A stretch of 64,000 nt of DNA from Xiphydria camelus. Taxonomy: Eukaryota; Arthropoda; Insecta; Hymenoptera; Xiphydriidae. Positions 1 to 64,000 of this stretch are shown here, piece by piece; within the stretch, counting starts at the first letter, position 1, and the number at the start of each line of letters is the position of its first letter. Below the pieces are notes generated by a model. It was not told where the DNA came from. It made no database searches and saw only the letters and a program-made list of their open reading frames with translations. The stretch is taken from assembly GCA_963678675.1 (NCBI GenBank), contig OY783200.1, positions 21,466,190-21,530,189 on the forward strand, in the 5' to 3' direction. Made by a program: the position numbers and the translations under genes.

Positions 1-1061
1 AGTTTTTTTTTTGAAATTCATGGCACGCATTTCGTGATTCTTCTCGTTCAAGGTCAAGTGAAGGTCATCATATTAACCGTTGCCGAATGTGTCCTCTTAT
101 GAGCCGGACATGGACTGTGGTAATGAAAATATGTCGACCCATTTGAAATAATATCGATGACCTTGATATCCTGAAAAAAAAACTATAATTGGAAAATAAT
201 TATTTTCCAGTAACACAGTATTCGCCCCTTTATATCGAACAATTTCTCCTCTCGATATACTTGTTCATATCATCAAAGACTGCCGTGATATTTGAGGTGG
301 TCAAGTTCGGTGAAACACCCTGTAGGTACAAGAAGCACGGACGTCGAGCGACCCGCGAGGGGACGACGATCGGGTTTCCATTCCGGGTTTGAAAATCTAA
401 AATAGACGCGAAACGTCAGCCGGATATCGAGACGAGATTACCGTGTGCTGTGTGCAGAGAGATACGGATGCCCCCTCCATCCAAGCTATGTTCCAATCCC
501 GACGTCGTCTTCTCTTCGTCGTTCGCAGCGTCCCCTCTCTCCGCCGGATACGGTCATCGCGTCTCGCGTTTCCGCTCCGTGGATGGGAAGGGATGACGAA
601 GACGCTGCGAAAATCGTATTTCGCCCTCCCCTCTCTCTCTCTCTTATTCCGCCACCCTTCCGCGACGTCGACTTCGCGCTCATCGGTTATTCAGAGTGGA
701 GGGGAAAAAACAGGAAAATTGGAGGGGTTTATTTCTTCCCCCGGAGCGAAACACGCGGGGTGCGAAAGGGTGGCTGCGCGGATACACGTTGCTTTGGTAA
801 CGATTGTTTGACGCCTGTCGCGGTTGACTTTTTGTTTCATTCCATTTGCACGCTTCGTGGGCCGTTGGAACGGTGATGCATGGTGTGCCTGGTGCACCGT
901 GGAAGGTGCGTCGAGATGACGAAGAATAGTGTGATTGCGCGAAGGGAGGGAGGCTTTTGTATGGAGAGGCGTCATCGGGAAACTTATTCAACCACGAATA
1001 AGAATTATACCACTTATTATGAATTTTCCACGGAAAAGATATATTTGAGATATAAAAAAGA

Positions 1062-1062
<1 letters not shown>

Positions 1063-1101
<39 letters not shown>

Positions 1102-1119
1102 GTGTGTGTGTGTGTGTGT
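1063..1119. repeat. Compound (TA)n(TG)n microsatellite
   Basis: About 19 TA dinucleotides run directly into about 8 GT dinucleotides. Open frames across it that read alternating Tyr-Ile or Thr-His are artefacts of the repeat. Confidence 0.95.
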
Positions 1120-1250
1120 TACGGGTAAAGTTAGAATAACGGCTAAACCTAGGATTACCCGGGTAAACTCCATAACATCCACGAGACATGGGTAAAGTTC
1201 GAAATATAATTTAAATAACACACGTTTCGGGCTTTACCCGGGTAAACCAC
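1120..1250. repeat. Cluster of GGGTAAA motifs with two TTACCCGGGTAA palindromes
   Basis: Four GGGTAAA motifs lie at about 1123, 1161, 1190 and 1239. Two of them are halves of TTACCCGGGTAA palindromes, at 1155-1166 and 1233-1246, 78 bases apart. The layout suggests two diverged tandem copies of a roughly 70-bp unit. A binding-site cluster is possible, but nothing shows it. Confidence 0.55.
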
Positions 1251-1336
1251 GTTCTACCCACTGTCGCTTGGTTAAAGTTGGATACGGTAAGATATTATTC
1301 CATCATATCTTTCACCGTGTGTAGGTCGGTGAAGAA

Positions 1337-2540
1337 ATGGCAACCGAAGAGACCGGTCGTGCGCGTTTAAAACAGCGTTTTCGTAAAGCATTTCACGAGT
1401 CAGTGTCTTCAAAAAGTAGAAACAGTGTTTATTTTAATAATGAACAGTACCAGAGGAGATGCTACAGTCAGTCAAGTTGGAAAAAAAAATGCTAAAACCA
1501 AGATCACTTTACAATATCAACGTCCGAAGAGGTTTGATATATCGCACCCGTTACAGAACAGTGTCATAACACAAAATTGTTCAAGAGTGTGTTTTTAGTG
1601 TATTATTACTGTTCTCACATTGATATCTACCAATCAGTAAAACTGACATATTTCTAACTAGCATAGTTTCCGCGCAACGCAGTTTTACTGATTGGTAAAT
1701 CTCAATGAGAACAGTAATAATACACTAAAAACACCCCTTTGGAAAATTTCGTGCTATGACACTGTTTTGTAACGGGTGCGATATGTTCTGTTAGCGGCGT
1801 TGAAAAGCTGATCGCTGGCGTGTATCATCAAGTGAATCTAGTATAAAATATTTCGTTACAAACGACGAAATGTTTGATGTTTTGCATGATAACTATTTGG
1901 CTGTTGGACATGGTGGTAAACATCGTATGGAAAGTGAATGTAAAAAAAGTAGAAGGATATTAGATGTTATTAAATCATGTCTGCCATTGTGTGACAGGCG
2001 TAAAAAAAAATTGAAATCTGCCAAAAAAGGGCTTGTGGTTAAACCAATGGTTTTTTTTCGGAAATAAACAGCCCTTGTTAAGTCGACCTTATTGACATGC
2101 AATCCCATCCTGATGGAAATTACGAATGTATCGTGGTGCATCAAGACCACTTAATTAAGTTTGTTCAAATACGTACTTTTTACAACCGAAAAGAGCCGAG
2201 GAAGTTGGTAAGAACCTGATAGAAATATTTTGTTTCTTTGGAGCTCCATCTATATTGCAATCGGACAATGGGCGGGAGTTCGCGAACTGTGTGATTGAAG
2301 AGTCAAGTTCTATGTAGAGTGGTCTTAAAATAGTTCATGGTAAACCCCGTCACAGCCAGTCACAAGGCAGCGTAGAAAGAGCAAATCAAGATAGGTATAC
2401 AAAATATGCTCATGACGTGGATGGACGATGAAAATTGCAGGCGATGGTCAGAGGGTCTCAGATTTGTACAATTAATGAAAAAATAGAGCATACTAGACCA
2501 TTTGCACGTGCAAGCGCGCGCCTAAAACGTATTTCATAAC
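1337..2540 (+). pseudogene. Broken integrase gene relic (Gypsy/Ginger-type, KRBA2-like)
   Basis: Pieces of a retroviral-type integrase can be read in three forward frames. From 1790 the frame resembles SGVEKLI, followed at 1870-2067 by a zinc-binding H2C2 region (HDNYLAVGHGGKHRM, then C and LCDRRKKK). From about 2079 comes the catalytic core: VDLIDMQSHPDGNY, CFFGAPSILQSDNGREFAN with the D and spacing expected of DDE enzymes, then KPRHSQSQGSVERANQD. From about 2410 an MLMTWMDDEN stretch leads to RRWSEGLRFVQLMK. Several frameshifts and stops separate these blocks, and a foldback element interrupts the 5' part, so no protein can be made. Family assignment rests on recognising the motif order. 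It could be a DNA transposon (Ginger) or a Gypsy-derived gene copy. The source gene is probably elsewhere in the genome. Confidence 0.85.
1539..1784. mobile_element. Foldback MITE nested in the integrase relic
   Basis: A 246-bp palindromic element. Its ends read ATATCGCACCCGTTAC and the reverse complement. The arms remain paired for about 100 bases, through the AGTGTATTATTACTGTTCTCA and CCAATCAGTAAAACT segments, around a core near 1640-1675. It splits the relic between a KRFD-like and an SGVEKLI-like stretch, so it inserted into an integrase copy. It has no coding capacity. The target duplication cannot be fixed because both flanks are AT-rich. Confidence 0.85.
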
Positions 2541-2560
2541 ATTTACGATTTCCATGATCG

Positions 2561-3424
2561 TGAGTTATAAGGTGTGATTTCGATTATATTAGCTATTTTG
2601 AACATAAAAACATAGAACGATTGCGGGGAGGCTTCTTCCTGATAACAATAATTGGAAATCTCCATATAATTTAGTTGGTAGAGTAGATTTCCTGATTTTT
2701 TCATAAAACTGCTAATATCTCAAAACTATTGCAAGATAACGAAATATTTCTTTTGTAAAGAGATTAATTATATTTCTTATAAAATATTAAGTAAAACAAT
2801 GTAAAAATTTCATCACTCACAAATATATGCGCCAAGTTAAAATTGCAGTTTATATTTTTAATTAAATATTTGTTAATATGATTGATTTATTAATAATTCC
2901 AAAAATAATTTTTTACCCAATTTTTATTCATTTTATTAAACTAAAATAAGCAAGAAGCGAGACGCAAATGCAGGGAGGTAAGGAAGGGAAGCAGAGAAAT
3001 CCAAAGGTCAATAAAATGTTAATATCACTTACACACATGTGCAACTCTGGTATCGTTTTTATAATGATTCTGTCTAATTAATACTCTGTTCTTCTTCGTT
3101 ACTATTTACGTTAGTTTCGGAATCATATAATTCCGTATAAACATAATTTTTGACAGCATTATTTCGTCTTTGATTGCCTAAATAAATCTGTCGCTTTTGC
3201 ACGTCGTTCCAAAATTCAGACGAATAAAAACGACTTCATTGCATGTTCTTCTCCACTAATTCTAGCCTTTTTTATAATCTCACTTCGATAAAGTTTACTT
3301 TTTCCTTTTCTTTTGTTGGATATTTCGGATATCACTACTATTTGACGCCATGGTTACTTTACTGTCACTAAAGTGACACATGTCACTGAATGACTGAATA
3401 CAGAAACAGCACATGTCAGAGATA
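2561..3424. other. AT-rich stretch without recognisable genes
   Basis: No open frame of note and no family I recognise. The segment at 3350-3400 has short repeats of a GTGACA motif close to the end of the mariner relic, possibly remains of its terminal region. Confidence 0.5.
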
Positions 3425-3830
3425 TTACAAATGTTCGATGTGGGATTCTCGCGAAACACGACATACGTCCAAACGATAGTCTAGTTCGGTTCATACACGC
3501 TGCAATGTGTGTCGATCGATACTTTTAACAAGAGCCCTAATGCGATCTGGGAGTTCATCCAGTGTTGTTGGCAATAGTGGTACGTAAACCATATCTTTAA
3601 CCAATGAAAGACGGAGTTTGTGAAAATCTGCTTGCGCACAACACTGCCAGAGTGTTGCCATATGACAACACCAGACCTTCATGGGTTAATGCACTCCCGA
3701 AGAAAAAAATCGCTCGGTGTAAGGTCGGGAGACCTGGAAGGCCACGCGAGCAATATCAAGTCTTGTTCAGTACATCGGCCAATCTAACGGCGAAGGAATT
3801 CCTCGTTCAGATATCGACGCCATCTGGACG
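3425..3830 (-). pseudogene. Mariner-like transposase, C-terminal relic
   Basis: Read on the minus strand, the segment shows the hallmark third-aspartate block WPSRSPDLTPSDFFLR (about 3745-3697). It is preceded by an LNEEFLRR.IGR remnant and followed by KDMVYVPLLPTTLDELPDRIR, then ELDYRLDVCRVSRESHIEHL and a stop at 3425-3427. This is the usual end of insect mariner/IS630-type transposases. Stops and frameshifts occur between the blocks, for example the TGA just after QRV, and the N-terminal two thirds are absent. The canonical Trp after the last D (FFLW) is Arg. It is a dead fragment; I see no intact terminal repeats around it. Confidence 0.88.
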
Positions 3831-4886
3831 TGTAAAGCGGCGTTCACAAGCAAACTTTTTAAACTTGAATATTTTCCCTTTCTATTGACACGTCATTTAC
3901 TATTATATCTGTAATACACTTTCTGAAATATATATTTTTAAAACCCGATGATTCTTTTGTAGTATCCCTGTATATCATCACTGCACACCGCTGCAATTAG
4001 ATGATTTTAATATACGATATGTATGATACTGCAGTTACCGAATTGTGTTAACTTCCTAAAGCAGTACAGAATATTTAAAATCAGAAATGCCCGAGGTAAT
4101 CCGCTCAGGAGATTCGTGTGAGGTATATTTAATTTTGCCAAAATTTATCTCATCGACGAATGGTAAGATTATAATGATCTATAGAATAATTTTTGACCAA
4201 CTTGAGGATCAGTCAATCACTACTTATCCCATTGTGCAGTAACGTTTTGCTATTTGCCAACGAAATAAGTATTGGCAAAATTGTTAAAATAAAAATATAC
4301 CGTGTACGAACTTCTAGAGTTAAACACTCTATATGACACTGACAATATAAGTGTCAGAACTGATATCCACCAAATGAGAAACACAAGTTATAGGGTAAAA
4401 AAATTAAAATGAGATATTATAAATGATAGTAGAGTCGTTCGGGATAAGTATAGGCACTTTCATATCATTGAGAGTATTTCTATATGTAAAAAGGAAAATG
4501 ACATATGGTTTTATTTATACATATGTCTTTATTATAGTAGTATAGTAGATATTTATTTAAATATTTAAATTCAAAGAACAAACAATCCTCAGCTACATGA
4601 TGAATTGAAGGGCTTATTGGAAAAACGTGACAAGCCACACTCTGTTCAAAAATAAATAGTTTACTTTCTAGTAGTCCCCTGCATTTTTGTTTCATACTTT
4701 AAGATTGTAGACGTTAATACATGAGCTAGAGTACATCAGCTGTTAAAAACACTGAGCGGTTATATTAATCAAATATGCATTTTACAGATTTCTTTGAAAC
4801 TTCAAAGGTCGTCTTCTCAATAAAATGATTTTGTGGCTTGTCACATTTTTCCAATAAGCCCTTCAATTATAAATGAATAATTAGAC

Positions 4887-5105
4887 TCAGTCGTTTTGCG
4901 CACACTTGCCCGATACGTGCGGTAAGTGAACATGATGTCCATGGGGACAAGTATATGCACCCTTTTCTGGCCACTTATTGTCAGTTGCAAATGTCACACA
5001 CAAACGGACTTCCTTCATGGAGAGTACATTTGAAATCATGCGCCCACTCTTTCTCCCCATACATTTTTCCCACAGTAGCAACAGTGAAAGAAACATTAAA
5101 ATCAT
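4887..5105 (-). CDS. Possible second small secreted peptide, copy A (72 codons)
   Basis: An uninterrupted 72-codon frame. It starts MILMFLSLLLLWEKC, a hydrophobic leader-like start, and ends with a Cys/His-rich tail containing CVTFA, PEKGAYTCPHGHHVHLPH and SGKCAQND. A TATAAAATA box lies about 30-40 bases upstream on the same strand. Copies C and D keep the TATA box, the leader and the tail, but a short indel after the leader puts leader and tail in different frames there. Copy A in turn has Trp where C and D have Cys (NKC/NKW). None of the three is therefore clearly intact. The tail has a CP..G...C...LPH pattern reminiscent of the first peptide (CPPGKVC...LPHCV), but homology is only a guess. 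Confidence 0.4.
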   Translation of the reverse strand: MILMFLSLLLLWEKCMGRKSGRMISNVLSMKEVRLCVTFATDNKWPEKGAYTCPHGHHVHLPHVSGKCAQND

Positions 5106-5169
5106 TTAATTACGACGGTGTCCGGTGTTGATATTTTATACATATAACAATAAATGAATACCGACTACG

Positions 5170-5406
5170 ATGGCCATATACCTTTCTGGTCCAAAGTCAT
5201 TCCATATATTTAATAACTCATTGCTGAATAATCGTGATATAAGTAAGGAAACTACAGGAAATAACATTTTACCTGCTGAATATTTATGTCGAATTGGAGC
5301 GGAGAAATTTAACGTACTTCTTGCAATCACATTAAATGAAAATAACCCTTGGAAACTTTCATTTGTTAAGCTATCGTATGCTCGCAGAAAACTCAATCGC
5401 TTATAA
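5170..5406 (+). CDS. Conserved antisense small ORF, unknown function, copy A
   Basis: A 78-codon frame on the strand opposite the peptide gene. The same frame stays open in all three full units (here, 28,120-28,368 and 31,190-31,438), with about 12 amino-acid differences between A and C and no indel. Shared stretches include FHIFNNSLLNNR, GNNILPA and NNPWKLSFVKLSYA. No signal peptide or domain is recognised. The opposite strand is also open in A but is broken by a stop in C and D, so of the two frames this is the better preserved. It may be a fragment of an older transposon frame and may not be expressed. Confidence 0.35.
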   Translation: MAIYLSGPKSFHIFNNSLLNNRDISKETTGNNILPAEYLCRIGAEKFNVLLAITLNENNPWKLSFVKLSYARRKLNRL

Positions 5407-5585
5407 TACTTATCCACACTGCACACATTTAATCCAAATGACTTTACATGGCGAGTCCGCGCTTGAATAAATTCTCAATATTTATAAAAACTATTCGAAC
5501 CTAAACTAAATTATTCCTATACGGTCAGTGTATAATCAACCCTTATGAATGTTTCAGCATTAACTATCATTTTCTCGACACTTTT

Positions 5586-5640
5586 TAGGACTTAGGACTT
5601 AAGGCTTAGGGCTTAGGACCTAGGGCTTTAGGGCTTAGGG
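5586..5640 (-). repeat. Telomere-like heptamer array, copy A
   Basis: Eight or so degenerate 7-bp units of the form (C/T)C(C/T)TAAG, seen here as CTTAGGG, CTTAGGA and CTTAAGG. The array sits just beyond the polyadenylation signal of peptide gene A. The same array follows genes B, C and D. Unlike the canonical insect TTAGG pentamer, the period is seven. Confidence 0.8.
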
Positions 5641-5688
5641 AGGTAAAAATGTTAATTAAAGAATCACAACGAAATAGATTTTATCTAT

Positions 5689-5694
5689 TTTATT
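5689..5694 (-). terminator. Polyadenylation signal AATAAA, peptide gene A
   Basis: AATAAA on the minus strand about 95 bases after the stop codon. Position and context (AAAGATAATAAAA) are conserved in all four copies. Confidence 0.75.
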
Positions 5695-5789
5695 ATCTTT
5701 CTTCATTAGTTCAAATATTTTTATCTATTAAAAAGTACTTATGGAATGCAGTATGGCATTTATTTGTTAGTTCTCTAATATTTGTAAAT

Positions 5790-5963
5790 TCAAACGCATG
5801 TTGCGTAGTGATAACTGTGGCGATTTTGATATCCAGTTGTGACCTTGCATACCTTTCCTGCGGGACATTGGTGTCCGATACAAAGATCCTTGCCGGCACC
5901 TTCACTGACCCCGCTGATCGCCAATATTGTCAGCACCAGTACGAAAAATGCGAGGAACTTCAT
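5790..5963 (-). CDS. Secreted four-cysteine peptide, copy A (57 aa)
   Basis: A single-exon frame of 57 codons. Residues 1-22 form a signal peptide (MKFLAFFVLVLTI... ending VSEG), identical to that of copies B and D. The mature part has cysteines at 28, 33, 39 and 56 in a C-x4-C-x5-C-x16-C-V pattern with the shared core CPAGKVCKV. The region between the third and fourth Cys is the most diverged of the four copies (GYQNRHSYHYATCV instead of GGHTI..PHCV). The start is fixed by conservation of the frame and of the leader GGCAATTTGGAAAT before ATG in all copies. C-x4-C-x5-C followed by a later Cys recalls the follistatin/osteonectin-like EGF (FOLN) or TIL-type small modules, but this is only a spacing match. 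The product is probably secreted; defence, venom or signalling roles are all possible. Confidence 0.82.
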   Translation of the reverse strand: MKFLAFFVLVLTILAISGVSEGAGKDLCIGHQCPAGKVCKVTTGYQNRHSYHYATCV

Positions 5964-6043
5964 ATTTCCAAATTGCCTTCAACAAACGACTATGCGATCC
6001 ACTAGAATAGTAGATGTGTGTCGATTGACCCGACATTTACTGT

Positions 6044-6051
6044 CTTATATA
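6044..6051 (-). promoter_or_regulatory. TATA box of peptide gene A
   Basis: TATATAAG on the minus strand, 88 bases before the ATG, within the conserved block AAGGTGAGTATATAAGACAG shared by all four copies. It predicts a 5' UTR of about 55 nt. Confidence 0.8.
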
Positions 6052-6290
6052 CTCACCTTGATGACGTGTACTGTTGACGTATTAGATTTAAACAGATGAT
6101 ACGACCGGGATGACTCAGCAGAATCGATAATCATCAACGCCATACTATTTTAAATCATATTGTTTGCACTGTCTCGGGGCCGCTTCTAGATGATGAGACT
6201 GGAAATTTTTTTTATAACACGTGCATCGAAAGTGGTGCTTTTCATGCTAGTTTTACGGGACGAAAATAGTTCAATATTCTCAAATCGAAA

Positions 6291-6830
6291 ATGGCGAACG
6301 CAATATATATGGCGGATGATGAATTCCAGAAATTTTTAGAACTTGAAGATTATGGCTCAAAACTTGTTACTCGTGGGGTTTCGGGAACGCTCATCACGAT
6401 TCTGATATCCAAATCGATTTATACTCAAATCCAAGATGACGAATGCAATATAGCGGATGACGAATTCCAGAAATGTTTAGAATTTGAAGATTATGGCTCA
6501 AAACTTGTTACGCGGGGGGGGGGGGGGGGGTTCGGGGTCGCTCATTACGATGCTGATGTTCAAATCGGTCTATTCTCAAATCCAAGACAGCGGATCCAAT
6601 ACAGCGGATGATGAATCCCAGAAATTTTGGACAATAATCCCCTCAAATTTTGATAAACTTTTGGAATTCATTATCCGCCATATTGCATTCGCCATCTTGG
6701 ATTTGAGAATAGACCGATTTTGACATCAGCATCGTAATGAGCGACCCTGAAAACCCCTGAGTATTGTTACTGAGCCCCTGAGTGTTGAAACTTGTGTTTC
6801 GGGCCATAATCTTCAAATTATATAGCGTAT
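6291..6830. repeat. 140-bp tandem repeat array with an inverted unit
   Basis: Units beginning GCGGATGA(T/C)GAATTCC occur at 6312, 6452 and 6604 in forward orientation. The first period is 140; the second is longer because of a 17-base G run at 6514-6530. A reverse-complement unit lies at about 6660-6830. Single diverged units of the same family lie at about 26,460-26,640 and 29,525-29,700. The frame MADDEFQKFLELEDYGSKL repeated here simply follows from the repeat and is not taken as a gene. Confidence 0.8.
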
Positions 6831-6894
6831 ATTGTGCAACAAGGGTGGAAAGTTGGCTTTTGCCGACGCGCGCGAGTGTGACGTATTATATTAT

Positions 6895-7080
6895 ATTTAA
6901 ACAGATAATACGACCGTGATGACTCAGCAGAATCGATAATCATCAATGCCATACTATTTTAAATCATATTGTTTGCACTGTCTCGGGGCCGCTTCTAGAT
7001 GATGAGACTGGAAATTTTTTTTATAACACGTACATCGAAAGTGGTGCTTTTCATGCTAGTTTTACGGGACGAAAATAGCA
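6895..7080 (-). repeat. Extra copy of the peptide gene upstream flank
   Basis: Almost identical to 6085-6270, the distal upstream flank of gene A, and the reverse complement of 7430-7565 upstream of gene B. It lacks any peptide gene, TATA box or coding part, so there are three upstream flanks for two genes in this inverted cluster. Confidence 0.8.
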
Positions 7081-7275
7081 AATTGCACGCTAGGATAGAA
7101 AAGTTGAACTCGCGCACGCGCAGTTTACACTTGCTTCACTTTCGTCCCTTGAGTGAATTTTCGTTCATTTTCGTCCCTGTTTTACCGGACGAAAACGAAA
7201 ACAGCAATGGAGCGAAGCGATATCGCGCTATGCAAAACTAGCATGAAAAGCATCACTTTCGATGCACTTGTTATA
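7022..7275. mobile_element. 254-bp MITE with about 40-bp terminal inverted repeats
   Basis: The left end TATAACACGTACATCG continues through AAAGTGGTGCTTTTCATGCTAG. The right end is its near-perfect inverse (CTAGCATGAAAAGCATCACTTTCG, then GTTATA). The interior contains GGACGAAAA repeats in both orientations (ACGGGACGAAAATAG, ACCGGACGAAAACG). A truncated left end of the same element is present at 6222-6270. No coding capacity. Confidence 0.75.
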
Positions 7276-7414
7276 AAAAGTATCGTGTGCAACACGGACC
7301 GAAGTTGGCGATTGCGACGAGTGTGATAAAGTGTGTGTGTGTTTGTGTTGCAATCACACTCGTCGCAATCGCCAACTTCGGTCCGTGTTGCACACGATAC
7401 TTTTTATAACAAGT
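7266..7414. repeat. Perfect 62-bp inverted repeat with 25-bp loop
   Basis: The arms at 7266-7327 and 7353-7414 are exact reverse complements. The loop is a GT-rich 25-mer. This marks the centre of the inverted duplication that separates unit A from unit B. On a transcript it would form a very stable hairpin. Confidence 0.95.
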
Positions 7415-7603
7415 GTACTTTCGATGTACGTGTTATAAAAGAAATTTCCAGTCTCATCATCTAGAAGCGGCCCCGAGACAGTGCAAACAATATGATTGAA
7501 AATAGTATGGCGTTGATGATTATCGATTCTGCTGAGTCATCACGGTCGTATTATCTGTTTAAATATAATATAATACGTCATCAATATACGTCACCAAGGT
7601 GAG

Positions 7604-7611
7604 TATATAAG
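7604..7611 (+). promoter_or_regulatory. TATA box of peptide gene B
   Basis: TATATAAG 88 bases before the ATG, in the conserved block AAGGTGAGTATATAAGACAG. Upstream, at about 7533, is a TGAGTCA (AP-1-like) motif that reads TGGGTCA in C and D. Confidence 0.8.
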
Positions 7612-7691
7612 ACAGCAAATCTCGGGTCAATCTACACACATCTACTATTCCAGTGGATCGCATAGTCGTTTGTTGAAGGCAATTTGGAAAT

Positions 7692-7865
7692 ATGAAGTTC
7701 CTCGCATTTTTCGTACTGGTATTGACAATCTTGGCGATCAGCGGGGTCAGTGAGGGTGCCATCCCGGATCATTGTCGTGGATTCCACTGTCCCGCAGGAA
7801 AGGTATGCAAGGTCGGCCATCGAGTGATAGGTGGCCATACTATTTCATTCCCACATTGCGTTTGA
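7692..7865 (+). CDS. Secreted four-cysteine peptide, copy B (57 aa)
   Basis: A 57-codon single-exon frame with the same signal peptide as copies A and D. Cys residues are at 28, 33, 39 and 56; the core is CPAGKVCKV and the tail GGHTISFPHCV. The mature part starts near AIPDHCRGFH and is rich in His, Lys and Arg. The leader, TATA box and polyadenylation signal (7969-7974) are all in place, so the gene looks functional. Downstream homology to the other units stops at about 8297, so B lacks the second small frame and most of the antisense frame. Confidence 0.85.
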   Translation: MKFLAFFVLVLTILAISGVSEGAIPDHCRGFHCPAGKVCKVGHRVIGGHTISFPHCV

Positions 7866-7968
7866 ATGTAGAAACATTGAAGAACTACAAGTAACAAGTG
7901 GATGCCATACTGCATTCCATAGTTACTTTCTAAGGGATACAAATATTTGAAGCAATGTGAAGAAAGAT

Positions 7969-7974
7969 AATAAA
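7969..7974 (+). terminator. Polyadenylation signal AATAAA, peptide gene B
   Basis: AATAAA 104 bases after the stop codon, in the context shared by all copies. Confidence 0.75.
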
Positions 7975-8021
7975 ATTGATAAAATCTATTTCGTTGTGAT
8001 TCTCTAACTAACATTTTTACC

Positions 8022-8079
8022 TCCCTAACCCCTAAAGCCCTAAGTCCTAAGCCCTAAGCCTTAAGTCCTAAGTCCTAAA
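8022..8079 (+). repeat. Telomere-like heptamer array, copy B
   Basis: CCCTAAC, CCCTAAAG, CCCTAAG, TCCTAAG and CCTTAAG units, about eight in all, just downstream of gene B. Confidence 0.8.
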
Positions 8080-8297
8080 AAAGTATCGAGAAAATAATAG
8101 TTAATGCTGAAACATTCATAAGGGTTGATTATACACTGGGCGTATAGGAATAATTTAGTTTAGGTTCGAGTAGTTTTTATAAATATTGAGAATTTTTATT
8201 CAAGCACGGACTCGCCATATAGAGTCATTTGGATTAAGTGTGTGCAGTGGATATGTATTATACGCGGATGAGTTTTCTGCGAGCATACGATAGCTTA

Positions 8298-11200
8298 ATA
8301 GTCCAAGAGCCGGCGTCCAAAATGTGTAAGAGTTTTCTCAAAGCTAATTTTTTGAGATCAGGATACTTTTTAGTGATGGAAAGTAACTGTAGAGTCAGCA
8401 CTTCCGGTACCGGGACACCTGGCGCTGGGACGCTCGCAAAGGTGTCTTATTAATTAACGTCTCTAAACTGTTTTCTCAAAGCTCAAAATTTATAGAAAAC
8501 GAGCAAATATAATATAAAACAAGAGTCCAGCAGTTGGATTCCTCTCCTGTGGTGCCACGGACTGAAGTGGCGCTGAATGCCCTATATATACACATATGCG
8601 CGCATATATACACATGCAATTTTTGAATCAATAGTATCGGAGTACCGAATAAGTTCCCGGGCGAGCGACTCGCGGGAGAAACATGCCCCCGCCCTCTCGT
8701 CGATCGACATTCGATCGAACGTACGAAACGCTTCGAGTTTCACCGAGAGAATATTTGAATAGAGAGGGAAGAAAAAAATAAAACCCCTGTAACTATGCAA
8801 CGCGAAATGGCACAGCGCGCGCGCGCGGAAGGTAGGAGAAAAGGAATTGCCGCGGAGCTGCAGCCGCCGCTGAAGGGGCCTCCTGTGCGACTGACGAATA
8901 ATAGTTGGCCGCGCGTTTCGCGAATATTTTTCCCTCGGCTTTGTCGGGGGGCGCCGCCTTATTTCTCTTCTTCTTCCTCTTCCTCTTCTTGGAGTCGCCC
9001 TCCGCAGAGGCGGCAGCGGCGCCTGGCGAAGCGTTTATGTTTACCCCCGGTATACAGAGTGAGGAGTTGAGGGGCGGGTGGGGAGGGGGTACACACAGCC
9101 ACGTCGCTCTAGCATTTCGTAACAAGTGCGTTTTGTTGGCGCACGGAAGAAAGGAAAACGTTGGCGCATTTCTCGGTGCAGCGGCATACGGCACCACGGC
9201 GGCGACCGTGTGTGTGTACCTACCTCTCCCCTTTGTGCAGCGAAACGCCCTCGTTATCTCCAATCTCGGTAGTTTTTGCGTGAAATCGTACGCCGGGTTT
9301 CGATCGGCCGGCCTTTCTTGTCGGGTCCCCGTCACGGTATCGGCAGGAGGAAGGGAGGGAGAAAAAACCGTTGAGACTGATTTTAAAAGAGGAGGGATTA
9401 ATTAAGTGCAATCAAAAAAAGTAGGCCAATAATTGCTCTTGGGGTGTACCGTCTTTGCCTGGGAAAAAGAGGAAGTAAAATTTGGAGAAGAATAATTATT
9501 TGGCAGTGTAAGAAAAGGATAATTTCAAATTATAATTTATAATGATAATGAACATTATCGTTATCGTTATTGTTGTTATTGTCGTTATGGTTACCGTCAT
9601 CGTCGTCATTGTTGTTGTTGTTGCTGTTTTGTTGTTGTGATTGTTATCGCCATTACATTGTCATTATTATGTCGCTTACTCTTAATTCTTGTTGTTAGTT
9701 TAGTTTCAAGACTATATGGGGATCGTAAAAAGATTTATCGACGTGGTAAAAAAAAAACTGTCAGCATGTCTCGTTTCCTGCCACACCTTTAAACGCCTCA
9801 ACGCATCGAGCGATTCTCATTTCAACCCGGATGTAGCGCCTGGCCGTAAAACAATGCACCACCGACGCGCACCGTACCGGGCAGCAGTGCGCGACGCGTG
9901 CGAAGGAAATGGACCGGCGGCTTCGCGACGTTAATCCAAGTTACGGCCCGCCCTTAAAGCGCGCGAAACGTAATGCAGGTGTAATACCATCGTTACGACT
10001 GGTAGCGGTAGCAGTAGTAACGACCGAGTGCGATCGGACCGGCGGCAGTCCGACTGCAGATCGCTTACTCCACTGACCCACCGAGCGGTAGCAGCGCGCT
10101 GCGGTCAGACGTAGCGCGCCGGACCGGAGCCGGCTTTCTCTACTACGCTTCGATCGGCAGTAACCGAATGTGAATTTGACTCGCGTTCAATCGGTTCGAC
10201 TGTAGGCGATAGCATTTCTCACTTCGACGAGCGATAGTATTATAACACTAAGATAAAACGTAGGATAAACGCTTCAGTTGAGAAGTGCGAATTAAAACTC
10301 GATTATCTCTTAAACAATTGGCGATATCGAAAAAAATTCTAAACAAAAGATGTTCGTCTGAATTTTTACTACAAGAAAGCTACTTTTCATTTTTCATCTA
10401 TCTCCACTGTGCTTCGAGATAATCGCGCTCTAAGTTGAACGGAGATTGACAGGCGTTAGGACGCTTGCCGTCCGACTGCAGACGGACGTCTCTACTAGTT
10501 CCAGCAGCAGCAGCAGCAGCGACGGCGGCGCAGTAGTAACGACCGATTGCGATCAAACCCGATTTTATTGCTTGCGTATAATTGATCGCAGAAGCCGTAC
10601 CTCCTCGATTTCCGTGGAATCGCAGATGGGAATAAAATCCCGCGCTCCGCGAATCCCCGTCACAGCTGACGTTACCCCGAGCGGTGGCGGTACGACTAGA
10701 AGAGTCGGGAGGCGGGAAGATCTCAGATTTTCATCGTTAAGTACCTATTAAGGGGATAAAAAAGGCGATACCTCGCCTTTGTACGGCTTCTTATACGACG
10801 GCGATCTCCGCCGGCTTCGCGGACGAGGGAGCGCCGGGACGAACGCACCCTCCCCTTCATCCCTCTCTCTCGAAAGCGACAGAGAGGGGGGAGGGTGCAG
10901 CGGACTGACGTTTTACGCAGTGCAACGGAGCCGCCAAAACTTGTCCCACTTTGGACGACATCGTTGACAACGCTGAATATCGCTGGAGGGTGACGTTTTC
11001 GGGGGTGAAGTGTGTTATTCCGCGGAGTAATCGGTCGCGACGCGACGGGAAATACGGGTCAATCGGTTTTAAACGCGATCCCATCCCCCGTCCGAGGCTT
11101 TAATCGTCACCCCCAACGAGCGCGTTGGCTATAAAGCTCCCCCTCGCCCGAGGAAGACGACCCACCCCGCATTAAGATGCAACGAATCCGAGGGGGATAA

Positions 11201-11399
11201 ATGGGAGTCGTTAACTGGAGAAACGATAGCTGCTTTTTGATTGTAAATCGGTAGGAAAACTTTTCGCGCAAGGAACTGTAATTAAGTACTTATTGTAAAT
11301 TGTAACAATTTGTTGTATTTTTTGTCTACAGGACCCGCTTGACTTTAGCCCGACTTGATCATATTAAATTCATCGAACTGATCTAATATTATCGTTCTA
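8298..11399. other. Gene-free region with GC-rich patches
   Basis: No supported gene. 8,790-9,400 and 9,800-11,200 are GC-rich with many CpG. 9,540-9,650 is a run of imperfect GTT/GTC trinucleotides. A block beginning GCAGTAGTAACGACCGA at about 10,010 recurs near 10,530 beside an (AGC)n run, a short direct repeat 520 bases apart. Long open frames here follow from GC-rich sequence and show no family motif. Confidence 0.5.
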
Positions 11400-11968
11400 C
11401 ACTGAGAGAAAAATTTGGTGGAAAGATTTAGCCGATTTAAATTAGTCGAAACGATAATGTATTTATTTGAATTAAGGAAATTGCGTTTAATTCGATACTC
11501 GTTTATTCACAATAAGTATAAGCATAATCAATGTGAGTAAATATCAATCACACTAAAAAAATATTTAATTGTTTCAACTGCACAAAAATAGTCTTATACT
11601 ATAAAGCGAATTAAATATGAAAAGCTGTAGCAATTAAATATCTGTTTAGCTGATTAAGCATAAACTACGGTTTTATCGGACAGCTAAATATGCTTAGCTG
11701 TACTTAGAAATACTGGTATTTATAAATATTGCGATGAAGACGGACTTATATCCCTAAATACTGCATTTGTCTGCATTTACGCCCGATAAAAACGCTTTCT
11801 AAATGTACCTACATTTAGTAATTTCGATATTTATAAATGCAGTATTTATACTGTCCGATGAAAACGTATAGTCATACATTAGTTGCAATTATATAAATCA
11901 AGAAAATATTTAATTACTTGAAATAATTCAAACCAACTAAATCGATTCAACCAATTTTTTCTCCCAGT
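11400..11968. mobile_element. CACTGAGAG-ended inverted-repeat element (copy 1)
   Basis: It starts CACTGAGAGAAAAATTTGG and ends with the inverse, CCAATTTTTTCTCCCAGT. About 45 terminal bases pair through the GATTTAG / AAATCGATTC segments. The same layout and inner sequence (TACTCGTTTATTCACAATAAGTATA) occur at 60,933-61,292, making this a dispersed non-autonomous family. No coding frame. Confidence 0.8.
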
Positions 11969-12888
11969 ACATTTAATTTCAAATAAAGGCATCTCTTAAT
12001 AGCATAATAAAATAAATACACCCCCCGTATACGAAGCAGCCATTTCGAACGACTGAAAAAGCCCGTCCGATCGATCGGAATAAATGTTGAGAAAAAATCG
12101 CAGCGACGAATTTATAAATCCGCGCGGAAACGCGGCACGATTTGCCTGCGAATCCTATTGAACTTACGCCCTCGCGAAGCTCGTGCGTTCGAATAGAGGA
12201 GGAGGAGGGTGCGAGAGGAAGAGGCAGAAAGAGAGTGGGCGGTTGTTGATCGGACGGCAATGGGAAAGCCATTACGATATTAATGAGCGCTCGGTTGTTG
12301 CTCGATTGACCCCGAATAAAAAAGAAGATCCCCGGATCAACGAAACCCTGGTTAAGTTAACGGAAAAAACGAAATCGCGTGCCGAATCGTACCACACGGA
12401 TTCTATCCGGTGGTGAAAGAGTCTAGCTTTGAACTGAAATGGTAAAAATTTGATGTCGAAAATTTTAGTCCGAAATTGAGAAAATTGCCGATTGTCATTT
12501 CCCTATTTTAAGGGGCAGTTTTCCGTATATTGGAGCATTTAAATTAAGAGTGATTTGTATGTTTTCATGGTCGCTGATTATGATTTTGAGAATAGAATTA
12601 CAAAATTGGGTGAAAGTGGTTTAGTAAATTAATTTTTTTTTTATAAAAACTAGCGTATCAAAAATTCTGAACAAAACATTATGGTATATTTTGACTTGGG
12701 AAAAATATGTAAAATAATTTTGAGACCTCTATAATTACGCATTCAAGTACAGCTAATTTTATACTGAGAAAACAGAAGTTTCCTCATACAGATTACTGAT
12801 TAATAATTGCCTAACAATATAAGAAACGTAATTTTTTATAGAAATTACATACATCAGAACTACAAAACTCGAGAAAGTCTCACGAAAA
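11969..12888. other. AT-rich, no recognisable feature
   Basis: Only short chance frames. I see nothing to name. Confidence 0.4.
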
Positions 12889-13124
12889 GATTGATACCAG
12901 AAAAATTATACTGTATTTACAATAAAAGTAACACATGAGGATTTTTGGATGTTTCTACAGTGCGGAAGAGTAATTGTTCTTTTGAAAACATTAAATCGTG
13001 ATAACTTACACTAGAATTTACTAGCTTCTAAGAAAAAATTGTTCTTCAGCCCAGTAGAAACATCCGAAAATCCTTATGCGTACTTGTCTTATTGCAAGTA
13101 CGATAAAATTTACTGATATCAGTC
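12889..13124. mobile_element. Foldback element, family F (copy 1)
   Basis: An inverted repeat of about 236 bp. GATACCAG..AATTATACTG at the left pairs with ATTTACTGATATC at the right. The arms include TGAGGATTTTTGGATGTTTCT and its partner AGAAACATCCGAAAATCC. A second copy with the same arms and core (TTGAAAACATTAAATCGTGA) lies at 36,661-36,899. Confidence 0.85.
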
Positions 13125-16100
13125 CTTTCGTAATTATTAAGTCCATTGGAATCAAAAGAAACGATAGAAAAATGAGAAAAACTGAGAGAAAAGAGGTGGC
13201 ATGTATACGTGCCACTACCCCTGAAGGAGTTACAGTAGCTACGATAAGATTATTTAAATTGAAAATAAAACTTATTTATAATCATTATTAAAAAATTGTA
13301 TACGTTCAGAATTACCAATACTATTATTATTGTACGACGAAATTGTTGTTTTAAAATGAATCTAAAAAATTAACGCAAAGTAATGCCATTCCGCATTAAC
13401 CCCCAACCAAACGTGCAAAATCTCACAGACCCCCGTGGCTAGCCCCCGCGCCAACAGGGGACTTTCAAAATTTCACACGTGCGATTAAGGGTTTATCCCT
13501 TGCGGTGGTACGTTCGGTGACAGCCGCCGCAGCACTTGCCATCCGAACGCGCTACGACCGCGAGGGGTTAACTTTGCCGATCAATGGTGTCAAATGGAAT
13601 ACGCGAGTTGGACCTTGGCCAACTCCACGCCAGGAAAAGTTCGCGCTAATCAATCTTTGGCTCGCGTATCTGGTGCAATAGTTTTTACTCATTCACCGCA
13701 TTTTCGATTCTTTTTTACTGCAAGTAACCACGATAATAATCACCACAAAACGATTAAAGATACCAGTCCTTTATTACAACTCAAAATTACTCTATCGACA
13801 GGAATAAAACATTGTTCATTGCCCCGCAAAACAAATTTCGACGTAACATTATGCCAAAAAAAAAACAACCCTCCCATTTTCCACTCGGCTTTCGCGCCAC
13901 CTCGCCTATCCAGGGTAGCGCTTCGAAGGACGGAAGGGTGGTGGAAGCGAGAGCCGAGGCACTGGTGTCGAAAGAGGGTAGGAGCTTCGCGTGGGGGAGT
14001 CGCAAGGGGGTGAAGAATTGTAGATCCGAGCCGTGTCTTATCTACGGCGACGAGGGTGATGTAGCCGCGGGCAGGTGTGTGCACCCACCCTCTCCCTCTC
14101 TTTCTCTCTCTCTCTACCCTTTTCGACCCTCTCATCCGCCCTCTCTCTCCTCAGCTTCGTGCTGCCCGCTTCTAAAAACATGCAGCGCGAATCGAACTCC
14201 GCCTGGCTGCTCCGCTCGGGCGGCAGCGGGCACTGCAATGCAGTGGATACGTAGGGGGTAGGTGCCGCGCTCTTCGCCGGTACCCCCTGTACACCGATTC
14301 ACCCTCAGCCCTCCCCCGGGGCCGAATACACGTATGCGAAGCCGAGCATGCAGGTAAGGTTGCGGACGTATCGGGGGTTTCTTTCTCTTCTCTGCGATTG
14401 GAATTCGAAGGGGTTGCGAGAGGGGGATGGACGAGTGTCGTCACCGTCATCGGCGGCTATACGCTCCGGGGTGCGCGGCACTTTTGCCTCGTGGCGAATC
14501 GGCGGAAGGGGGAGGGGGGCGAGAAAAGGGGTTGAGAAACGACAGGGATTGAAGGGGGAGCGGGGGGGGGGGGGGGGGGGGAGACAGAAAAGACGTCGGA
14601 GAGGAGCACGACACAATGCGGTTTACACGAACGTCGACGTCAACGAGAGTGAGAGGGTCGGGCGGGATTCTATAGGTTTACGACGTTTAAGGGTGATTTC
14701 AACCCCCGTTCCTACAAAACGACCGACCGCCACCGACGGAATCGCTCTTCCTCCGTCCCCTTCCGCCTACTTCCACCTGCGTGTAGACATGTATATACGC
14801 GTACATTGTCGCCATAATGATATATAGGGTAGGTATTATTGCGTGTGTCTTTGTAGGGGGCGAGTCTCCGGAAGTTCGAAGTCCAATTTTGAGCGGTGAA
14901 AAATGCGAATGGCGATGTCGGATTAATAAGCCCTCCCTCGCTTACAATGTCACAAAACGACGTATTCCGCCTATATAAATATCCTATTCTAGCTTAAACG
15001 GAGCCCGAAGTAGAAAATCAAGAAATCTTTTATCCACGATTTTGAAATCTTGAATGAAGAAAATAATGAATAAACCAGACGCTTTTTCGAAGACTTAGAA
15101 ACTTATCAAATCTACACTAACAAAAGAGATAATCACTAGCGTCAACAAAATACAATATTTCTTGAACCAAGAACATAAGATTTTTAAAATTGTTGAAGAT
15201 ACAGATTGAAGAATATATTATATTAGAGGCGTTCCACGCCACACACACACACATTGACAAGAATCTGACTCTCACCTTCGCGGGTTTGCTTCGCGATTTT
15301 TTCCGTATCGTGCTGACTCTAAAAAGCTTCCAGTTTTTTAAATACCTATATTTTTTTCGTTGTGGCCTTTATGAAATATGCATTTTTCAAGATTATCAAG
15401 AAATAAAATTTTTTCAAATTCGGAAAAAGTCCTCAGAAATCTGTTGAGAAGTTCCAACCAGTTCAAGACTCGTCCAAAAGTGGTAAGATTTGGTTTATTG
15501 TTTTTTTCACGCACTCTTCAGAGATAAATATTTTTTCATATCTCGAATGTATAACACGTGAGGTTTTCTAGGGGATTCGTAAGCTGAGAGGAGTAATTAC
15601 TGGTGCGAAAACAATTTTGTCTTCTATCAAAAATATTATGAAGCTCCGAAATTTTTCGAAATAATTTCAGAAAAAAATTAATTTTACTTCTGAAGTGATT
15701 TTTATTCTTCCGAGAATATTCCAATACTTCTCCTGTAGAATTTTTGAACCAGGTTCTTTGCACGTGAAAAATATATGTTTAAAATACATGAAAAATATAT
15801 TTTCAATATTCGCGAAATATTAAAAAAGTGGCAGAAACCCATATATTTTAAATACTCGTTACACGTACTTGAAATACTTTGTTTTACATACCTCAAATAC
15901 ATTACTTTTCCGTGGGGAAACCCCGATATACATACCTCCCACGACTGCGCCAAAAAATTGCCCCAAAATCTCCCCCCCCCCCCCCCCGCATCGATCGATC
16001 GGCCCCGTCGGCATTAATACAATCCGTCCCCGATATCGCGAGCCGATAGTCGTCCCTTAGCCCCCACGTTAATACCCTCTCGACAGACACCCCCGCCGCC

Positions 16101-18252
16101 GGCACCGGGGCTAATGAGCGCGCTCGGGTTTCGCCAATTTCATTAGGGCATTAAAGTCGAAAATACGTTCGAGGGGCGGGGCAGGTGCGTCGCCGCTGTA
16201 TCTGCGACGTACGAGGAAGAGAGGAGCCCCGGCGCTTTCCTCGCGAGCGAGAAGGGTTGGGGGAGGGGGTGGGAGGGGATTACACGGTGACATATTTTCC
16301 CGAGCGGCGTCGGCCCGTAGCAATTTTGCGACGCGTGTTTTTCCTAAGATTTATGTGGAGGACACGGCGGCATTCTCTCCTATCCCTTAACGACGCCGCC
16401 CCGTCGGGGTGCTCCCCCGCTTCCTCCTCCACCCTCCCGCCCGCCGGCGTCTCGCGCTCCCCCAACGCCTCGTTATTACCGTTATTGTTCCCGTTCGCAG
16501 AACGCGTCCACGTAAACGCGCGCGTCAAATTAACTCGGTTAAAAGTCCGGTGGCGGTCGCGAAATCTACCCCCCCGCCCCCTCATCACCTCGCACTGTCC
16601 TACGCCCCACGCGTTCGGGTAATTACGTGTTTATCCGCGCGCCGTAATTACGTGTCCGCCTGTCGGCCGGTAAATTTCACCCCTCCCACCCCCACGGAAA
16701 GCGCAACGCGACGCGCACGGGTTAGCCGGGTATAGGGGTTCGAGCGGAGGGGAGGTCTACAGGCAGAGTCGATATAGGGGTGGATGACGGGGAATTTGGT
16801 CGGGGCGCAACTGTGTAACTTCGAGGATCGGTGGGAAAGGAACAAGTGCGATCGTGTGAGGGGGTGCAGGGGGTGGGGGTGAGAGATAATGAAGGGGCTG
16901 GGGAGTGATCGACGGGGTGACGCGAGAAATACGCGGCGAGGAAGAGGCTTGGACGCGGGGAAACTTACTTTGCCGTGGCTGGACGGTTAACTTTGTGGAG
17001 CTTTTTTTAGGGGAAAATATATGTCGAACATACGTGGCTATCGGTAAATTCGAAGGGAGCGAGTCGTTGGCCAGCGATGTATAATATTAGGTCCCACGTG
17101 ACCGCGAGTGAGACTGCAGTCGTACTTTTGGCCACTGGGACTGCACTTGGTGACCTGGAATGACTTTACTTTCCGAACTCCATCGCGCACCCCCTCCCTG
17201 TCCACACTCGTTGCACCGCGCCGCAGTGCAGCTATACTTTCGGGGACTCCGGTATAATGGCTCCATCTCGCCCGGAACGAGAGGGACGTTATTAATAAAA
17301 AATTCATCGAGAAGAGATACTCCTCGCCCCTGGTCTCAATTTTTACTTCGTCCCCGGTGACACGTTTATGCGAATGTTATACGAAGCGGTCACGTTGTAA
17401 TGGGCATGTTCACAACTTTTTGTACAACTGTTTAAAGTGCATGAATCGGAAGATTAGGGTATTAAAGTATCTAATGTAGGCAAAAAATGGGTCATTAAGA
17501 AAATGTTGTTCCATTATTTTTGAGGTGTTAAAAAGGGCACTCGTTTTAAAGCGTCACACTTTCACCGCCATTTTAACTGACCAATCAGAGCCGGGCAACA
17601 GATTCCCCACCATTCACAAACCCCTTGCCAATGGCTTTAGTGACGTCACTAAGGATTTCGTTTGAATCGAAGTCAAACTTTAAACATTAAAAAAAAGAAA
17701 TTAGTGCTCAGAAAAAAAACAAACATCTTATTAATAGGCACAAAAAGTATTAACGAATGAGCAAAAAAAAATCGTGAACATCACAGCAAAAAATTCTCGG
17801 TTTTCTGTACTCTTCGAACTCGTTTGCTGGAATCTAGATGCACCAGGATGCGACTATGTCGTTGAAGGCTCCGGTGATGTCTTTGCGTTGTGCTCCGAGT
17901 GTCATTTTTGGATAGACGAAGAAGAATTTAGAAAAGAAATATATTATTAGCACAGTAAATTTCTTTTTGAAATTCTTTGAAAAAAGAAAATTCACGCAAC
18001 ACAGGGTTGAAGGGAAGCATTGTTTTCCAAGAGATAATAAATATTATTTTCCATCCCTTATACCCATTCTTCCCTCAACTACCCTTTTCTCCTGACCTTT
18101 TTACACGTTTCACAACCCTATTCACATTATCATTCCGAAATTACACAGATATGGTGACTAATAGTTTCTTACATCCCAAGAGAAATTTAATTAGCCGCTG
18201 CAACATGTCCTTATCGCTTTTCGAATATGACCAATGTACTCGATGTTCTGTC
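13125..18252. other. Gene-free region, GC-rich block 13.9-17.3 kb
   Basis: No gene can be supported. The GC-rich block holds a 20-base G run (14,562-14,581), a 16-base C run (15,972-15,987) and several (CT)n patches. 15,100-15,215 resembles the inner part of the inverted-repeat elements at 36.2, 45.4 and 49.1 kb. At 17,639-17,650 the palindrome AGTGACGTCACT (CRE-like) lies 70-75 bases from CCAAT and near a second CCAAT; this could be a promoter, but no transcript unit is evident. Confidence 0.45.
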
Positions 18253-18415
18253 TGCAGATTCAAAAAATTGGAACAAAATTATTTACCTCGTATCTTTTTA
18301 TTTTTTATTTTCAGCCTTATTTCAGCTAGAAAATGATATTTAGAAATGCAGCTATGTCATCGTGCTGTAACTCTATCTTTCTCACACACATTGCTTGACA
18401 TAAGATGGCTTCAAG
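18253..18415. mobile_element. Family P element, left-arm fragment
   Basis: It shares the arm AACAAAATTATTTACC..CGTATTTTT, then GCTAGAAAATGATATTTAGAAATGCAGC, with copies at 20.8, 23.0, 43.1, 45.7 and 49.3 kb. Only one arm is present. Confidence 0.7.
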
Positions 18416-19394
18416 AAATACACGAAACGCCATATTATCTCTCATGCATTGCATTTTGAAAATACATAAAATTGTAAAAAGTGCTCTTATGTCGAATAAA
18501 TATTTCAATAGTTTTAAAGTCTGTTCAATGAAATACTTATATATTTCATATACATTTCCTACCACGAAAATTCTATGCATTTATAGATTTGTATAGGTAC
18601 ATTATAATATATTTATCCACATGAAAAAATCTTTTCTTTTTTTCCGTACAGGAATTTCCTCGTTTACCTTTCTTCGACCGTAAATAAGCAGTACTGTCTC
18701 TGACTTCTCGACATGTCACTCAACATTACATGCGGCCGGCATTACCGCGTGGAAATTATAGAGCACTACGCTAGACGATAAGTACTCTTCAGACGACCAA
18801 GCCGTTTGACGGACAGACAAGATAGTCCATGCGTGTAGCCAGTAATGCTCAAGTAAACGAGCCTAAGTTCGAGGATCACTGTGGGGAAAACAAACTCGAC
18901 TTCACCAGAGGGTGGAGGGGGGAGGGGTATAAGGGGAGCTCCGCGAGGAAAATTGTACTCAGAGGGGCGGGAAAAAATAGTAATTTACTCCGAGCCCGAA
19001 CATTTCTACCCGGCGCAGCGCGCGCGCGTGAGTTCCTCGCTGCGGCTCGCCGCCTTTCAGCGCAGTCGGCCCAATTTCGCGTGAATGGGGGAACGGAGCC
19101 GCGAGCGTGAAAGAGAGAGCTATGCACTGACGCGCTCGCGTTTTTTTCGCATCTCGCAGCGATCTGTTTCTCCCTTTTTTTCGTTTCCTTCTCACATGCT
19201 CGAGTTTGATGCGAGATAAGGTATTGATAAGGCGATTGTTGAAAAATGAATAAGGTTCGAAAAGGCATGAGATGAATGGTGCTAATTTTTTTTTTTTTTC
19301 GGAACTGAGATAATTTTAAAATTAAGGATAAATGTATTAGATAAGAAATAATTGTTGAATTATCTGTGTTCTGAAACCAAAAAAACGAAGCACA

Positions 19395-20085
19395 GGATAT
19401 TATGATGTCTGAATCGCTTTCGTCTATCAATAAAAAAAAAATCGTTTCACATTATATTTCATTAATTTATCATCGCTGTAATGAATCCTTCGATTAGAAT
19501 GGCAATTTGAAATTGTTGAGATATATTTAGAAAATATATCTCTTATCACACAGAACGAATTTTGTATAGAGACATTATGATGTCTAGATCGCTTTTATCC
19601 ACCGATAAAAAAATCGCTTCACACCACATTTCGTTAATTCATCATCGTCGTATCGAATCCTTCGATTAGAGAATAGCACATTGAAATCGTTAAAATATAT
19701 TTATAATAGCAAAGACATCTCTTATCACGGAACAAATTTTCTAGTCATTACGATCTCTGGATCGTCTTTATCAATTGATAAAAAAATCGCTTCACACTAC
19801 ATTTCGTCAATTTATCATCGTCGTATCGAATCCTTCGATTAGAATAGCAATTTGAAATCATTAAAATATATTAATAATAGCAAAGACATCTCTTACCACG
19901 GAACGAATTCTCTACAGAGTCATTACAATGTCTGGATCGTCTTTATCAATTGATAAAAAAATTGCTTTACGTTATATTTCATCAATTTATCATCGTTTTA
20001 TCAAATCCTTCAATTGGAATGATAATTTGAAGTTATTGAAATACATTTTGCACAGATATCACTTATCACGGAACAAATTTTATTG
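19395..20085. repeat. 174-bp tandem repeat, about four units
   Basis: Units marked by the box TATGATGTCT-GAATCGC start at about 19,401, 19,576, 19,750 and 19,924, a period of 174-175. Each carries ATTGATAAAAAAATCGCTT, a TTTATCATCGTCGTATCG-like box, and CTTATCACGGAAC at the end. Divergence rises toward the outer units. The 85-codon frame at 19,928-20,185 is within it and is not taken as a gene. Confidence 0.85.
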
Positions 20086-20779
20086 TAAACGCTCACGATA
20101 TAACCAAATAAATAACGAGCGAATAAGCGTATCATCGCTAATCGATTCAAAAGTTCCTCCTAATCGTACGGGACATTTAGATTGATACGCCCCGATACCT
20201 ACACACATACGTACGCCCGCGCCACGCGACTTCGCGGCTTAACCGTGACGTATGTACTACAACGCGACGCGCCTCCGCTCGTCCTGCTGAATAATAATTA
20301 ATTTATTTCGCATTAGCCGAGCTCGAGCGGATCCGCTAAAGTGGATGTAACAGGAGTAATACATTCTTAAAGCTCTATTACTCGAAAGTAAGCCCACTTA
20401 AGTAGGTGCATAACGCGGTCCATTGAATGCAGGACGCACGTAACACCGTAGTGTAGGGGTGCGACGGTGTGGCGGCCGGATATCTCGGTTTTGCAGTCAG
20501 CATCGCGACTGTTACGCGCACGGAATAAAATCATTTTACAGTTTTAACGAAACTATGTTTTGCTGAGAATTTCTTCCTATCGTGACAAAAATATTATATT
20601 ATCCGTGACAGCAAAGGATATGTTCGATGATAATAAAAATATTTGCTGGAATAGCAAAGAAAATTTCCGTCACAATATAGCGGAAAATTCCCAGCATAAC
20701 CTAATTCAGCGAAGACTGGGAAACCTTTTTTTTTCCGTGCGGAATTTGGATCGCTTGCTAATTCTTTTTAATCGTGAAT

Positions 20780-21412
20780 TTGAACAATTTGAACAAAATT
20801 ATTATATTTACCCCGTATTTTTTTCAACTTTCCTTTTTGACGTTATCGAAGTTAGAAAATGATATTTAAAAATGCAGCATACTACAGCAGATAAGCCTGT
20901 CTCTCTCGCACTCATCGTTTGATACAAGTGTGTTTCTCATGGTTTTTCGATGACGTTATAATAAAGTAGAGAAAAATGCACCTATAACTCAGCGAATAAT
21001 TATTTTTTTCGGATATTTTCCGTTTCGTGCGACACATTGGATATGTACCTATTCAGATTACGAATTGAATTTAAAAATTTGAATATTGTTTTATGCGATA
21101 ACTCAAATTGGTCTTTGCGTAAAAAAGAATATTTGTAACTTTGAATTCAATTTGTAATCTGTACACATATTCGATATCGTGCGAAAAAGAAAATGTCCGA
21201 AAAAATAATTATTCGCTGACTTATAAGTGCGTTTCTTTCTACAATATTGTGACGTCATCGGAATGCGAGAGAGACAGATGTACAACACATAACGTAGCTG
21301 CATTAAACAATTTTTAAATATGGTTTTTCAGATTTGATAAGACCGAAAATGAAAAATGAAAAAAATATTGGATAGATAACTTCCTCTAAATTTTTTAAGT
21401 CTGCAATGAAAA
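20780..21412. mobile_element. Family P long palindromic element, complete copy
   Basis: Two arms of about 300 bp in inverted orientation meet near 21,090. The left arm carries GAAAATGATATTTAAAAATGCAGC, TGACGTTATAAT and GCGAATAATTATTTTTTTCGG. The right arm carries the reverse of each. Ends are marked by AACAAAATTATTAT and its inverse. No coding frame, so non-autonomous. A transcript through it would fold into a long double strand. Confidence 0.85.
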
Positions 21413-22302
21413 AAATATTGGCTGCAATAAACATAACGAATTCTAGGAACTTTATTTATTGCTCAAAAGCGAGTCCATTTAAAGACGCATCACCGATAAA
21501 TGCATTAGAATCATGTCAGAAAGTTGATTAAAAAAGTTCATTTGTAAAATTTCAAACCGATTGTCTACCTCGTTAAAAAGTTACACTCTAATGAATTTTA
21601 CTACTTTACTTACGGTTCTTATGGAGAGACGAATATTAAGCAGTGAAATAAATCGAGATAACTAAAAAAAAACTATGAAATTTTTCTGATTTACGTCGGG
21701 ATTAGGAATTGTTGACCAGGCAAGATTAAAAAAAGAAATTAATAAAATTTTACATAGTCATTAACCCTTTAATCCATTCATAAATCAGAACAATTTTTAA
21801 AAATGTTCTCACAGTAATAACTAAATAACGAAATATAATTTTATTTCACCCACCGATATTCGTCCAATTAACGTTTTTCCATGAGAGCCCGGCTAAAGTT
21901 ACCTAGTAACAATTCATTGGTAGGTACAGAATTTTTTAATTTATTTTACTTATATCTAAACATTATATATGAAAATTTCATATCAGGATTTCTGTCAGGA
22001 TTTCAATACAAGTATACAAGTGGCACACATCCTTAAATGAGTGCGCGGGGTGGAAAAAACTGCGTTTCGTCCGATGTTCGCTGGGAAAATTGAAAGAGCA
22101 AGTAAAAAATGACGCGACCCGCCCCGCGGGTTCAGCGGGAGGCGAAATGAATCGTCGTTAGGAGGAAAACGAGCCTCGTAAAGCACGCGTCGCCCCGAAA
22201 TGACGCGTCGTTTCGCATCGCCGTGGCGCGTATGGACGTACCCTTCTCGAGAATAGAGTCTCTCAGGTGGATCTCCTTCAAAGTCTGAATAAATTTAGCT
22301 CC

Positions 22303-22304
<2 letters not shown>

Positions 22305-22362
<58 letters not shown>
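22305..22362. repeat. (CT)n microsatellite
   Basis: About 28 CT repeats with one interruption. The frame reading alternating Ser-Leu is an artefact. Confidence 0.95.
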
Positions 22363-22965
22363 AAGAATATTCCCAACGACCCCTTTGAAGAGGTCCTTCG
22401 AATATCGCTTCAGAGGATTTCGAAGAGGATATATATATATGCCGCGAGTCGGTTGACCCCTGGTCGTCACGGTCGAGCGACGGATGAGGGTCGACCGAAC
22501 TGCTTCGTCTGTATATTTGTTCTTCCGATGCCAAAATACTCCGCAAAAGGGCATCTGACACTGTATTACGTCGTAATAAATACACGAGTGATAAATGGCT
22601 GTACTCTGAAGAAAAAAGTCGGTTTCAAAAAAAAATGTGTTAATTGGATATTCCTGATACGAGTATCTATATAGCGTCTTTTTTTGATTCAAATGAATAT
22701 CGGTTAAATTCATATAGAAATATTATCGGTTAAATTGAATAATATTTTCATTCAGTCGAAATTCATGCGAAACGAACAAATATGCCACCGGGAATATTTA
22801 ATTATATCTACTTGTTTATTCGAAATAACTCATTTTCTTTTTTAAAGTAGGGGAATCAACATTTTAATACCAGCAAAAATAAAAATTCTAGTGCCACAAA
22901 GTGCACGATATTACGAGCATGATCTGCGCATGCAATTCGGGTCTCTCGCTATTTTTTTTCATCGA

Positions 22966-23640
22966 AGATTTTACAAATTTGGAGAAAATTAGTTACTTCG
23001 TATTTTTCCATTTTTATATTTTCTGCGTTATTTAACCCTTTCGCCACTACGGGCGACTATAGTCGCTCACCATAAGATGTCGTGTATTGTACAGGGCCCG
23101 CAAATTTTATAATCTATTGTTTTTAGACATTAGTCGCATATATTACGAAAAATCACCGCGGCGGAGAAACCACCCATAGCGAAAGGGTTAAGCTGATTAA
23201 CGATATTTAAAAATGCAGTACACGAGATTGTGCTGTATAAAAATATATAGATATATCTCTCTCTCTAATAATAAGTGCATCTCCGTGGCTTTTCGATGAC
23301 GTTATAATGCAATAGACAGAAACGCACTTTTAACTCTGCGAATAATTTTTTCTTCGGACATTTTCTTTCCTTACATATACTAATATAAAATAATTTATTG
23401 TATGATATTTATTTTAATTATGAAATTAATTATTCATTGGTATGAATAATTATTTAATAATCATGAGTTATATAAAATGTTTAATTTCTTAATGCATTAA
23501 GTTTAAATGAAAGAAATTGCAAATATTAAATTTATAATGAATCATTAAAGATTACAAATCACAAAGTACAAATACAGTTTACAAATTGAATTGAAAAATA
23601 TGAACATCCTTTTTTATACGAAGCCCAAGTTATTGCACTT
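22966..23640. mobile_element. Family P element interrupted by a piggyBac-type MITE
   Basis: The left arm (GGAGAAAATTAGTTACTTCG) runs to 23,031. It resumes at 23,192 with GCTGATTAACGATATTTAAAAATGCAG after the inserted element. The right part is more diverged, ending in TGAAAAATATGAACATCC..TTTTTATACGAA. Confidence 0.75.
23032..23191. mobile_element. piggyBac-type MITE nested in family P
   Basis: A 160-bp element bounded by TTAA on both sides, with terminal inverted repeats TTAACCCTTTCGCcac and GCGAAAGGGTTAA. TTAA target duplication with CCCTTT-type ends is the piggyBac signature. The host family P copy is cut exactly at the TTAA. Confidence 0.85.
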
Positions 23641-23659
23641 CGAAATGCAATATGACAAA

Positions 23660-25692
23660 CCAAAAAAAAAATCAGTCCCATTTAACGTAACGACAAAATT
23701 TCCTTCCGTTATATAATAACCAAATGACCCTTGAAAAATCCATTAAACGACAACTGATCTTTAACCCAAGGAAAAATCCCTCTATTTTTCTGATGCAAAA
23801 TCCACTCGCAACGAGTCAAGCGTGAGGAAGAGTCTGGTGGATCTCGGACGTAGAAACGTCTCGATCGCGGCGCTCGAAGCGTTTCTTTGCGCGATTTGTG
23901 AGACGAACTGAAAGGGCAGTGGGGGGAGAGGGGTCGCGCGCGGCAGCCCCTATACGTGGCTCTCGGCATTACGAATACCAACCCCACGGTGAAAGGAAGG
24001 GTCCGCGACCCTCGCGGATCGCGGTAGCACCGTAGCCATTATGAGATAAGCTCCGTAATGGGAAGACGAACTGAGTGGAAGGAGGGGGGGGGGGGGGGGG
24101 TTGCTGCCCTTTGAGGTATCAAATCGACGTCGAAATGCGCGTTTGGCGCATCGCGAACTACTCGAAAGAGGCTGTTTCCAATTACAAACCCCCCACCCTC
24201 CCTGCAATTACCACCCTCATTCCACCCTTAGACGACCCGATTAACGCTCCGATTTAACGAAAAAGCTGTGCTTTTTTATTTCCCAATCCTTGCATCGTAT
24301 ATATTCGAGAAAAATTCGAAAAATATCCTCCCACCCCTAAAATTATCTTGTACCACTGTCGACGTCGAAATTGCGTCGGTTCGAAATTGCTGAAGAAGTG
24401 GGAGGGGAGAGCATTGTGACGCGTCAAGACGCGCGGAGACCCCGAACAAAACGACCGCTTCCCTTATTAATTCGGCACCCGGTGCACGTGAGCTATAATG
24501 CATATATGCACGCGGGCCGATCGATCGCGGCGAGCGGGGGTTGCAGCGTGTGATGCGTACCGCACCGGAAGCGCCGGGGAAAGTCGATAAATCATCGTCG
24601 CGTCGTCGTCGTTTGAAAAAAGGGAGAAGGCAAGTCGCGGACATTTCTCCCCCGGCAATTTATCGCGGCGGGTAATTGCCGGCGTGACGCGTGCATCGCA
24701 CGCAGGGTGCATCGAACTCGCGGGTGCAGCGTGGCTCGCTCGACTGAATTCATTGATCGTTTTTCATTTTGGAGTGTAAATTTAATGCGCACTTTCTTCT
24801 TTTGTCGTCAGGGACGGATTGCACTACTTTCGGCCGAATATTTGTATGCAATTTTATTTATATTTTTATGCAGGGTGAGTTTTCTGAGACACGAAACCCT
24901 ATTTCTTTCCATCACTTGTCACTTTACAGAAGAACTTTTGGGAAAAAAGTTTTTCGGTGCCGAAGGGGAAGTATGATATTTGCAACAAATTTTGATAAAC
25001 ATGTATTTTGTTCGAGATATTAAGATCACTTTCATTTGTTCAAACGGAAATCAATTTTTGTATTCCTATAAAAATTGTAGAGGTTATAGAGACTGATAAA
25101 AGAGATACAAGTTCAAATATGCTAGTCCGTTGGACCGTTTCTGAAATATTTCCGATCAAAGTACAGGAGTAAATAAGAGTGAGAAAGAGTCAAGTCCAGA
25201 TCGCTAGCAGTGCTCAACCCGCTATCAAAAACCTTTTGCATGTATCATATGCTTCCCTTGACAACGAGCAACTTTTATTCGAAGGACTTTTTCGCAAAGT
25301 GATAAATGTGACGGAGATAAACGCAGGGCTGGGAGTAGTACGACCTCTAAAATAGGGGAAATACTAACCTCTCATGAGTGCAAAAAAGTGACAAAACGTC
25401 ACCAAAATAACATTTCTTTTTGAATTACGAGGAAATTAATTTTTTATTTAAGTTTAACTCACTTTCAAGAAACAAATCAGCATCACGATTTTATGTTCAT
25501 GATTTCAGAATTCTATTTAAAAGAAAGATCAGACATCATATTTACTTTTATCTCGATTCTTCAATGACTAATTGTCGTGCTATTCGATGACCATTATACT
25601 ATAGAATTGCGACAACAATGCACACGCTAAACTTTAAAAAATTGTATGCAGCTTGCCGAAAAGAAATTACTTTTTCCACAGCTGTATAGAAC
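23660..25692. other. Gene-free region
   Basis: GC-rich to about 24,760, with a 17-base G run at 24,084-24,100; AT-rich afterwards. No family motifs in any frame. Confidence 0.45.
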
Positions 25693-26815
25693 TTTTGCTA
25701 TTATGTAACTTTTCAAATCACAAATGAAAAGTCAAAATATCAAAATTAGGGTATAAAAGTGATCAACTTCCAGCCCTGTCAATGACTCTTAAAAAACTCA
25801 CCCTGTAAGGGGTAAAAAGGGCATAGATTGACACCACTTCACTTACTGGTCCAAAATATATTGTAAACCGAAGTTATCAGATTTGATAATGTATCTTGTC
25901 TACCTTAATAAATACCGCATATGGACTGCCACCTGACGCCGCACGTGGCTTTCATAATGATCGCTCGATTCAGTGTCGTTAAGTTTTCATGTGGGCGTGC
26001 ATGTCCTACTTTCGACGAAGACAACTTTTCGAAACTTTAGGTCTTTTTAAAGTGGCAAAAATTTATAAATAAAATGACTAGTATAATTTAATCTCTATAC
26101 AAAATCACCTACTAATGTCAATCTCGGAATGCAATAAACAAAAATTGAGATTTTTAGCCGATTGCATGCAGTATAGACGAACATTTTAACAGGTGTCAAT
26201 CTTAAACAAAATATGGGGTAAGATTGACATCCGAATTTATTTTTTTTTAATCATTGTTCAAAAGCGATAAGTAGTAAAATAAAATGCGTCTTATATCATA
26301 TACCTAAAGGGAGAGTCAGGCTTGCTTATCCATAAGATTCAGAAAATGTGTCAATGTTAACTCAGTGTCAATGTTGGTCCGCGTTACCCTATATCTATCT
26401 CCACGCAAAATCGAGTGCCGAATGGAGTGATGGAATTTCCGTCTCCTCTCGAGGATTATATAATCTTCAAATTCTAAAAATGTTTGGAATTCATCATCCG
26501 CCATATTGCATTCGCCATCTTGGATTTGAGAATAGACCGATTTTGACATCAGCATCGTAATGAGCGACCCTGAAAATCACCGAGTAACAAGTTTCGGACC
26601 ATAATCTTAAAATTTTGATAAATATCTGGAATTCATCATCCGCTGGTCGATATCTATCGACCATCCAGGGCTCTAAAGGTTAAAGTGTAAACAGGAGGCC
26701 GTGTCTAACGGGGGGGCCATTTCGTGCCACGCACGAAGGCGCACTAGCGCCAAAAGACCTCATACCATCTCTAGAAAAGGGCGCTAAGCACGAATAGAAG
26801 GCGTCTCATCATCTA

Positions 26816-27347
26816 CGAGCCCTGTCCCGCTTCAGTTGGCCCATCCACTCAAATAACAATTATTAACTGAATTGTAAAGTTACTGCTGCCTTATATTTTT
26901 TCTAGGCTGAAATGTAATTGTAAAACTGTTTTGTAGTACACTGCACGGCACTATATGTTTCATAATGTACCTACAATTTTAAAATAAAGTCCGAATTGAA
27001 GAAAATAATGCTTCTGGTCATATTTTATCCGCCGGCTATTTCGAGCATTGCGAGCCTTACTTACGAATTAATTATTTAATTAATTAATTACGAATTGCGG
27101 CAGTTATTAAAAGCAAAGGCGATGTTACCCAGTGGTGAATTTTTCAAGACGCTGCAATATTTTTTTCATTTTTTTGCAGTTTGTTATCGTAACATGATTA
27201 AACTGCTGGTAGGTCTTAAAATCAGTAAAAATGTTGGTTAAAAAATAAATAACGTGCATATTAACATAAACTGTAGACTTATCTTGATTAAGTGTCAATA
27301 ACCGGAAAAATTGTACAACTGGGCCAACTGAAGCGGGATCGGGCTCG
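26816..27347. mobile_element. 532-bp TIR element upstream of gene C
   Basis: The ends read CGAGCCCTGTCCCGCTTCAG / TTGGCCCA and the inverse, about 28 bp with two mismatches, flanked by TA on both sides. Copies A and B keep the empty site (CATCATCTAGAAGC), so the insertion with its TA duplication can be read directly. Such a duplication fits Tc1/mariner-type elements. No coding frame. It lies about 120 bases before the TATA box. Confidence 0.88.
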
Positions 27348-27466
27348 TAGAAGCGACCCCGTCAGTGCAAACAATATGATGTAAAATAGTATAACGTTGA
27401 TGATTATCGATTCCGCTGGGTCATCCCGGTTGTATCATCTGTTTAAAAACACGTCACCAAGGTGAG

Positions 27467-27474
27467 TATATAAG
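27467..27474 (+). promoter_or_regulatory. TATA box of peptide gene C
   Basis: TATATAAG 95 bases before the ATG. The leader is a few bases longer than in B and D because of a GGATCCC-containing insertion. Confidence 0.8.
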
Positions 27475-27561
27475 ACAGTAAATGTCGGGTCAATCGGCAC
27501 ACATCTACTGGATCCCATTCCACTGGATCGCATAGTCATTTGTTGAAGGCAATTTGGAAAT

Positions 27562-27735
27562 ATGAAGTTCCTCGCATTTTACGTACTGGTATTGACAATC
27601 TTGGCGATCAGCGGGGTCAGTGAGGGTTCCGCCCCGCTTCTTTGTACAAATTTCAACTGTCCCCCAGGAAAGGTGTGCAAGGTCACCCGTCAATACGTAG
27701 GTGGCCATACTATTTCACTCCCACATTGCGTTTGA
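27562..27735 (+). CDS. Secreted four-cysteine peptide, copy C (57 aa)
   Basis: A 57-codon single-exon frame. The signal peptide differs from the other copies by one residue (Tyr for Phe at position 7). Cys at 28, 33, 39 and 56; core CPPGKVCKV; tail GGHTISLPHCV; mature N-terminus SAPLLCTNFN. The promoter (27,467) and polyadenylation signal (27,831-27,836) are conserved. Compared with copy D I count 16 amino-acid-changing substitutions and one silent substitution in the coding part, apart from the lost stop, within units otherwise near-identical. Confidence 0.85.
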   Translation: MKFLAFYVLVLTILAISGVSEGSAPLLCTNFNCPPGKVCKVTRQYVGGHTISLPHCV

Positions 27736-27830
27736 ATTTAGAAACATTGGAGAACTAACAAATGGATGCCATACTGCATTCCATAAGTACTTTCTAATGG
27801 ATACAAATATTTGAACCAATGAAGAAAGAT

Positions 27831-27836
27831 AATAAA
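27831..27836 (+). terminator. Polyadenylation signal AATAAA, peptide gene C
   Basis: AATAAA 96 bases after the stop codon, in conserved context. Confidence 0.75.
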
Positions 27837-27882
27837 ATTGGTAAAATCAATTTCGTTGTGATTCTTTAATTAACATTTTTAC

Positions 27883-27940
27883 CTCCCTAAGCCCTAAAGC
27901 CCTAAGTCCTAAGCCCTAAGCCTTAAGTCCTAAGTCCTAA
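27883..27940 (+). repeat. Telomere-like heptamer array, copy C
   Basis: CCCTAAG, CCCTAAAG, CCCTAAG, TCCTAAG, CCCTAAG, CCTTAAG, TCCTAAG, TCCTAAA in order. Confidence 0.8.
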
Positions 27941-28119
27941 ACAAGTATCGAGAAAATAATAGTTAATGCTGAAACATTCATAAGGGTTGATTATACACTG
28001 AGCATGTAGGAATAATTTAGTTTAGGTTCGAATAGTTTTTATAAATATTGAGAATTTATTCAAGCACAGACTCGCCATCTAGAGTCATTTGGATTAAGCG
28101 TGTGTGCAGTGGATAAGTA

Positions 28120-28368
28120 TTATACGCGGTTGAGTTTTCTGCGAACATACGATAGCTTAACAAATGAAAGTTTCCAAGGGTTATTTTCATTTAACGTGAT
28201 TGCAAAAAGTACGTTAAATTTCTCCGCTGCAGTTTGACATAAATATTTAGCAGGTAAAATGTTATTTCCTGTAGCTTCCTTATTTATTTCACGATTATTC
28301 AGCAATGAGTTATTAAATATATGGAATGACTCTAGACCAGAAAGGTATATGGCCATCGTAGTCGCCAT
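28120..28368 (-). CDS. Conserved antisense small ORF, unknown function, copy C
   Basis: An 82-codon frame starting MATTMAIYLSG. It is nearly identical to the frame in D and about 85% identical to that in A. The start is four codons further out than in A, where the upstream ATG is lost. No domain recognised; expression unknown. Confidence 0.35.
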   Translation of the reverse strand: MATTMAIYLSGLESFHIFNNSLLNNREINKEATGNNILPAKYLCQTAAEKFNVLFAITLNENNPWKLSFVKLSYVRRKLNRV

Positions 28369-28420
28369 TCATTTATTGTCATATGTATAAAATGTCAAGA
28401 CCGCACACCGCCGTAATTAA

Positions 28421-28634
28421 ATGATTTTAATGTTTCTTTCACTGTTGCTAGTGTGGGAAAAACGTACGGGGAGGAAGTGGGCGCATAATTTCAAATGTAC
28501 CCTCCATGAAGGAAGTCCGTGTGTGTGTGACCTTTGCAATTAACAATAAGTGTCCAGAAAAGGGTGCATATACTTGTCCCCATAGACATGTTCACTTACC
28601 GCACGTATCGGGCAAGTGTGCGCAAAACGACTGA
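28421..28634 (+). pseudogene. Second small peptide, copy C, leader and tail out of frame
   Basis: A TATAAAA box at 28,386-28,392 is followed at 28,421 by a leader-like MILMFLSLLLVWEK frame that ends early (PCVCDLCN, stop). The Cys/His tail (NNKCPEKGAYTCPHRHVHLPH, GKCAQND) is read in another frame from an internal ATG at 28,506 to the stop at 28,632-28,634. In copy A the two parts are in one frame. Either C and D are broken, or the real product uses one of the two shorter frames. Confidence 0.4.
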
Positions 28635-29881
28635 GTTTAATTATTCATTTATAATTCATCACGTAGCTGACGAATGTTTGTTCTTTGAATTTAAATATTT
28701 AAATAAATGTCTACTGGTAATAAAGACATACAAATAAAACCATATATCATTTTCCTAATTTTGCTATTGTGTAACTTTTCAAATCACAAATGAAAAGTCA
28801 AAATATCAAAATTAGGGTATAAAAGTGATCAACTTCCAGCCCTGTCAATGACTCTTAAAAAACTCACCCTGTAAGGGGTAAAAAGGGCATAGATTGACAC
28901 CACTTTACTTACTGGTCCAAAATATATTGTAAACCGAAGTTATCAGATTTGATAATGTATCTTGTCTACCTTAATAAATACCGCATATGGACTGCCACCT
29001 GACGCCGCACGTGGCTTTCATAATGATCGCCCGATTCAGTGTCGTTAAGTTTTCATGTGGGCGTGCATGTCCTACTTTCGACGAAGACAACTTTTCGAAA
29101 CTTTAGGTCTTTTTAAAGTGGCAAAAATTTATAAATAAAATGACTAGTATAATTTAATCTCTATACAAAATCACCTACTAATGTCAATCTCGGAATGCAA
29201 TAAACAAAAATTGAGATTTTTAGCCGATTGCATGCAGTATAGACGAACATTTTAACAGGTGTCAATCTTAAACAAAATATGGGGTAAGATTGACATCCGA
29301 ATTTATTTTTTTTTAATCATTGTTCAAAAGCGATAAGTAGTAAAATAAAATGCGTCTTATATCATATACCTAAAGGGAGAGTCAGGCTTGCTTATCCATA
29401 AGATTCAGAAAATGTGTCAATGTTAACTCAGTGTCAATGTTGGTCCGCGTTACCCTATATCTATCTCCACGCAAAATCGAGTGCCGAATGGAGTGATGGA
29501 ATTTCCGTCTCCTCTCGAGGATTATATAATCTTCAAATTCTAAAAATGTTTGGAATTCATCATCCGCCATATTGCATTCGCCATCTTGGATTTGAGAATA
29601 GACCGCTTTTGACATCAGCATCGTAATGAGCGACCCTGAAAATCACCGAGTAACAAGTTTCGGACCATAATCTTAAAATTTTGATAAATATCTGGAATTC
29701 ATCATCCGCTGGTCGATATCTATCGACCATCCAGGGCTCTAAAGGTTAAAGTGTAAACAGGAGGCCGTGTCTAACGGGGGGGCCATTTCGTGCCACGCAC
29801 GAAGGCGCACTAGCGCCAAAAGACCTCATACCATCTCTAGAAAAGGGCGCTAAGCACGAATAGAAGGCGTCTCATCATCTA

Positions 29882-30413
29882 CGAGCCCTGTCCCGCTTCA
29901 GTTGGCCCATCCACTCAAATAACAATTATTAACTGAATTGTAAAGTTACTGCTGCCTTATATTTTTTCTAGGCTGAAATGTAATTGTAAAACTGTTTTGT
30001 AGTACACTGCACGGCACTATATGTTTCATAATGTACCTACAATTTTAAAATAAAGTCCGAATTGAAGAAAATAATGCTTTTGGTCATATTTTATCCGCCG
30101 GCTATTTCGAGCATTTCGAGCCTTACTTACGAATTAATTATTTAATTAATTAATTACGAATTGCGGCAGTTATTAAAAGCAAAGGCGATGTTACCCAGTG
30201 GTGAATTTTTCAAGACGCTGCAATATTTTTTTCATTTTTTTGCAGTTTGTTATCGTAACATGATTAAACAGCTGGTAGGTCTTAAAATCAGTAAAAATGT
30301 TGGTTAAAAAATAAATAACGTGCATATTAACATAAACTGTAGACTTATCTTGATTAAGTGTCAATAACCGGAAAAATTGTACAACTGGACCAACTGAAGC
30401 GGGATCGGGCTCG
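29882..30413. mobile_element. 532-bp TIR element upstream of gene D
   Basis: The duplicated copy of the element at 26,816-27,347, of the same length and with TA flanks. It therefore inserted before the tandem duplication. Confidence 0.88.
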
Positions 30414-30532
30414 TAGAAGCGACCCCGTCAGTGCAAACAATATGATGTAAAATAGTATAACGTTGATGATTATCGATTCCGCTGGGTCATCCCGGTTGTA
30501 TCATCTGTTTAAAAACACGTCACCAAGGTGAG

Positions 30533-30540
30533 TATATAAG
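30533..30540 (+). promoter_or_regulatory. TATA box of peptide gene D
   Basis: TATATAAG 89 bases before the ATG, in the conserved promoter block. Confidence 0.8.
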
Positions 30541-30621
30541 ACAGTAAATGTCGGGTCAATCTACACACATCTACTATTCCAGTTGAGTCGCATAGTCGTT
30601 TGTTGAAGGCAATTTGGAAAT

Positions 30622-30810
30622 ATGAAGTTCCTCGCATTTTTCGTACTGGTATTGACAATCTTGGCGATCAGCGGGGTCAGTGAGGGTTCCGGCTCGCTTA
30701 CTTGTGAACATTTCTACTGTCCCCCAGGAAAGGTATGCAAGGTCACCCCTCGATTCGTACGTGGCCATACTGTTACAGTCCCACATTGCGTTTCGATTTC
30801 GAAACATTGA
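30622..30810 (+). CDS. Secreted four-cysteine peptide, copy D (62 aa)
   Basis: A 62-codon single-exon frame. The signal peptide equals that of A and B. Cys at 28, 33, 39 and 56; core CPPGKVCKV; tail RGHTVTVPHCV. The usual stop after Val57 is changed (TGA to TCG), so the product gains SISKH before the next stop. The mature N-terminus is SGSLTCEHFY. Promoter and polyadenylation signal (30,901-30,906) are intact. Leader and 3' flank are closer to copy B than to the tandem twin C, which suggests exchange between copies. Confidence 0.85.
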   Translation: MKFLAFFVLVLTILAISGVSEGSGSLTCEHFYCPPGKVCKVTPRFVRGHTVTVPHCVSISKH

Positions 30811-30900
30811 AGAACTACAAGTAACAAGTGGATGCCATACTGCATTCCATAGTTACTTTCTCTAAGGGATAAAAATATTTGAACCAATGTGAAGAAAGAT

Positions 30901-30906
30901 AATAAA
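30901..30906 (+). terminator. Polyadenylation signal AATAAA, peptide gene D
   Basis: AATAAA 91 bases after the stop codon, in conserved context. Confidence 0.75.
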
Positions 30907-30952
30907 ATTGATAAAATCTATTTCGTTGTGATTCTTTAATTAACATTTTTAC

Positions 30953-31010
30953 CTCCCTAACCCCTAAAGCCCTAAGTCCTAAGCCCTAAGCCTTAAGTCC
31001 TAAGTCCTAA
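30953..31010 (+). repeat. Telomere-like heptamer array, copy D
   Basis: The same order of units as copy C, except that the first reads CCCTAAC, as in copy B. Confidence 0.8.
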
Positions 31011-31189
31011 AAAAGTATCGAGAAAATAATAGTTAATGCTGAAACATTCATAAGGGTTGATTATACACTGAGCATGTAGGAATAATTTAGTTTAGGTTCG
31101 AATAGTTTTTATAAATATTGAGAATTTATTCAAGCACAGACTCGCCATCTAGAGTCATTTGGATTAAGCGTGTGTGCAGTGGATAAGTA

Positions 31190-31438
31190 TTATACGCGGT
31201 TGAGTTTTCTGCGAGCATACGATAGCTTAACAAATGAAAGTTTCCAAGGGTTATTTTCATTTAACGTGATTGCAAGAAGTACGTTAAATTTCTCCGCTGC
31301 AGTTTGACATAAATATTTAGCAGGTAAAATGTTATTTCCTGTAGCTTCCTTATTTATTTCACGTTTATTCAGCAATGAGTTATTAAATATATGGAATGAC
31401 TCTAGACCAGAAAGGTATATGGCCATCGTAGTCGCCAT
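31190..31438 (-). CDS. Conserved antisense small ORF, unknown function, copy D
   Basis: An 82-codon frame differing from copy C at three or four residues. Its function is not recognised. Confidence 0.35.
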   Translation of the reverse strand: MATTMAIYLSGLESFHIFNNSLLNKREINKEATGNNILPAKYLCQTAAEKFNVLLAITLNENNPWKLSFVKLSYARRKLNRV

Positions 31439-31490
31439 TCATTTATTGTCATATGTATAAAATGTCAAGACCGCACACCGCCGTAATTAA

Positions 31491-31704
31491 ATGATTTTAA
31501 TGTTTCTTTCACTGTTGCTACTGTGGGAAAAACGTACGGGGAGGAAGTGGGCGCATAATTTCAAATGTACCCTCCATGAAGGAAGTCCGTTTGTGTGTGA
31601 CGTTTGCAACTAACAATAAGTGTCCAGAAAAGGGTGCATATACTTGTCCCCATAGACATGTTCACTTACCGCACATATCGGGCAAGTGTGCGCAAAACAA
31701 TTGA
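31491..31704 (+). pseudogene. Second small peptide, copy D, leader and tail out of frame
   Basis: Same layout as copy C: a leader-like MILMFLSLLLLWEK frame at 31,491, and the Cys/His tail in another frame from the ATG at 31,576 to the stop at 31,702-31,704 (MKEVRLCVTFATNN, then CPEKGAYTC, ending AQNN). AATAAA motifs follow at about 31,775 and 31,795. Confidence 0.4.
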
Positions 31705-31910
31705 GTCTAATTATTCATTTATGATTCATCATGTAGCTGACGAGAATATTTGTTCTCTTTGAATTTAAATATTTAAATAAATTTCTATAGTTAATAAAGA
31801 CATATAAATAAAACCATATGTCATTTTCCTTTTTACATATAGAAATACTCTCAATGATATGAAAGTGCCTATACTTACCCCGAACGACTCTAATATCATC
31901 TATAATATCT

Positions 31911-32760
31911 CGCTTTACGCATTTAAAAGATAGCTTTTTAGGTGGGTCAAGGCCGGGTGTTTGTTATATCGAAAGCGAAGTAAAATAGATTAGGAGCTTT
32001 TAGATAGTTATTTAATTTTACGAACGAAAGAACTCTTTTATTAAAGCGTTTATTATACTTCGCTTCGCATGAACAATGTTTCGTAGGAGTAGAACTTTAA
32101 AGGAGTGGTTCATAATCATGTTAAATCGAACTTAAGCAGCCGTAGAAGAATATGGAGCATCCCATACTAAGTGGGCAGGTTTTTAGCAAGATGACGTCGA
32201 TATTAAAACTCTTTTGAATTCTGATAGCTTACGATGTTGCAGGAAAAGACCTACAAGGATTTGCTCCCGGTCTCTACGTGGGGGGTTAAGGAGATATTTA
32301 ATTTACTATATTTTTTAAATAAGCACACGCCTGTGATATTATTACTCTATTGGTGTTCATATAAAGTTTGATGAACAAATATGTATTGTTTTTCCAGTCA
32401 ATAAGAAGGAGCTCGAGTAAATAAGATTTTATAATTGTATCAATTATTCTTTTCTCAACCTTTTTCTAAATTTATGATTATATCTTTTGATAAATATTCT
32501 TGCATAGACGCAAATTGATGTTAATAAATAAATAATTATATGAATGTTTATTCATCCTGCATTAATTGATTGTTTTTGATTTACTATAATAATCTGTGCT
32601 TTTTAATAAACAGTATAGTTTATAGCTTGCTCAACATACTCTGGAGACACGAAATCAAATAATTTATTGATTTAATAATTGAACAAATTACAATTTTTGT
32701 CCATTTATTCACAAATAAATTTTCAAGTCCCTATATGCAGGAGACCGAAATTTGTCCAAG
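31911..32760. other. AT-rich, no recognisable gene
   Basis: Beyond the end of the repeated peptide unit. No frame or family motif recognised. Confidence 0.4.
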
Positions 32761-32799
32761 TCCCGTTCGTCATGTTGAGAATATTCCAAGTCCGAAACT

Positions 32800-33145
32800 C
32801 TGACGCAGTAAAGCGGCTCTGGCCATCAAAATAGAAGCAACATTTTAATTCGCAACACGCGAGGCCCTATTTTGAATGCCATAGCTTCTACCCACTGGAG
32901 ATGTTGTGGCCATCAAAGTAGGGGCAAAATGTCGACTCGCGCGAGGAGACCCTATTTTCAACGCCACAGCTTCTGCCCAGTGAAGGGGCTCTGGCCATCA
33001 AAGCAGGAGCAAATTGTACAGATAGGTTCAAAAAGTGTCAAGATAGGAGCTCGACAATCATATAGCACCGAAATAGGTTTGAAAAGTCGCTCTGGCCGTC
33101 AAAATAGGGGCACAATTTCGACTCGGGTCATTTCTATTTTTCAAT
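32800..33145. repeat. Minisatellite with CTCTGGCCATCAAA boxes, about 3.5 units
   Basis: The box CTCTGGCCATCAAA (or TTGTGGCCATCAAAG, CTCTGGCCGTCAAAA) recurs at about 32,816, 32,906, 32,989 and 33,089. It is followed by AGGAGCAAAAT-like text and, in two units, by CCCTATTTT..ACGCCACAGCTTCTGCCC. The period is 83-100. The 97-codon frame at 32,872-33,165 lies in the repeat. Confidence 0.75.
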
Positions 33146-34183
33146 TTGTCTTTTCGAAAACTTGAACAACCGCAATCGCGGCTCGCTATCGCTTCGGGGC
33201 TATCAAAGTGCCGGAGCGAGTTCGCCCCGTCCTCGTCGTCGGTAAAGCGATACGCCGCGATAGAGCCGCGTCGTATAGTCGCCATTAGGCTGTAATTGAG
33301 AATCGATATAGAGAGCGGGTCCGGAGATGGTGCCCCATCTTCCCCTCCCCTCGCGGGGAGGGCTCGCGTGGGTGGAGGGTGGGCCCTCGCCGATTTTAAT
33401 AACGAGACTGCGACGACGACGACGACGTCGAGGATGCGCGTTAGCCCGTCTCTGCCCCGCTTATTTATAACCCGCGCGTCGACCTACCCCTGCGGCGCCT
33501 ACCACCCGCCCTTCACCTGGTGCACGCCGATATGCCGCGCCGCGAGCCCTGAAATGCGGATCGAGTTACGCACAGCCACCCTCTTCCCGCCGAATAAATG
33601 CCCGTCAGCCTCCGCGAAAGGGGGTGGAAAGGGGTGAGAAGGCGGAGGAGGGCGGAAGAGCAAAGCGTCGCGTCGCGATCCTCGAATCGACGAAGCCCGA
33701 AAGCCCCGTGCTTTACGGTTCGTAGATAAAACGAAACGGGATAAAATGAATTACCGATCCGCCCCGCGGAAAATCGGGACCGGCTGGTTTATATAGGGGA
33801 GTGGCGGTGGCGGGTGTTCGCTCGCGCGCGATTGCGGGAAAATATTCCACAATTTTTTTTGAGAATAGTCTGAAAACTCCGGCGTCCGGTGAAATTCGGA
33901 AATGAAATTTCCCGAGACTTTTTTTCCGGATTTCGAGAGTGCGATTAGTTTTTCCTCGACGTACACTGCACGCGCAAATGCCTTATGCTTCGCTGTACAT
34001 AGATTTGGCTTGGTGGTTGCCTTCCATTAGGCGCTGGCTGCGCCTACGTGTAGGCAGCCGTGGTTTTTCCGGAAAGCGAGAAGTACGAAGAGCGTCGCTC
34101 ATTTTTATATTCGTGTACTGGTACAGTCAATCTGTCATAAAAGATGGGGTAGATCGAAGAAATTGGGGTATAGGGCTGAATTT
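33146..34183. other. GC-rich block, no supported gene
   Basis: CpG-rich from 33,170 to 33,830 with no splice-bounded coding motif that I recognise. Confidence 0.4.
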
Positions 34184-34435
34184 TTAACACTAGAACTACC
34201 GAATGTGGTCGCGCTTTATGAGACGGTCGTTTTGGTGGGTGATTATCTCGTTATCCGTGGATTTTTCGTCCATACTGCCATAGAACTTTTTTGTAGACCG
34301 AAATATGCTCTACAAAAAAAGTATTCCACCAATTTTGGTCAAAAACCTCACGGCTTACGAAATAATTGAAGTTGAATGGAACTCTGAATAAGACACCGAT
34401 CAAATTGACCGGTTGCGGTAGTGTTCTAGTGTTAA
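34184..34435. mobile_element. piggyBac-type MITE with a hairpin unit inside
   Basis: 252 bp, bounded by TTAA, with TTAACACTAGAACTACCG at the left and CGGTAGTGTTCTAGTGTTAA at the right. The interior (GATTATCTCGTTATCCGTGG .. TTTTTTGTAGACCG .. CTACAAAAAAAGTATTCC) is a member of the hairpin family arrayed at 40.2 and 60.1 kb. A decayed relative (GTTGAATGGCACTCTGAATA, AAATTGACTGCCTGCGGTA) lies at about 50,600-50,930. Confidence 0.85.
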
Positions 34436-36153
34436 TCTTATTTTTTTCTGGTGGTCAAAAAAGTAAAATCCCAAGTTTTCGTATCCCTACCCCCGGCGTG
34501 AAAAAAAAAAATGGCTGAAGCGTGTAGGAAGTCTGGGAAAAGTTGAACCAAAAAAGTATAGCTACAGATCGTACCCCAGACTTTCAGCCGGTTGACGATA
34601 AGCTCTTCAATTAGAGTTCAATTGTTTGTACGAGATTATGCTGTACTTAATCGATGTCTGTTCTTGTCAATTGATATTATTTCAATGTATTATTTTATTA
34701 AAGTCCCAAATTATTACTAATGAACTATATTCTAGTACTGAACGGGTCATTATAGTTTTATAACGAAGAATCCATACAACACAGAATTGAATCAAAAATG
34801 TCGAGCAAACTTCAGCACTTTTAAGCCGATATGAAAAAATTATCAGGCTGTCAGAACGCCGAGGCGGAAGACAAGTTTAAACGTCGGATTACACGCACCG
34901 GGTGTCCTCTCGAAATACCAGTCGCGTGTATTTTAAAAACGAAAAAAAATATATAGAAAAACATTTACAAAATTTTCCTATGATATTGCGTATATAATAC
35001 ATACACTGATAATTAATAAATATTTCTCCAAATCGAAATTACATTTCTCTTTTTCGCGAACTCGTGAAAAATTGCTGAAATGCCAACTAGAGCCGATTTC
35101 CAGTTGACCCCCAGCTGACACGGAACCTGACCTCCCGCAGGGGCCAACTTATGAAAATGGCCTCTTCATTAAGACAAATTTCGTAGGATCAACTAAATGT
35201 CTATTTATATATTACCAATTAAATATTACATATATATTCGCTTCATTGATATTTATTTATTCCAAAATATTTTTCTCGATAAACTGTATAAACTTGAGCA
35301 GATAAAATATTTGTTGGGAGAAATAAATATTATTTGACTCAAGAAAATACTTAGTTAATAATATATACATAAATTTAATTGATCCTACGAATTCTTTCTC
35401 CCGATGTATCTGTTACTCCCGAAAAGACACCCGGTTGACACGCGGCGGCTGATCCGACGCTTGGATCTTCGGTGGAAGTGGTAAAAGGAAGGAAAGATCC
35501 GGCCGCCCGCGCCGTGCGCCGGCTGGCTGCCGATCGAACCCCTCGGGACGCGAGTAAGCCGCCGTAATTAGCCGCGGGTCCGCGGCGAGGGGCAGAGGGA
35601 TTGGCGCTACAGAGAAAGGGCGCGGAGGTACAGCTCCGAGCCTCGGACTCAGGGGCGCCCCGCGTACCGAATGGGAAAGGGGGTGAGTGGGGGGGATAAG
35701 AGGCGTCGAAGAAAAGGGTTGAATTCGGCAAATCACCCCGCGATTTGTAAGTACAAAACGATCGCTCTTTCTCTCTCTCTCTCTCTCTCTCTCTTTTCGC
35801 GGCGCGAGACTCGCCCCTCGAATTAGCCCCTTTGATCCTTGAGAAAGCGACCAGAAAGGGTGGCAGCGGGGCTCACACACAGAGACCGAAACGTTTCGAA
35901 CTCATTAACGATTCCATCGATCTCTTGCGACTTTGAGAGAATCGTGGAGTATCCGTCTTGCACCCCTCTTACTCCTTACCCCCTTCAACCCTCTTTTTCT
36001 CCCTATACGCGCGTATCATAATTTACTCCGAAGTGGCGCGTACGGCAACTGTACGGGCCATTTTCGGAGGCTATCTCCACCCGTATAGCTTTTTGAGTAA
36101 AAACCTTAAGGCGATTTCAGAATTCGCAACCCCTATTTATTTCATTTAAGAGG
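34436..36153. other. Gene-free region
   Basis: AT-rich to 35,400, then a GC-rich block with a (CT)n run at 35,768-35,795. No supported gene. Confidence 0.45.
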
Positions 36154-36360
36154 AAATACACCGAGAAGAATAATTGTTAATATCAAAAAAATATTTTTTG
36201 AACCAAGATTATATGATCTTACAAATTTTTCAGAATACAGATTCTTGGTCTAAGAATGTATATTTACATTCTTGATTCACAAGAATACCTTCGTTGGTAC
36301 GAGAAATTCTTCCTGTGGGAAAAAAATAATTACTCGAGCCTACCAAATACTTTTTTTGTA
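36154..36360. mobile_element. Inverted-repeat element fragment (CACCGAGAAGAA end)
   Basis: It starts CACCGAGAAGAATAATTG and continues with inner text (AATATTTTTTGAACCAAGA, ACATTCTTGATTCA) like that at 15.1, 45.5 and 49.6 kb. The right end is degraded. Confidence 0.55.
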
Positions 36361-36660
36361 CGAAGAAAACTATGCCTTGATATTGGAGTTACATCACGTT
36401 TTTGGTGGAAAAAAACCTTTTTTTGGCACCAGAAATTATCTCTCAGTGCGGGAGAAATTTTTACAAAAAAAAAACGTAGACAATTTTCATTGAAAAAAGG
36501 TCTTCCAGAAAGTAGAAATATGCAGTGGTATGAAAAAATAACAATTTTTTAAATATATAATAAAATACCAATATTTATTGAGTGAATGAAGGACATTTTT
36601 GTAATTTAGGAATTTATATTTTATGTTATGCAACTTAAATTTGAGTGTCACAGATGGATA

Positions 36661-36899
36661 GACTAATGCCAGTAAATTTTACTGTATTTACAATAAAAGA
36701 GGTACATGTGAGGGTCTTTAGACGTTTTTATATTACGACACAGTAAGTTTTCTTTTGAAAACATTAAATCGTGATAGTTTACATTGTAATTTATACTAGT
36801 TTCTAAGGCAAAATTGTTCTTCAGCGCTGTAGGAACATTCGAAATCCCTCATGCGTACCTCTCTTATTGTAGATGCAGTAAAATTTACTAGTGTCAGTC
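36661..36899. mobile_element. Foldback element, family F (copy 2)
   Basis: The left GCCAGTAAATTTTACTG pairs with the right CAGTAAAATTTACTAG. The core GAAAACATTAAATCGTGATA is shared with 12,889-13,124. Confidence 0.85.
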
Positions 36900-37171
36900 T
36901 TTCCCTGCGATCTGATTTAAGGAAAAGGGACCATTTATCAAATCTAGTCCAGTAAGACATATTAATTCAACTAGGTTATTATATTTTAAACGAAATATTC
37001 ATGCAGATAGATAAAGCTGGGGTTATATCATTTTTAGCAAAAAAAAAATTAATAATTTTGAACCTTTTGACGTAAACTGAAACGACGAAAGGACAACTCA
37101 GAAGATGAATAACTGGTGGTTTTAGAGGAAAAATATCGAATTATATGTGAAAATGGGAAAAATCGTGAGAT

Positions 37172-37241
37172 TAAGGCCCACTTGTTCAATGTAAATTCAA
37201 GGTTGGTTCAGCTTGAACTTACATTGAACAAGTGGGCCTTA
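37172..37241. ncRNA. 70-nt near-perfect hairpin (precursor-miRNA-like)
   Basis: The arms 37,172-37,201 and 37,212-37,241 pair over 30 bases with one mismatch around a 10-base loop (GTTGGTTCAG). The arm begins TAAGGCCCACTTGTTCAATG. Pairing is tighter than in most miRNA precursors, so a small inverted repeat is equally likely. It matches no miRNA I recall. Confidence 0.35.
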
Positions 37242-38298
37242 GGGTGCAAAGGGGAAAATTTACAGAAATAGGGGAATAAAGGGGAATAGGGAATACACTA
37301 CAAAGCCTGCGATTTAATTCAGAAGAAAACAAAGCTACTGACAAACAAAATTCTTAACGCCGACTTAAACCACGACGGAAACTTCAATTCTCTTTTTAAT
37401 TACATTAAAAAAAAAGAGAGAGACATTCTTCTCTGCAACTTTTTCAGTACCTCCTCCCCGGGGGTCAAAAATTCGTCGCCTCTCGTCCTCTCTTCCCTCT
37501 CCCTTCGACGAGGAAAAGCGTAAAATTGATTAACGCCCCGGCGAAGGAGCATCCAAGGCAGACGCTGCACCCCCTTAACTCCCACCATCCCCCCCTTCCT
37601 ATCTCCTCATTCCTTGTCCGCTTCGCCCGCGATCTCAATCTTAATTAACAAACGCAATTACACCATCCGCGGTCCTAGTTACCGCGGCGGCTACGGCGGC
37701 TGAGCCGCAGTCCGATGGATATGGAAGAAGATGCCGGCGAAGGGGTGGGTTATATAAGATGTAATTAGTTCAATTTATTCCGAGCGTAACCGAATCCCGC
37801 CACTTTCCGGCTCCGGTAAACACAATCATGGCCGCCATTATTATACGGGCGTTTGCATTTGCCTATAGAGGGGCGGGGGGGGGGGGGACTAAAAAATAAA
37901 ACACGCATTTATTCTCGCATCGCTCCAAATGATATTTAATATCGTTGCCGAACAGTGCTATACATATACTGCGTACGGAAATATCATAGCCGAGTTTCTC
38001 GCGTTTCAATTATCACATTTCATAACATTTGTAATAACTTTCACCTCCTTCCCCCTCTCCTCCTCCCGGCTGTACGTATGCTTTACCGAAAGAATGAAAG
38101 AAACATTTCGCTCATTTTTTTTAACGAAGTCGAGTCGCATTGCAACGTCTGTATGGAGAAGGTTTGGTGGTGCGCGAATGGGTTGTGAATCTGCAAAGGC
38201 GGACGGACGGATGATATCCTCACGGGTCATTAACGTTCGGGACCGAACGGCGTCTAACGACTTCGAGGGAAGGTCGTGAGGGAGATACAGAGAGAGAT

Positions 38299-38357
<59 letters not shown>

Positions 38358-38869
38358 GCAAATATCGAGTTGCGCGCGAAAATTATTTCGGGGAAAAAGT
38401 AACATATTATTGTCGTCAGCTGGATATTTTTTTTTTTTTTCGTGTTTGGTGAAACTCAACACTTAAGAGGGCATATATATATTTAGGATTGACAAAACTA
38501 GGGTCGAATTTACGAATTGTGTTATTAGAGAAATAAAACACTTTAATTTAACGATCATTTGTTTATCCAAGTATACACCTCTTAAAGTATCTTAGGTAAA
38601 AAATTTAGGTATAAAAATATTCCAAAATGTCGGAGTAATAGCCATATCGGCAACGAGGGTGTCGTCCAGTATAACGGTTTGCGAAGGTCATTGTAACATA
38701 TATAGAAATTATCCAAAAGCAAAATACCAGAGATTTTTAAAAGTATATTAAAATATCTAGTCTTTGTTGTATCCGATTTTAAAAATATGATGATATTGAT
38801 TTTTAAGAAAACGACTGCTTGAGGCATCAATTTTTATTGAAAAATTTACTCATTTACATACTATTAAAA
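37242..38869. other. Gene-free region with microsatellites
   Basis: Contains a 13-base G run (37,875-37,887) and an (AG)n run (38,288-38,355). No supported gene. Confidence 0.45.
38288..38355. repeat. (AG)n microsatellite
   Basis: About 30 AG repeats with a few interruptions near the left end. Confidence 0.95.
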
Positions 38870-39180
38870 AAAAGAGTACTCAAGAAAAATAAATCTGTAT
38901 GACAAAGATCACATAATTTTATGCAGAATAATATACTGTACAAATTTAACGGCAATCGATTCAGACATTTCCAAGATATTTTGACCACCGACTTCGAAAA
39001 AATGGTTTCGAGATAATCGTGTTTAAAGTTTTCCGCCTAGGCTAACGCTATATCTTAGTCGCCTCAGCGAATATTGACTCGGAGAATTATCAGATAATAT
39101 TTTTAAAATATTGTACTTTTTGGAAGTATAAAAAAAAAGTCGAAGTTTTTACCAACCTAGATGTACATGCCCCGTTAAAC
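38870..39180. repeat. Dispersed repeat, copy 1 (pairs with 63,640-63,955)
   Basis: A diverged reverse complement of 63,640-63,955. Matching boxes in order: ACCAACCTAGATGTACATG, the AAGTTTTCCGCCTAGG stretch, and TTCCAAGATATTTTGA with CAATCGATTCAG. No coding frame. Its ends are not defined. Confidence 0.7.
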
Positions 39181-40238
39181 ATTCGCGTCGTTCCACGATG
39201 CAATACCAATTTCTGAATGCAACTACAAAAAAATACCCTTTTTTATTTTTCTTTAGAGCATTATGTGTGCTGTGAAAATTGCAAACAAAATATAACATGT
39301 CAAAATCTGAGGCGCACTTTGTCAAACTTAATTTTCCCGCGGTAGATGAGCATCCCCTCTAAATCATAATAATAATTTATCCGCAGCCCCGAGTCAGAGG
39401 CGCCACAACTCAATATTGACAAAACGCCCCTTCCCCCTTCCCCCAGCCCACCGCACACACAGAACATACGTAACGCGCGCGCAATTCGTAGAAACTTGCG
39501 TAAAGAGAGAAAGAGTTGACCGCCCCCATAAAAAAATTCCCGGCACCCTCCAGCCTTCCCGGAATCGCCCGTACGCCGCCGCCGTCGTCGAGCGCGCAAT
39601 TGCGAAATAGAAACGCGCGCGCCTATCGATTTTTCCCACCTTCGCGGAAGCGAGTTAACGCGAGAGGCGCGCCCCGAACGCGAAGGGTGGCGCGCAAACT
39701 GCAGCCGTTGCGCTAATTTCGAAAATTTGCGGAGATCCCGCGGCGCGACAAGGGCCGCGCGAGATCGGAAGCCGGGTCAGGCCGACGTCGCGCGGCGGCT
39801 AATCCTCTCCGTGGAAACGGTTAACCCCGCGGACTAGACGGATGATCGATCTCGTCGCGCGCGCGGTCGGAAATTAATAAGCGGACGGACGGACGCCGCG
39901 CGCACCGGAAACTTGCGAGGATTCGCGCGCGGGCGCTCCAGGGGAGGGTGGGAGAGGGACAGGGTGTATTTTACCCGCCGGGTAAAAGGGTCGCGCTCTT
40001 ACTTAGAGGTGAATTATTGAAGCGCGTAAGAGCACCCTGCGCGAGAGTCCCGATGAGTCGTGAAGGGGACGCGTGGGGTGCGGAGAGAAAGGATTCACAC
40101 GGCGAGGAAAACAATGGATCTTAATTTGGGTTTCGTCGCGGATCGTTCGACGTTCGCGTACACAGATCATCGAGAGAATTGAAGCTAAAGATATCAGGAG
40201 TTGACGAGTACGAATGTAGGCCGGGGCTTCGACCGCGA

Positions 40239-40860
40239 TTATCTCGTTAACTGTGGACTTTAGGCGTGTGTTGGTGTAGTACTTTTTTGTAGATCGAAGT
40301 GTGATCTTTAAAAAGTATCATACCAGCTTGGCCCAAAAGTTAACGGATAGGGAGATAAAGGAAAGTGACGGAAACGAGTGTAAGGTGGAGCTTCAACCGT
40401 GATTATCTCGATAACTGTGGACTTTAGGCGGATGTTGGTGTAGTGCTTTTTTGTAGATCGAAGTGTGATCTTTAAAAAAGTATTATACCAACTTGGCCCA
40501 AAAGTTAACGGATAGGGAGATAAAGGAAAGTGACGGAAATGAGTGTAAGGTGGAGCTTCAACCGCGATTATCTCGATGACTATGGACTTTAGACTTATGT
40601 TGGCATAGTGCTTTTTTGTAGATTGAGATGTGATCTTTGAAAAAGTATTAGACCAACTTGGATGAAAAGTACGCGGGTAGCGAGATAAAAGGAAATTGAC
40701 GGAATTGAGCCTAATATGGAGCTAAGACAGTGGTTATCTCGATACCTATGGATTTTAGGCCTCTCTCTATGTTGATATAATATCTTTTTGTAGATCGAAG
40801 TATAATCTTCAAGAAAGTGTAACATCAACTTTGTCCAAAAGTTCACGCATAGCGAGATAA
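40239..40860. repeat. Tandem array of four 165-bp hairpin units
   Basis: Hairpins at 40,239-40,358, 40,403-40,523, 40,568-40,688 and 40,734-40,860 recur every 164-166 bases. Each opens TTATCTCGxTAACTxTGGACTTTAG and closes with its inverse, ending GAGATAA. Each arm is about 55 bases, with TTTTTTGTAGATCGAAGTG at the loop. Spacers such as GGAAAGTGACGGAA are also shared. Arms show compensating similarity despite divergence between units. Related units occur at 34.2, 59.3 and 60.1-60.6 kb. Confidence 0.85.
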
Positions 40861-40869
40861 TAGAGATCG

Positions 40870-43800
40870 AAGCTGATCGGATTAGAACCATTCTATGTTT
40901 ATAAGCACTGTTACCCCTATTTCCTACTGAATTTTCAAGAACACATGCTCTTGATATAACCGACAAATACAAATGGTTGTATATGTATACAATATAAATT
41001 TAGAGCCCAAATCGAAAATTCCTACATTTCCTTCAAGCACTCTAAATCAAATATGAGTTCCCATTGCGTTCTCAATTTCTTCATATCATCAACGGAGGGA
41101 TTAGATAAGTACTCAAGCCCAAGGGAGGAAGGGAGTGGCCAGTCGCGGATCGAATTTCCCACGTCGTTATCTCCGCGGGTTTAGGGATCAAAATTTCGCC
41201 GAGTCCAGGTAGATAGGACCGCCTTACGCGCTCGGAAATTACAGTCAAGCAGGCCGCCGGATTCGCACCCTCCCCCAAGGGATGGGCTCTTACTTAAAGG
41301 GTTGAATTATTAAAATTGCATGAGAGAAGCACGCGCCTAACCCCCAAAAAGGGGCGAACAAAACGATTTACTCTTATTTCTCGCAGCATGAACAGCGGAC
41401 AAAACCAATCGAGAGTGGAGGGAGGATATCTCGAATTACGTGACAATATTGTATAACGCGTCTCACCACTCGCCGCGTTTCGATTGGAAGAATAAATGCG
41501 ACCGTATACAATCGAGCGGAGCACAAAAGAGCTCGACAGAAATTCATTTCGGACATCCACAATAACGCCATTAATGCGCGTCCGTGACATAAAATAATAC
41601 ACAAAGTAATTCCCTCACATATCTCGTAATGCAAACCGGGGTGGAATGGGTCGAACGAGGGATGTTATGTAGTAATATTACCACCCATTGTACTTCGATT
41701 CGACTGTATCATCAAGTGAAACGCAAAAGAGACTTGTGTAGATCCATTCTCTTCAACTCCCCCACCCACCCCTCTTTATTCTCGCCACAATATAAGCAAA
41801 AAAATGCTAGAAAAATCAATATAGAAAACTCACCCCTGTTCTCGCGACCTCGTATGGCCCGCAACACGCTTTCCGTTCATCCGTATCAACCCCGCCTCGG
41901 GATTAATCAAAAATGAACACCCGAAATATCAATAAACGAAAGAAAAGAAATTCATCCCCGCCACGATTTCGGCTTCCCGCTCAAGCACCCTTATAATTTC
42001 TGGCGCGGGGGAGAGCCGGGGACCCCGCGCGAGCTTCGTGCCAGGGTAGAATCCCCCGCGGGCGAGCCCAACATAGGTGGTGTATCCGGGGTCGGCTTTA
42101 AACTTCTCGCAAGCCCCCAACCCCTGACGTAAAACGCCCCGCGCCTCCTCGACTCGGTCGACGCGCGCGCGCGCGCGCTTTGGGAAAAAATTAAAGAGGT
42201 TAAGTGGCAGGGGTTGGGGGTTACCGGTGGTGGAAGGGGTGGCAGAGGGTGGCGCTCTTTCCTTAACGTACGTCGTCGTTAGAAATTCAGCTCCCGGTGG
42301 CGCGCGCGGGGCACAAATAAATGCAGATCCACCCCCGCCGCGGTACTAAGGGAGGATAAGCCACTCCGGGGCGGCGGCGGCGGCGTGTCGTTCGTCGGAA
42401 ACGAGCAGACATCTCTTTTAGAGGGCGAGAGGGCGAACGACGACAACGATGCGTCGGGCGGCTCTTGTCCTCGGCGACTCAGCTTTTCGGGGGGTTGTAT
42501 GGGGGTGGGTTACACGTATACGCGCGCGCGCGTGGCTGATATCGATTTATCCATTTCCTCGGGCACATACGTCACGTCACTTTCTCCGTCCCTCTCGTTA
42601 TCTGTGCGAGCCCTCTTCGTCCCTCCTGCTATCTATACGTCTCTCGCTCGTCAGGGGTTAGGGGTGGAGGTACGCGCGTGGTTTGATGTATTTGCGTTCG
42701 ATTTTGTGCGTCGTTTGGGCACGCTTTTAAAGAGCATGGGAAAACTCGCGGGATATGTTCAATTTATGTAATAATTGTAAGTGACATTTGAAATGTAAAC
42801 CGAAGAGGAGAAAGCCGAAATGAATATTGATTATTTGATATATCCATAACATGAGTTTTTAGAGTATAGGTACTCCAATTCAGTCTTTGCATAAAAAAAT
42901 ATATACGTATTTTTAATTTAATTGGTAATCTTTATACATATTCAATGTTAAACGAACAAGAAAAAATGACAAAAATTAATTATTCGGAAAGTTATAAATG
43001 TATTTCTCTGTACAAGGTTGTGACGTGATACCAACCAAAGAGTGCGAGAGAGATAGTATTACAAAACGATGACGTACTGCATTTTTAAATGTCATTTTCT
43101 AGTTTAAGTAAGGCCGCAAATTAAAACTGAAAAAATACGGGGTAAATAATATTGATCAGATTTTTCGAATCTGCAATAAAAAAAATTAGTAAGAACACTA
43201 AACTGTGATGAAAGAAGGCAACAATGAATAATTTCAAAAACGCGAATGCCATTATACGGAATATGTGATATAATATAAAATGATATATCGTAAAACAATA
43301 TGAAATTCAAAGTAAATGAAAGTAAAATGGAAGAAAAAAATAAAAAGAGACGAGCAAGCCTGTACGAGTACGATTAAATCAAATAAAAAAAACGTCAGCG
43401 TTTTAAAAATGAATTTGACAATAAGAATAAGACGAAGCTGAAGGAAAGAGAGACGTTAGAGTACACAACGAAGAACAAGTACATCGAGGTGAAGTGGAAA
43501 ACAAAACAAAAAAAAAGTAAACGAAATGAACGAATCGATAGACCTCGAAAAGTCAAGTAAGAGACGCCTGCCTCGCCGCGCTGTCGAACAAAACCAAGAA
43601 GAGAGAGAGAGAGAGAATACGAAAGAAAACGTCGAAGGTGGAAAGAGAATGACTTTTCTGGAACGCTACAGCCGTGCGCTATCTCTTCCCCCTCCATTCC
43701 TCCTCGTCGACCATTTCGCGGTGCTTGACGAAGACAAAATGGTTTTCCGTTAGGCGGCTGTTACACGCGCGCGAAATGAGTCGAGGAGGAGGAGGGAGAG

Positions 43801-45395
43801 GAGTAGAGAGGGAACACGAGAACGACGACGACGACGCTGGTGTGTATATCCCCGGGACTAAGGAAATTTCACGGCGGCGCCGAAAGAAAATAAGAGATAA
43901 CCACTTATCTCCGTTGGCGAAGGGTGCGCGACGCAGGAGAGTGGAGCCGGCGCGGTTTAACTGACAGGTAAAAAGTATTCCGGCGCTACGCGAGGGTAAC
44001 GTGGCGAGACCCCCCCTCCCCCTCCCCTTCTTCGCTACTCTTTCTCTTCTTCTCCTTCCTTTCGTTCGCCGGTTTTCGATCGACGCGACGTCGACTTCGC
44101 TTCCACTACCCCCCACCACGCTGAACGACGCTTAGCGAGGAGGGGGAAGCCACTGTGTGAGCGCGGTCAATTGCGACTGCTGTACTACCGTCTCCGGGCG
44201 AAGAACGGGAGAAGATGCGGGAGGGGGTGGCATCCGGGAAGGAGAGAGGGTCGAAGCGATGGGATTGAGAGACTGATCGGCTCGGAGGCAACCACCACAG
44301 AGCGATGCCCGCGTCAAGGCCGCGAGGTTGAAATTGACGAGGGTATACACGGTCGAGGGGGTTGCGGGGAAAAATAAAACGTTACGGCTTAAGCGGGAGG
44401 GCGGCGAAATCGCAGTTTTGCGTTGAGTTTCGCATAAATATACACTGCAGTACATGATTAATACATAATTAATTTCGTATTAAATCGAATACGTTACCTT
44501 CGAAATTAAATATAATCTCTAGTATAGTATTTTCAACAAAGCTTTTTTGATGACATTCAGAAAAAAGATCTTCTAAAACAAATATCAATCTTACCCCTGC
44601 TGCAATCCTACTCGTAAAATAATAAAGCAAATAGAAAAAAAAAACACAGAACCACCCTACGAGTATATCACCTATAGATACAATAACCCCCTACTCTTTC
44701 CATCCCCCGAGTGAATACTCAATGCACTGCTGCAGTAGTCGACCCATTCCGTGCGCGTAGTTCCGTTCATGCGAGCAGATCGACCTTTTAACCAGATCGA
44801 GTCTTGCGGGGGGGGGGGGGATTTCTCGGGGGAGGTCTGCAAAGCTTCGGAAAGCCTCAAGAAACCGATCGCCCCGCGGAATCGGAGGGTGGAAGGGCCG
44901 TCCAGAGGTCACGTGGGTTCGCACGGAGGAAATATTTCTCTCCTTCGATCCTCCGTATACACCCGACTCCACGGCGTATCAGCGCCGGACAGATAAGGGT
45001 GAGGGGAGGAACCGATCGACGAAGCGTCGCTCGGCGTACCGGCCCAACGGAAAGGGACTGATTGCGAGTTGGAGGCAGGCTTAAGCCTTGGAAACCCACC
45101 CCCTCTTCTACCGTGGCTCGCGCCACAACCCCTAATCCACTGAAACACCCCCGCCCCGTGTCGGATAAGTAAACTACGTCGATCCAAGGTTACGTATCTG
45201 CGGATTGCTTCGAGGACGTGTCACGTGTACCTCATACTATGTAGAACATTTATATACAACATCAAAAGCCATCCTCGTTGTACACAAATACGCTTACATC
45301 GAGGAAAGTCACACGTGTTACGTATAATCGCGTGCGCCACGTGGTAGAAGCGTTTCGAAAATTCAGTTCTCTCACTAATCTGTTTTATTGTAGAC
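40870..45395. other. Gene-free region, mostly GC-rich
   Basis: GC-rich blocks at 41.1-42.7 and 43.5-45.2 kb, with (CG)n runs near 42,162 and 42,515 and a 13-base G run at 44,808-44,820. The only structured element is the family P fragment at 42,865-43,182. No supported gene. Confidence 0.45.
42865..43182. mobile_element. Family P element, right-arm copy
   Basis: It matches the right arm of 20,780-21,412: CAATTCAGTCTTTGCATAAA, GAAAGTTATAAATGTATTTC, TGACGTACTGCATTTTTAAA, then TTTTTCGAATCTGCAAT. Confidence 0.75.
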
Positions 45396-45995
45396 TGAGA
45401 GAAATAATTTCTGGTGCTAAAAAAATGTTTTTCTTTTAATCAAAAACATGGTACAATTTTAGGATCAAGCTGTGGCTTTCTTTGTCCAAGAAAATACTGG
45501 ATAGACTCAAGTAATTGTTTTTTTTTTTCGCGCAGAAATAATTTCTTGTTATAATTAAGGTGTTCTTGAATCAAAAATATTTACTCTTCGACGAAGAATC
45601 TGTATTCTCAAAAAGTTGGAAAATCATTTGTTCTTGATTCAAGAGATATTTTTTTTTATTTGAATATAATTTGGATAAAATTATGTACCTCGTATTTTTT
45701 CTTTTTCCATTTCAGGCCTTATCTAAGGTGGAAAATGATAATTAAAAATGCAGCCTACGTCATAGTATTTTGTAAGTCTATTTCTCTCGCACTTATAGCT
45801 CGGCATAAGTGCGTCTCTCATGGCTTTTTGATGACGTTATAATTCAGTAGAGAGAAATACACTTATAACTGCGAATAATTATTTTTTCGAACATTTTCTT
45901 TTTTGTGCAAAATTGCAATTATGTGTACAGATTACAAAAATTGATTTGAAAAATATAAATATATTACTTTTTTATATGAAAACCAAATTGGCCTT
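45396..45995. mobile_element. Composite element: ACTGAGAGAAATAATT end plus family P
   Basis: It begins ACTGAGAGAAATAATTTCTGG and continues through a segment with TCAAAAACATGG, AGGATCAAGC and AGAAAATACTGGATAG. It then enters a family P arm at about 45,662 (GGATAAAATTATGTACCTCG .. GGAAAATGATAATTAAAAATG). The layout matches 49,127-49,778, where both ends are present; here the right end is missing. Confidence 0.7.
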
Positions 45996-46314
45996 TATCT
46001 GCAATCGTTGCTGAATGTAGAAGAGAATAAAGGATCTACGTATATCAATCGTCCGGATTACCCTTTCTCCTCTCTTTTCTCTTTCCTCCAGAAGAAAGAG
46101 TGTCGCTTCTCGCGCGAGAGTGAAGTAAACGAGGGTCGTCGCGGGAGCTAGACAGACGGGCGGGGTGAGATTGGCGAGATGCTAGGAGGAGGGAGGGGGT
46201 GTAGGTCGCCTCACGCAGACAGGTAAAAGACTATTCACCGGGGGTGGATAAATATTAATTCTTCTATAAATATAAGATGTCGGGTCCGCGGCTACGGCTC
46301 TATGTCGGTTTACC

Positions 46315-46357
46315 AAGAGAGAGAGAGAGAGAGAGAGAGGGGGAGATAAATATAATT

Positions 46358-46405
<48 letters not shown>

Positions 46406-46410
46406 AGAAC
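46315..46410. repeat. (GA)n microsatellite, two runs
   Basis: Two (GA)n runs separated by about 25 bases (GGGGGAGATAAATATAATTG). Confidence 0.95.
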
Positions 46411-46639
46411 GAGGAGAGAAAAGATAGGGATGGGAAACCCGCACGGAAACCAGGATGACATCTAACGTTCGCTAAAACGATTTTTCCACCCTAAACCACC
46501 CTCTTTATTCTCTCGGACACCTCGGCTGCGGGGAGCGTCTCAGTGGACGGCTCGACGAAATAAAAAGTGATCGTCGAGTGCTCGCTGCAGTCGACAGGGT
46601 GGCTCGGCAAATCTCGACGATCTTGAAATTGTATCAATA

Positions 46640-46896
46640 CACTGAGAGAAAGCAGTTTATTTATAGTTAAGTTACATACAATTTGATTATGACGAAAGAA
46701 ATATTTCTTTGGACCAAGCAAATATTCATTAGCTCTTGTTCTATTTCTGTTTAAATGTGAAGAAGACATTCTAATTTTTAATATAGATTTACTTGGGGCC
46801 CAATGAAATATTTCTTTCGTTATAATCAAGAGAGAGTAGAGAGAGAGAGAGAGTATGTATTATATTTATTACCTACAAATAAACTCCTCTCTCAGT
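46640..46896. mobile_element. CACTGAGAG-ended inverted-repeat element (copy 4)
   Basis: It starts CACTGAGAGAAAGCAGTTTA and ends AAACTCCTCTCTCAGT. Internal GAAAGAAATATTTCTTTGG is matched in inverse by GAAATATTTCTTTCGTTATA. No frame. Confidence 0.7.
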
Positions 46897-47931
46897 ATAA
46901 TAATCCTGCGTTTGTTTTGTGTTCACGGTTTCTCATTATTGTCAACTCATCTCTCTCGTTAAGTGTTTAATTATGTTGAAAAATTATTTACGCAATTCTT
47001 TTGATCGAATCGTCGTTCCAGAAAGATTCTCAATTTCTATCGCAGACACCCTCTCTTGCTTCCAATTTCTCTGGTATTTTCTACTAATTAATTAATTATC
47101 CTCTTCAATTCAGATTTTCCTCTCGATTCGATTCAATTGCCGAGGCAGATAGAAAGAAAACAGTCGAGACGATAGCATGATCGAGTTGTTAAGGGATTCG
47201 AGCTCGGCCGAACCACCCTTTCGAGTATGAGAAAAAAGCAATCGGTAAAAATGTCCTTCAACCACCGAACGAGGACGATTATTCGAGGGTGTGTAGCGTT
47301 TCGGTGAGCGGATTTACTAATCACCTGGGTATTGTGTTCCAGGGGAAGCAATTAGCGCAAATTCGTAGCGCTGATGCAGTTTTCGCGTTTGCCGCGATTG
47401 TTTTAGGCGTCGGTGGGAAGGTGGTGGGTTAAGCCGAATTCACGCCGGAAATCGCTACGAGACCAGGTGGATTGAGCGGGTGTGCACGCGCGAGTGAGTG
47501 CACCGCTGCACTTGCAGCTCGCTGCAGGGATTGAGGGCGCGGTGAAGTGGGGGGAGGGGAGAATCGATGGAACGGGAACGACACGTAGATCGACATTAAC
47601 CCACTCGCGAGGAACGAGATGGAACATGGACACGATGCGAAGGTAATGCTCACCGGCCCTGAAGCACTTTTCGGTGGCCTCCGTGATCACGAGCCTCAAT
47701 AGAGACTCGGCGCCAAGGTGAAGCGCCCTTTATCAATACCAATATTAGTGGGTTATTTTTTCAAGTGGCCCCGCATAGTCCTTGGCATATTTTTTTTATA
47801 TTCTTGATGTATTCTGGGGATAACGCGTCTCCCACGTCGACCGGGGGTCAACGTACATCAATTTGTTAGCGATCCTCGGATGAGCCCACGTCACGCGCGC
47901 GAGAGGACAGTGAACTTGCATTATTTCACCC

Positions 47932-48161
47932 TTAACCTCTTCACGCCCTTGGCCACATATGTGGACGTTTAGTTTTCCACAATTATAGCCACCGTCAATA
48001 ATAAATAAAACAAAAACCCGACAAGAACTTACTCACTACAGAATCCCCCAATCAGAGAAGCAAAAATTCCCATTAATATAAAATGAATAAATCGCAAAAG
48101 AAAAAAAAAACATTGAGTCATCTTTTCCTCGCCACAAAAAAATCGTCCCCGAAGAGGTTAA
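47932..48161. mobile_element. piggyBac-type MITE
   Basis: 230 bp, with TTAACCTCTTCACGCC at the left and GAAGAGGTTAA at the right, both ends TTAA. A second, smaller TAACCCTT...AAGGGTTAA pair follows at 48,171-48,266. Confidence 0.7.
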
Positions 48162-48266
48162 ATGTGCAGATAACCCTTCGCAAGACGACTCAACTTGACG
48201 CCACAAATTTTTGTCTGCCAATTTCTCAACTCTCTGTGCACAAAATACACACAGCCAAAGGGTTAA

Positions 48267-49126
48267 TACCCCCTTCGACAAAAGCAACGCAGAAGACCGC
48301 CACCCCGACGACTCGCGTTATGATATCGCCGCGCCGGTTGTAGATTTCTTTAAACCTCATTAGACCGCCCGAAAACGCATTAGAGTCGTAAACTACCCTT
48401 AGCGTGTCGGGCCGCCGAAAGTGGGCGAAAAGAAAAGCCAACGGATTAAGGGGGTACACGCATTACTCAACCAGCAGAGGCAGGGCGGATAATTAAGGGA
48501 ATAAAAAGCAGGCAGAACCGGGCGATACGCGGATTCGTCGTGGTCGCGCGCGCAGTCGAAGAGAGAGAGGAAGGGTGGTGGATATTTGAGGTCGAGGAGG
48601 GGGCGCGAAGCAGAGTGCCCCGTTTGACTTCGCGTCGACGCGCGGCGGTACCGCTTGGGACCACGCGAAGGCTCGTGGAAAAAAATAATCCCCAGTCGCG
48701 TCGGCCCGGTATACAAGCTTATCGAGGCTCATCGGAGTGGGGTTCTCTCCACTGGGGGGGGGGTGGGGGGTGGGGGGTGGGGGGGGCGTCGCGAGACACG
48801 CGAGGCGCCACGCCGCACGCTCGCTCAATCAGGCGTGCGTGCGTGCACACCGGGCGCGCGCACTCGTTTAACGAGTTTGCCGGGAGGGGGGAGTGCATAT
48901 AACGTGGCCGGCGTGGGAGGGGGGAGAGAAAAAAGTAATATCCATCTCTCGCGGTCTTTCTTTTCCTCCGCCTGCGTGCGCCACTCGTGCGCGCCCCGAG
49001 GACACGGAGGACGAACCGGTCGCATCCTTGTTCGCTTTGCTTCTTTTTCGGCAAATATCGAAGTCGACGTAAATACGTCGTTAAAAGTCCTTGGAAACTG
49101 ATAAGACATTACTTTTAACGCTGCAT
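48267..49126. other. GC-rich block, no supported gene
   Basis: Includes a 35-base G-rich tract with single T interruptions at 48,754-48,788. Long open frames on both strands are due to base composition. Confidence 0.45.
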
Positions 49127-49778
49127 TGAGAGAAATAATTGCTGGTGGCAAAAAAAAATAATTTCTTCGATCAAAAAGACATGGTATTATAAAATTCCAG
49201 GATCAAGCGATGACGTTCTTCGTGCGAGAAAATATTTGACAGGCTCGAGTAATTCGGTTTCCTCGGTAATTTTTTTTTATCGCAGATTCGAATAATTTGG
49301 ACAAAATTATTTACCCGTATTTTTTCATTTCTCATTTTCCGCCTTATCCTAGCTGAAAAACGATGTTTTGAAATGGAGCTACGTCGTCGCGTTGTAAGAC
49401 AGTCTCTCTCACGCTCGTTGCTTGGCATAAGTGCGTCTCTCTTGCGTTTCGATGACGTCATAATTTAGTACAGAGAAATGCGCCTATAACTCGGCGAATA
49501 ATTATTTTTTTCGGACATTTTCTTCTTCATATTTTATATTAAATATGTACATCAATTACAAATTGAATTTAAAGATATGAATAATTTTTTACGAGAAGAC
49601 CGAATTGTTTTTCTTACACGAAGAATATCTTGTTCCAGTGAAAGTAGATATTCTTGAATCAAGAATATTTAAAATTCTCTTCAAGAATTTGTATCCTTAA
49701 CAATTTTCAAGATCATATGTTTTTGCTTGAAGAAATATTTTTTTGACAGTACCAATTATTTCTCTCGAGAGAAACGCG
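49127..49778. mobile_element. Composite inverted-repeat element with a family P core
   Basis: The outer ends TTGAGAGAAATAATTGCTGG and CCAATTATTTCTCTCGAG are inverted for about 150 bases (AATTTCTTCGATCAAAAAGAC against TTTTTGCTTGAAGAAATAT). Between them lies a family P segment (49,285-49,605) with GGACAAAATTATTTACCCG and the AATAATTATTTTTTTCGGAC box. This shows that the 300-bp family P arms and the CACTGAGAG-type ends belong to one larger element. Confidence 0.75.
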
Positions 49779-49835
49779 CTTATAATTCAGCGCGAATAAT
49801 TATTTTCCTCGCTCATGCCCATTTCGAGGCCTTTT

Positions 49836-50150
49836 CCAGTCTACTTTTAGACCGTAAGATGGCGTTTTTCCCACGTGACACCGACTGGGAGTCCGTAGAC
49901 TATTAAAATGCACTTTACTCGGACTGACGCGAATACTTAGTCGAAGTGGGTCCTTTTATCAAATTGACGAACGGAACGTGAAATGAGCAGAGCACAGCTA
50001 TCTCACTTTGTCAGCTGACATTGTTGCACTCTGATTGGCGCGATTGCTTTGTCCGAAGCGGGTCTTTTTCAAATTGACGATCGCAACGTGAAATTAACCG
50101 TATCGAATCGATTCATTCGAGTCGACTGACGGACGCACGAGAGTATACCA
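49836..50150. repeat. 115-bp direct repeat upstream of an ORF relic
   Basis: The phrase AAATTGACGAACGGAACGTG preceded by GAAGTGGGTC (about 49,940-49,985) recurs as GAAGCGGGTC..AAATTGACGATCGCAACGTG (50,058-50,096). A CCAAT-type inverse (GATTGG) lies between. Confidence 0.55.
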
Positions 50151-50178
50151 AACCTATAAGTGTAAAATCAAAAAAAAT

Positions 50179-50404
50179 ATGGAGAGAAAAAGCGTCATTA
50201 TCCCGAACAGCGATGAAGAAAACGACGAATTTCAAAATATCGTGAAACAAGAGCTGAGTTGTCACATCGAGTGTAGAGATAAATTTACATTCGTTGAGTT
50301 ATCAAGAGAATGTAGAAAGTGATAATAACCTCACTGACGACAACAACATCCCGCAGGATGTCCTCGATGAAGCTCGTGAGGCTGAGTTTATAAAATTGCT
50401 TTAG
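50179..50404 (+). pseudogene. Frameshifted small acidic ORF relic
   Basis: It opens MERKSVIIPNSDEENDEFQN, reads about 48 codons to a double stop near 50,320, and continues in another frame with ESDNNLTDDNNIPQDVLDEA to a stop at 50,402. The acidic, Asn/Asp-rich text resembles the N-terminal ends of some transposon or repeat-derived insect proteins, but no domain is recognisable. It is followed by a G9/C10 hairpin at 50,425-50,448. Confidence 0.35.
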
Positions 50405-50449
50405 ATTTTTGCTATTTTTCCAATGGGGGGGGGCTCCGCCCCCCCCCCA

Positions 50450-51717
50450 ACCCCCTACTCCTCCTCCTCCAACTACTCTCCGTAAATGGGAATTCGCGAG
50501 GAAAAATAGTATATATCATTCGGATTCATAAGACATTAATAGCAAACAAAATTTACCAATAACCAAATCAAAGAACCTCGAAAAACCTCCTGGGCGACGG
50601 AATGATCGATGTTGAATGGCACTCTGAATAAAACTGGAGAACGAAAAGTGAGTTCGCCATCACATGGACGGAGCGTTTCGTCCTGGAGTTGGCCCGTGGA
50701 CTCGTCAGTAAGGCTAGGCCGACTCCTGCGTTTAAACGCTCCGTGACTCCTCCGTGAGAGACGGGGCTCTTATATACCTGTACCCTTGTCGGACACTAAC
50801 GAGAAGCCGAGAGCTATGGGCCGGGAGCCGCGGAGTCGATGGCCGAGCGGGTCGGCGCCATCTGGCGGCAGGCCGTCGTAGCGTGACGGGTCGCCACAAA
50901 ACACCAAATTGACTGCCTGCGGTAATTCTACTCTTCATATATTGGAGAATAATATATTACATTTATATAAGGGACTATATTTCGCGAAACAAAAATGATT
51001 GTAAATTTTAAAGAAAAAAATGAAGGGAGGAAATGCAACCCTCGTACTCTAATCGACGTACGAGGGACCGAGCGTGCCGCTCTACGAGAGGGGTAGCGGA
51101 GAACGAAGCGCGGCCATCCGCAATGGCGAAGGAAATTGAGGTCGAGAGCTCTATTAAATATAAAAAATATATACCCACACCCCGCGCCTCCGAAGTTACG
51201 CTCCCAACGTAAATTCCCTTCTCTCCGTTCGCTAGGCCAAACCGCCCTCCGACGATCCGTCTCGCACCCCCTACCCCTCGGACGCAGTGGCTCTTGCGAA
51301 AGCTCGGGCTTTCTCCCCCTCCCCGCCCCCTCGCTCCTACCTGGACTTCACGGAGTTCTTCTTTTTCTCGGCGTCTCTTCTCTCGCTCCGTTCTCCCTTC
51401 AACGTGTCTCGACGCTGAGAGAAGAGAGCGGAGAGAAAAAAAAAGAAACTTTATTACCCCGTCTCTTTCTCCTCACGTCTCCCACGCAACCCCGACGAAC
51501 TGAAAGTCTTGCAGAAATAAATCATAGGAGTATAGAGGAACGCACGTCGGGGTAGGGGCAGCGTATGGGGGTTGAAGAGCCGAAGACGAATTTTCCAATT
51601 TCACTCGGCATGGTGGCTATCACTTTTTTAAGCGATGATTTTTTTTAACAGCTTCGAGGATTAATAAATTGAAATGGGAGTATAAGTGGCGATTATTTGG
51701 ATCTTTGCACCGAGAAG
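50450..51717. other. Mixed region with a decayed MITE relative
   Basis: 50,600-50,930 resembles the ends of the TTAA element at 34,184-34,435 but carries a GC-rich interior with a TATATA box. The rest, including the GC-rich 51,050-51,500, holds no gene that I can support. Confidence 0.4.
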
Positions 51718-52666
51718 ACAGTTTATTCAGGGTGGCCATTCAATTCCGCTCACAAAATTCCTTGGCTTTTTCTGGTTTTTCTGATTTCAATCACTAATTT
51801 TCTCTGACTTCTTAATTTGTGAGATGTGAGGAAACAATTCTGTACCTCAGAGCCAGACTATGTTAAGTCCATATGTTTAACATAGGACTTAACATGGTCT
51901 GGCTCTGAGGTACAGAATTGAAATACTGCAATAATATATGGTTCATATATACGAAAAAATGCTTACGAATTGGTCTAATCGGAATATTTCATAGTTTGTA
52001 ACAATAATCGGATGAGAGGTAAAATTGACATATCAAAACTATTATACCTACATATATACTGAATAATTCTGAAATATGTTGGTATGTTATTAGTTATCAC
52101 TTATCGCGCAAGCGTTTATTTGAATTATATGAGTATGAAAACAATATGAATACACAGTTGGCTGTACTTACATAAATTATAATTTTAAAATACATGAATA
52201 CGTTTTCTTTATATTTCAATAGCTTATTACTGCTCAGGATTAGGTTAATATGATACAATAATTTTAATCAAAATTACTACAAATTTTAAATAAAATGATC
52301 AAGGAGAAGAATCTCTAAAACCCTCTAGATTCATCAAAAATTCCTCGACTAGGTACCTACCAAAAAATTCCCTGACATTTCCCGATTTTCTCGGTTTGCC
52401 AATTGGGTGGCCACTACGTTACCTATTAATAGTTATATATAATAAATGTAATTTTAAATACGATGAAATAAATATTTCCTTAACCCAAGAAAATATATGT
52501 TACAATTAAAAAATGTTTGTTTCATTCAAATGATTGCCTTAAAAGATTTAATTGTGCCAAATAAACATCGTAATAATTAACGAATATTTCTTTTATCCGA
52601 TAAAACGATTATTTCGCCATATTCAAACAAACATTTATTAACTACAAACAAACTGTTTTATCGGTG
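51718..52666. mobile_element. 949-bp element with CACCGAGAAGACAGTTTATT ends
   Basis: The left CACCGAGAAGACAGTTTATT and right AAACTGTTTTATCGGTG are inverted. The ends relate it to the CACTGAGAG family (compare CACTGAGAGAAAGCAGTTTA at 46,640). It contains the hairpin at 51,835-51,920. No coding frame. Confidence 0.6.
51835..51920. ncRNA. 86-nt near-perfect hairpin (precursor-miRNA-like)
   Basis: The arms 51,835-51,870 and 51,885-51,920 pair over 36 bases with a single G:U-type difference around a 14-base loop. The arm reads CAATTCTGTACCTCAGAGCC then AGACTATGTTAAGTCC. It is inside an inverted-repeat element, so it may be a nested foldback rather than a miRNA gene. Confidence 0.35.
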
Positions 52667-53504
52667 TGCGCGTCTGGTACACCTACAGCAGCAGCCTTCG
52701 TATGTACGCCAAGTTATTTCACTCTGGCTGGTTTCTTCCTTATTAGAACGTCGAACGAACCCATCCGTTCGTTTGGACGAGCGAAGACGAAGAAACTGAA
52801 TTTACGTAGTCGCAATTTAACGGAGCCGCAGCTATTTATCAACGGATCGACCCGATTCAACTGCCTTCACCCTCAATAAAAAAAAATAAACAGCGCGGTA
52901 ACAACGAGCCGAAATGACCAGCGTCGCAGCGGGTGCCGGACAACGCGAGAGAGAGCGAACGAGGCGAGTACAGAGAGAAGAGGACAGGAGGCAGGAGGGT
53001 ATCGGCGGGGGAAAGCGAATTTTCCTCTGACGCGCTCGATCAGCGTCGGACCTAACTTAACGTGACCTATAACGATCATGGAATCTTCGAATCGACTCCG
53101 CTCTGTTTCTACCCCCGCGCCGTCCCGCCGCCCCGACAAGAGAGATGAGCTTCGTCGAATTCAATTACCGGACTCTTTCGAATTCCCGTACGAACCGCGC
53201 CGAGGATAACGGCCGCGAATTCAGTTTTCGTCCGAGGAAGCCTCCGTTTCACTCCCTCCCCTCCGCACAAAACGCGCCTATCCCCGAGAACCGCGCTGTA
53301 TCATACACCGGATAATAGGATAAGACGTTCCCTCCACCCGACCGAGGAATGGTTTCAAGACGAACTCCGTTTCTATCGCCGCGATTTAAAGTAGTATGGT
53401 CACGAATCGATTTCCAAGATTTAAATATGAAATAATTATGTATATGCAGGCTAATATCATTAGAGACCTCCTGGTGCAATTTGGGGTAGATTGACCGTTT
53501 AGTA
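52667..53504. other. No supported gene
   Basis: GC-rich at 52,890-53,400; chance frames only. Confidence 0.4.
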
Positions 53505-53700
53505 CACTGAGAAAAAAAAAAGATTAAAAATTATTCTGTTAGAAGGATAATCTGAGTACGAAAGGTAAAGGGGATCGAAAATTATTCTAAGGAAGGTTAA
53601 ATTGTATACCCTGGGGAAGGATAATTTTTGATCTGTTTTACCTTTCGTACTCAGATTATCCTTCTGACAGAATAAATTTTAATCTTTTTTTTTCTCAGTG
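53505..53700. mobile_element. 196-bp foldback element with CACTGAGAAAA ends
   Basis: It is palindromic almost end to end. CACTGAGAAAAAAAA at the left and TTTTTTTTCTCAGTG at the right close arms of about 65 bases (AGAAGGATAATCTGAGTACG against CGTACTCAGATTATCCTTCT). The inner part also pairs (GATCGAAAATTATTC against GATAATTTTTGATC). Confidence 0.9.
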
Positions 53701-54972
53701 CACATGTCTGATAAAAATTAATTACCGAGTAGAAAATAACCCAGAGTCTTATGGGCAAGGCACGTTTCTTGGGGTTTGTATGTAAAATCCAAGATTAAAA
53801 TATAAAAAATATACCAAAAAAACGGGGAAAAAAAAAAACAAAAATTTACACCCATCGATGAAAATTATCGACCGCTTGATACTTCAGTTACAACTAATCT
53901 CTGCTTCTCGGTGTTCGGAAATAGCGCGTCGAGTAGATGCGGCAACGTCGCGTCAGTGGAGTGGGTTCACAAGCGTGCATTTCAGATCTCGTTTTCCCCA
54001 CGATACACTGAAACGTTTGAGTGTATCGTGGTTTTCTCTACTGGCTCACGAGCCCATTGATGATATGCGTTGCCGCACATAAAAAGACGCTAGTCAAAGG
54101 TGGCACATTATTTGAACAATAAGTGACAAATAATCCAAATAATCGACTAATTCTTGTGGTCATAAATTTTATAATTCACAAAGAGAATTTGCAATTATAA
54201 ATCAGAGTTTTTCGATGACTTTTTTTTACGGACACTCAACGATCACTTTGGAGAGTGACCGCACTACTTTAAAACACTCTCCTCTCGCGAGAGCCGCGCT
54301 TCCAGGAGAGCGAAAAGTTGCTACACGCCCGCGCCAGCATGGCTCCGAAGTATCCCTCCGTCGCTGCCGTCCGCGCGCCCCCTTCGTAGCAATTTAAAAC
54401 GCCATTTCTCCCTCGCAAGTAGTTCGAGGCACGCGGCGGCAGTAGCCGCACGGCTAAACGGGGTCAAGCAAAGTGGCCGGAATCGTTTCTCGGAGCAAGG
54501 CGCGATGTACCGTGGGGGGGGGGGGGGGGGGGGGGCGCAATTCGCGCGGGACCACGCCACTCTTGCGAGTGGCGTGATGAGCATTTCGCGTGGACGAAAG
54601 TGGCGTGATGCGTCGAAAGTAATTCGGGGGTGAGATCCTCTACATGTTTGGCGAAAAAAAAAAAAATGTGGGAAGGGGAAACGCGCAGTATTTGCGAATG
54701 ATAAAACTATACGCAAATCTGGTTCGCGGCGAGCAATTCGATCCGCTCGATGAGCGTCATAGAAAAAAGTATCGACCAAATATAGCTTTTGTCGTTGGAA
54801 AATTATTTTTAGCCCCTCCGCGCCGCACGGGCTTGTTCTTTCCCTCCTGGTATGTTGGATTTTCCTTGGAAGGGTGATTGATGGAGTCGGTTCCACCGGT
54901 GTCCGTTTTTTCTTCACGGGAGACTTACGTGACGAGGAAAGTACGACGTGTAAACGTATATATAATACTTAC
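53701..54972. other. Probable intron of the Gfrl-like gene, no exon recognised
   Basis: Lies just downstream, on the minus strand, of the exon ending at 54,973. It includes a 22-base G run (54,514-54,535). No further exon with the expected Cys pattern is seen. Confidence 0.45.
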
Positions 54973-55117
54973 CGACTCTCCATTCTGCATTTGCCGTCCC
55001 GCGACTTGCAGTTGGCCTTGAAGTCTTCGAAGAGCTTTACGCAAGGTTTACCCCTGTGGCAGACGCTCAACGCGTGGTTGCACGTCGGTAGGGCGTCTAT
55101 GGGGTATGGATCTTTAT
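54973..55117 (-). CDS. Gfrl: GDNF-receptor-like (GFRalpha/GAS1 domain) exon, second in window
   Basis: A 145-bp exon with acceptor TTTCAG before 55,117 and donor GTAAGT after 54,973. It encodes DKDPYPIDALPT, CNHALSVCHRGKPC, KLFEDFKANC and KSRDGKCRMESR: six cysteines in the spacing of a GDNF-family receptor alpha / GAS1 domain (C..AL..C.....C...F...C.......C). The first codon is completed by the last base of the exon ending at 59,842 (g + at = Asp), and the phase fits exactly. The exon ends after two bases of a codon. In Drosophila, Gfrl and Munin carry such domains and are membrane-linked, GDNF-receptor-type proteins of the nervous system. Which of the two this is cannot be fully settled here; Gfrl is preferred. 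Confidence 0.85.
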
Positions 55118-55245
55118 CTGAAACGTGACGAGGTCGATGGGATTAAGACTATCGAATGGAAATTAAGAAAGAAGGAAAGAAATTGTATATATAAAAACAG
55201 TCTATCAAATAATAACCTAAACGTTGGTATCTTTCGTTTGCAGGG

Positions 55246-55455
55246 TTGTATACATTTAATTATGAAGAAAGAAGTTTATGGAAAGATATCAATGATATAC
55301 CAGCATTAATATCGGGAATTAAGGCGGCTGGAAAGCGTGACTGTTTTATTGGCAAAGCACTATTTTACCGACATAAACTGTGGAATACAGATCATTTAAA
55401 AACGAGAACAAAGTTAGTAATACTAATAGGTGGAATGGCATTCTTAGATTATTGA
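55246..55455 (+). CDS. Unrecognised ORF, possible exon fragment
   Basis: A frame including SLWKDINDIPALISGIKAAG and KRDCFIGKALFYRHKLWNT. A possible acceptor (CTTTCGTTTGCAG) lies just before it. Its composition looks more protein-like than neighbouring frames, but there is no known domain and no partner exon. It lies inside an intron of the minus-strand gene. It could be a retrocopy or a transposon fragment. Confidence 0.25.
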   Translation: MYTFNYEERSLWKDINDIPALISGIKAAGKRDCFIGKALFYRHKLWNTDHLKTRTKLVILIGGMAFLDY

Positions 55456-58338
55456 TCAGGGCTCTTATGTATCAAATAAAATCAAATAAATCAAAGTATT
55501 CGTCAATAACAAATAACTTCACTTCAGCAAAATGTGGATAATATGTAGATCATCCCATGGAAAATTCTGGTATCTTGCTAGAACTTTGTTTACATAAATT
55601 CTTATGTAAATTAGTAATACAAACGAACGTGCATCCTTCATTGAGTAGAAACAATGTGAAAACAATGAATTTTTAGAAGAAAAATGTGCTACAATAGGAG
55701 GGATCTGTATGCAATTATGATAGAGCATAATAGTGTGATTTCAACCAAAAATTTAAGAGTTAAATATAATAAAATTATCATCAGGTGCATTACAAGAATT
55801 GAATTACTGCAGACATACAACATATTCATTCGAGAAGGATGAACACTCTTGATTTAAAGTTACTATGGATCGATACAAAGAAGTTCCTCAGACCTTTTCC
55901 AACCACCTTAAGATAAGTATTCCAATAGCCGAATGACTAAGCCCAGTATCCGAACAACTATAAAAAATCATGTAGCAGATTTTACTCAGGGCTCTCTTGC
56001 CAGTGACACTTCCTGTATACATCCTTAATTTATTGACGATTTTTTCCACTAGTCGTTCTTTTTCATCCCATTCAATAATTTGAATTATACTAAATATGTC
56101 CGGCTGCTAAGACGCATCCTGCTATTAGGACAGTTATCTTATCCCAAAATTAAAATAATCATAAACACAGCTCATCGACATTCATAGAAAGTGAAATGAC
56201 TGGACATAAAACCTCCGAGCGACAAATCCTCAGTCACGCATAAACATTTCATTTTCACCCACGCAGCGGATTAACACCAATGATTGCATTGACCCAATAA
56301 TGCACCTGCGCCACGCTGCTCGACAGCGTGAAATATAATACACGGTGCGTTATCCCAGTGATATACAGGTGATGAAACTTGCATTCGTATGCTTGAAATG
56401 CCCTCGCTTCCCGCTCACTTCCTCTCATGCACCACATAGCCCCTGTATTCCCCTTACAGTATCTATAAAAAGCTATGGGCGCGGAGACCAATAATGACTA
56501 CAGGAAAATTTCTCGTGGTCAGTTTAGGATATTGAAATAAGTACTGGCGAGTCATCATTCCGAGCTGACTTTACGCTGTAATTTGCAAAACTATTTTTCA
56601 CTGTACGAATGCAAGCCCCACGCCACTCATCAAAGAAGCCCGAAAGGGTTGAGACGTACATTTGGAAGGAAATCGTGATAGGGGAAGCGAAAAAGGGGCT
56701 ACAAACGGTACAAAAAGGAACTCAATGAAGGCGAGGAAGGATATACGGTATTCTTTCACCCTTCCGCTTGGCAGACGTGGAGGGAGGGCCGGGTCTAGAC
56801 TCAAGAAGCGAAGTGAAAGGAACTCGTATAGCGGACTCATCCGGGAATCGTTCAAACGTTCAAAAGGCTCGACGGCCCGAGCGAACGAGGCCAGCCAGTC
56901 GGCCTCGGAAAAATGAACGATAGAGAGAACGGAGCGGGAGGGAGGGGGTGGATGGGAGACAAGGAGATTAAGGGGCGAAGGGATGGGCCGAGGCAGTCAA
57001 AGATATCTATCACGGGCTTTTTGTTTCTTCCTCTGCTAACCCCACCCCGCCGATCTCTTTCCACCTTCGCGTCTGCGGGCCGAGGGGAGACGGGGATAGT
57101 CCCGACCACCCCCCCTCGATTTCCGTCAATTTAGCCTCGCTCAGCGCAAACGTCGTAATACGCGTGACTACGACTTACCGTTGACACTGAAAGAGTCAAC
57201 CAGGTATATATAGCCGTCACATTCATCCCCCACTGGTCGATACAATTATTCCACCCTTATTCCATTTCGAAGTTTATAATTAAATTTGCGTCCAACCAAT
57301 AATAATAACAAGGAATATCTGTTATTCCGAGTTAAATCGGCGTCGCTCGAGAGAATCGAATAAGAAAGGTGACGTCAATGGAAAATTCTTATCCAATCAT
57401 TCTCCTTGGTCGTCTATTCCCAGCATAGAACGGGGCTCCACGGAGGGCTGCGTCCTAGTCCGTCTTCGGCGGGGCCGTAAATAGAACTTTTCAGCGATTC
57501 AGCTCGCTAACTTTCGCGGAAGGAAGAGAGTTGCTCGGGAGTTGAGGGTTGGTGGTTGGGGGGAGGGTGGGGGAGTCAACATTTAGTACCTCAGCCAGGT
57601 ACGGGTCACTACCAGCACAGGCCGTTTCGGGTCGGTCTTCCGCAGTAATTAATTCGGTTTTCAAAGCCTCCGACGGCACGCCCCCTTCTCTCCCTCTTTT
57701 CTCTCTCCAGTCCGGAACAAATATTTCATCCGGCGCTTACGCGGCCGTTCGAAATACCGCGGCGGCAAGTACACCCCGTCGTTCGCGTTCGAAGGGGCGC
57801 CGGCATCCCCCGACTAACGGGTCACTTAATTAAAGCACTCTAACGCGGCTCCCATTGCGGGCTCGATTACTGCGAATGCAGCTCTGTTCGCGTACACTCG
57901 AGATCTGAGGTAAAGCTCGATCGCTCGCGGTGTATGTGGCGACGTGGCGGCTGGCGGGCGCCCAGATAACACAGGTAGCTCGTCCGCTGGTCGTTAGTGA
58001 CAGATATTTTGAGAATAGATGCATTATTTGTGAGCAACTTGTTGAATAAAAATATACAGAGGCGGTAGCCGGTCACTTTTTCCGCTTTTTGTCACTTATT
58101 TCAATTAAATCACTTTCTTCTTACTTATTTTAAGAAACAGTCGCTTTATTCGCATATTCGCCTGAGTCGTCTAGAAAATTGTTTATAACGCTATTGATTG
58201 TGTTCAGTGTTTACCAAAATTCATCAAATACTTATCAGGTTGACGGTACGTGATTGTTTCTGCATGTACCATTATCAGGGAGAACTCTGAATGTTATTCT
58301 CATTGTTAAAAGTGCTATGAAATTATAGAATAAGAAGA

Positions 58339-58710
58339 GTGATCTTGTACCAGTCACGAGAATGTTTATCGGGATTGAAAGTGCTTCCTGCAGTAAATAT
58401 CAGGAATACTTGGAAGCTGAGAGGAAGAGCAAACATGATGGATGCTGAGAGGGAAAAATCAGGAAAGGGGAGAAAGAAAGTCGAAGAAGAAAATGTAAAA
58501 AGGATTGAGGAGGAAAGAAGAATAATTACGGTCGAAGAAGAAAAACTGAAATATAAATAAAAACGCGATTGAGAATAAGGATTTGAAAGAAGGGGCATTA
58601 GCGCATACTATGTTGGAAAGTATGAATACAGTACAGAAAAAAGTACTAAAAGATATGTGTGAAATGGAAAATATCGTAAAATCTGTTGAAAGAAAAAATT
58701 CCACTTGATT
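58339..58710 (+). pseudogene. Charged, coiled-coil-like ORF split by a frameshift
   Basis: The first frame ends in a Glu/Lys/Arg-rich helix (EREKSGKGRKKVEEENVKRI, EEEKLKYK) with a stop at 58,558. The reading continues in another frame from about 58,562 as NAIENKDLKEGALAHTMLES, then MNTVQKKVLKDMCEMEN, to a stop near 58,708. The two halves join naturally as one helical C-terminal tail, so this is probably a broken copy of a repeat-derived or transposon-accessory gene. Identity unknown. Confidence 0.4.
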
Positions 58711-59260
58711 TTGGAATGTTTTCTTAAAAAATCAAGAATGCAGTTATACATCTTGCTTTTATTTCAACAATTTGTGCTCTTTTTATTCAAATAATGTTTG
58801 CCATTTCATTATTCGTCATGATATTAAGAATTGTATCAAAATATAATATAATGTGATTTAATGATGTCGATGATAATAATAATAATAAGGTGGCAATGAA
58901 GATATTGGCAATACTCCTAAAAATATTTACTTTAGTATTCTACCCGTGGGCATTTTTTTGCCACTTTTTGGTCACCTTCCCGTCATTTTTTTCATGATAA
59001 ATATCGCCTTTCTCACTTACCTATCTATTGTATCAGATTGCTGTACTTTGCTATTTAGGACCTTTATGGTACTTTCTAAGTTGGTTTTCATCGGGATATT
59101 AATAGGACAAATGTACAAGTATAATTGTTCACATGTCATGCTATCTGGGACGAGGGAAAATTATTGCAACGATGAGGTGCAATTAAAAATCTGCATCGTG
59201 AGCTTTTGGAATAGCGAAAATAGGTGATTAGTGAATCAGGCGTTTTCGCTTCGGAGGCGA

Positions 59261-59382
59261 TTATCTCGTTACCGGTGAATTTTTATGTAAAATCGGAACA
59301 GTACTTTTTTGAAGAGCGTACTTCGATCGACAAAAAAGCTCTATAGGAAAATCGACGAAAACCCCACAGGTAACGAGATAAT
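59261..59382. repeat. Single hairpin unit of the TTATCTCG family
   Basis: It opens TTATCTCGTTACCGGTGAAT and closes GGTAACGAGATAA. The loop side has ACTTTTTTGAAGAGCG and CGACAAAAAAGCTC. The terminal 13 bases of the arms pair perfectly. Confidence 0.8.
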
Positions 59383-59841
59383 CTCAATCGAAGCGAGTAA
59401 GACATTCCTTCTCTTCCACGATACTTATTTCAAGCGCGGTAATGGAAAACCAGCCCCGCCGCCGTGAGAAAGTCGAGCCCCGCGGAGGAAAGCCGGTGAA
59501 AGCTCGGTCTCATCCCGACGATGGAAAACTTTAACCACCGTCGCCGGTGACGCGGCTCGCAAGGGCAAAGCGAGGCGAGGCAACAGCCCGACGCGAGCGT
59601 CGCATACATCGAAAACTCTTTATTGAAAACGGATCGAGAGGAACTTCTCGGAGGAAACCGCGCGAGACGCGCCGCGGTAACGCGTGTAATTTACGCAAAG
59701 CCGCGCCGACGCGTCTCGCAAAAAGCCATCGATCGATTCCGAGCGAGCCGATGTGTGTAACGCTATTTATAGGGAGAGGAGACTGCGAGGGGGAAGGGGG
59801 ACGTTAGCGCACGCGGGTCTCCGACACGTCATACCCCTCAC

Positions 59842-60012
59842 CTTTCTTCAGCACGTAGATGCAGGGATGATCGAAGAGAAAGTCCCGGAAGCTGTTGCAC
59901 TCCGGGTCGACGTGCGGCTCTCTGCAGAGGCACGTGGGCCGGAAGAAGGGGAAGGCCTGCAGCGTGCGCAAGGCGGCTTGGCACTTGGTCACCGTAACCG
60001 TCGAGCAGGCCA
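59842..60012 (-). CDS. Gfrl: GDNF-receptor-like (GFRalpha/GAS1 domain) exon, first in window
   Basis: A 171-bp exon with acceptor CTCCTTGCAG before 60,012 and donor GTGAGG after 59,842. Both flanking introns are phase 1, so the exon is symmetric. It encodes ACSTVTVTKC, QAALRTLQAFPFFRPT, CLCREPHVDPEC and NSFRDFLFDHPCIYVLKK. The CLC.EP.VD..CN.FRDFLFDHPC signature is typical of insect GDNF-family receptor-like proteins. It is followed, after a 4.7-kb intron, by the next Cys-rich exon at 55,117. Upstream exons, with the start and signal peptide, are not in this window. The longer open frame running into 60,178 is intron read-through and is not used. Confidence 0.88.
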
Positions 60013-60106
60013 CTGCAAGGAGATTGAAACGCTTTTTTAACGTCATTCCTTCGTCAGAGTCAGGTTGAATGCCAACTGGTACTCCACGATCAGCTTCGAT
60101 CACGAT

Positions 60107-60597
60107 TATTTCGTTAACTGCGGACTTTTGGCCGAAGTTGGTGTAATACTTTTTTGTAGATCGAGATGCGGTCTTCACAAAAGTATTATATCAATTTAGT
60201 CGAAATAGTCACTGGTAATGAGATAATCTTTGTCCAAGTGCATTGAAGAAAATCGTAAAAGTTCATACCGCTTCAATTAGTTTCGAACACGATTATCTCG
60301 TTGTTTATGGACTTTTAGCCCAAGTTGGTGTACACATTTTTGTAGGTTGAGATGCAGTCTTTAAAAAAGAATAATATCTATTTAGTCGAAAAATTCATAG
60401 GTGACGAGATAATCTTGATACAAGTTAATCGGACAAAATTCTAAGAGTTCGTACTACTCGGATCAGCTTCAAACGCGATTATCTCGTCACCTATGCATTT
60501 TTAGACTAAACTGATATCATACTTCTTTAAAGATTACACTTCAATCTACCAAAAAACAATAACCATCATAGATCCAAAGTTCATGGTAACGAGATAA
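60107..60597. repeat. Tandem array of three 186-bp hairpin units
   Basis: Hairpins at 60,107-60,226, 60,293-60,412 and 60,479-60,597 recur every 186 bases. Each opens TTAT(C/T)TCGTTxxxTxTGGACTTTT or similar and closes GAGATAA. They belong to the same family as 40,239-40,860 but have longer spacers, including a GATCAGCTTCGA-like box. The array is in the intron just upstream of the Gfrl-like exon. Confidence 0.85.
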
Positions 60598-60599
60598 TC

Positions 60600-60932
60600 G
60601 TCATTGAAGATAAATATGTAGCACCTTCATAGCTGTAGTTTAAACCTACATTTTCAAAATATACGGTAAAAAATTAGAGTTCCAAATATTACTCAGCGCG
60701 TGTAGCAAAATTCGAAGTCACGGCCAAAGTGCGGCGAAGTTTAATTCTCCCCCTAGCCTAGAAATTAAACTTTAGCTTCTCTCTCATGGGGAACATTTTA
60801 CTTTTCGCCGTCGCGCGCTGCTGCCGATCCGCGCTCCGCGGCTTTGAACCACTCCTACCACAACCACCCCTACGACGTGCCGCTCACATCATGCGCATCG
60901 CGATAGCGCGCAAGTCCTCTCCTCTAGATACT
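60600..60932. other. No recognisable feature
   Basis: Presumed intron of the Gfrl-like gene; chance frames only. Confidence 0.4.
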
Positions 60933-61292
60933 CATTGTCAGAAAACAATTTAGTCGAAAAATTTGGTTGGTTTAAATCAGTTGAAATAACAATATATTCA
61001 TTTAGGTTAAGGAAATCGTATTTATTTTAATACTCGTTCATTCGCAACAAGTATAAACATAATCAATATGAGTAAATATAAGTCATATTTAAAAAAATAC
61101 TTGGACTAAATACGTAAAGTTGTAATAATTGAATATCTATAATACTTATATATATATATAGTGATTAAACATATATTAGTTGTGAATGAACGTGTATGGG
61201 ATTGCAAACAATTATCTAAATTAATAAAATATCTAATTGCTTGAAATAATTCTAATCAAATAAATCGATTCAACCAATTTTTTCTCTCAGTG
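60933..61292. mobile_element. CACTGAGAG-ended inverted-repeat element (copy 2)
   Basis: The left end (CATTGTCAGAAAACAATTTAG) is degraded; the right end is CCAATTTTTTCTCTCAGTG. Interior boxes (ATACTCGTTCATTCGCAACA, AATATGAGTAAATATAAG) match 11,400-11,968. Confidence 0.75.
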
Positions 61293-63213
61293 TCGACGAA
61301 TTTATTTTCTCATCCGAAATAAAAGTTGCCCGTCCATCGAAATTCGAGCGAGTGCTCGTTTTACCGAAAAAGCGAAGGGAAGGGGGCGCGTTATATGCAG
61401 CCCGCGGCGATGCACTCTAAAATTCGCGTCGATTTTGTATTTCGAGCGCTCGTTCGTGCGAAACTACCTACAGATATGTGCGGTTATCGGATCGAGAAAC
61501 TCTCCGTGCGGATCGCCCAACTTTCTATGAATTTCTCGAAAATTCGGGAGGCGTGTTAAAAATGATTCAAGGATTCGACGACGAGCGATCAAAAAAACAT
61601 GTGCATTAAATTTAATACAATTATGTATGAAACTTTTGTACAGAAGCTGACTTACTCTGATGGAAAAATTTCTCTAACAGATTTCGAAAAAACTCGGAGG
61701 TATTTTGACTTTTTTCTAACTTTTTATTTTTTTTCTTTATATTGAAACACTTTTAAACATTTTTACGGAAGAATCGGAGTTTGATGGAGAAAATGAGATA
61801 AATATCCAGAAACAAATCAATTTTTTTTTTCGTGTATAAAGTTTTTCAATAAGCTTTAATAAATTTAAATCTGATGAAATTCAGACAAATTCTGACAAAC
61901 TTTTGACCAATTCTGAAGTTAGATCATCTTTTAAAAATGTATAACCTGTAAAAATACAGACATTTTCCGAAATTTTTACAGAATTAAAAAAAATTCTTGA
62001 AATGTTCGTCAGTGATTTTTTCAGACGAACTCTGATACTTCCTTGGAAATGTAGAAAATGTTACTATTATTACAGAAAGTCAGAGCTTTTCAGAAGTGTA
62101 TTAGAGAAATTTCCCCATCACAGGGTAGGTACGAAAAACATCTCATTTTCTTACCCTTGTTTGGTACATAAAAATTCCAGCAATATTTATAACAATTTTA
62201 TATCATATTTCCCACCCAAAATCTCCATACGATCTTCAGACGAGGAGGAGCGTCAAAACTTCCGGCGCCTGATCGCGTTCCGGGTAGTTGCCCTTCGATA
62301 CGACTGCATCGGATGCAACGATGCAACGCACGGGCACTCGCGTCGATTTTCTATGTGCTTCCCGTCAGACATGCGAAGTCACTCGCGTGTGACTAATGTA
62401 TATCTGGATTAAGAGGTCTCATCGCGGTTCGACGAACTCCTACGATTTCCTCGCGGCGAGAGATTAGGTAGGAAGCTCTCCCGAAGAGGGAGGGAAACGT
62501 CGATTCGTCGAATTTTTATTGCCGCAGGACGCACATTCCCTTTGTGAAACAGAATTGCAGATCCACCTGATCAATAATTTGACAATTAAAAAAGTTACAA
62601 ATGGCGAACACACAAATGATGTAACTTTACAATGATATAATTTTCATTCGAAAAAACAAGAATTAAAAACCACGCGATCGCTCGAGAGCTTTCGATTGAA
62701 ATACGATATTAAGGAAGCTTGACGCGAGCCAATGGAGGCGAAGCTCGAAAGAGACGTGCCGGACGACGGAATCGACCGAAAAGCACATCGATTCGAGCTT
62801 CCGCCAGTCTGCCTCGTTAAAGCTCGTCCTCCCCCTCCCTCTTCTCTCCCCTCTTTCCTACCCTCTCGGCCCGAAAAGTAGATACGTGAATATATATGTA
62901 CACGTACATATATATACACACACCTACGTACTTTTCTATACCGGGCAAACTGGAGCGTTTCTGCAGTGTTAGGTGCAGTTGCAGCGCGTGCGCTCGTGTG
63001 CGTCCATAAATGGGAGGAGGAAAGGAGAAGAGCTTCATAGCGCTGTGCGATAGCTTACTCGCGGCCGAATCTCAATGCGGCGGTGATAAAAAATATAAAA
63101 ATCACCCGGGAAGACACTTCGCTGTTTATGTCTTTTTAAATCTCGAATAATCGAACATGAACGTAGAGTTTAGCATGTTAAATGTGACTCGAATAAAAGA
63201 GCTTCCTAAATAT
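61293..63213. other. Gene-free region
   Basis: The longest frame (136 codons at 62,002-62,412) has no domain, signal peptide or splice context. A (TA)/(CA) patch occurs at 62,890-62,925. Confidence 0.45.
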
Positions 63214-63454
63214 TTAACCCCTTACTGCATGATTTTTCTATTTCTTGTACAAAAAATATACGAGATAAAACTATTTTTCTAAATCACTATATGGCATAAA
63301 ACAATTTTCTGAATAACAACTTATAAAAACAGTTTCTATCTTTATTGAAGCAGAGAAAAACGTTGCAATATTCACATTTAAAGGTTATTTACAGAAGATA
63401 ATGAGTGAAAAGGCGTTTGTGCCATATATGACCCGTGATGCAGTAAGGGGTTAA
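63214..63454. mobile_element. piggyBac-type MITE
   Basis: 241 bp bounded by TTAA, with TTAACCCCTTACTGCATGAT at the left and GATGCAGTAAGGGGTTAA at the right. The interior is AT-rich with no frame. Confidence 0.85.
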
Positions 63455-63639
63455 CCCTCTCGAAGAGCTGATCAGCGAATCACCCCCTCCCCTGATTTGG
63501 AAATAAATTTCACATTCTCGTGTCAACGTCAATAAAAATGGGACAAAATGTTAGAGTTGACTCTATCAAAAATAGATTTAAGCTGCAAATAATAAAACCG
63601 AAATCTGAGAAACGATTGGTCGAGGAGAGAATTCTTTAA

Positions 63640-63955
63640 TGGGGCATGTACACCTAGGTTGGTCAAAAAATCGATTTTTTTTACATTTTAAATAAGTAGG
63701 TACATCATGCTAAAAATAATCTGAGAATACTGGAGTCAATACTCGCTGAGACGATTAAAAAGTAGAGCTTCGAACGAAACGACGTAACGCGAATCTGGCC
63801 TAGGTGGAAAACTTTAAAAGCGATCATTTCGAAACCACGCTTTCGAAGTCGATGATCAAAATATCTTGGAAACAGCTGAATCGACACAGCATACACGGTA
63901 TAAAATTACGTGGTTTGTGTGTAATACGGATTTTTTTGGTCAGTAGTTTTTTTAA
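63640..63955. repeat. Dispersed repeat, copy 2 (inverse of 38,870-39,180)
   Basis: GGGGCATGTACACCTAGGTT, CCTAGGTGGAAAACTTTAAA and CAAAATATCTTGGAAACAGC correspond in inverse order to the copy at 38.9-39.2 kb, about 25 kb away. Confidence 0.7.
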
Positions 63956-64000
63956 AGTTTAAAAATAAATTTTTCACGAAAAAGCGATATTTCAAGTTAA

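Follow-up and report, generated by a model that had tools for sequence, protein, structure and literature searches.

Four genes for putatively secreted four-cysteine peptides that resemble the front half of a FOLN module and have a diversified mature part in Xiphydria camelus

The stretch of Xiphydria camelus DNA analysed here (64,000 nucleotides, in the following the window) holds four related genes, A to D, and our best reading of their sequences is that a stand-alone half of a FOLN module serves as the base of effector peptides diversified in an arms race. We favour, at slightly better than even confidence, a small family of effector peptides that are secreted and whose most likely role would be that of an outward-acting gland product, similar to venom or saliva; a host-defence role is its close rival. 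The sequence pattern as such can fit venom, saliva, immunity and reproduction alike.

The four open reading frames were all located where the preliminary description had placed them. Gene A (5790-5963, minus strand; 57 aa) comprises a predicted signal sequence (5898-5963), a mature part (5793-5897) and a stop (5790-5792). The other three genes lie on the plus strand: gene B at 7692-7865 (57 aa; signal 7692-7757, mature part 7758-7862), gene C at 27562-27735 (57 aa; signal 27562-27627, mature part 27628-27732) and gene D at 30622-30810 (62 aa; signal 30622-30687, mature part 30688-30807). The precursors are thus 57-62 aa long, with a predicted signal of 22 residues and a mature peptide of 35-40 residues, and the net charges of the four predicted mature peptides are +3, +3, +3 and +4. 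The spacing C-x4-C-x5-C-x16-C-V, already noted as common to the family, is identical in all four genes, and the cysteine columns and the core CP(A/P)GKVCKV are unchanged except for the A/P position. A search for the core in degenerate form (TGYCCNSCNGGNAARGTNTGYAARGT), allowing up to 3 mismatches, gave exactly 4 matches in the 64 kb window, a number equalled in 0 of 100 shuffles. Likewise, our own ORF filter (ATG start, 45-90 aa, hydrophobic N-terminus, four or more Cys beyond residue 20) was passed in the window by exactly A to D, and 30 first-order Markov windows gave 1 such ORF in total. On the basis of the shuffles and the Markov windows, we reject chance ORFs.

The TATA promoter element TATATAAG was found 88-95 bases upstream of the ATG in each gene (A: 6044-6051, minus strand; B: 7604-7611, C: 27467-27474 and D: 30533-30540, plus strand) and AATAAA 269-279 bases downstream of the ATG (A: 5689-5694, minus strand, with an additional one at +199; B: 7969-7974, C: 27831-27836 and D: 30901-30906, plus strand). 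The shared promoter, signal peptide and polyadenylation signal of the preliminary description are confirmed. Its term "intronless" holds for the coding parts, which are single frames, but introns may be present in the untranslated parts.

Strong diversifying selection acts on the mature part. On the three possible trees, codon maximum likelihood (ML) gave mature-part omegas of 7.9, 6.1 and 6.2 (p ~1e-4 each) and a signal omega of 0.09-0.10, and none of 200 neutral simulations (omega=1, (AB,CD) tree) was as extreme as the observed mature omega; the ML test uses four sequences, and exchange between copies violates its assumption of a single tree. The conserved leader and variable mature part described earlier are thus measurable as an omega of 6-8 versus about 0.1. 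For the 23 codons outside the core omega was estimated at 101-148, which lies at the optimiser's bound on two of the three trees and whose size means only "large". Between B and D, the signal shows 0 differences in 66 positions, the mature part 26 in 105, and the region from the stop to about +300 only 6 in 127 plus two gap columns. The B-D mature changes comprise 24.5 nonsynonymous versus 1.5 synonymous ones (Fisher test with rounded counts, one-sided p 0.009), which rejects local hypermutation as the sole cause because synonymous sites would then change too. Outside the core, C and D differ by 15 nonsynonymous and 0 synonymous changes. Nonsynonymous changes exceed synonymous ones in all six pairwise comparisons, four of them with one-sided p<0.05 (rounded counts, pairs not independent). 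A conserved signal joined to a fast, positively selected mature part, as found here, is a trait of arms-race secreted peptides, which are a kind rather than one family.

Genes C and D are located in the two copies of a 3066-bp tandem duplication on the plus strand, C in the first (25693-28600) and D in the second (28759-31670; ends approximate). The flanks of the copies differ at 14 of 2437 sites and the gene region at 33 of 364. The borders of this divergence island were set after 50-base bins had been viewed and its p value is therefore too good; the contrast is plain in those bins. The non-coding parts of D are partly B-like, and this mosaic suggests exchange between gene copies. The claim rests on regional counts, since the mosaic test (p 0.0003) also takes in sites past about +600, a stretch in which homology to B has ended and which inflates the C-like count. 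Alternatively, C and D could be two alleles set in tandem by the assembly, with an allelic divergence island. The flanks between 25693 and 28500, about 99.4% identical to the second copy, would agree with this, but the outer ends of the two copies differ, and the excess of nonsynonymous changes would persist, being present in A-B, B-D and A-D as well; we consider an assembly effect very unlikely. The C/D pair, two tandem copies with about 99% identity beyond the gene itself, would, if our reading is true, be a clean case for the origin of new peptide versions, with selection on point changes set against segment swapping.

A Pfam search matched all four proteins to FOLN (PF09289) at E<=0.001, A (23.2 bits) and C (27.3 bits) above the curated cut-off of 21.1 bits and B (20.4 bits) and D (20.7 bits) just below it; none of 10 shuffled controls matched. 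In all four the match spans only positions 1-14 of the 22 profile positions, and none reached the whole length. TILa (PF12714) was listed for B, C and D at 14.5-18.5 bits, under its 27-bit cut-off, but not for A, and no other Pfam family was listed for the four proteins. FOLN/EGF-like modules have six cysteines with a C5-C6 loop beyond C4, disulfides C1-C3 and C2-C4 and a beta-hairpin between C3 and C4. A to D possess four of these six cysteines. The hairpin is present in the predicted mature fold, which consists of a loop and two strands (residues 17-24 and 27-34), C3 being residue 17 and C4 residue 34. The mean pLDDT of the model is 85.7 and its blocks beyond residue 10 reach 90; since pTM is only 0.41 and Foldseek revealed no significant structural match among solved folds, the fold depends on a model built from four sequences. 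The Pfam match and the predicted hairpin agree with the earlier remark that the cysteine spacing resembles half of a FOLN module.

The FOLN domain of follistatin (PDB 1lr7) shares C-x4-C-x5-C with a glycine between C2 and C3 and aligns in register with mature C, but at E 3.1. Unlike this domain, A to D have a long C3-C4 loop (x16), lack C5, C6 and a Kazal part, and would be secreted as stand-alone peptides. Follistatin has C5 after C4-V, whereas A, B and C have their stop directly after C4-V and D has it five codons later, after a 5-residue C-terminal extension past the common end. The later stop of D and the FOLN match confined to the front of the profile might indicate non-functional genes, remnants of a larger FOLN/EGF protein that were truncated or are decaying. 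Decay, however, would strike signal and cysteines too, and the four frames are intact, with invariant cysteines, a signal omega of about 0.1 and a signal peptide, TATA element and AATAAA of their own; this explanation is largely refuted and most improbable.

None of the sequence searches in Pfam, NCBIfam and PDB matched the peptides significantly to any known larger protein. The preliminary description had held that a profile search placing the peptides as fragments of such a protein would refute its reading; within these databases it was not refuted, the FOLN match being to a single small module and covering 14 of its 22 positions. In the literature searched, neither the peptide letters of the family nor "FOLN domain" together with "insect" gave a match, and a publication that mentions follistatin, Hymenoptera, venom and cysteine-rich peptides concerns, in the parts available to us, Kazal and other inhibitors. 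Within these limited searches the family looks undescribed. Repeated modules that start with C-x4-C-x5-C also occur in a multi-module structural protein, where two of four aligned modules carry CP-x-G-x2-C, but its non-significant matches (E 2.7-5.7) lend no support to a common origin. Ant EGF-like venom toxins (MIITX, MYRTX, ECTX) are, according to the sections of the source available to us, small secreted peptides related to EGF that lack a propeptide and have conserved signal sites, six conserved cysteines and, in Myrmica, mature parts of 49-56 aa (PMC9147725). Compared by this description, A to D lack the six-cysteine EGF backbone, having four cysteines in a mature part of 35-40 aa.

We propose that the TATA promoter of each gene would drive a transcript with a single unbroken coding frame. 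Removal of the 22-residue signal at the putative cleavage site would release a basic peptide of 35-40 residues (net charge +3 to +4), whose four cysteines probably form two disulfides, with C1 bound to C3 and C2 to C4 as they are in the first half of an EGF-like/FOLN module. These would clamp the N-terminal loop onto the beta-hairpin from C3 to C4. Residues beyond the cysteines and the core may form a variable binding surface changed by positive selection, and new versions could spread via duplication and exchange among copies. Tentatively, and with some doubt, we suggest that the four-cysteine FOLN/EGF front half has become a stand-alone minimal scaffold of a new effector class, in which the diversification of a mature segment of about 100 bases is almost confined to sites that change amino acids and copies trade surrounding segments of the transcription unit, leaving the 3-kb duplication mostly 99% identical except across the gene. 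If true, this would enlarge the set of animal frames for fast-changing effector peptides by a compact scaffold, probably with two disulfides.

Concerning their role, A to D could instead be immune peptides, antimicrobial or other: small, basic hairpins with two disulfides that are directed against microbes or parasites and diversified by pathogen pressure. Charge and predicted hairpin would suit this, and the Foldseek list contains at rank 41 an arenicin-3 analogue, which we take to be a hairpin antimicrobial peptide (E 6.5, TMt 0.68, non-significant). However, the charge is modest, no NF-kB-like site was found by a simple pattern in the 245 bases upstream of each of the four ATGs, and many insect immune peptides evolve chiefly by duplication, not with omega far above 1. 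The promoters of A to D revealed no clear immune- or gland-specific code. Mussel CRP-I, as far as covered by the parts of the source we consulted, combines a conserved signal with a hypervariable cysteine-rich mature part, tandem duplication and positive selection, and an immune role has been proposed for it (PMC10138031). It differs from A to D by a propeptide and six cysteines in a different array and is an analogue of the evolutionary mode only. Overall, we regard an immune role as possible but rather unlikely. Seminal or other reproductive peptides under sexual conflict are improbable: proteins of this kind likewise have a conserved signal, a quickly evolving mature part and locally duplicated genes, and no contrary sign was seen in the window, but no specific support was seen either, with FOLN and TILa alone listed by Pfam for the four proteins.

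In the rest of the window, tblastn with mature C and D aligned 18-23 residues at 13010-12942 (minus strand; E 0.002-0.003). This candidate fifth relic was rejected: it has no in-frame signal peptide, stops are close by, and blastn of this region against the four genes reached E 0.067 at best. In 40 simulated windows the best chance match had E 0.005. At most, the match is an old unrecognisable relic, or else chance. All remaining tblastn matches beyond A to D were weaker (E>=0.018). Scanning the window with Rfam at the gathering threshold and for tRNAs gave no match, and none of ten other ORFs, taken from 217 of at least 75 aa (stop to stop), exceeded a Pfam cut-off. Absent from the preliminary description were the 3-kb tandem duplication with C and D, the mosaic D, and a minus-strand copy (6879-7042) of the upstream promoter region, an orphan that carries none of the four ORFs and is 98% complementary to 7417-7580.

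The preliminary description had proposed a family of secreted four-cysteine peptides encoded by four small ORFs. All four were present at the proposed positions (A, 5790-5963 on the minus strand; B, 7692-7865, C, 27562-27735 and D, 30622-30810 on the plus strand), and the observation as a whole was confirmed. Alignment of the four precursors showed 33 invariant columns, which comprise 21 of the 22 signal residues and the cysteines C28, C33, C39 and C56 in the spacing C-x4-C-x5-C-x16-C-V. A degenerate pattern for the core CP(A/P)GKVCKV, with up to 3 mismatches allowed, occurs four times in the window, a count reached by none of 100 shuffles. Filtering ATG-started ORFs of 45-90 aa for a hydrophobic start and four cysteines further on retained only A-D in the window, and 30 simulated windows together yielded one such ORF. 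Gene D lacks the stop codon of A, B and C (30793-30810) and gains SISKH at its C-terminus. Relative to the ATG, each gene has TATATAAG between -88 and -95 and AATAAA between +269 and +279. Just downstream of this polyadenylation signal, at about +310 to +390, all four copies carry degenerate CCTAA-like runs (CCCTAAGCCCTAAAGCCCTAAGTCCTAA..., e.g. about 8022-8080), reminiscent of the insect telomere repeat TTAGG.

All four proteins matched the follistatin-like Pfam model FOLN (E<=0.001; profile positions 1-14 of 22), with A and C above the curated cut-off and B and D slightly below it. Ten shuffled controls gave no FOLN match; of the two among them that retained the proline and glycine, one matched another EGF-like model, below its cut-off. 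Comparison of mature C with PDB sequences detected follistatin 1lr7 (E 3.1) and CREMP 9pgb (E 5.7), both non-significant and both aligned in the C-x4-C-x5-C register; searches of solved structures revealed no significant fold match. The AlphaFold2 model of the mature part (mean pLDDT 85.7, pTM 0.41) displayed strands at 17-24 and 27-34, corresponding to C3 to C4. EGF modules have their main hairpin between C3 and C4, with disulfides that pair C1-C3 and C2-C4. By analogy, the peptides would represent the front half of an EGF module, stopping where C5 would start.

A and B are transcribed divergently, about 1.7 kb apart, whereas C and D are contained in a tandem duplication of 3066 bp. The flanks of C and D differ at 8/1797 and 6/640 sites with zero indels, in contrast to 33/364 sites and five indels from about -72 to +298 (p 9e-20, with region borders picked after looking at the divergence profile); the gene is thus an island of divergence within a nearly identical duplication. 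Differences inside the island amount to 5/65 in the 5' part, 1/66 in the signal, 18/108 in mature part plus stop and 9/125 in the 3' part. Beyond 28500, towards the duplication end, the copies diverge once more. Scoring D region by region as C-like, B-like or unique revealed a mosaic. From -200 to -75, D sides with C against B at 12/12 informative sites, followed by 1 C-like versus 4 B-like sites (5 others D-unique) from -75 to 0, 0 versus 1 in the signal, 13 versus 3 (5 D-unique) in the mature part, 4 versus 7 (4 D-unique) from +171 to +320 and 6 versus 2 from +320 to +560. Over the two 60-base windows that span +180 to +300, B matches D at 116/118 sites; for C and D the figure is 102/110, plus ten gap columns. 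The simplest reading of these patterns would be that, once the duplication had taken place, C or D underwent exchange (gene conversion) with a B-like copy.

Exchange alone is insufficient for the mature part. The signals of B and D are identical (0/66 differences) and the stretch from the stop to about +300 differs at 6/127 sites, but 26/105 mature sites differ (24.5 nonsynonymous and 1.5 synonymous changes). Outside the conserved core, C and D show 15 nonsynonymous versus 0 synonymous differences. In a codon model, the three possible trees gave mature omega values of 7.9, 6.1 and 6.2 (p about 1e-4 each against omega=1), and the signal omega was 0.09-0.10 when signal and mature part were modelled together. 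None of 200 omega=1 simulations on the (AB,CD) tree reached the observed statistic. Pairwise tests of the non-independent pairs pointed in the same direction in 6/6, with one-sided p<0.05 in four and values of 0.073 (B-C) and 0.080 (A-C) in the others.

Such positive selection, limited to the secreted portion while the leader and the cysteine frame stay fixed, is a feature of many venom, salivary, immune and seminal families. The earlier interpretation, an arms-race family whose cysteine spacing resembles half of a FOLN or TIL module, is supported for the most part, though not in full. The family is one of arms-race secreted peptides, a known kind, here on a half-FOLN frame. All four are small basic peptides with a pI of 8.9-9.2. 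They would most likely be an outward-acting gland effector, with immune peptides as a close rival. Simple pattern searches, scored by presence alone, detected forkhead-like and CRE-like sites in 4/4 promoters, AP-1 in A and B only and GATA-like in B only; an NF-kB-like pattern was found in 0/4. Such short patterns may give weak hints at most. No homologues were found in the sequence collections searched, which may hold few animals. EGF-like toxins of ant venoms have six cysteines (PMC9147725), in contrast to four in A-D, mosquito salivary families are reported to include fast-evolving or intronless secreted genes (PMC5307786), and mussel CRP-I parallels A-D in evolutionary mode (PMC10138031).

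A blastn scan of the window detected no fifth full gene copy. It revealed an orphan promoter copy between A and B (6879-7042, minus strand) without any of the four ORFs and 98% complementary to 7417-7580, which probably remains from a copy that was lost or only partial. At 12942-13010 (minus strand), a weak tblastn match (E 0.002-0.003) to mature C and D, in their C-terminal half, showed no signal and no DNA similarity above chance level; the lowest E in 40 simulated windows was 0.005. This match could be chance or an old relic. Between A and B also lies an inverted repeat of 63 nt (7265-7327 and 7353-7415), fully complementary with a 25-nt spacer. A, C and D are each followed by a conserved 82-aa ORF that runs on the opposite strand (5158-5403, plus; 28123-28368 and 31193-31438, minus); neither of the first two had a Pfam match over cut-off. 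A tandem array at 19398-20047 holds four copies of a ~172-bp unit, three of which share 69-85% identity with the reference copy across 130 nt.
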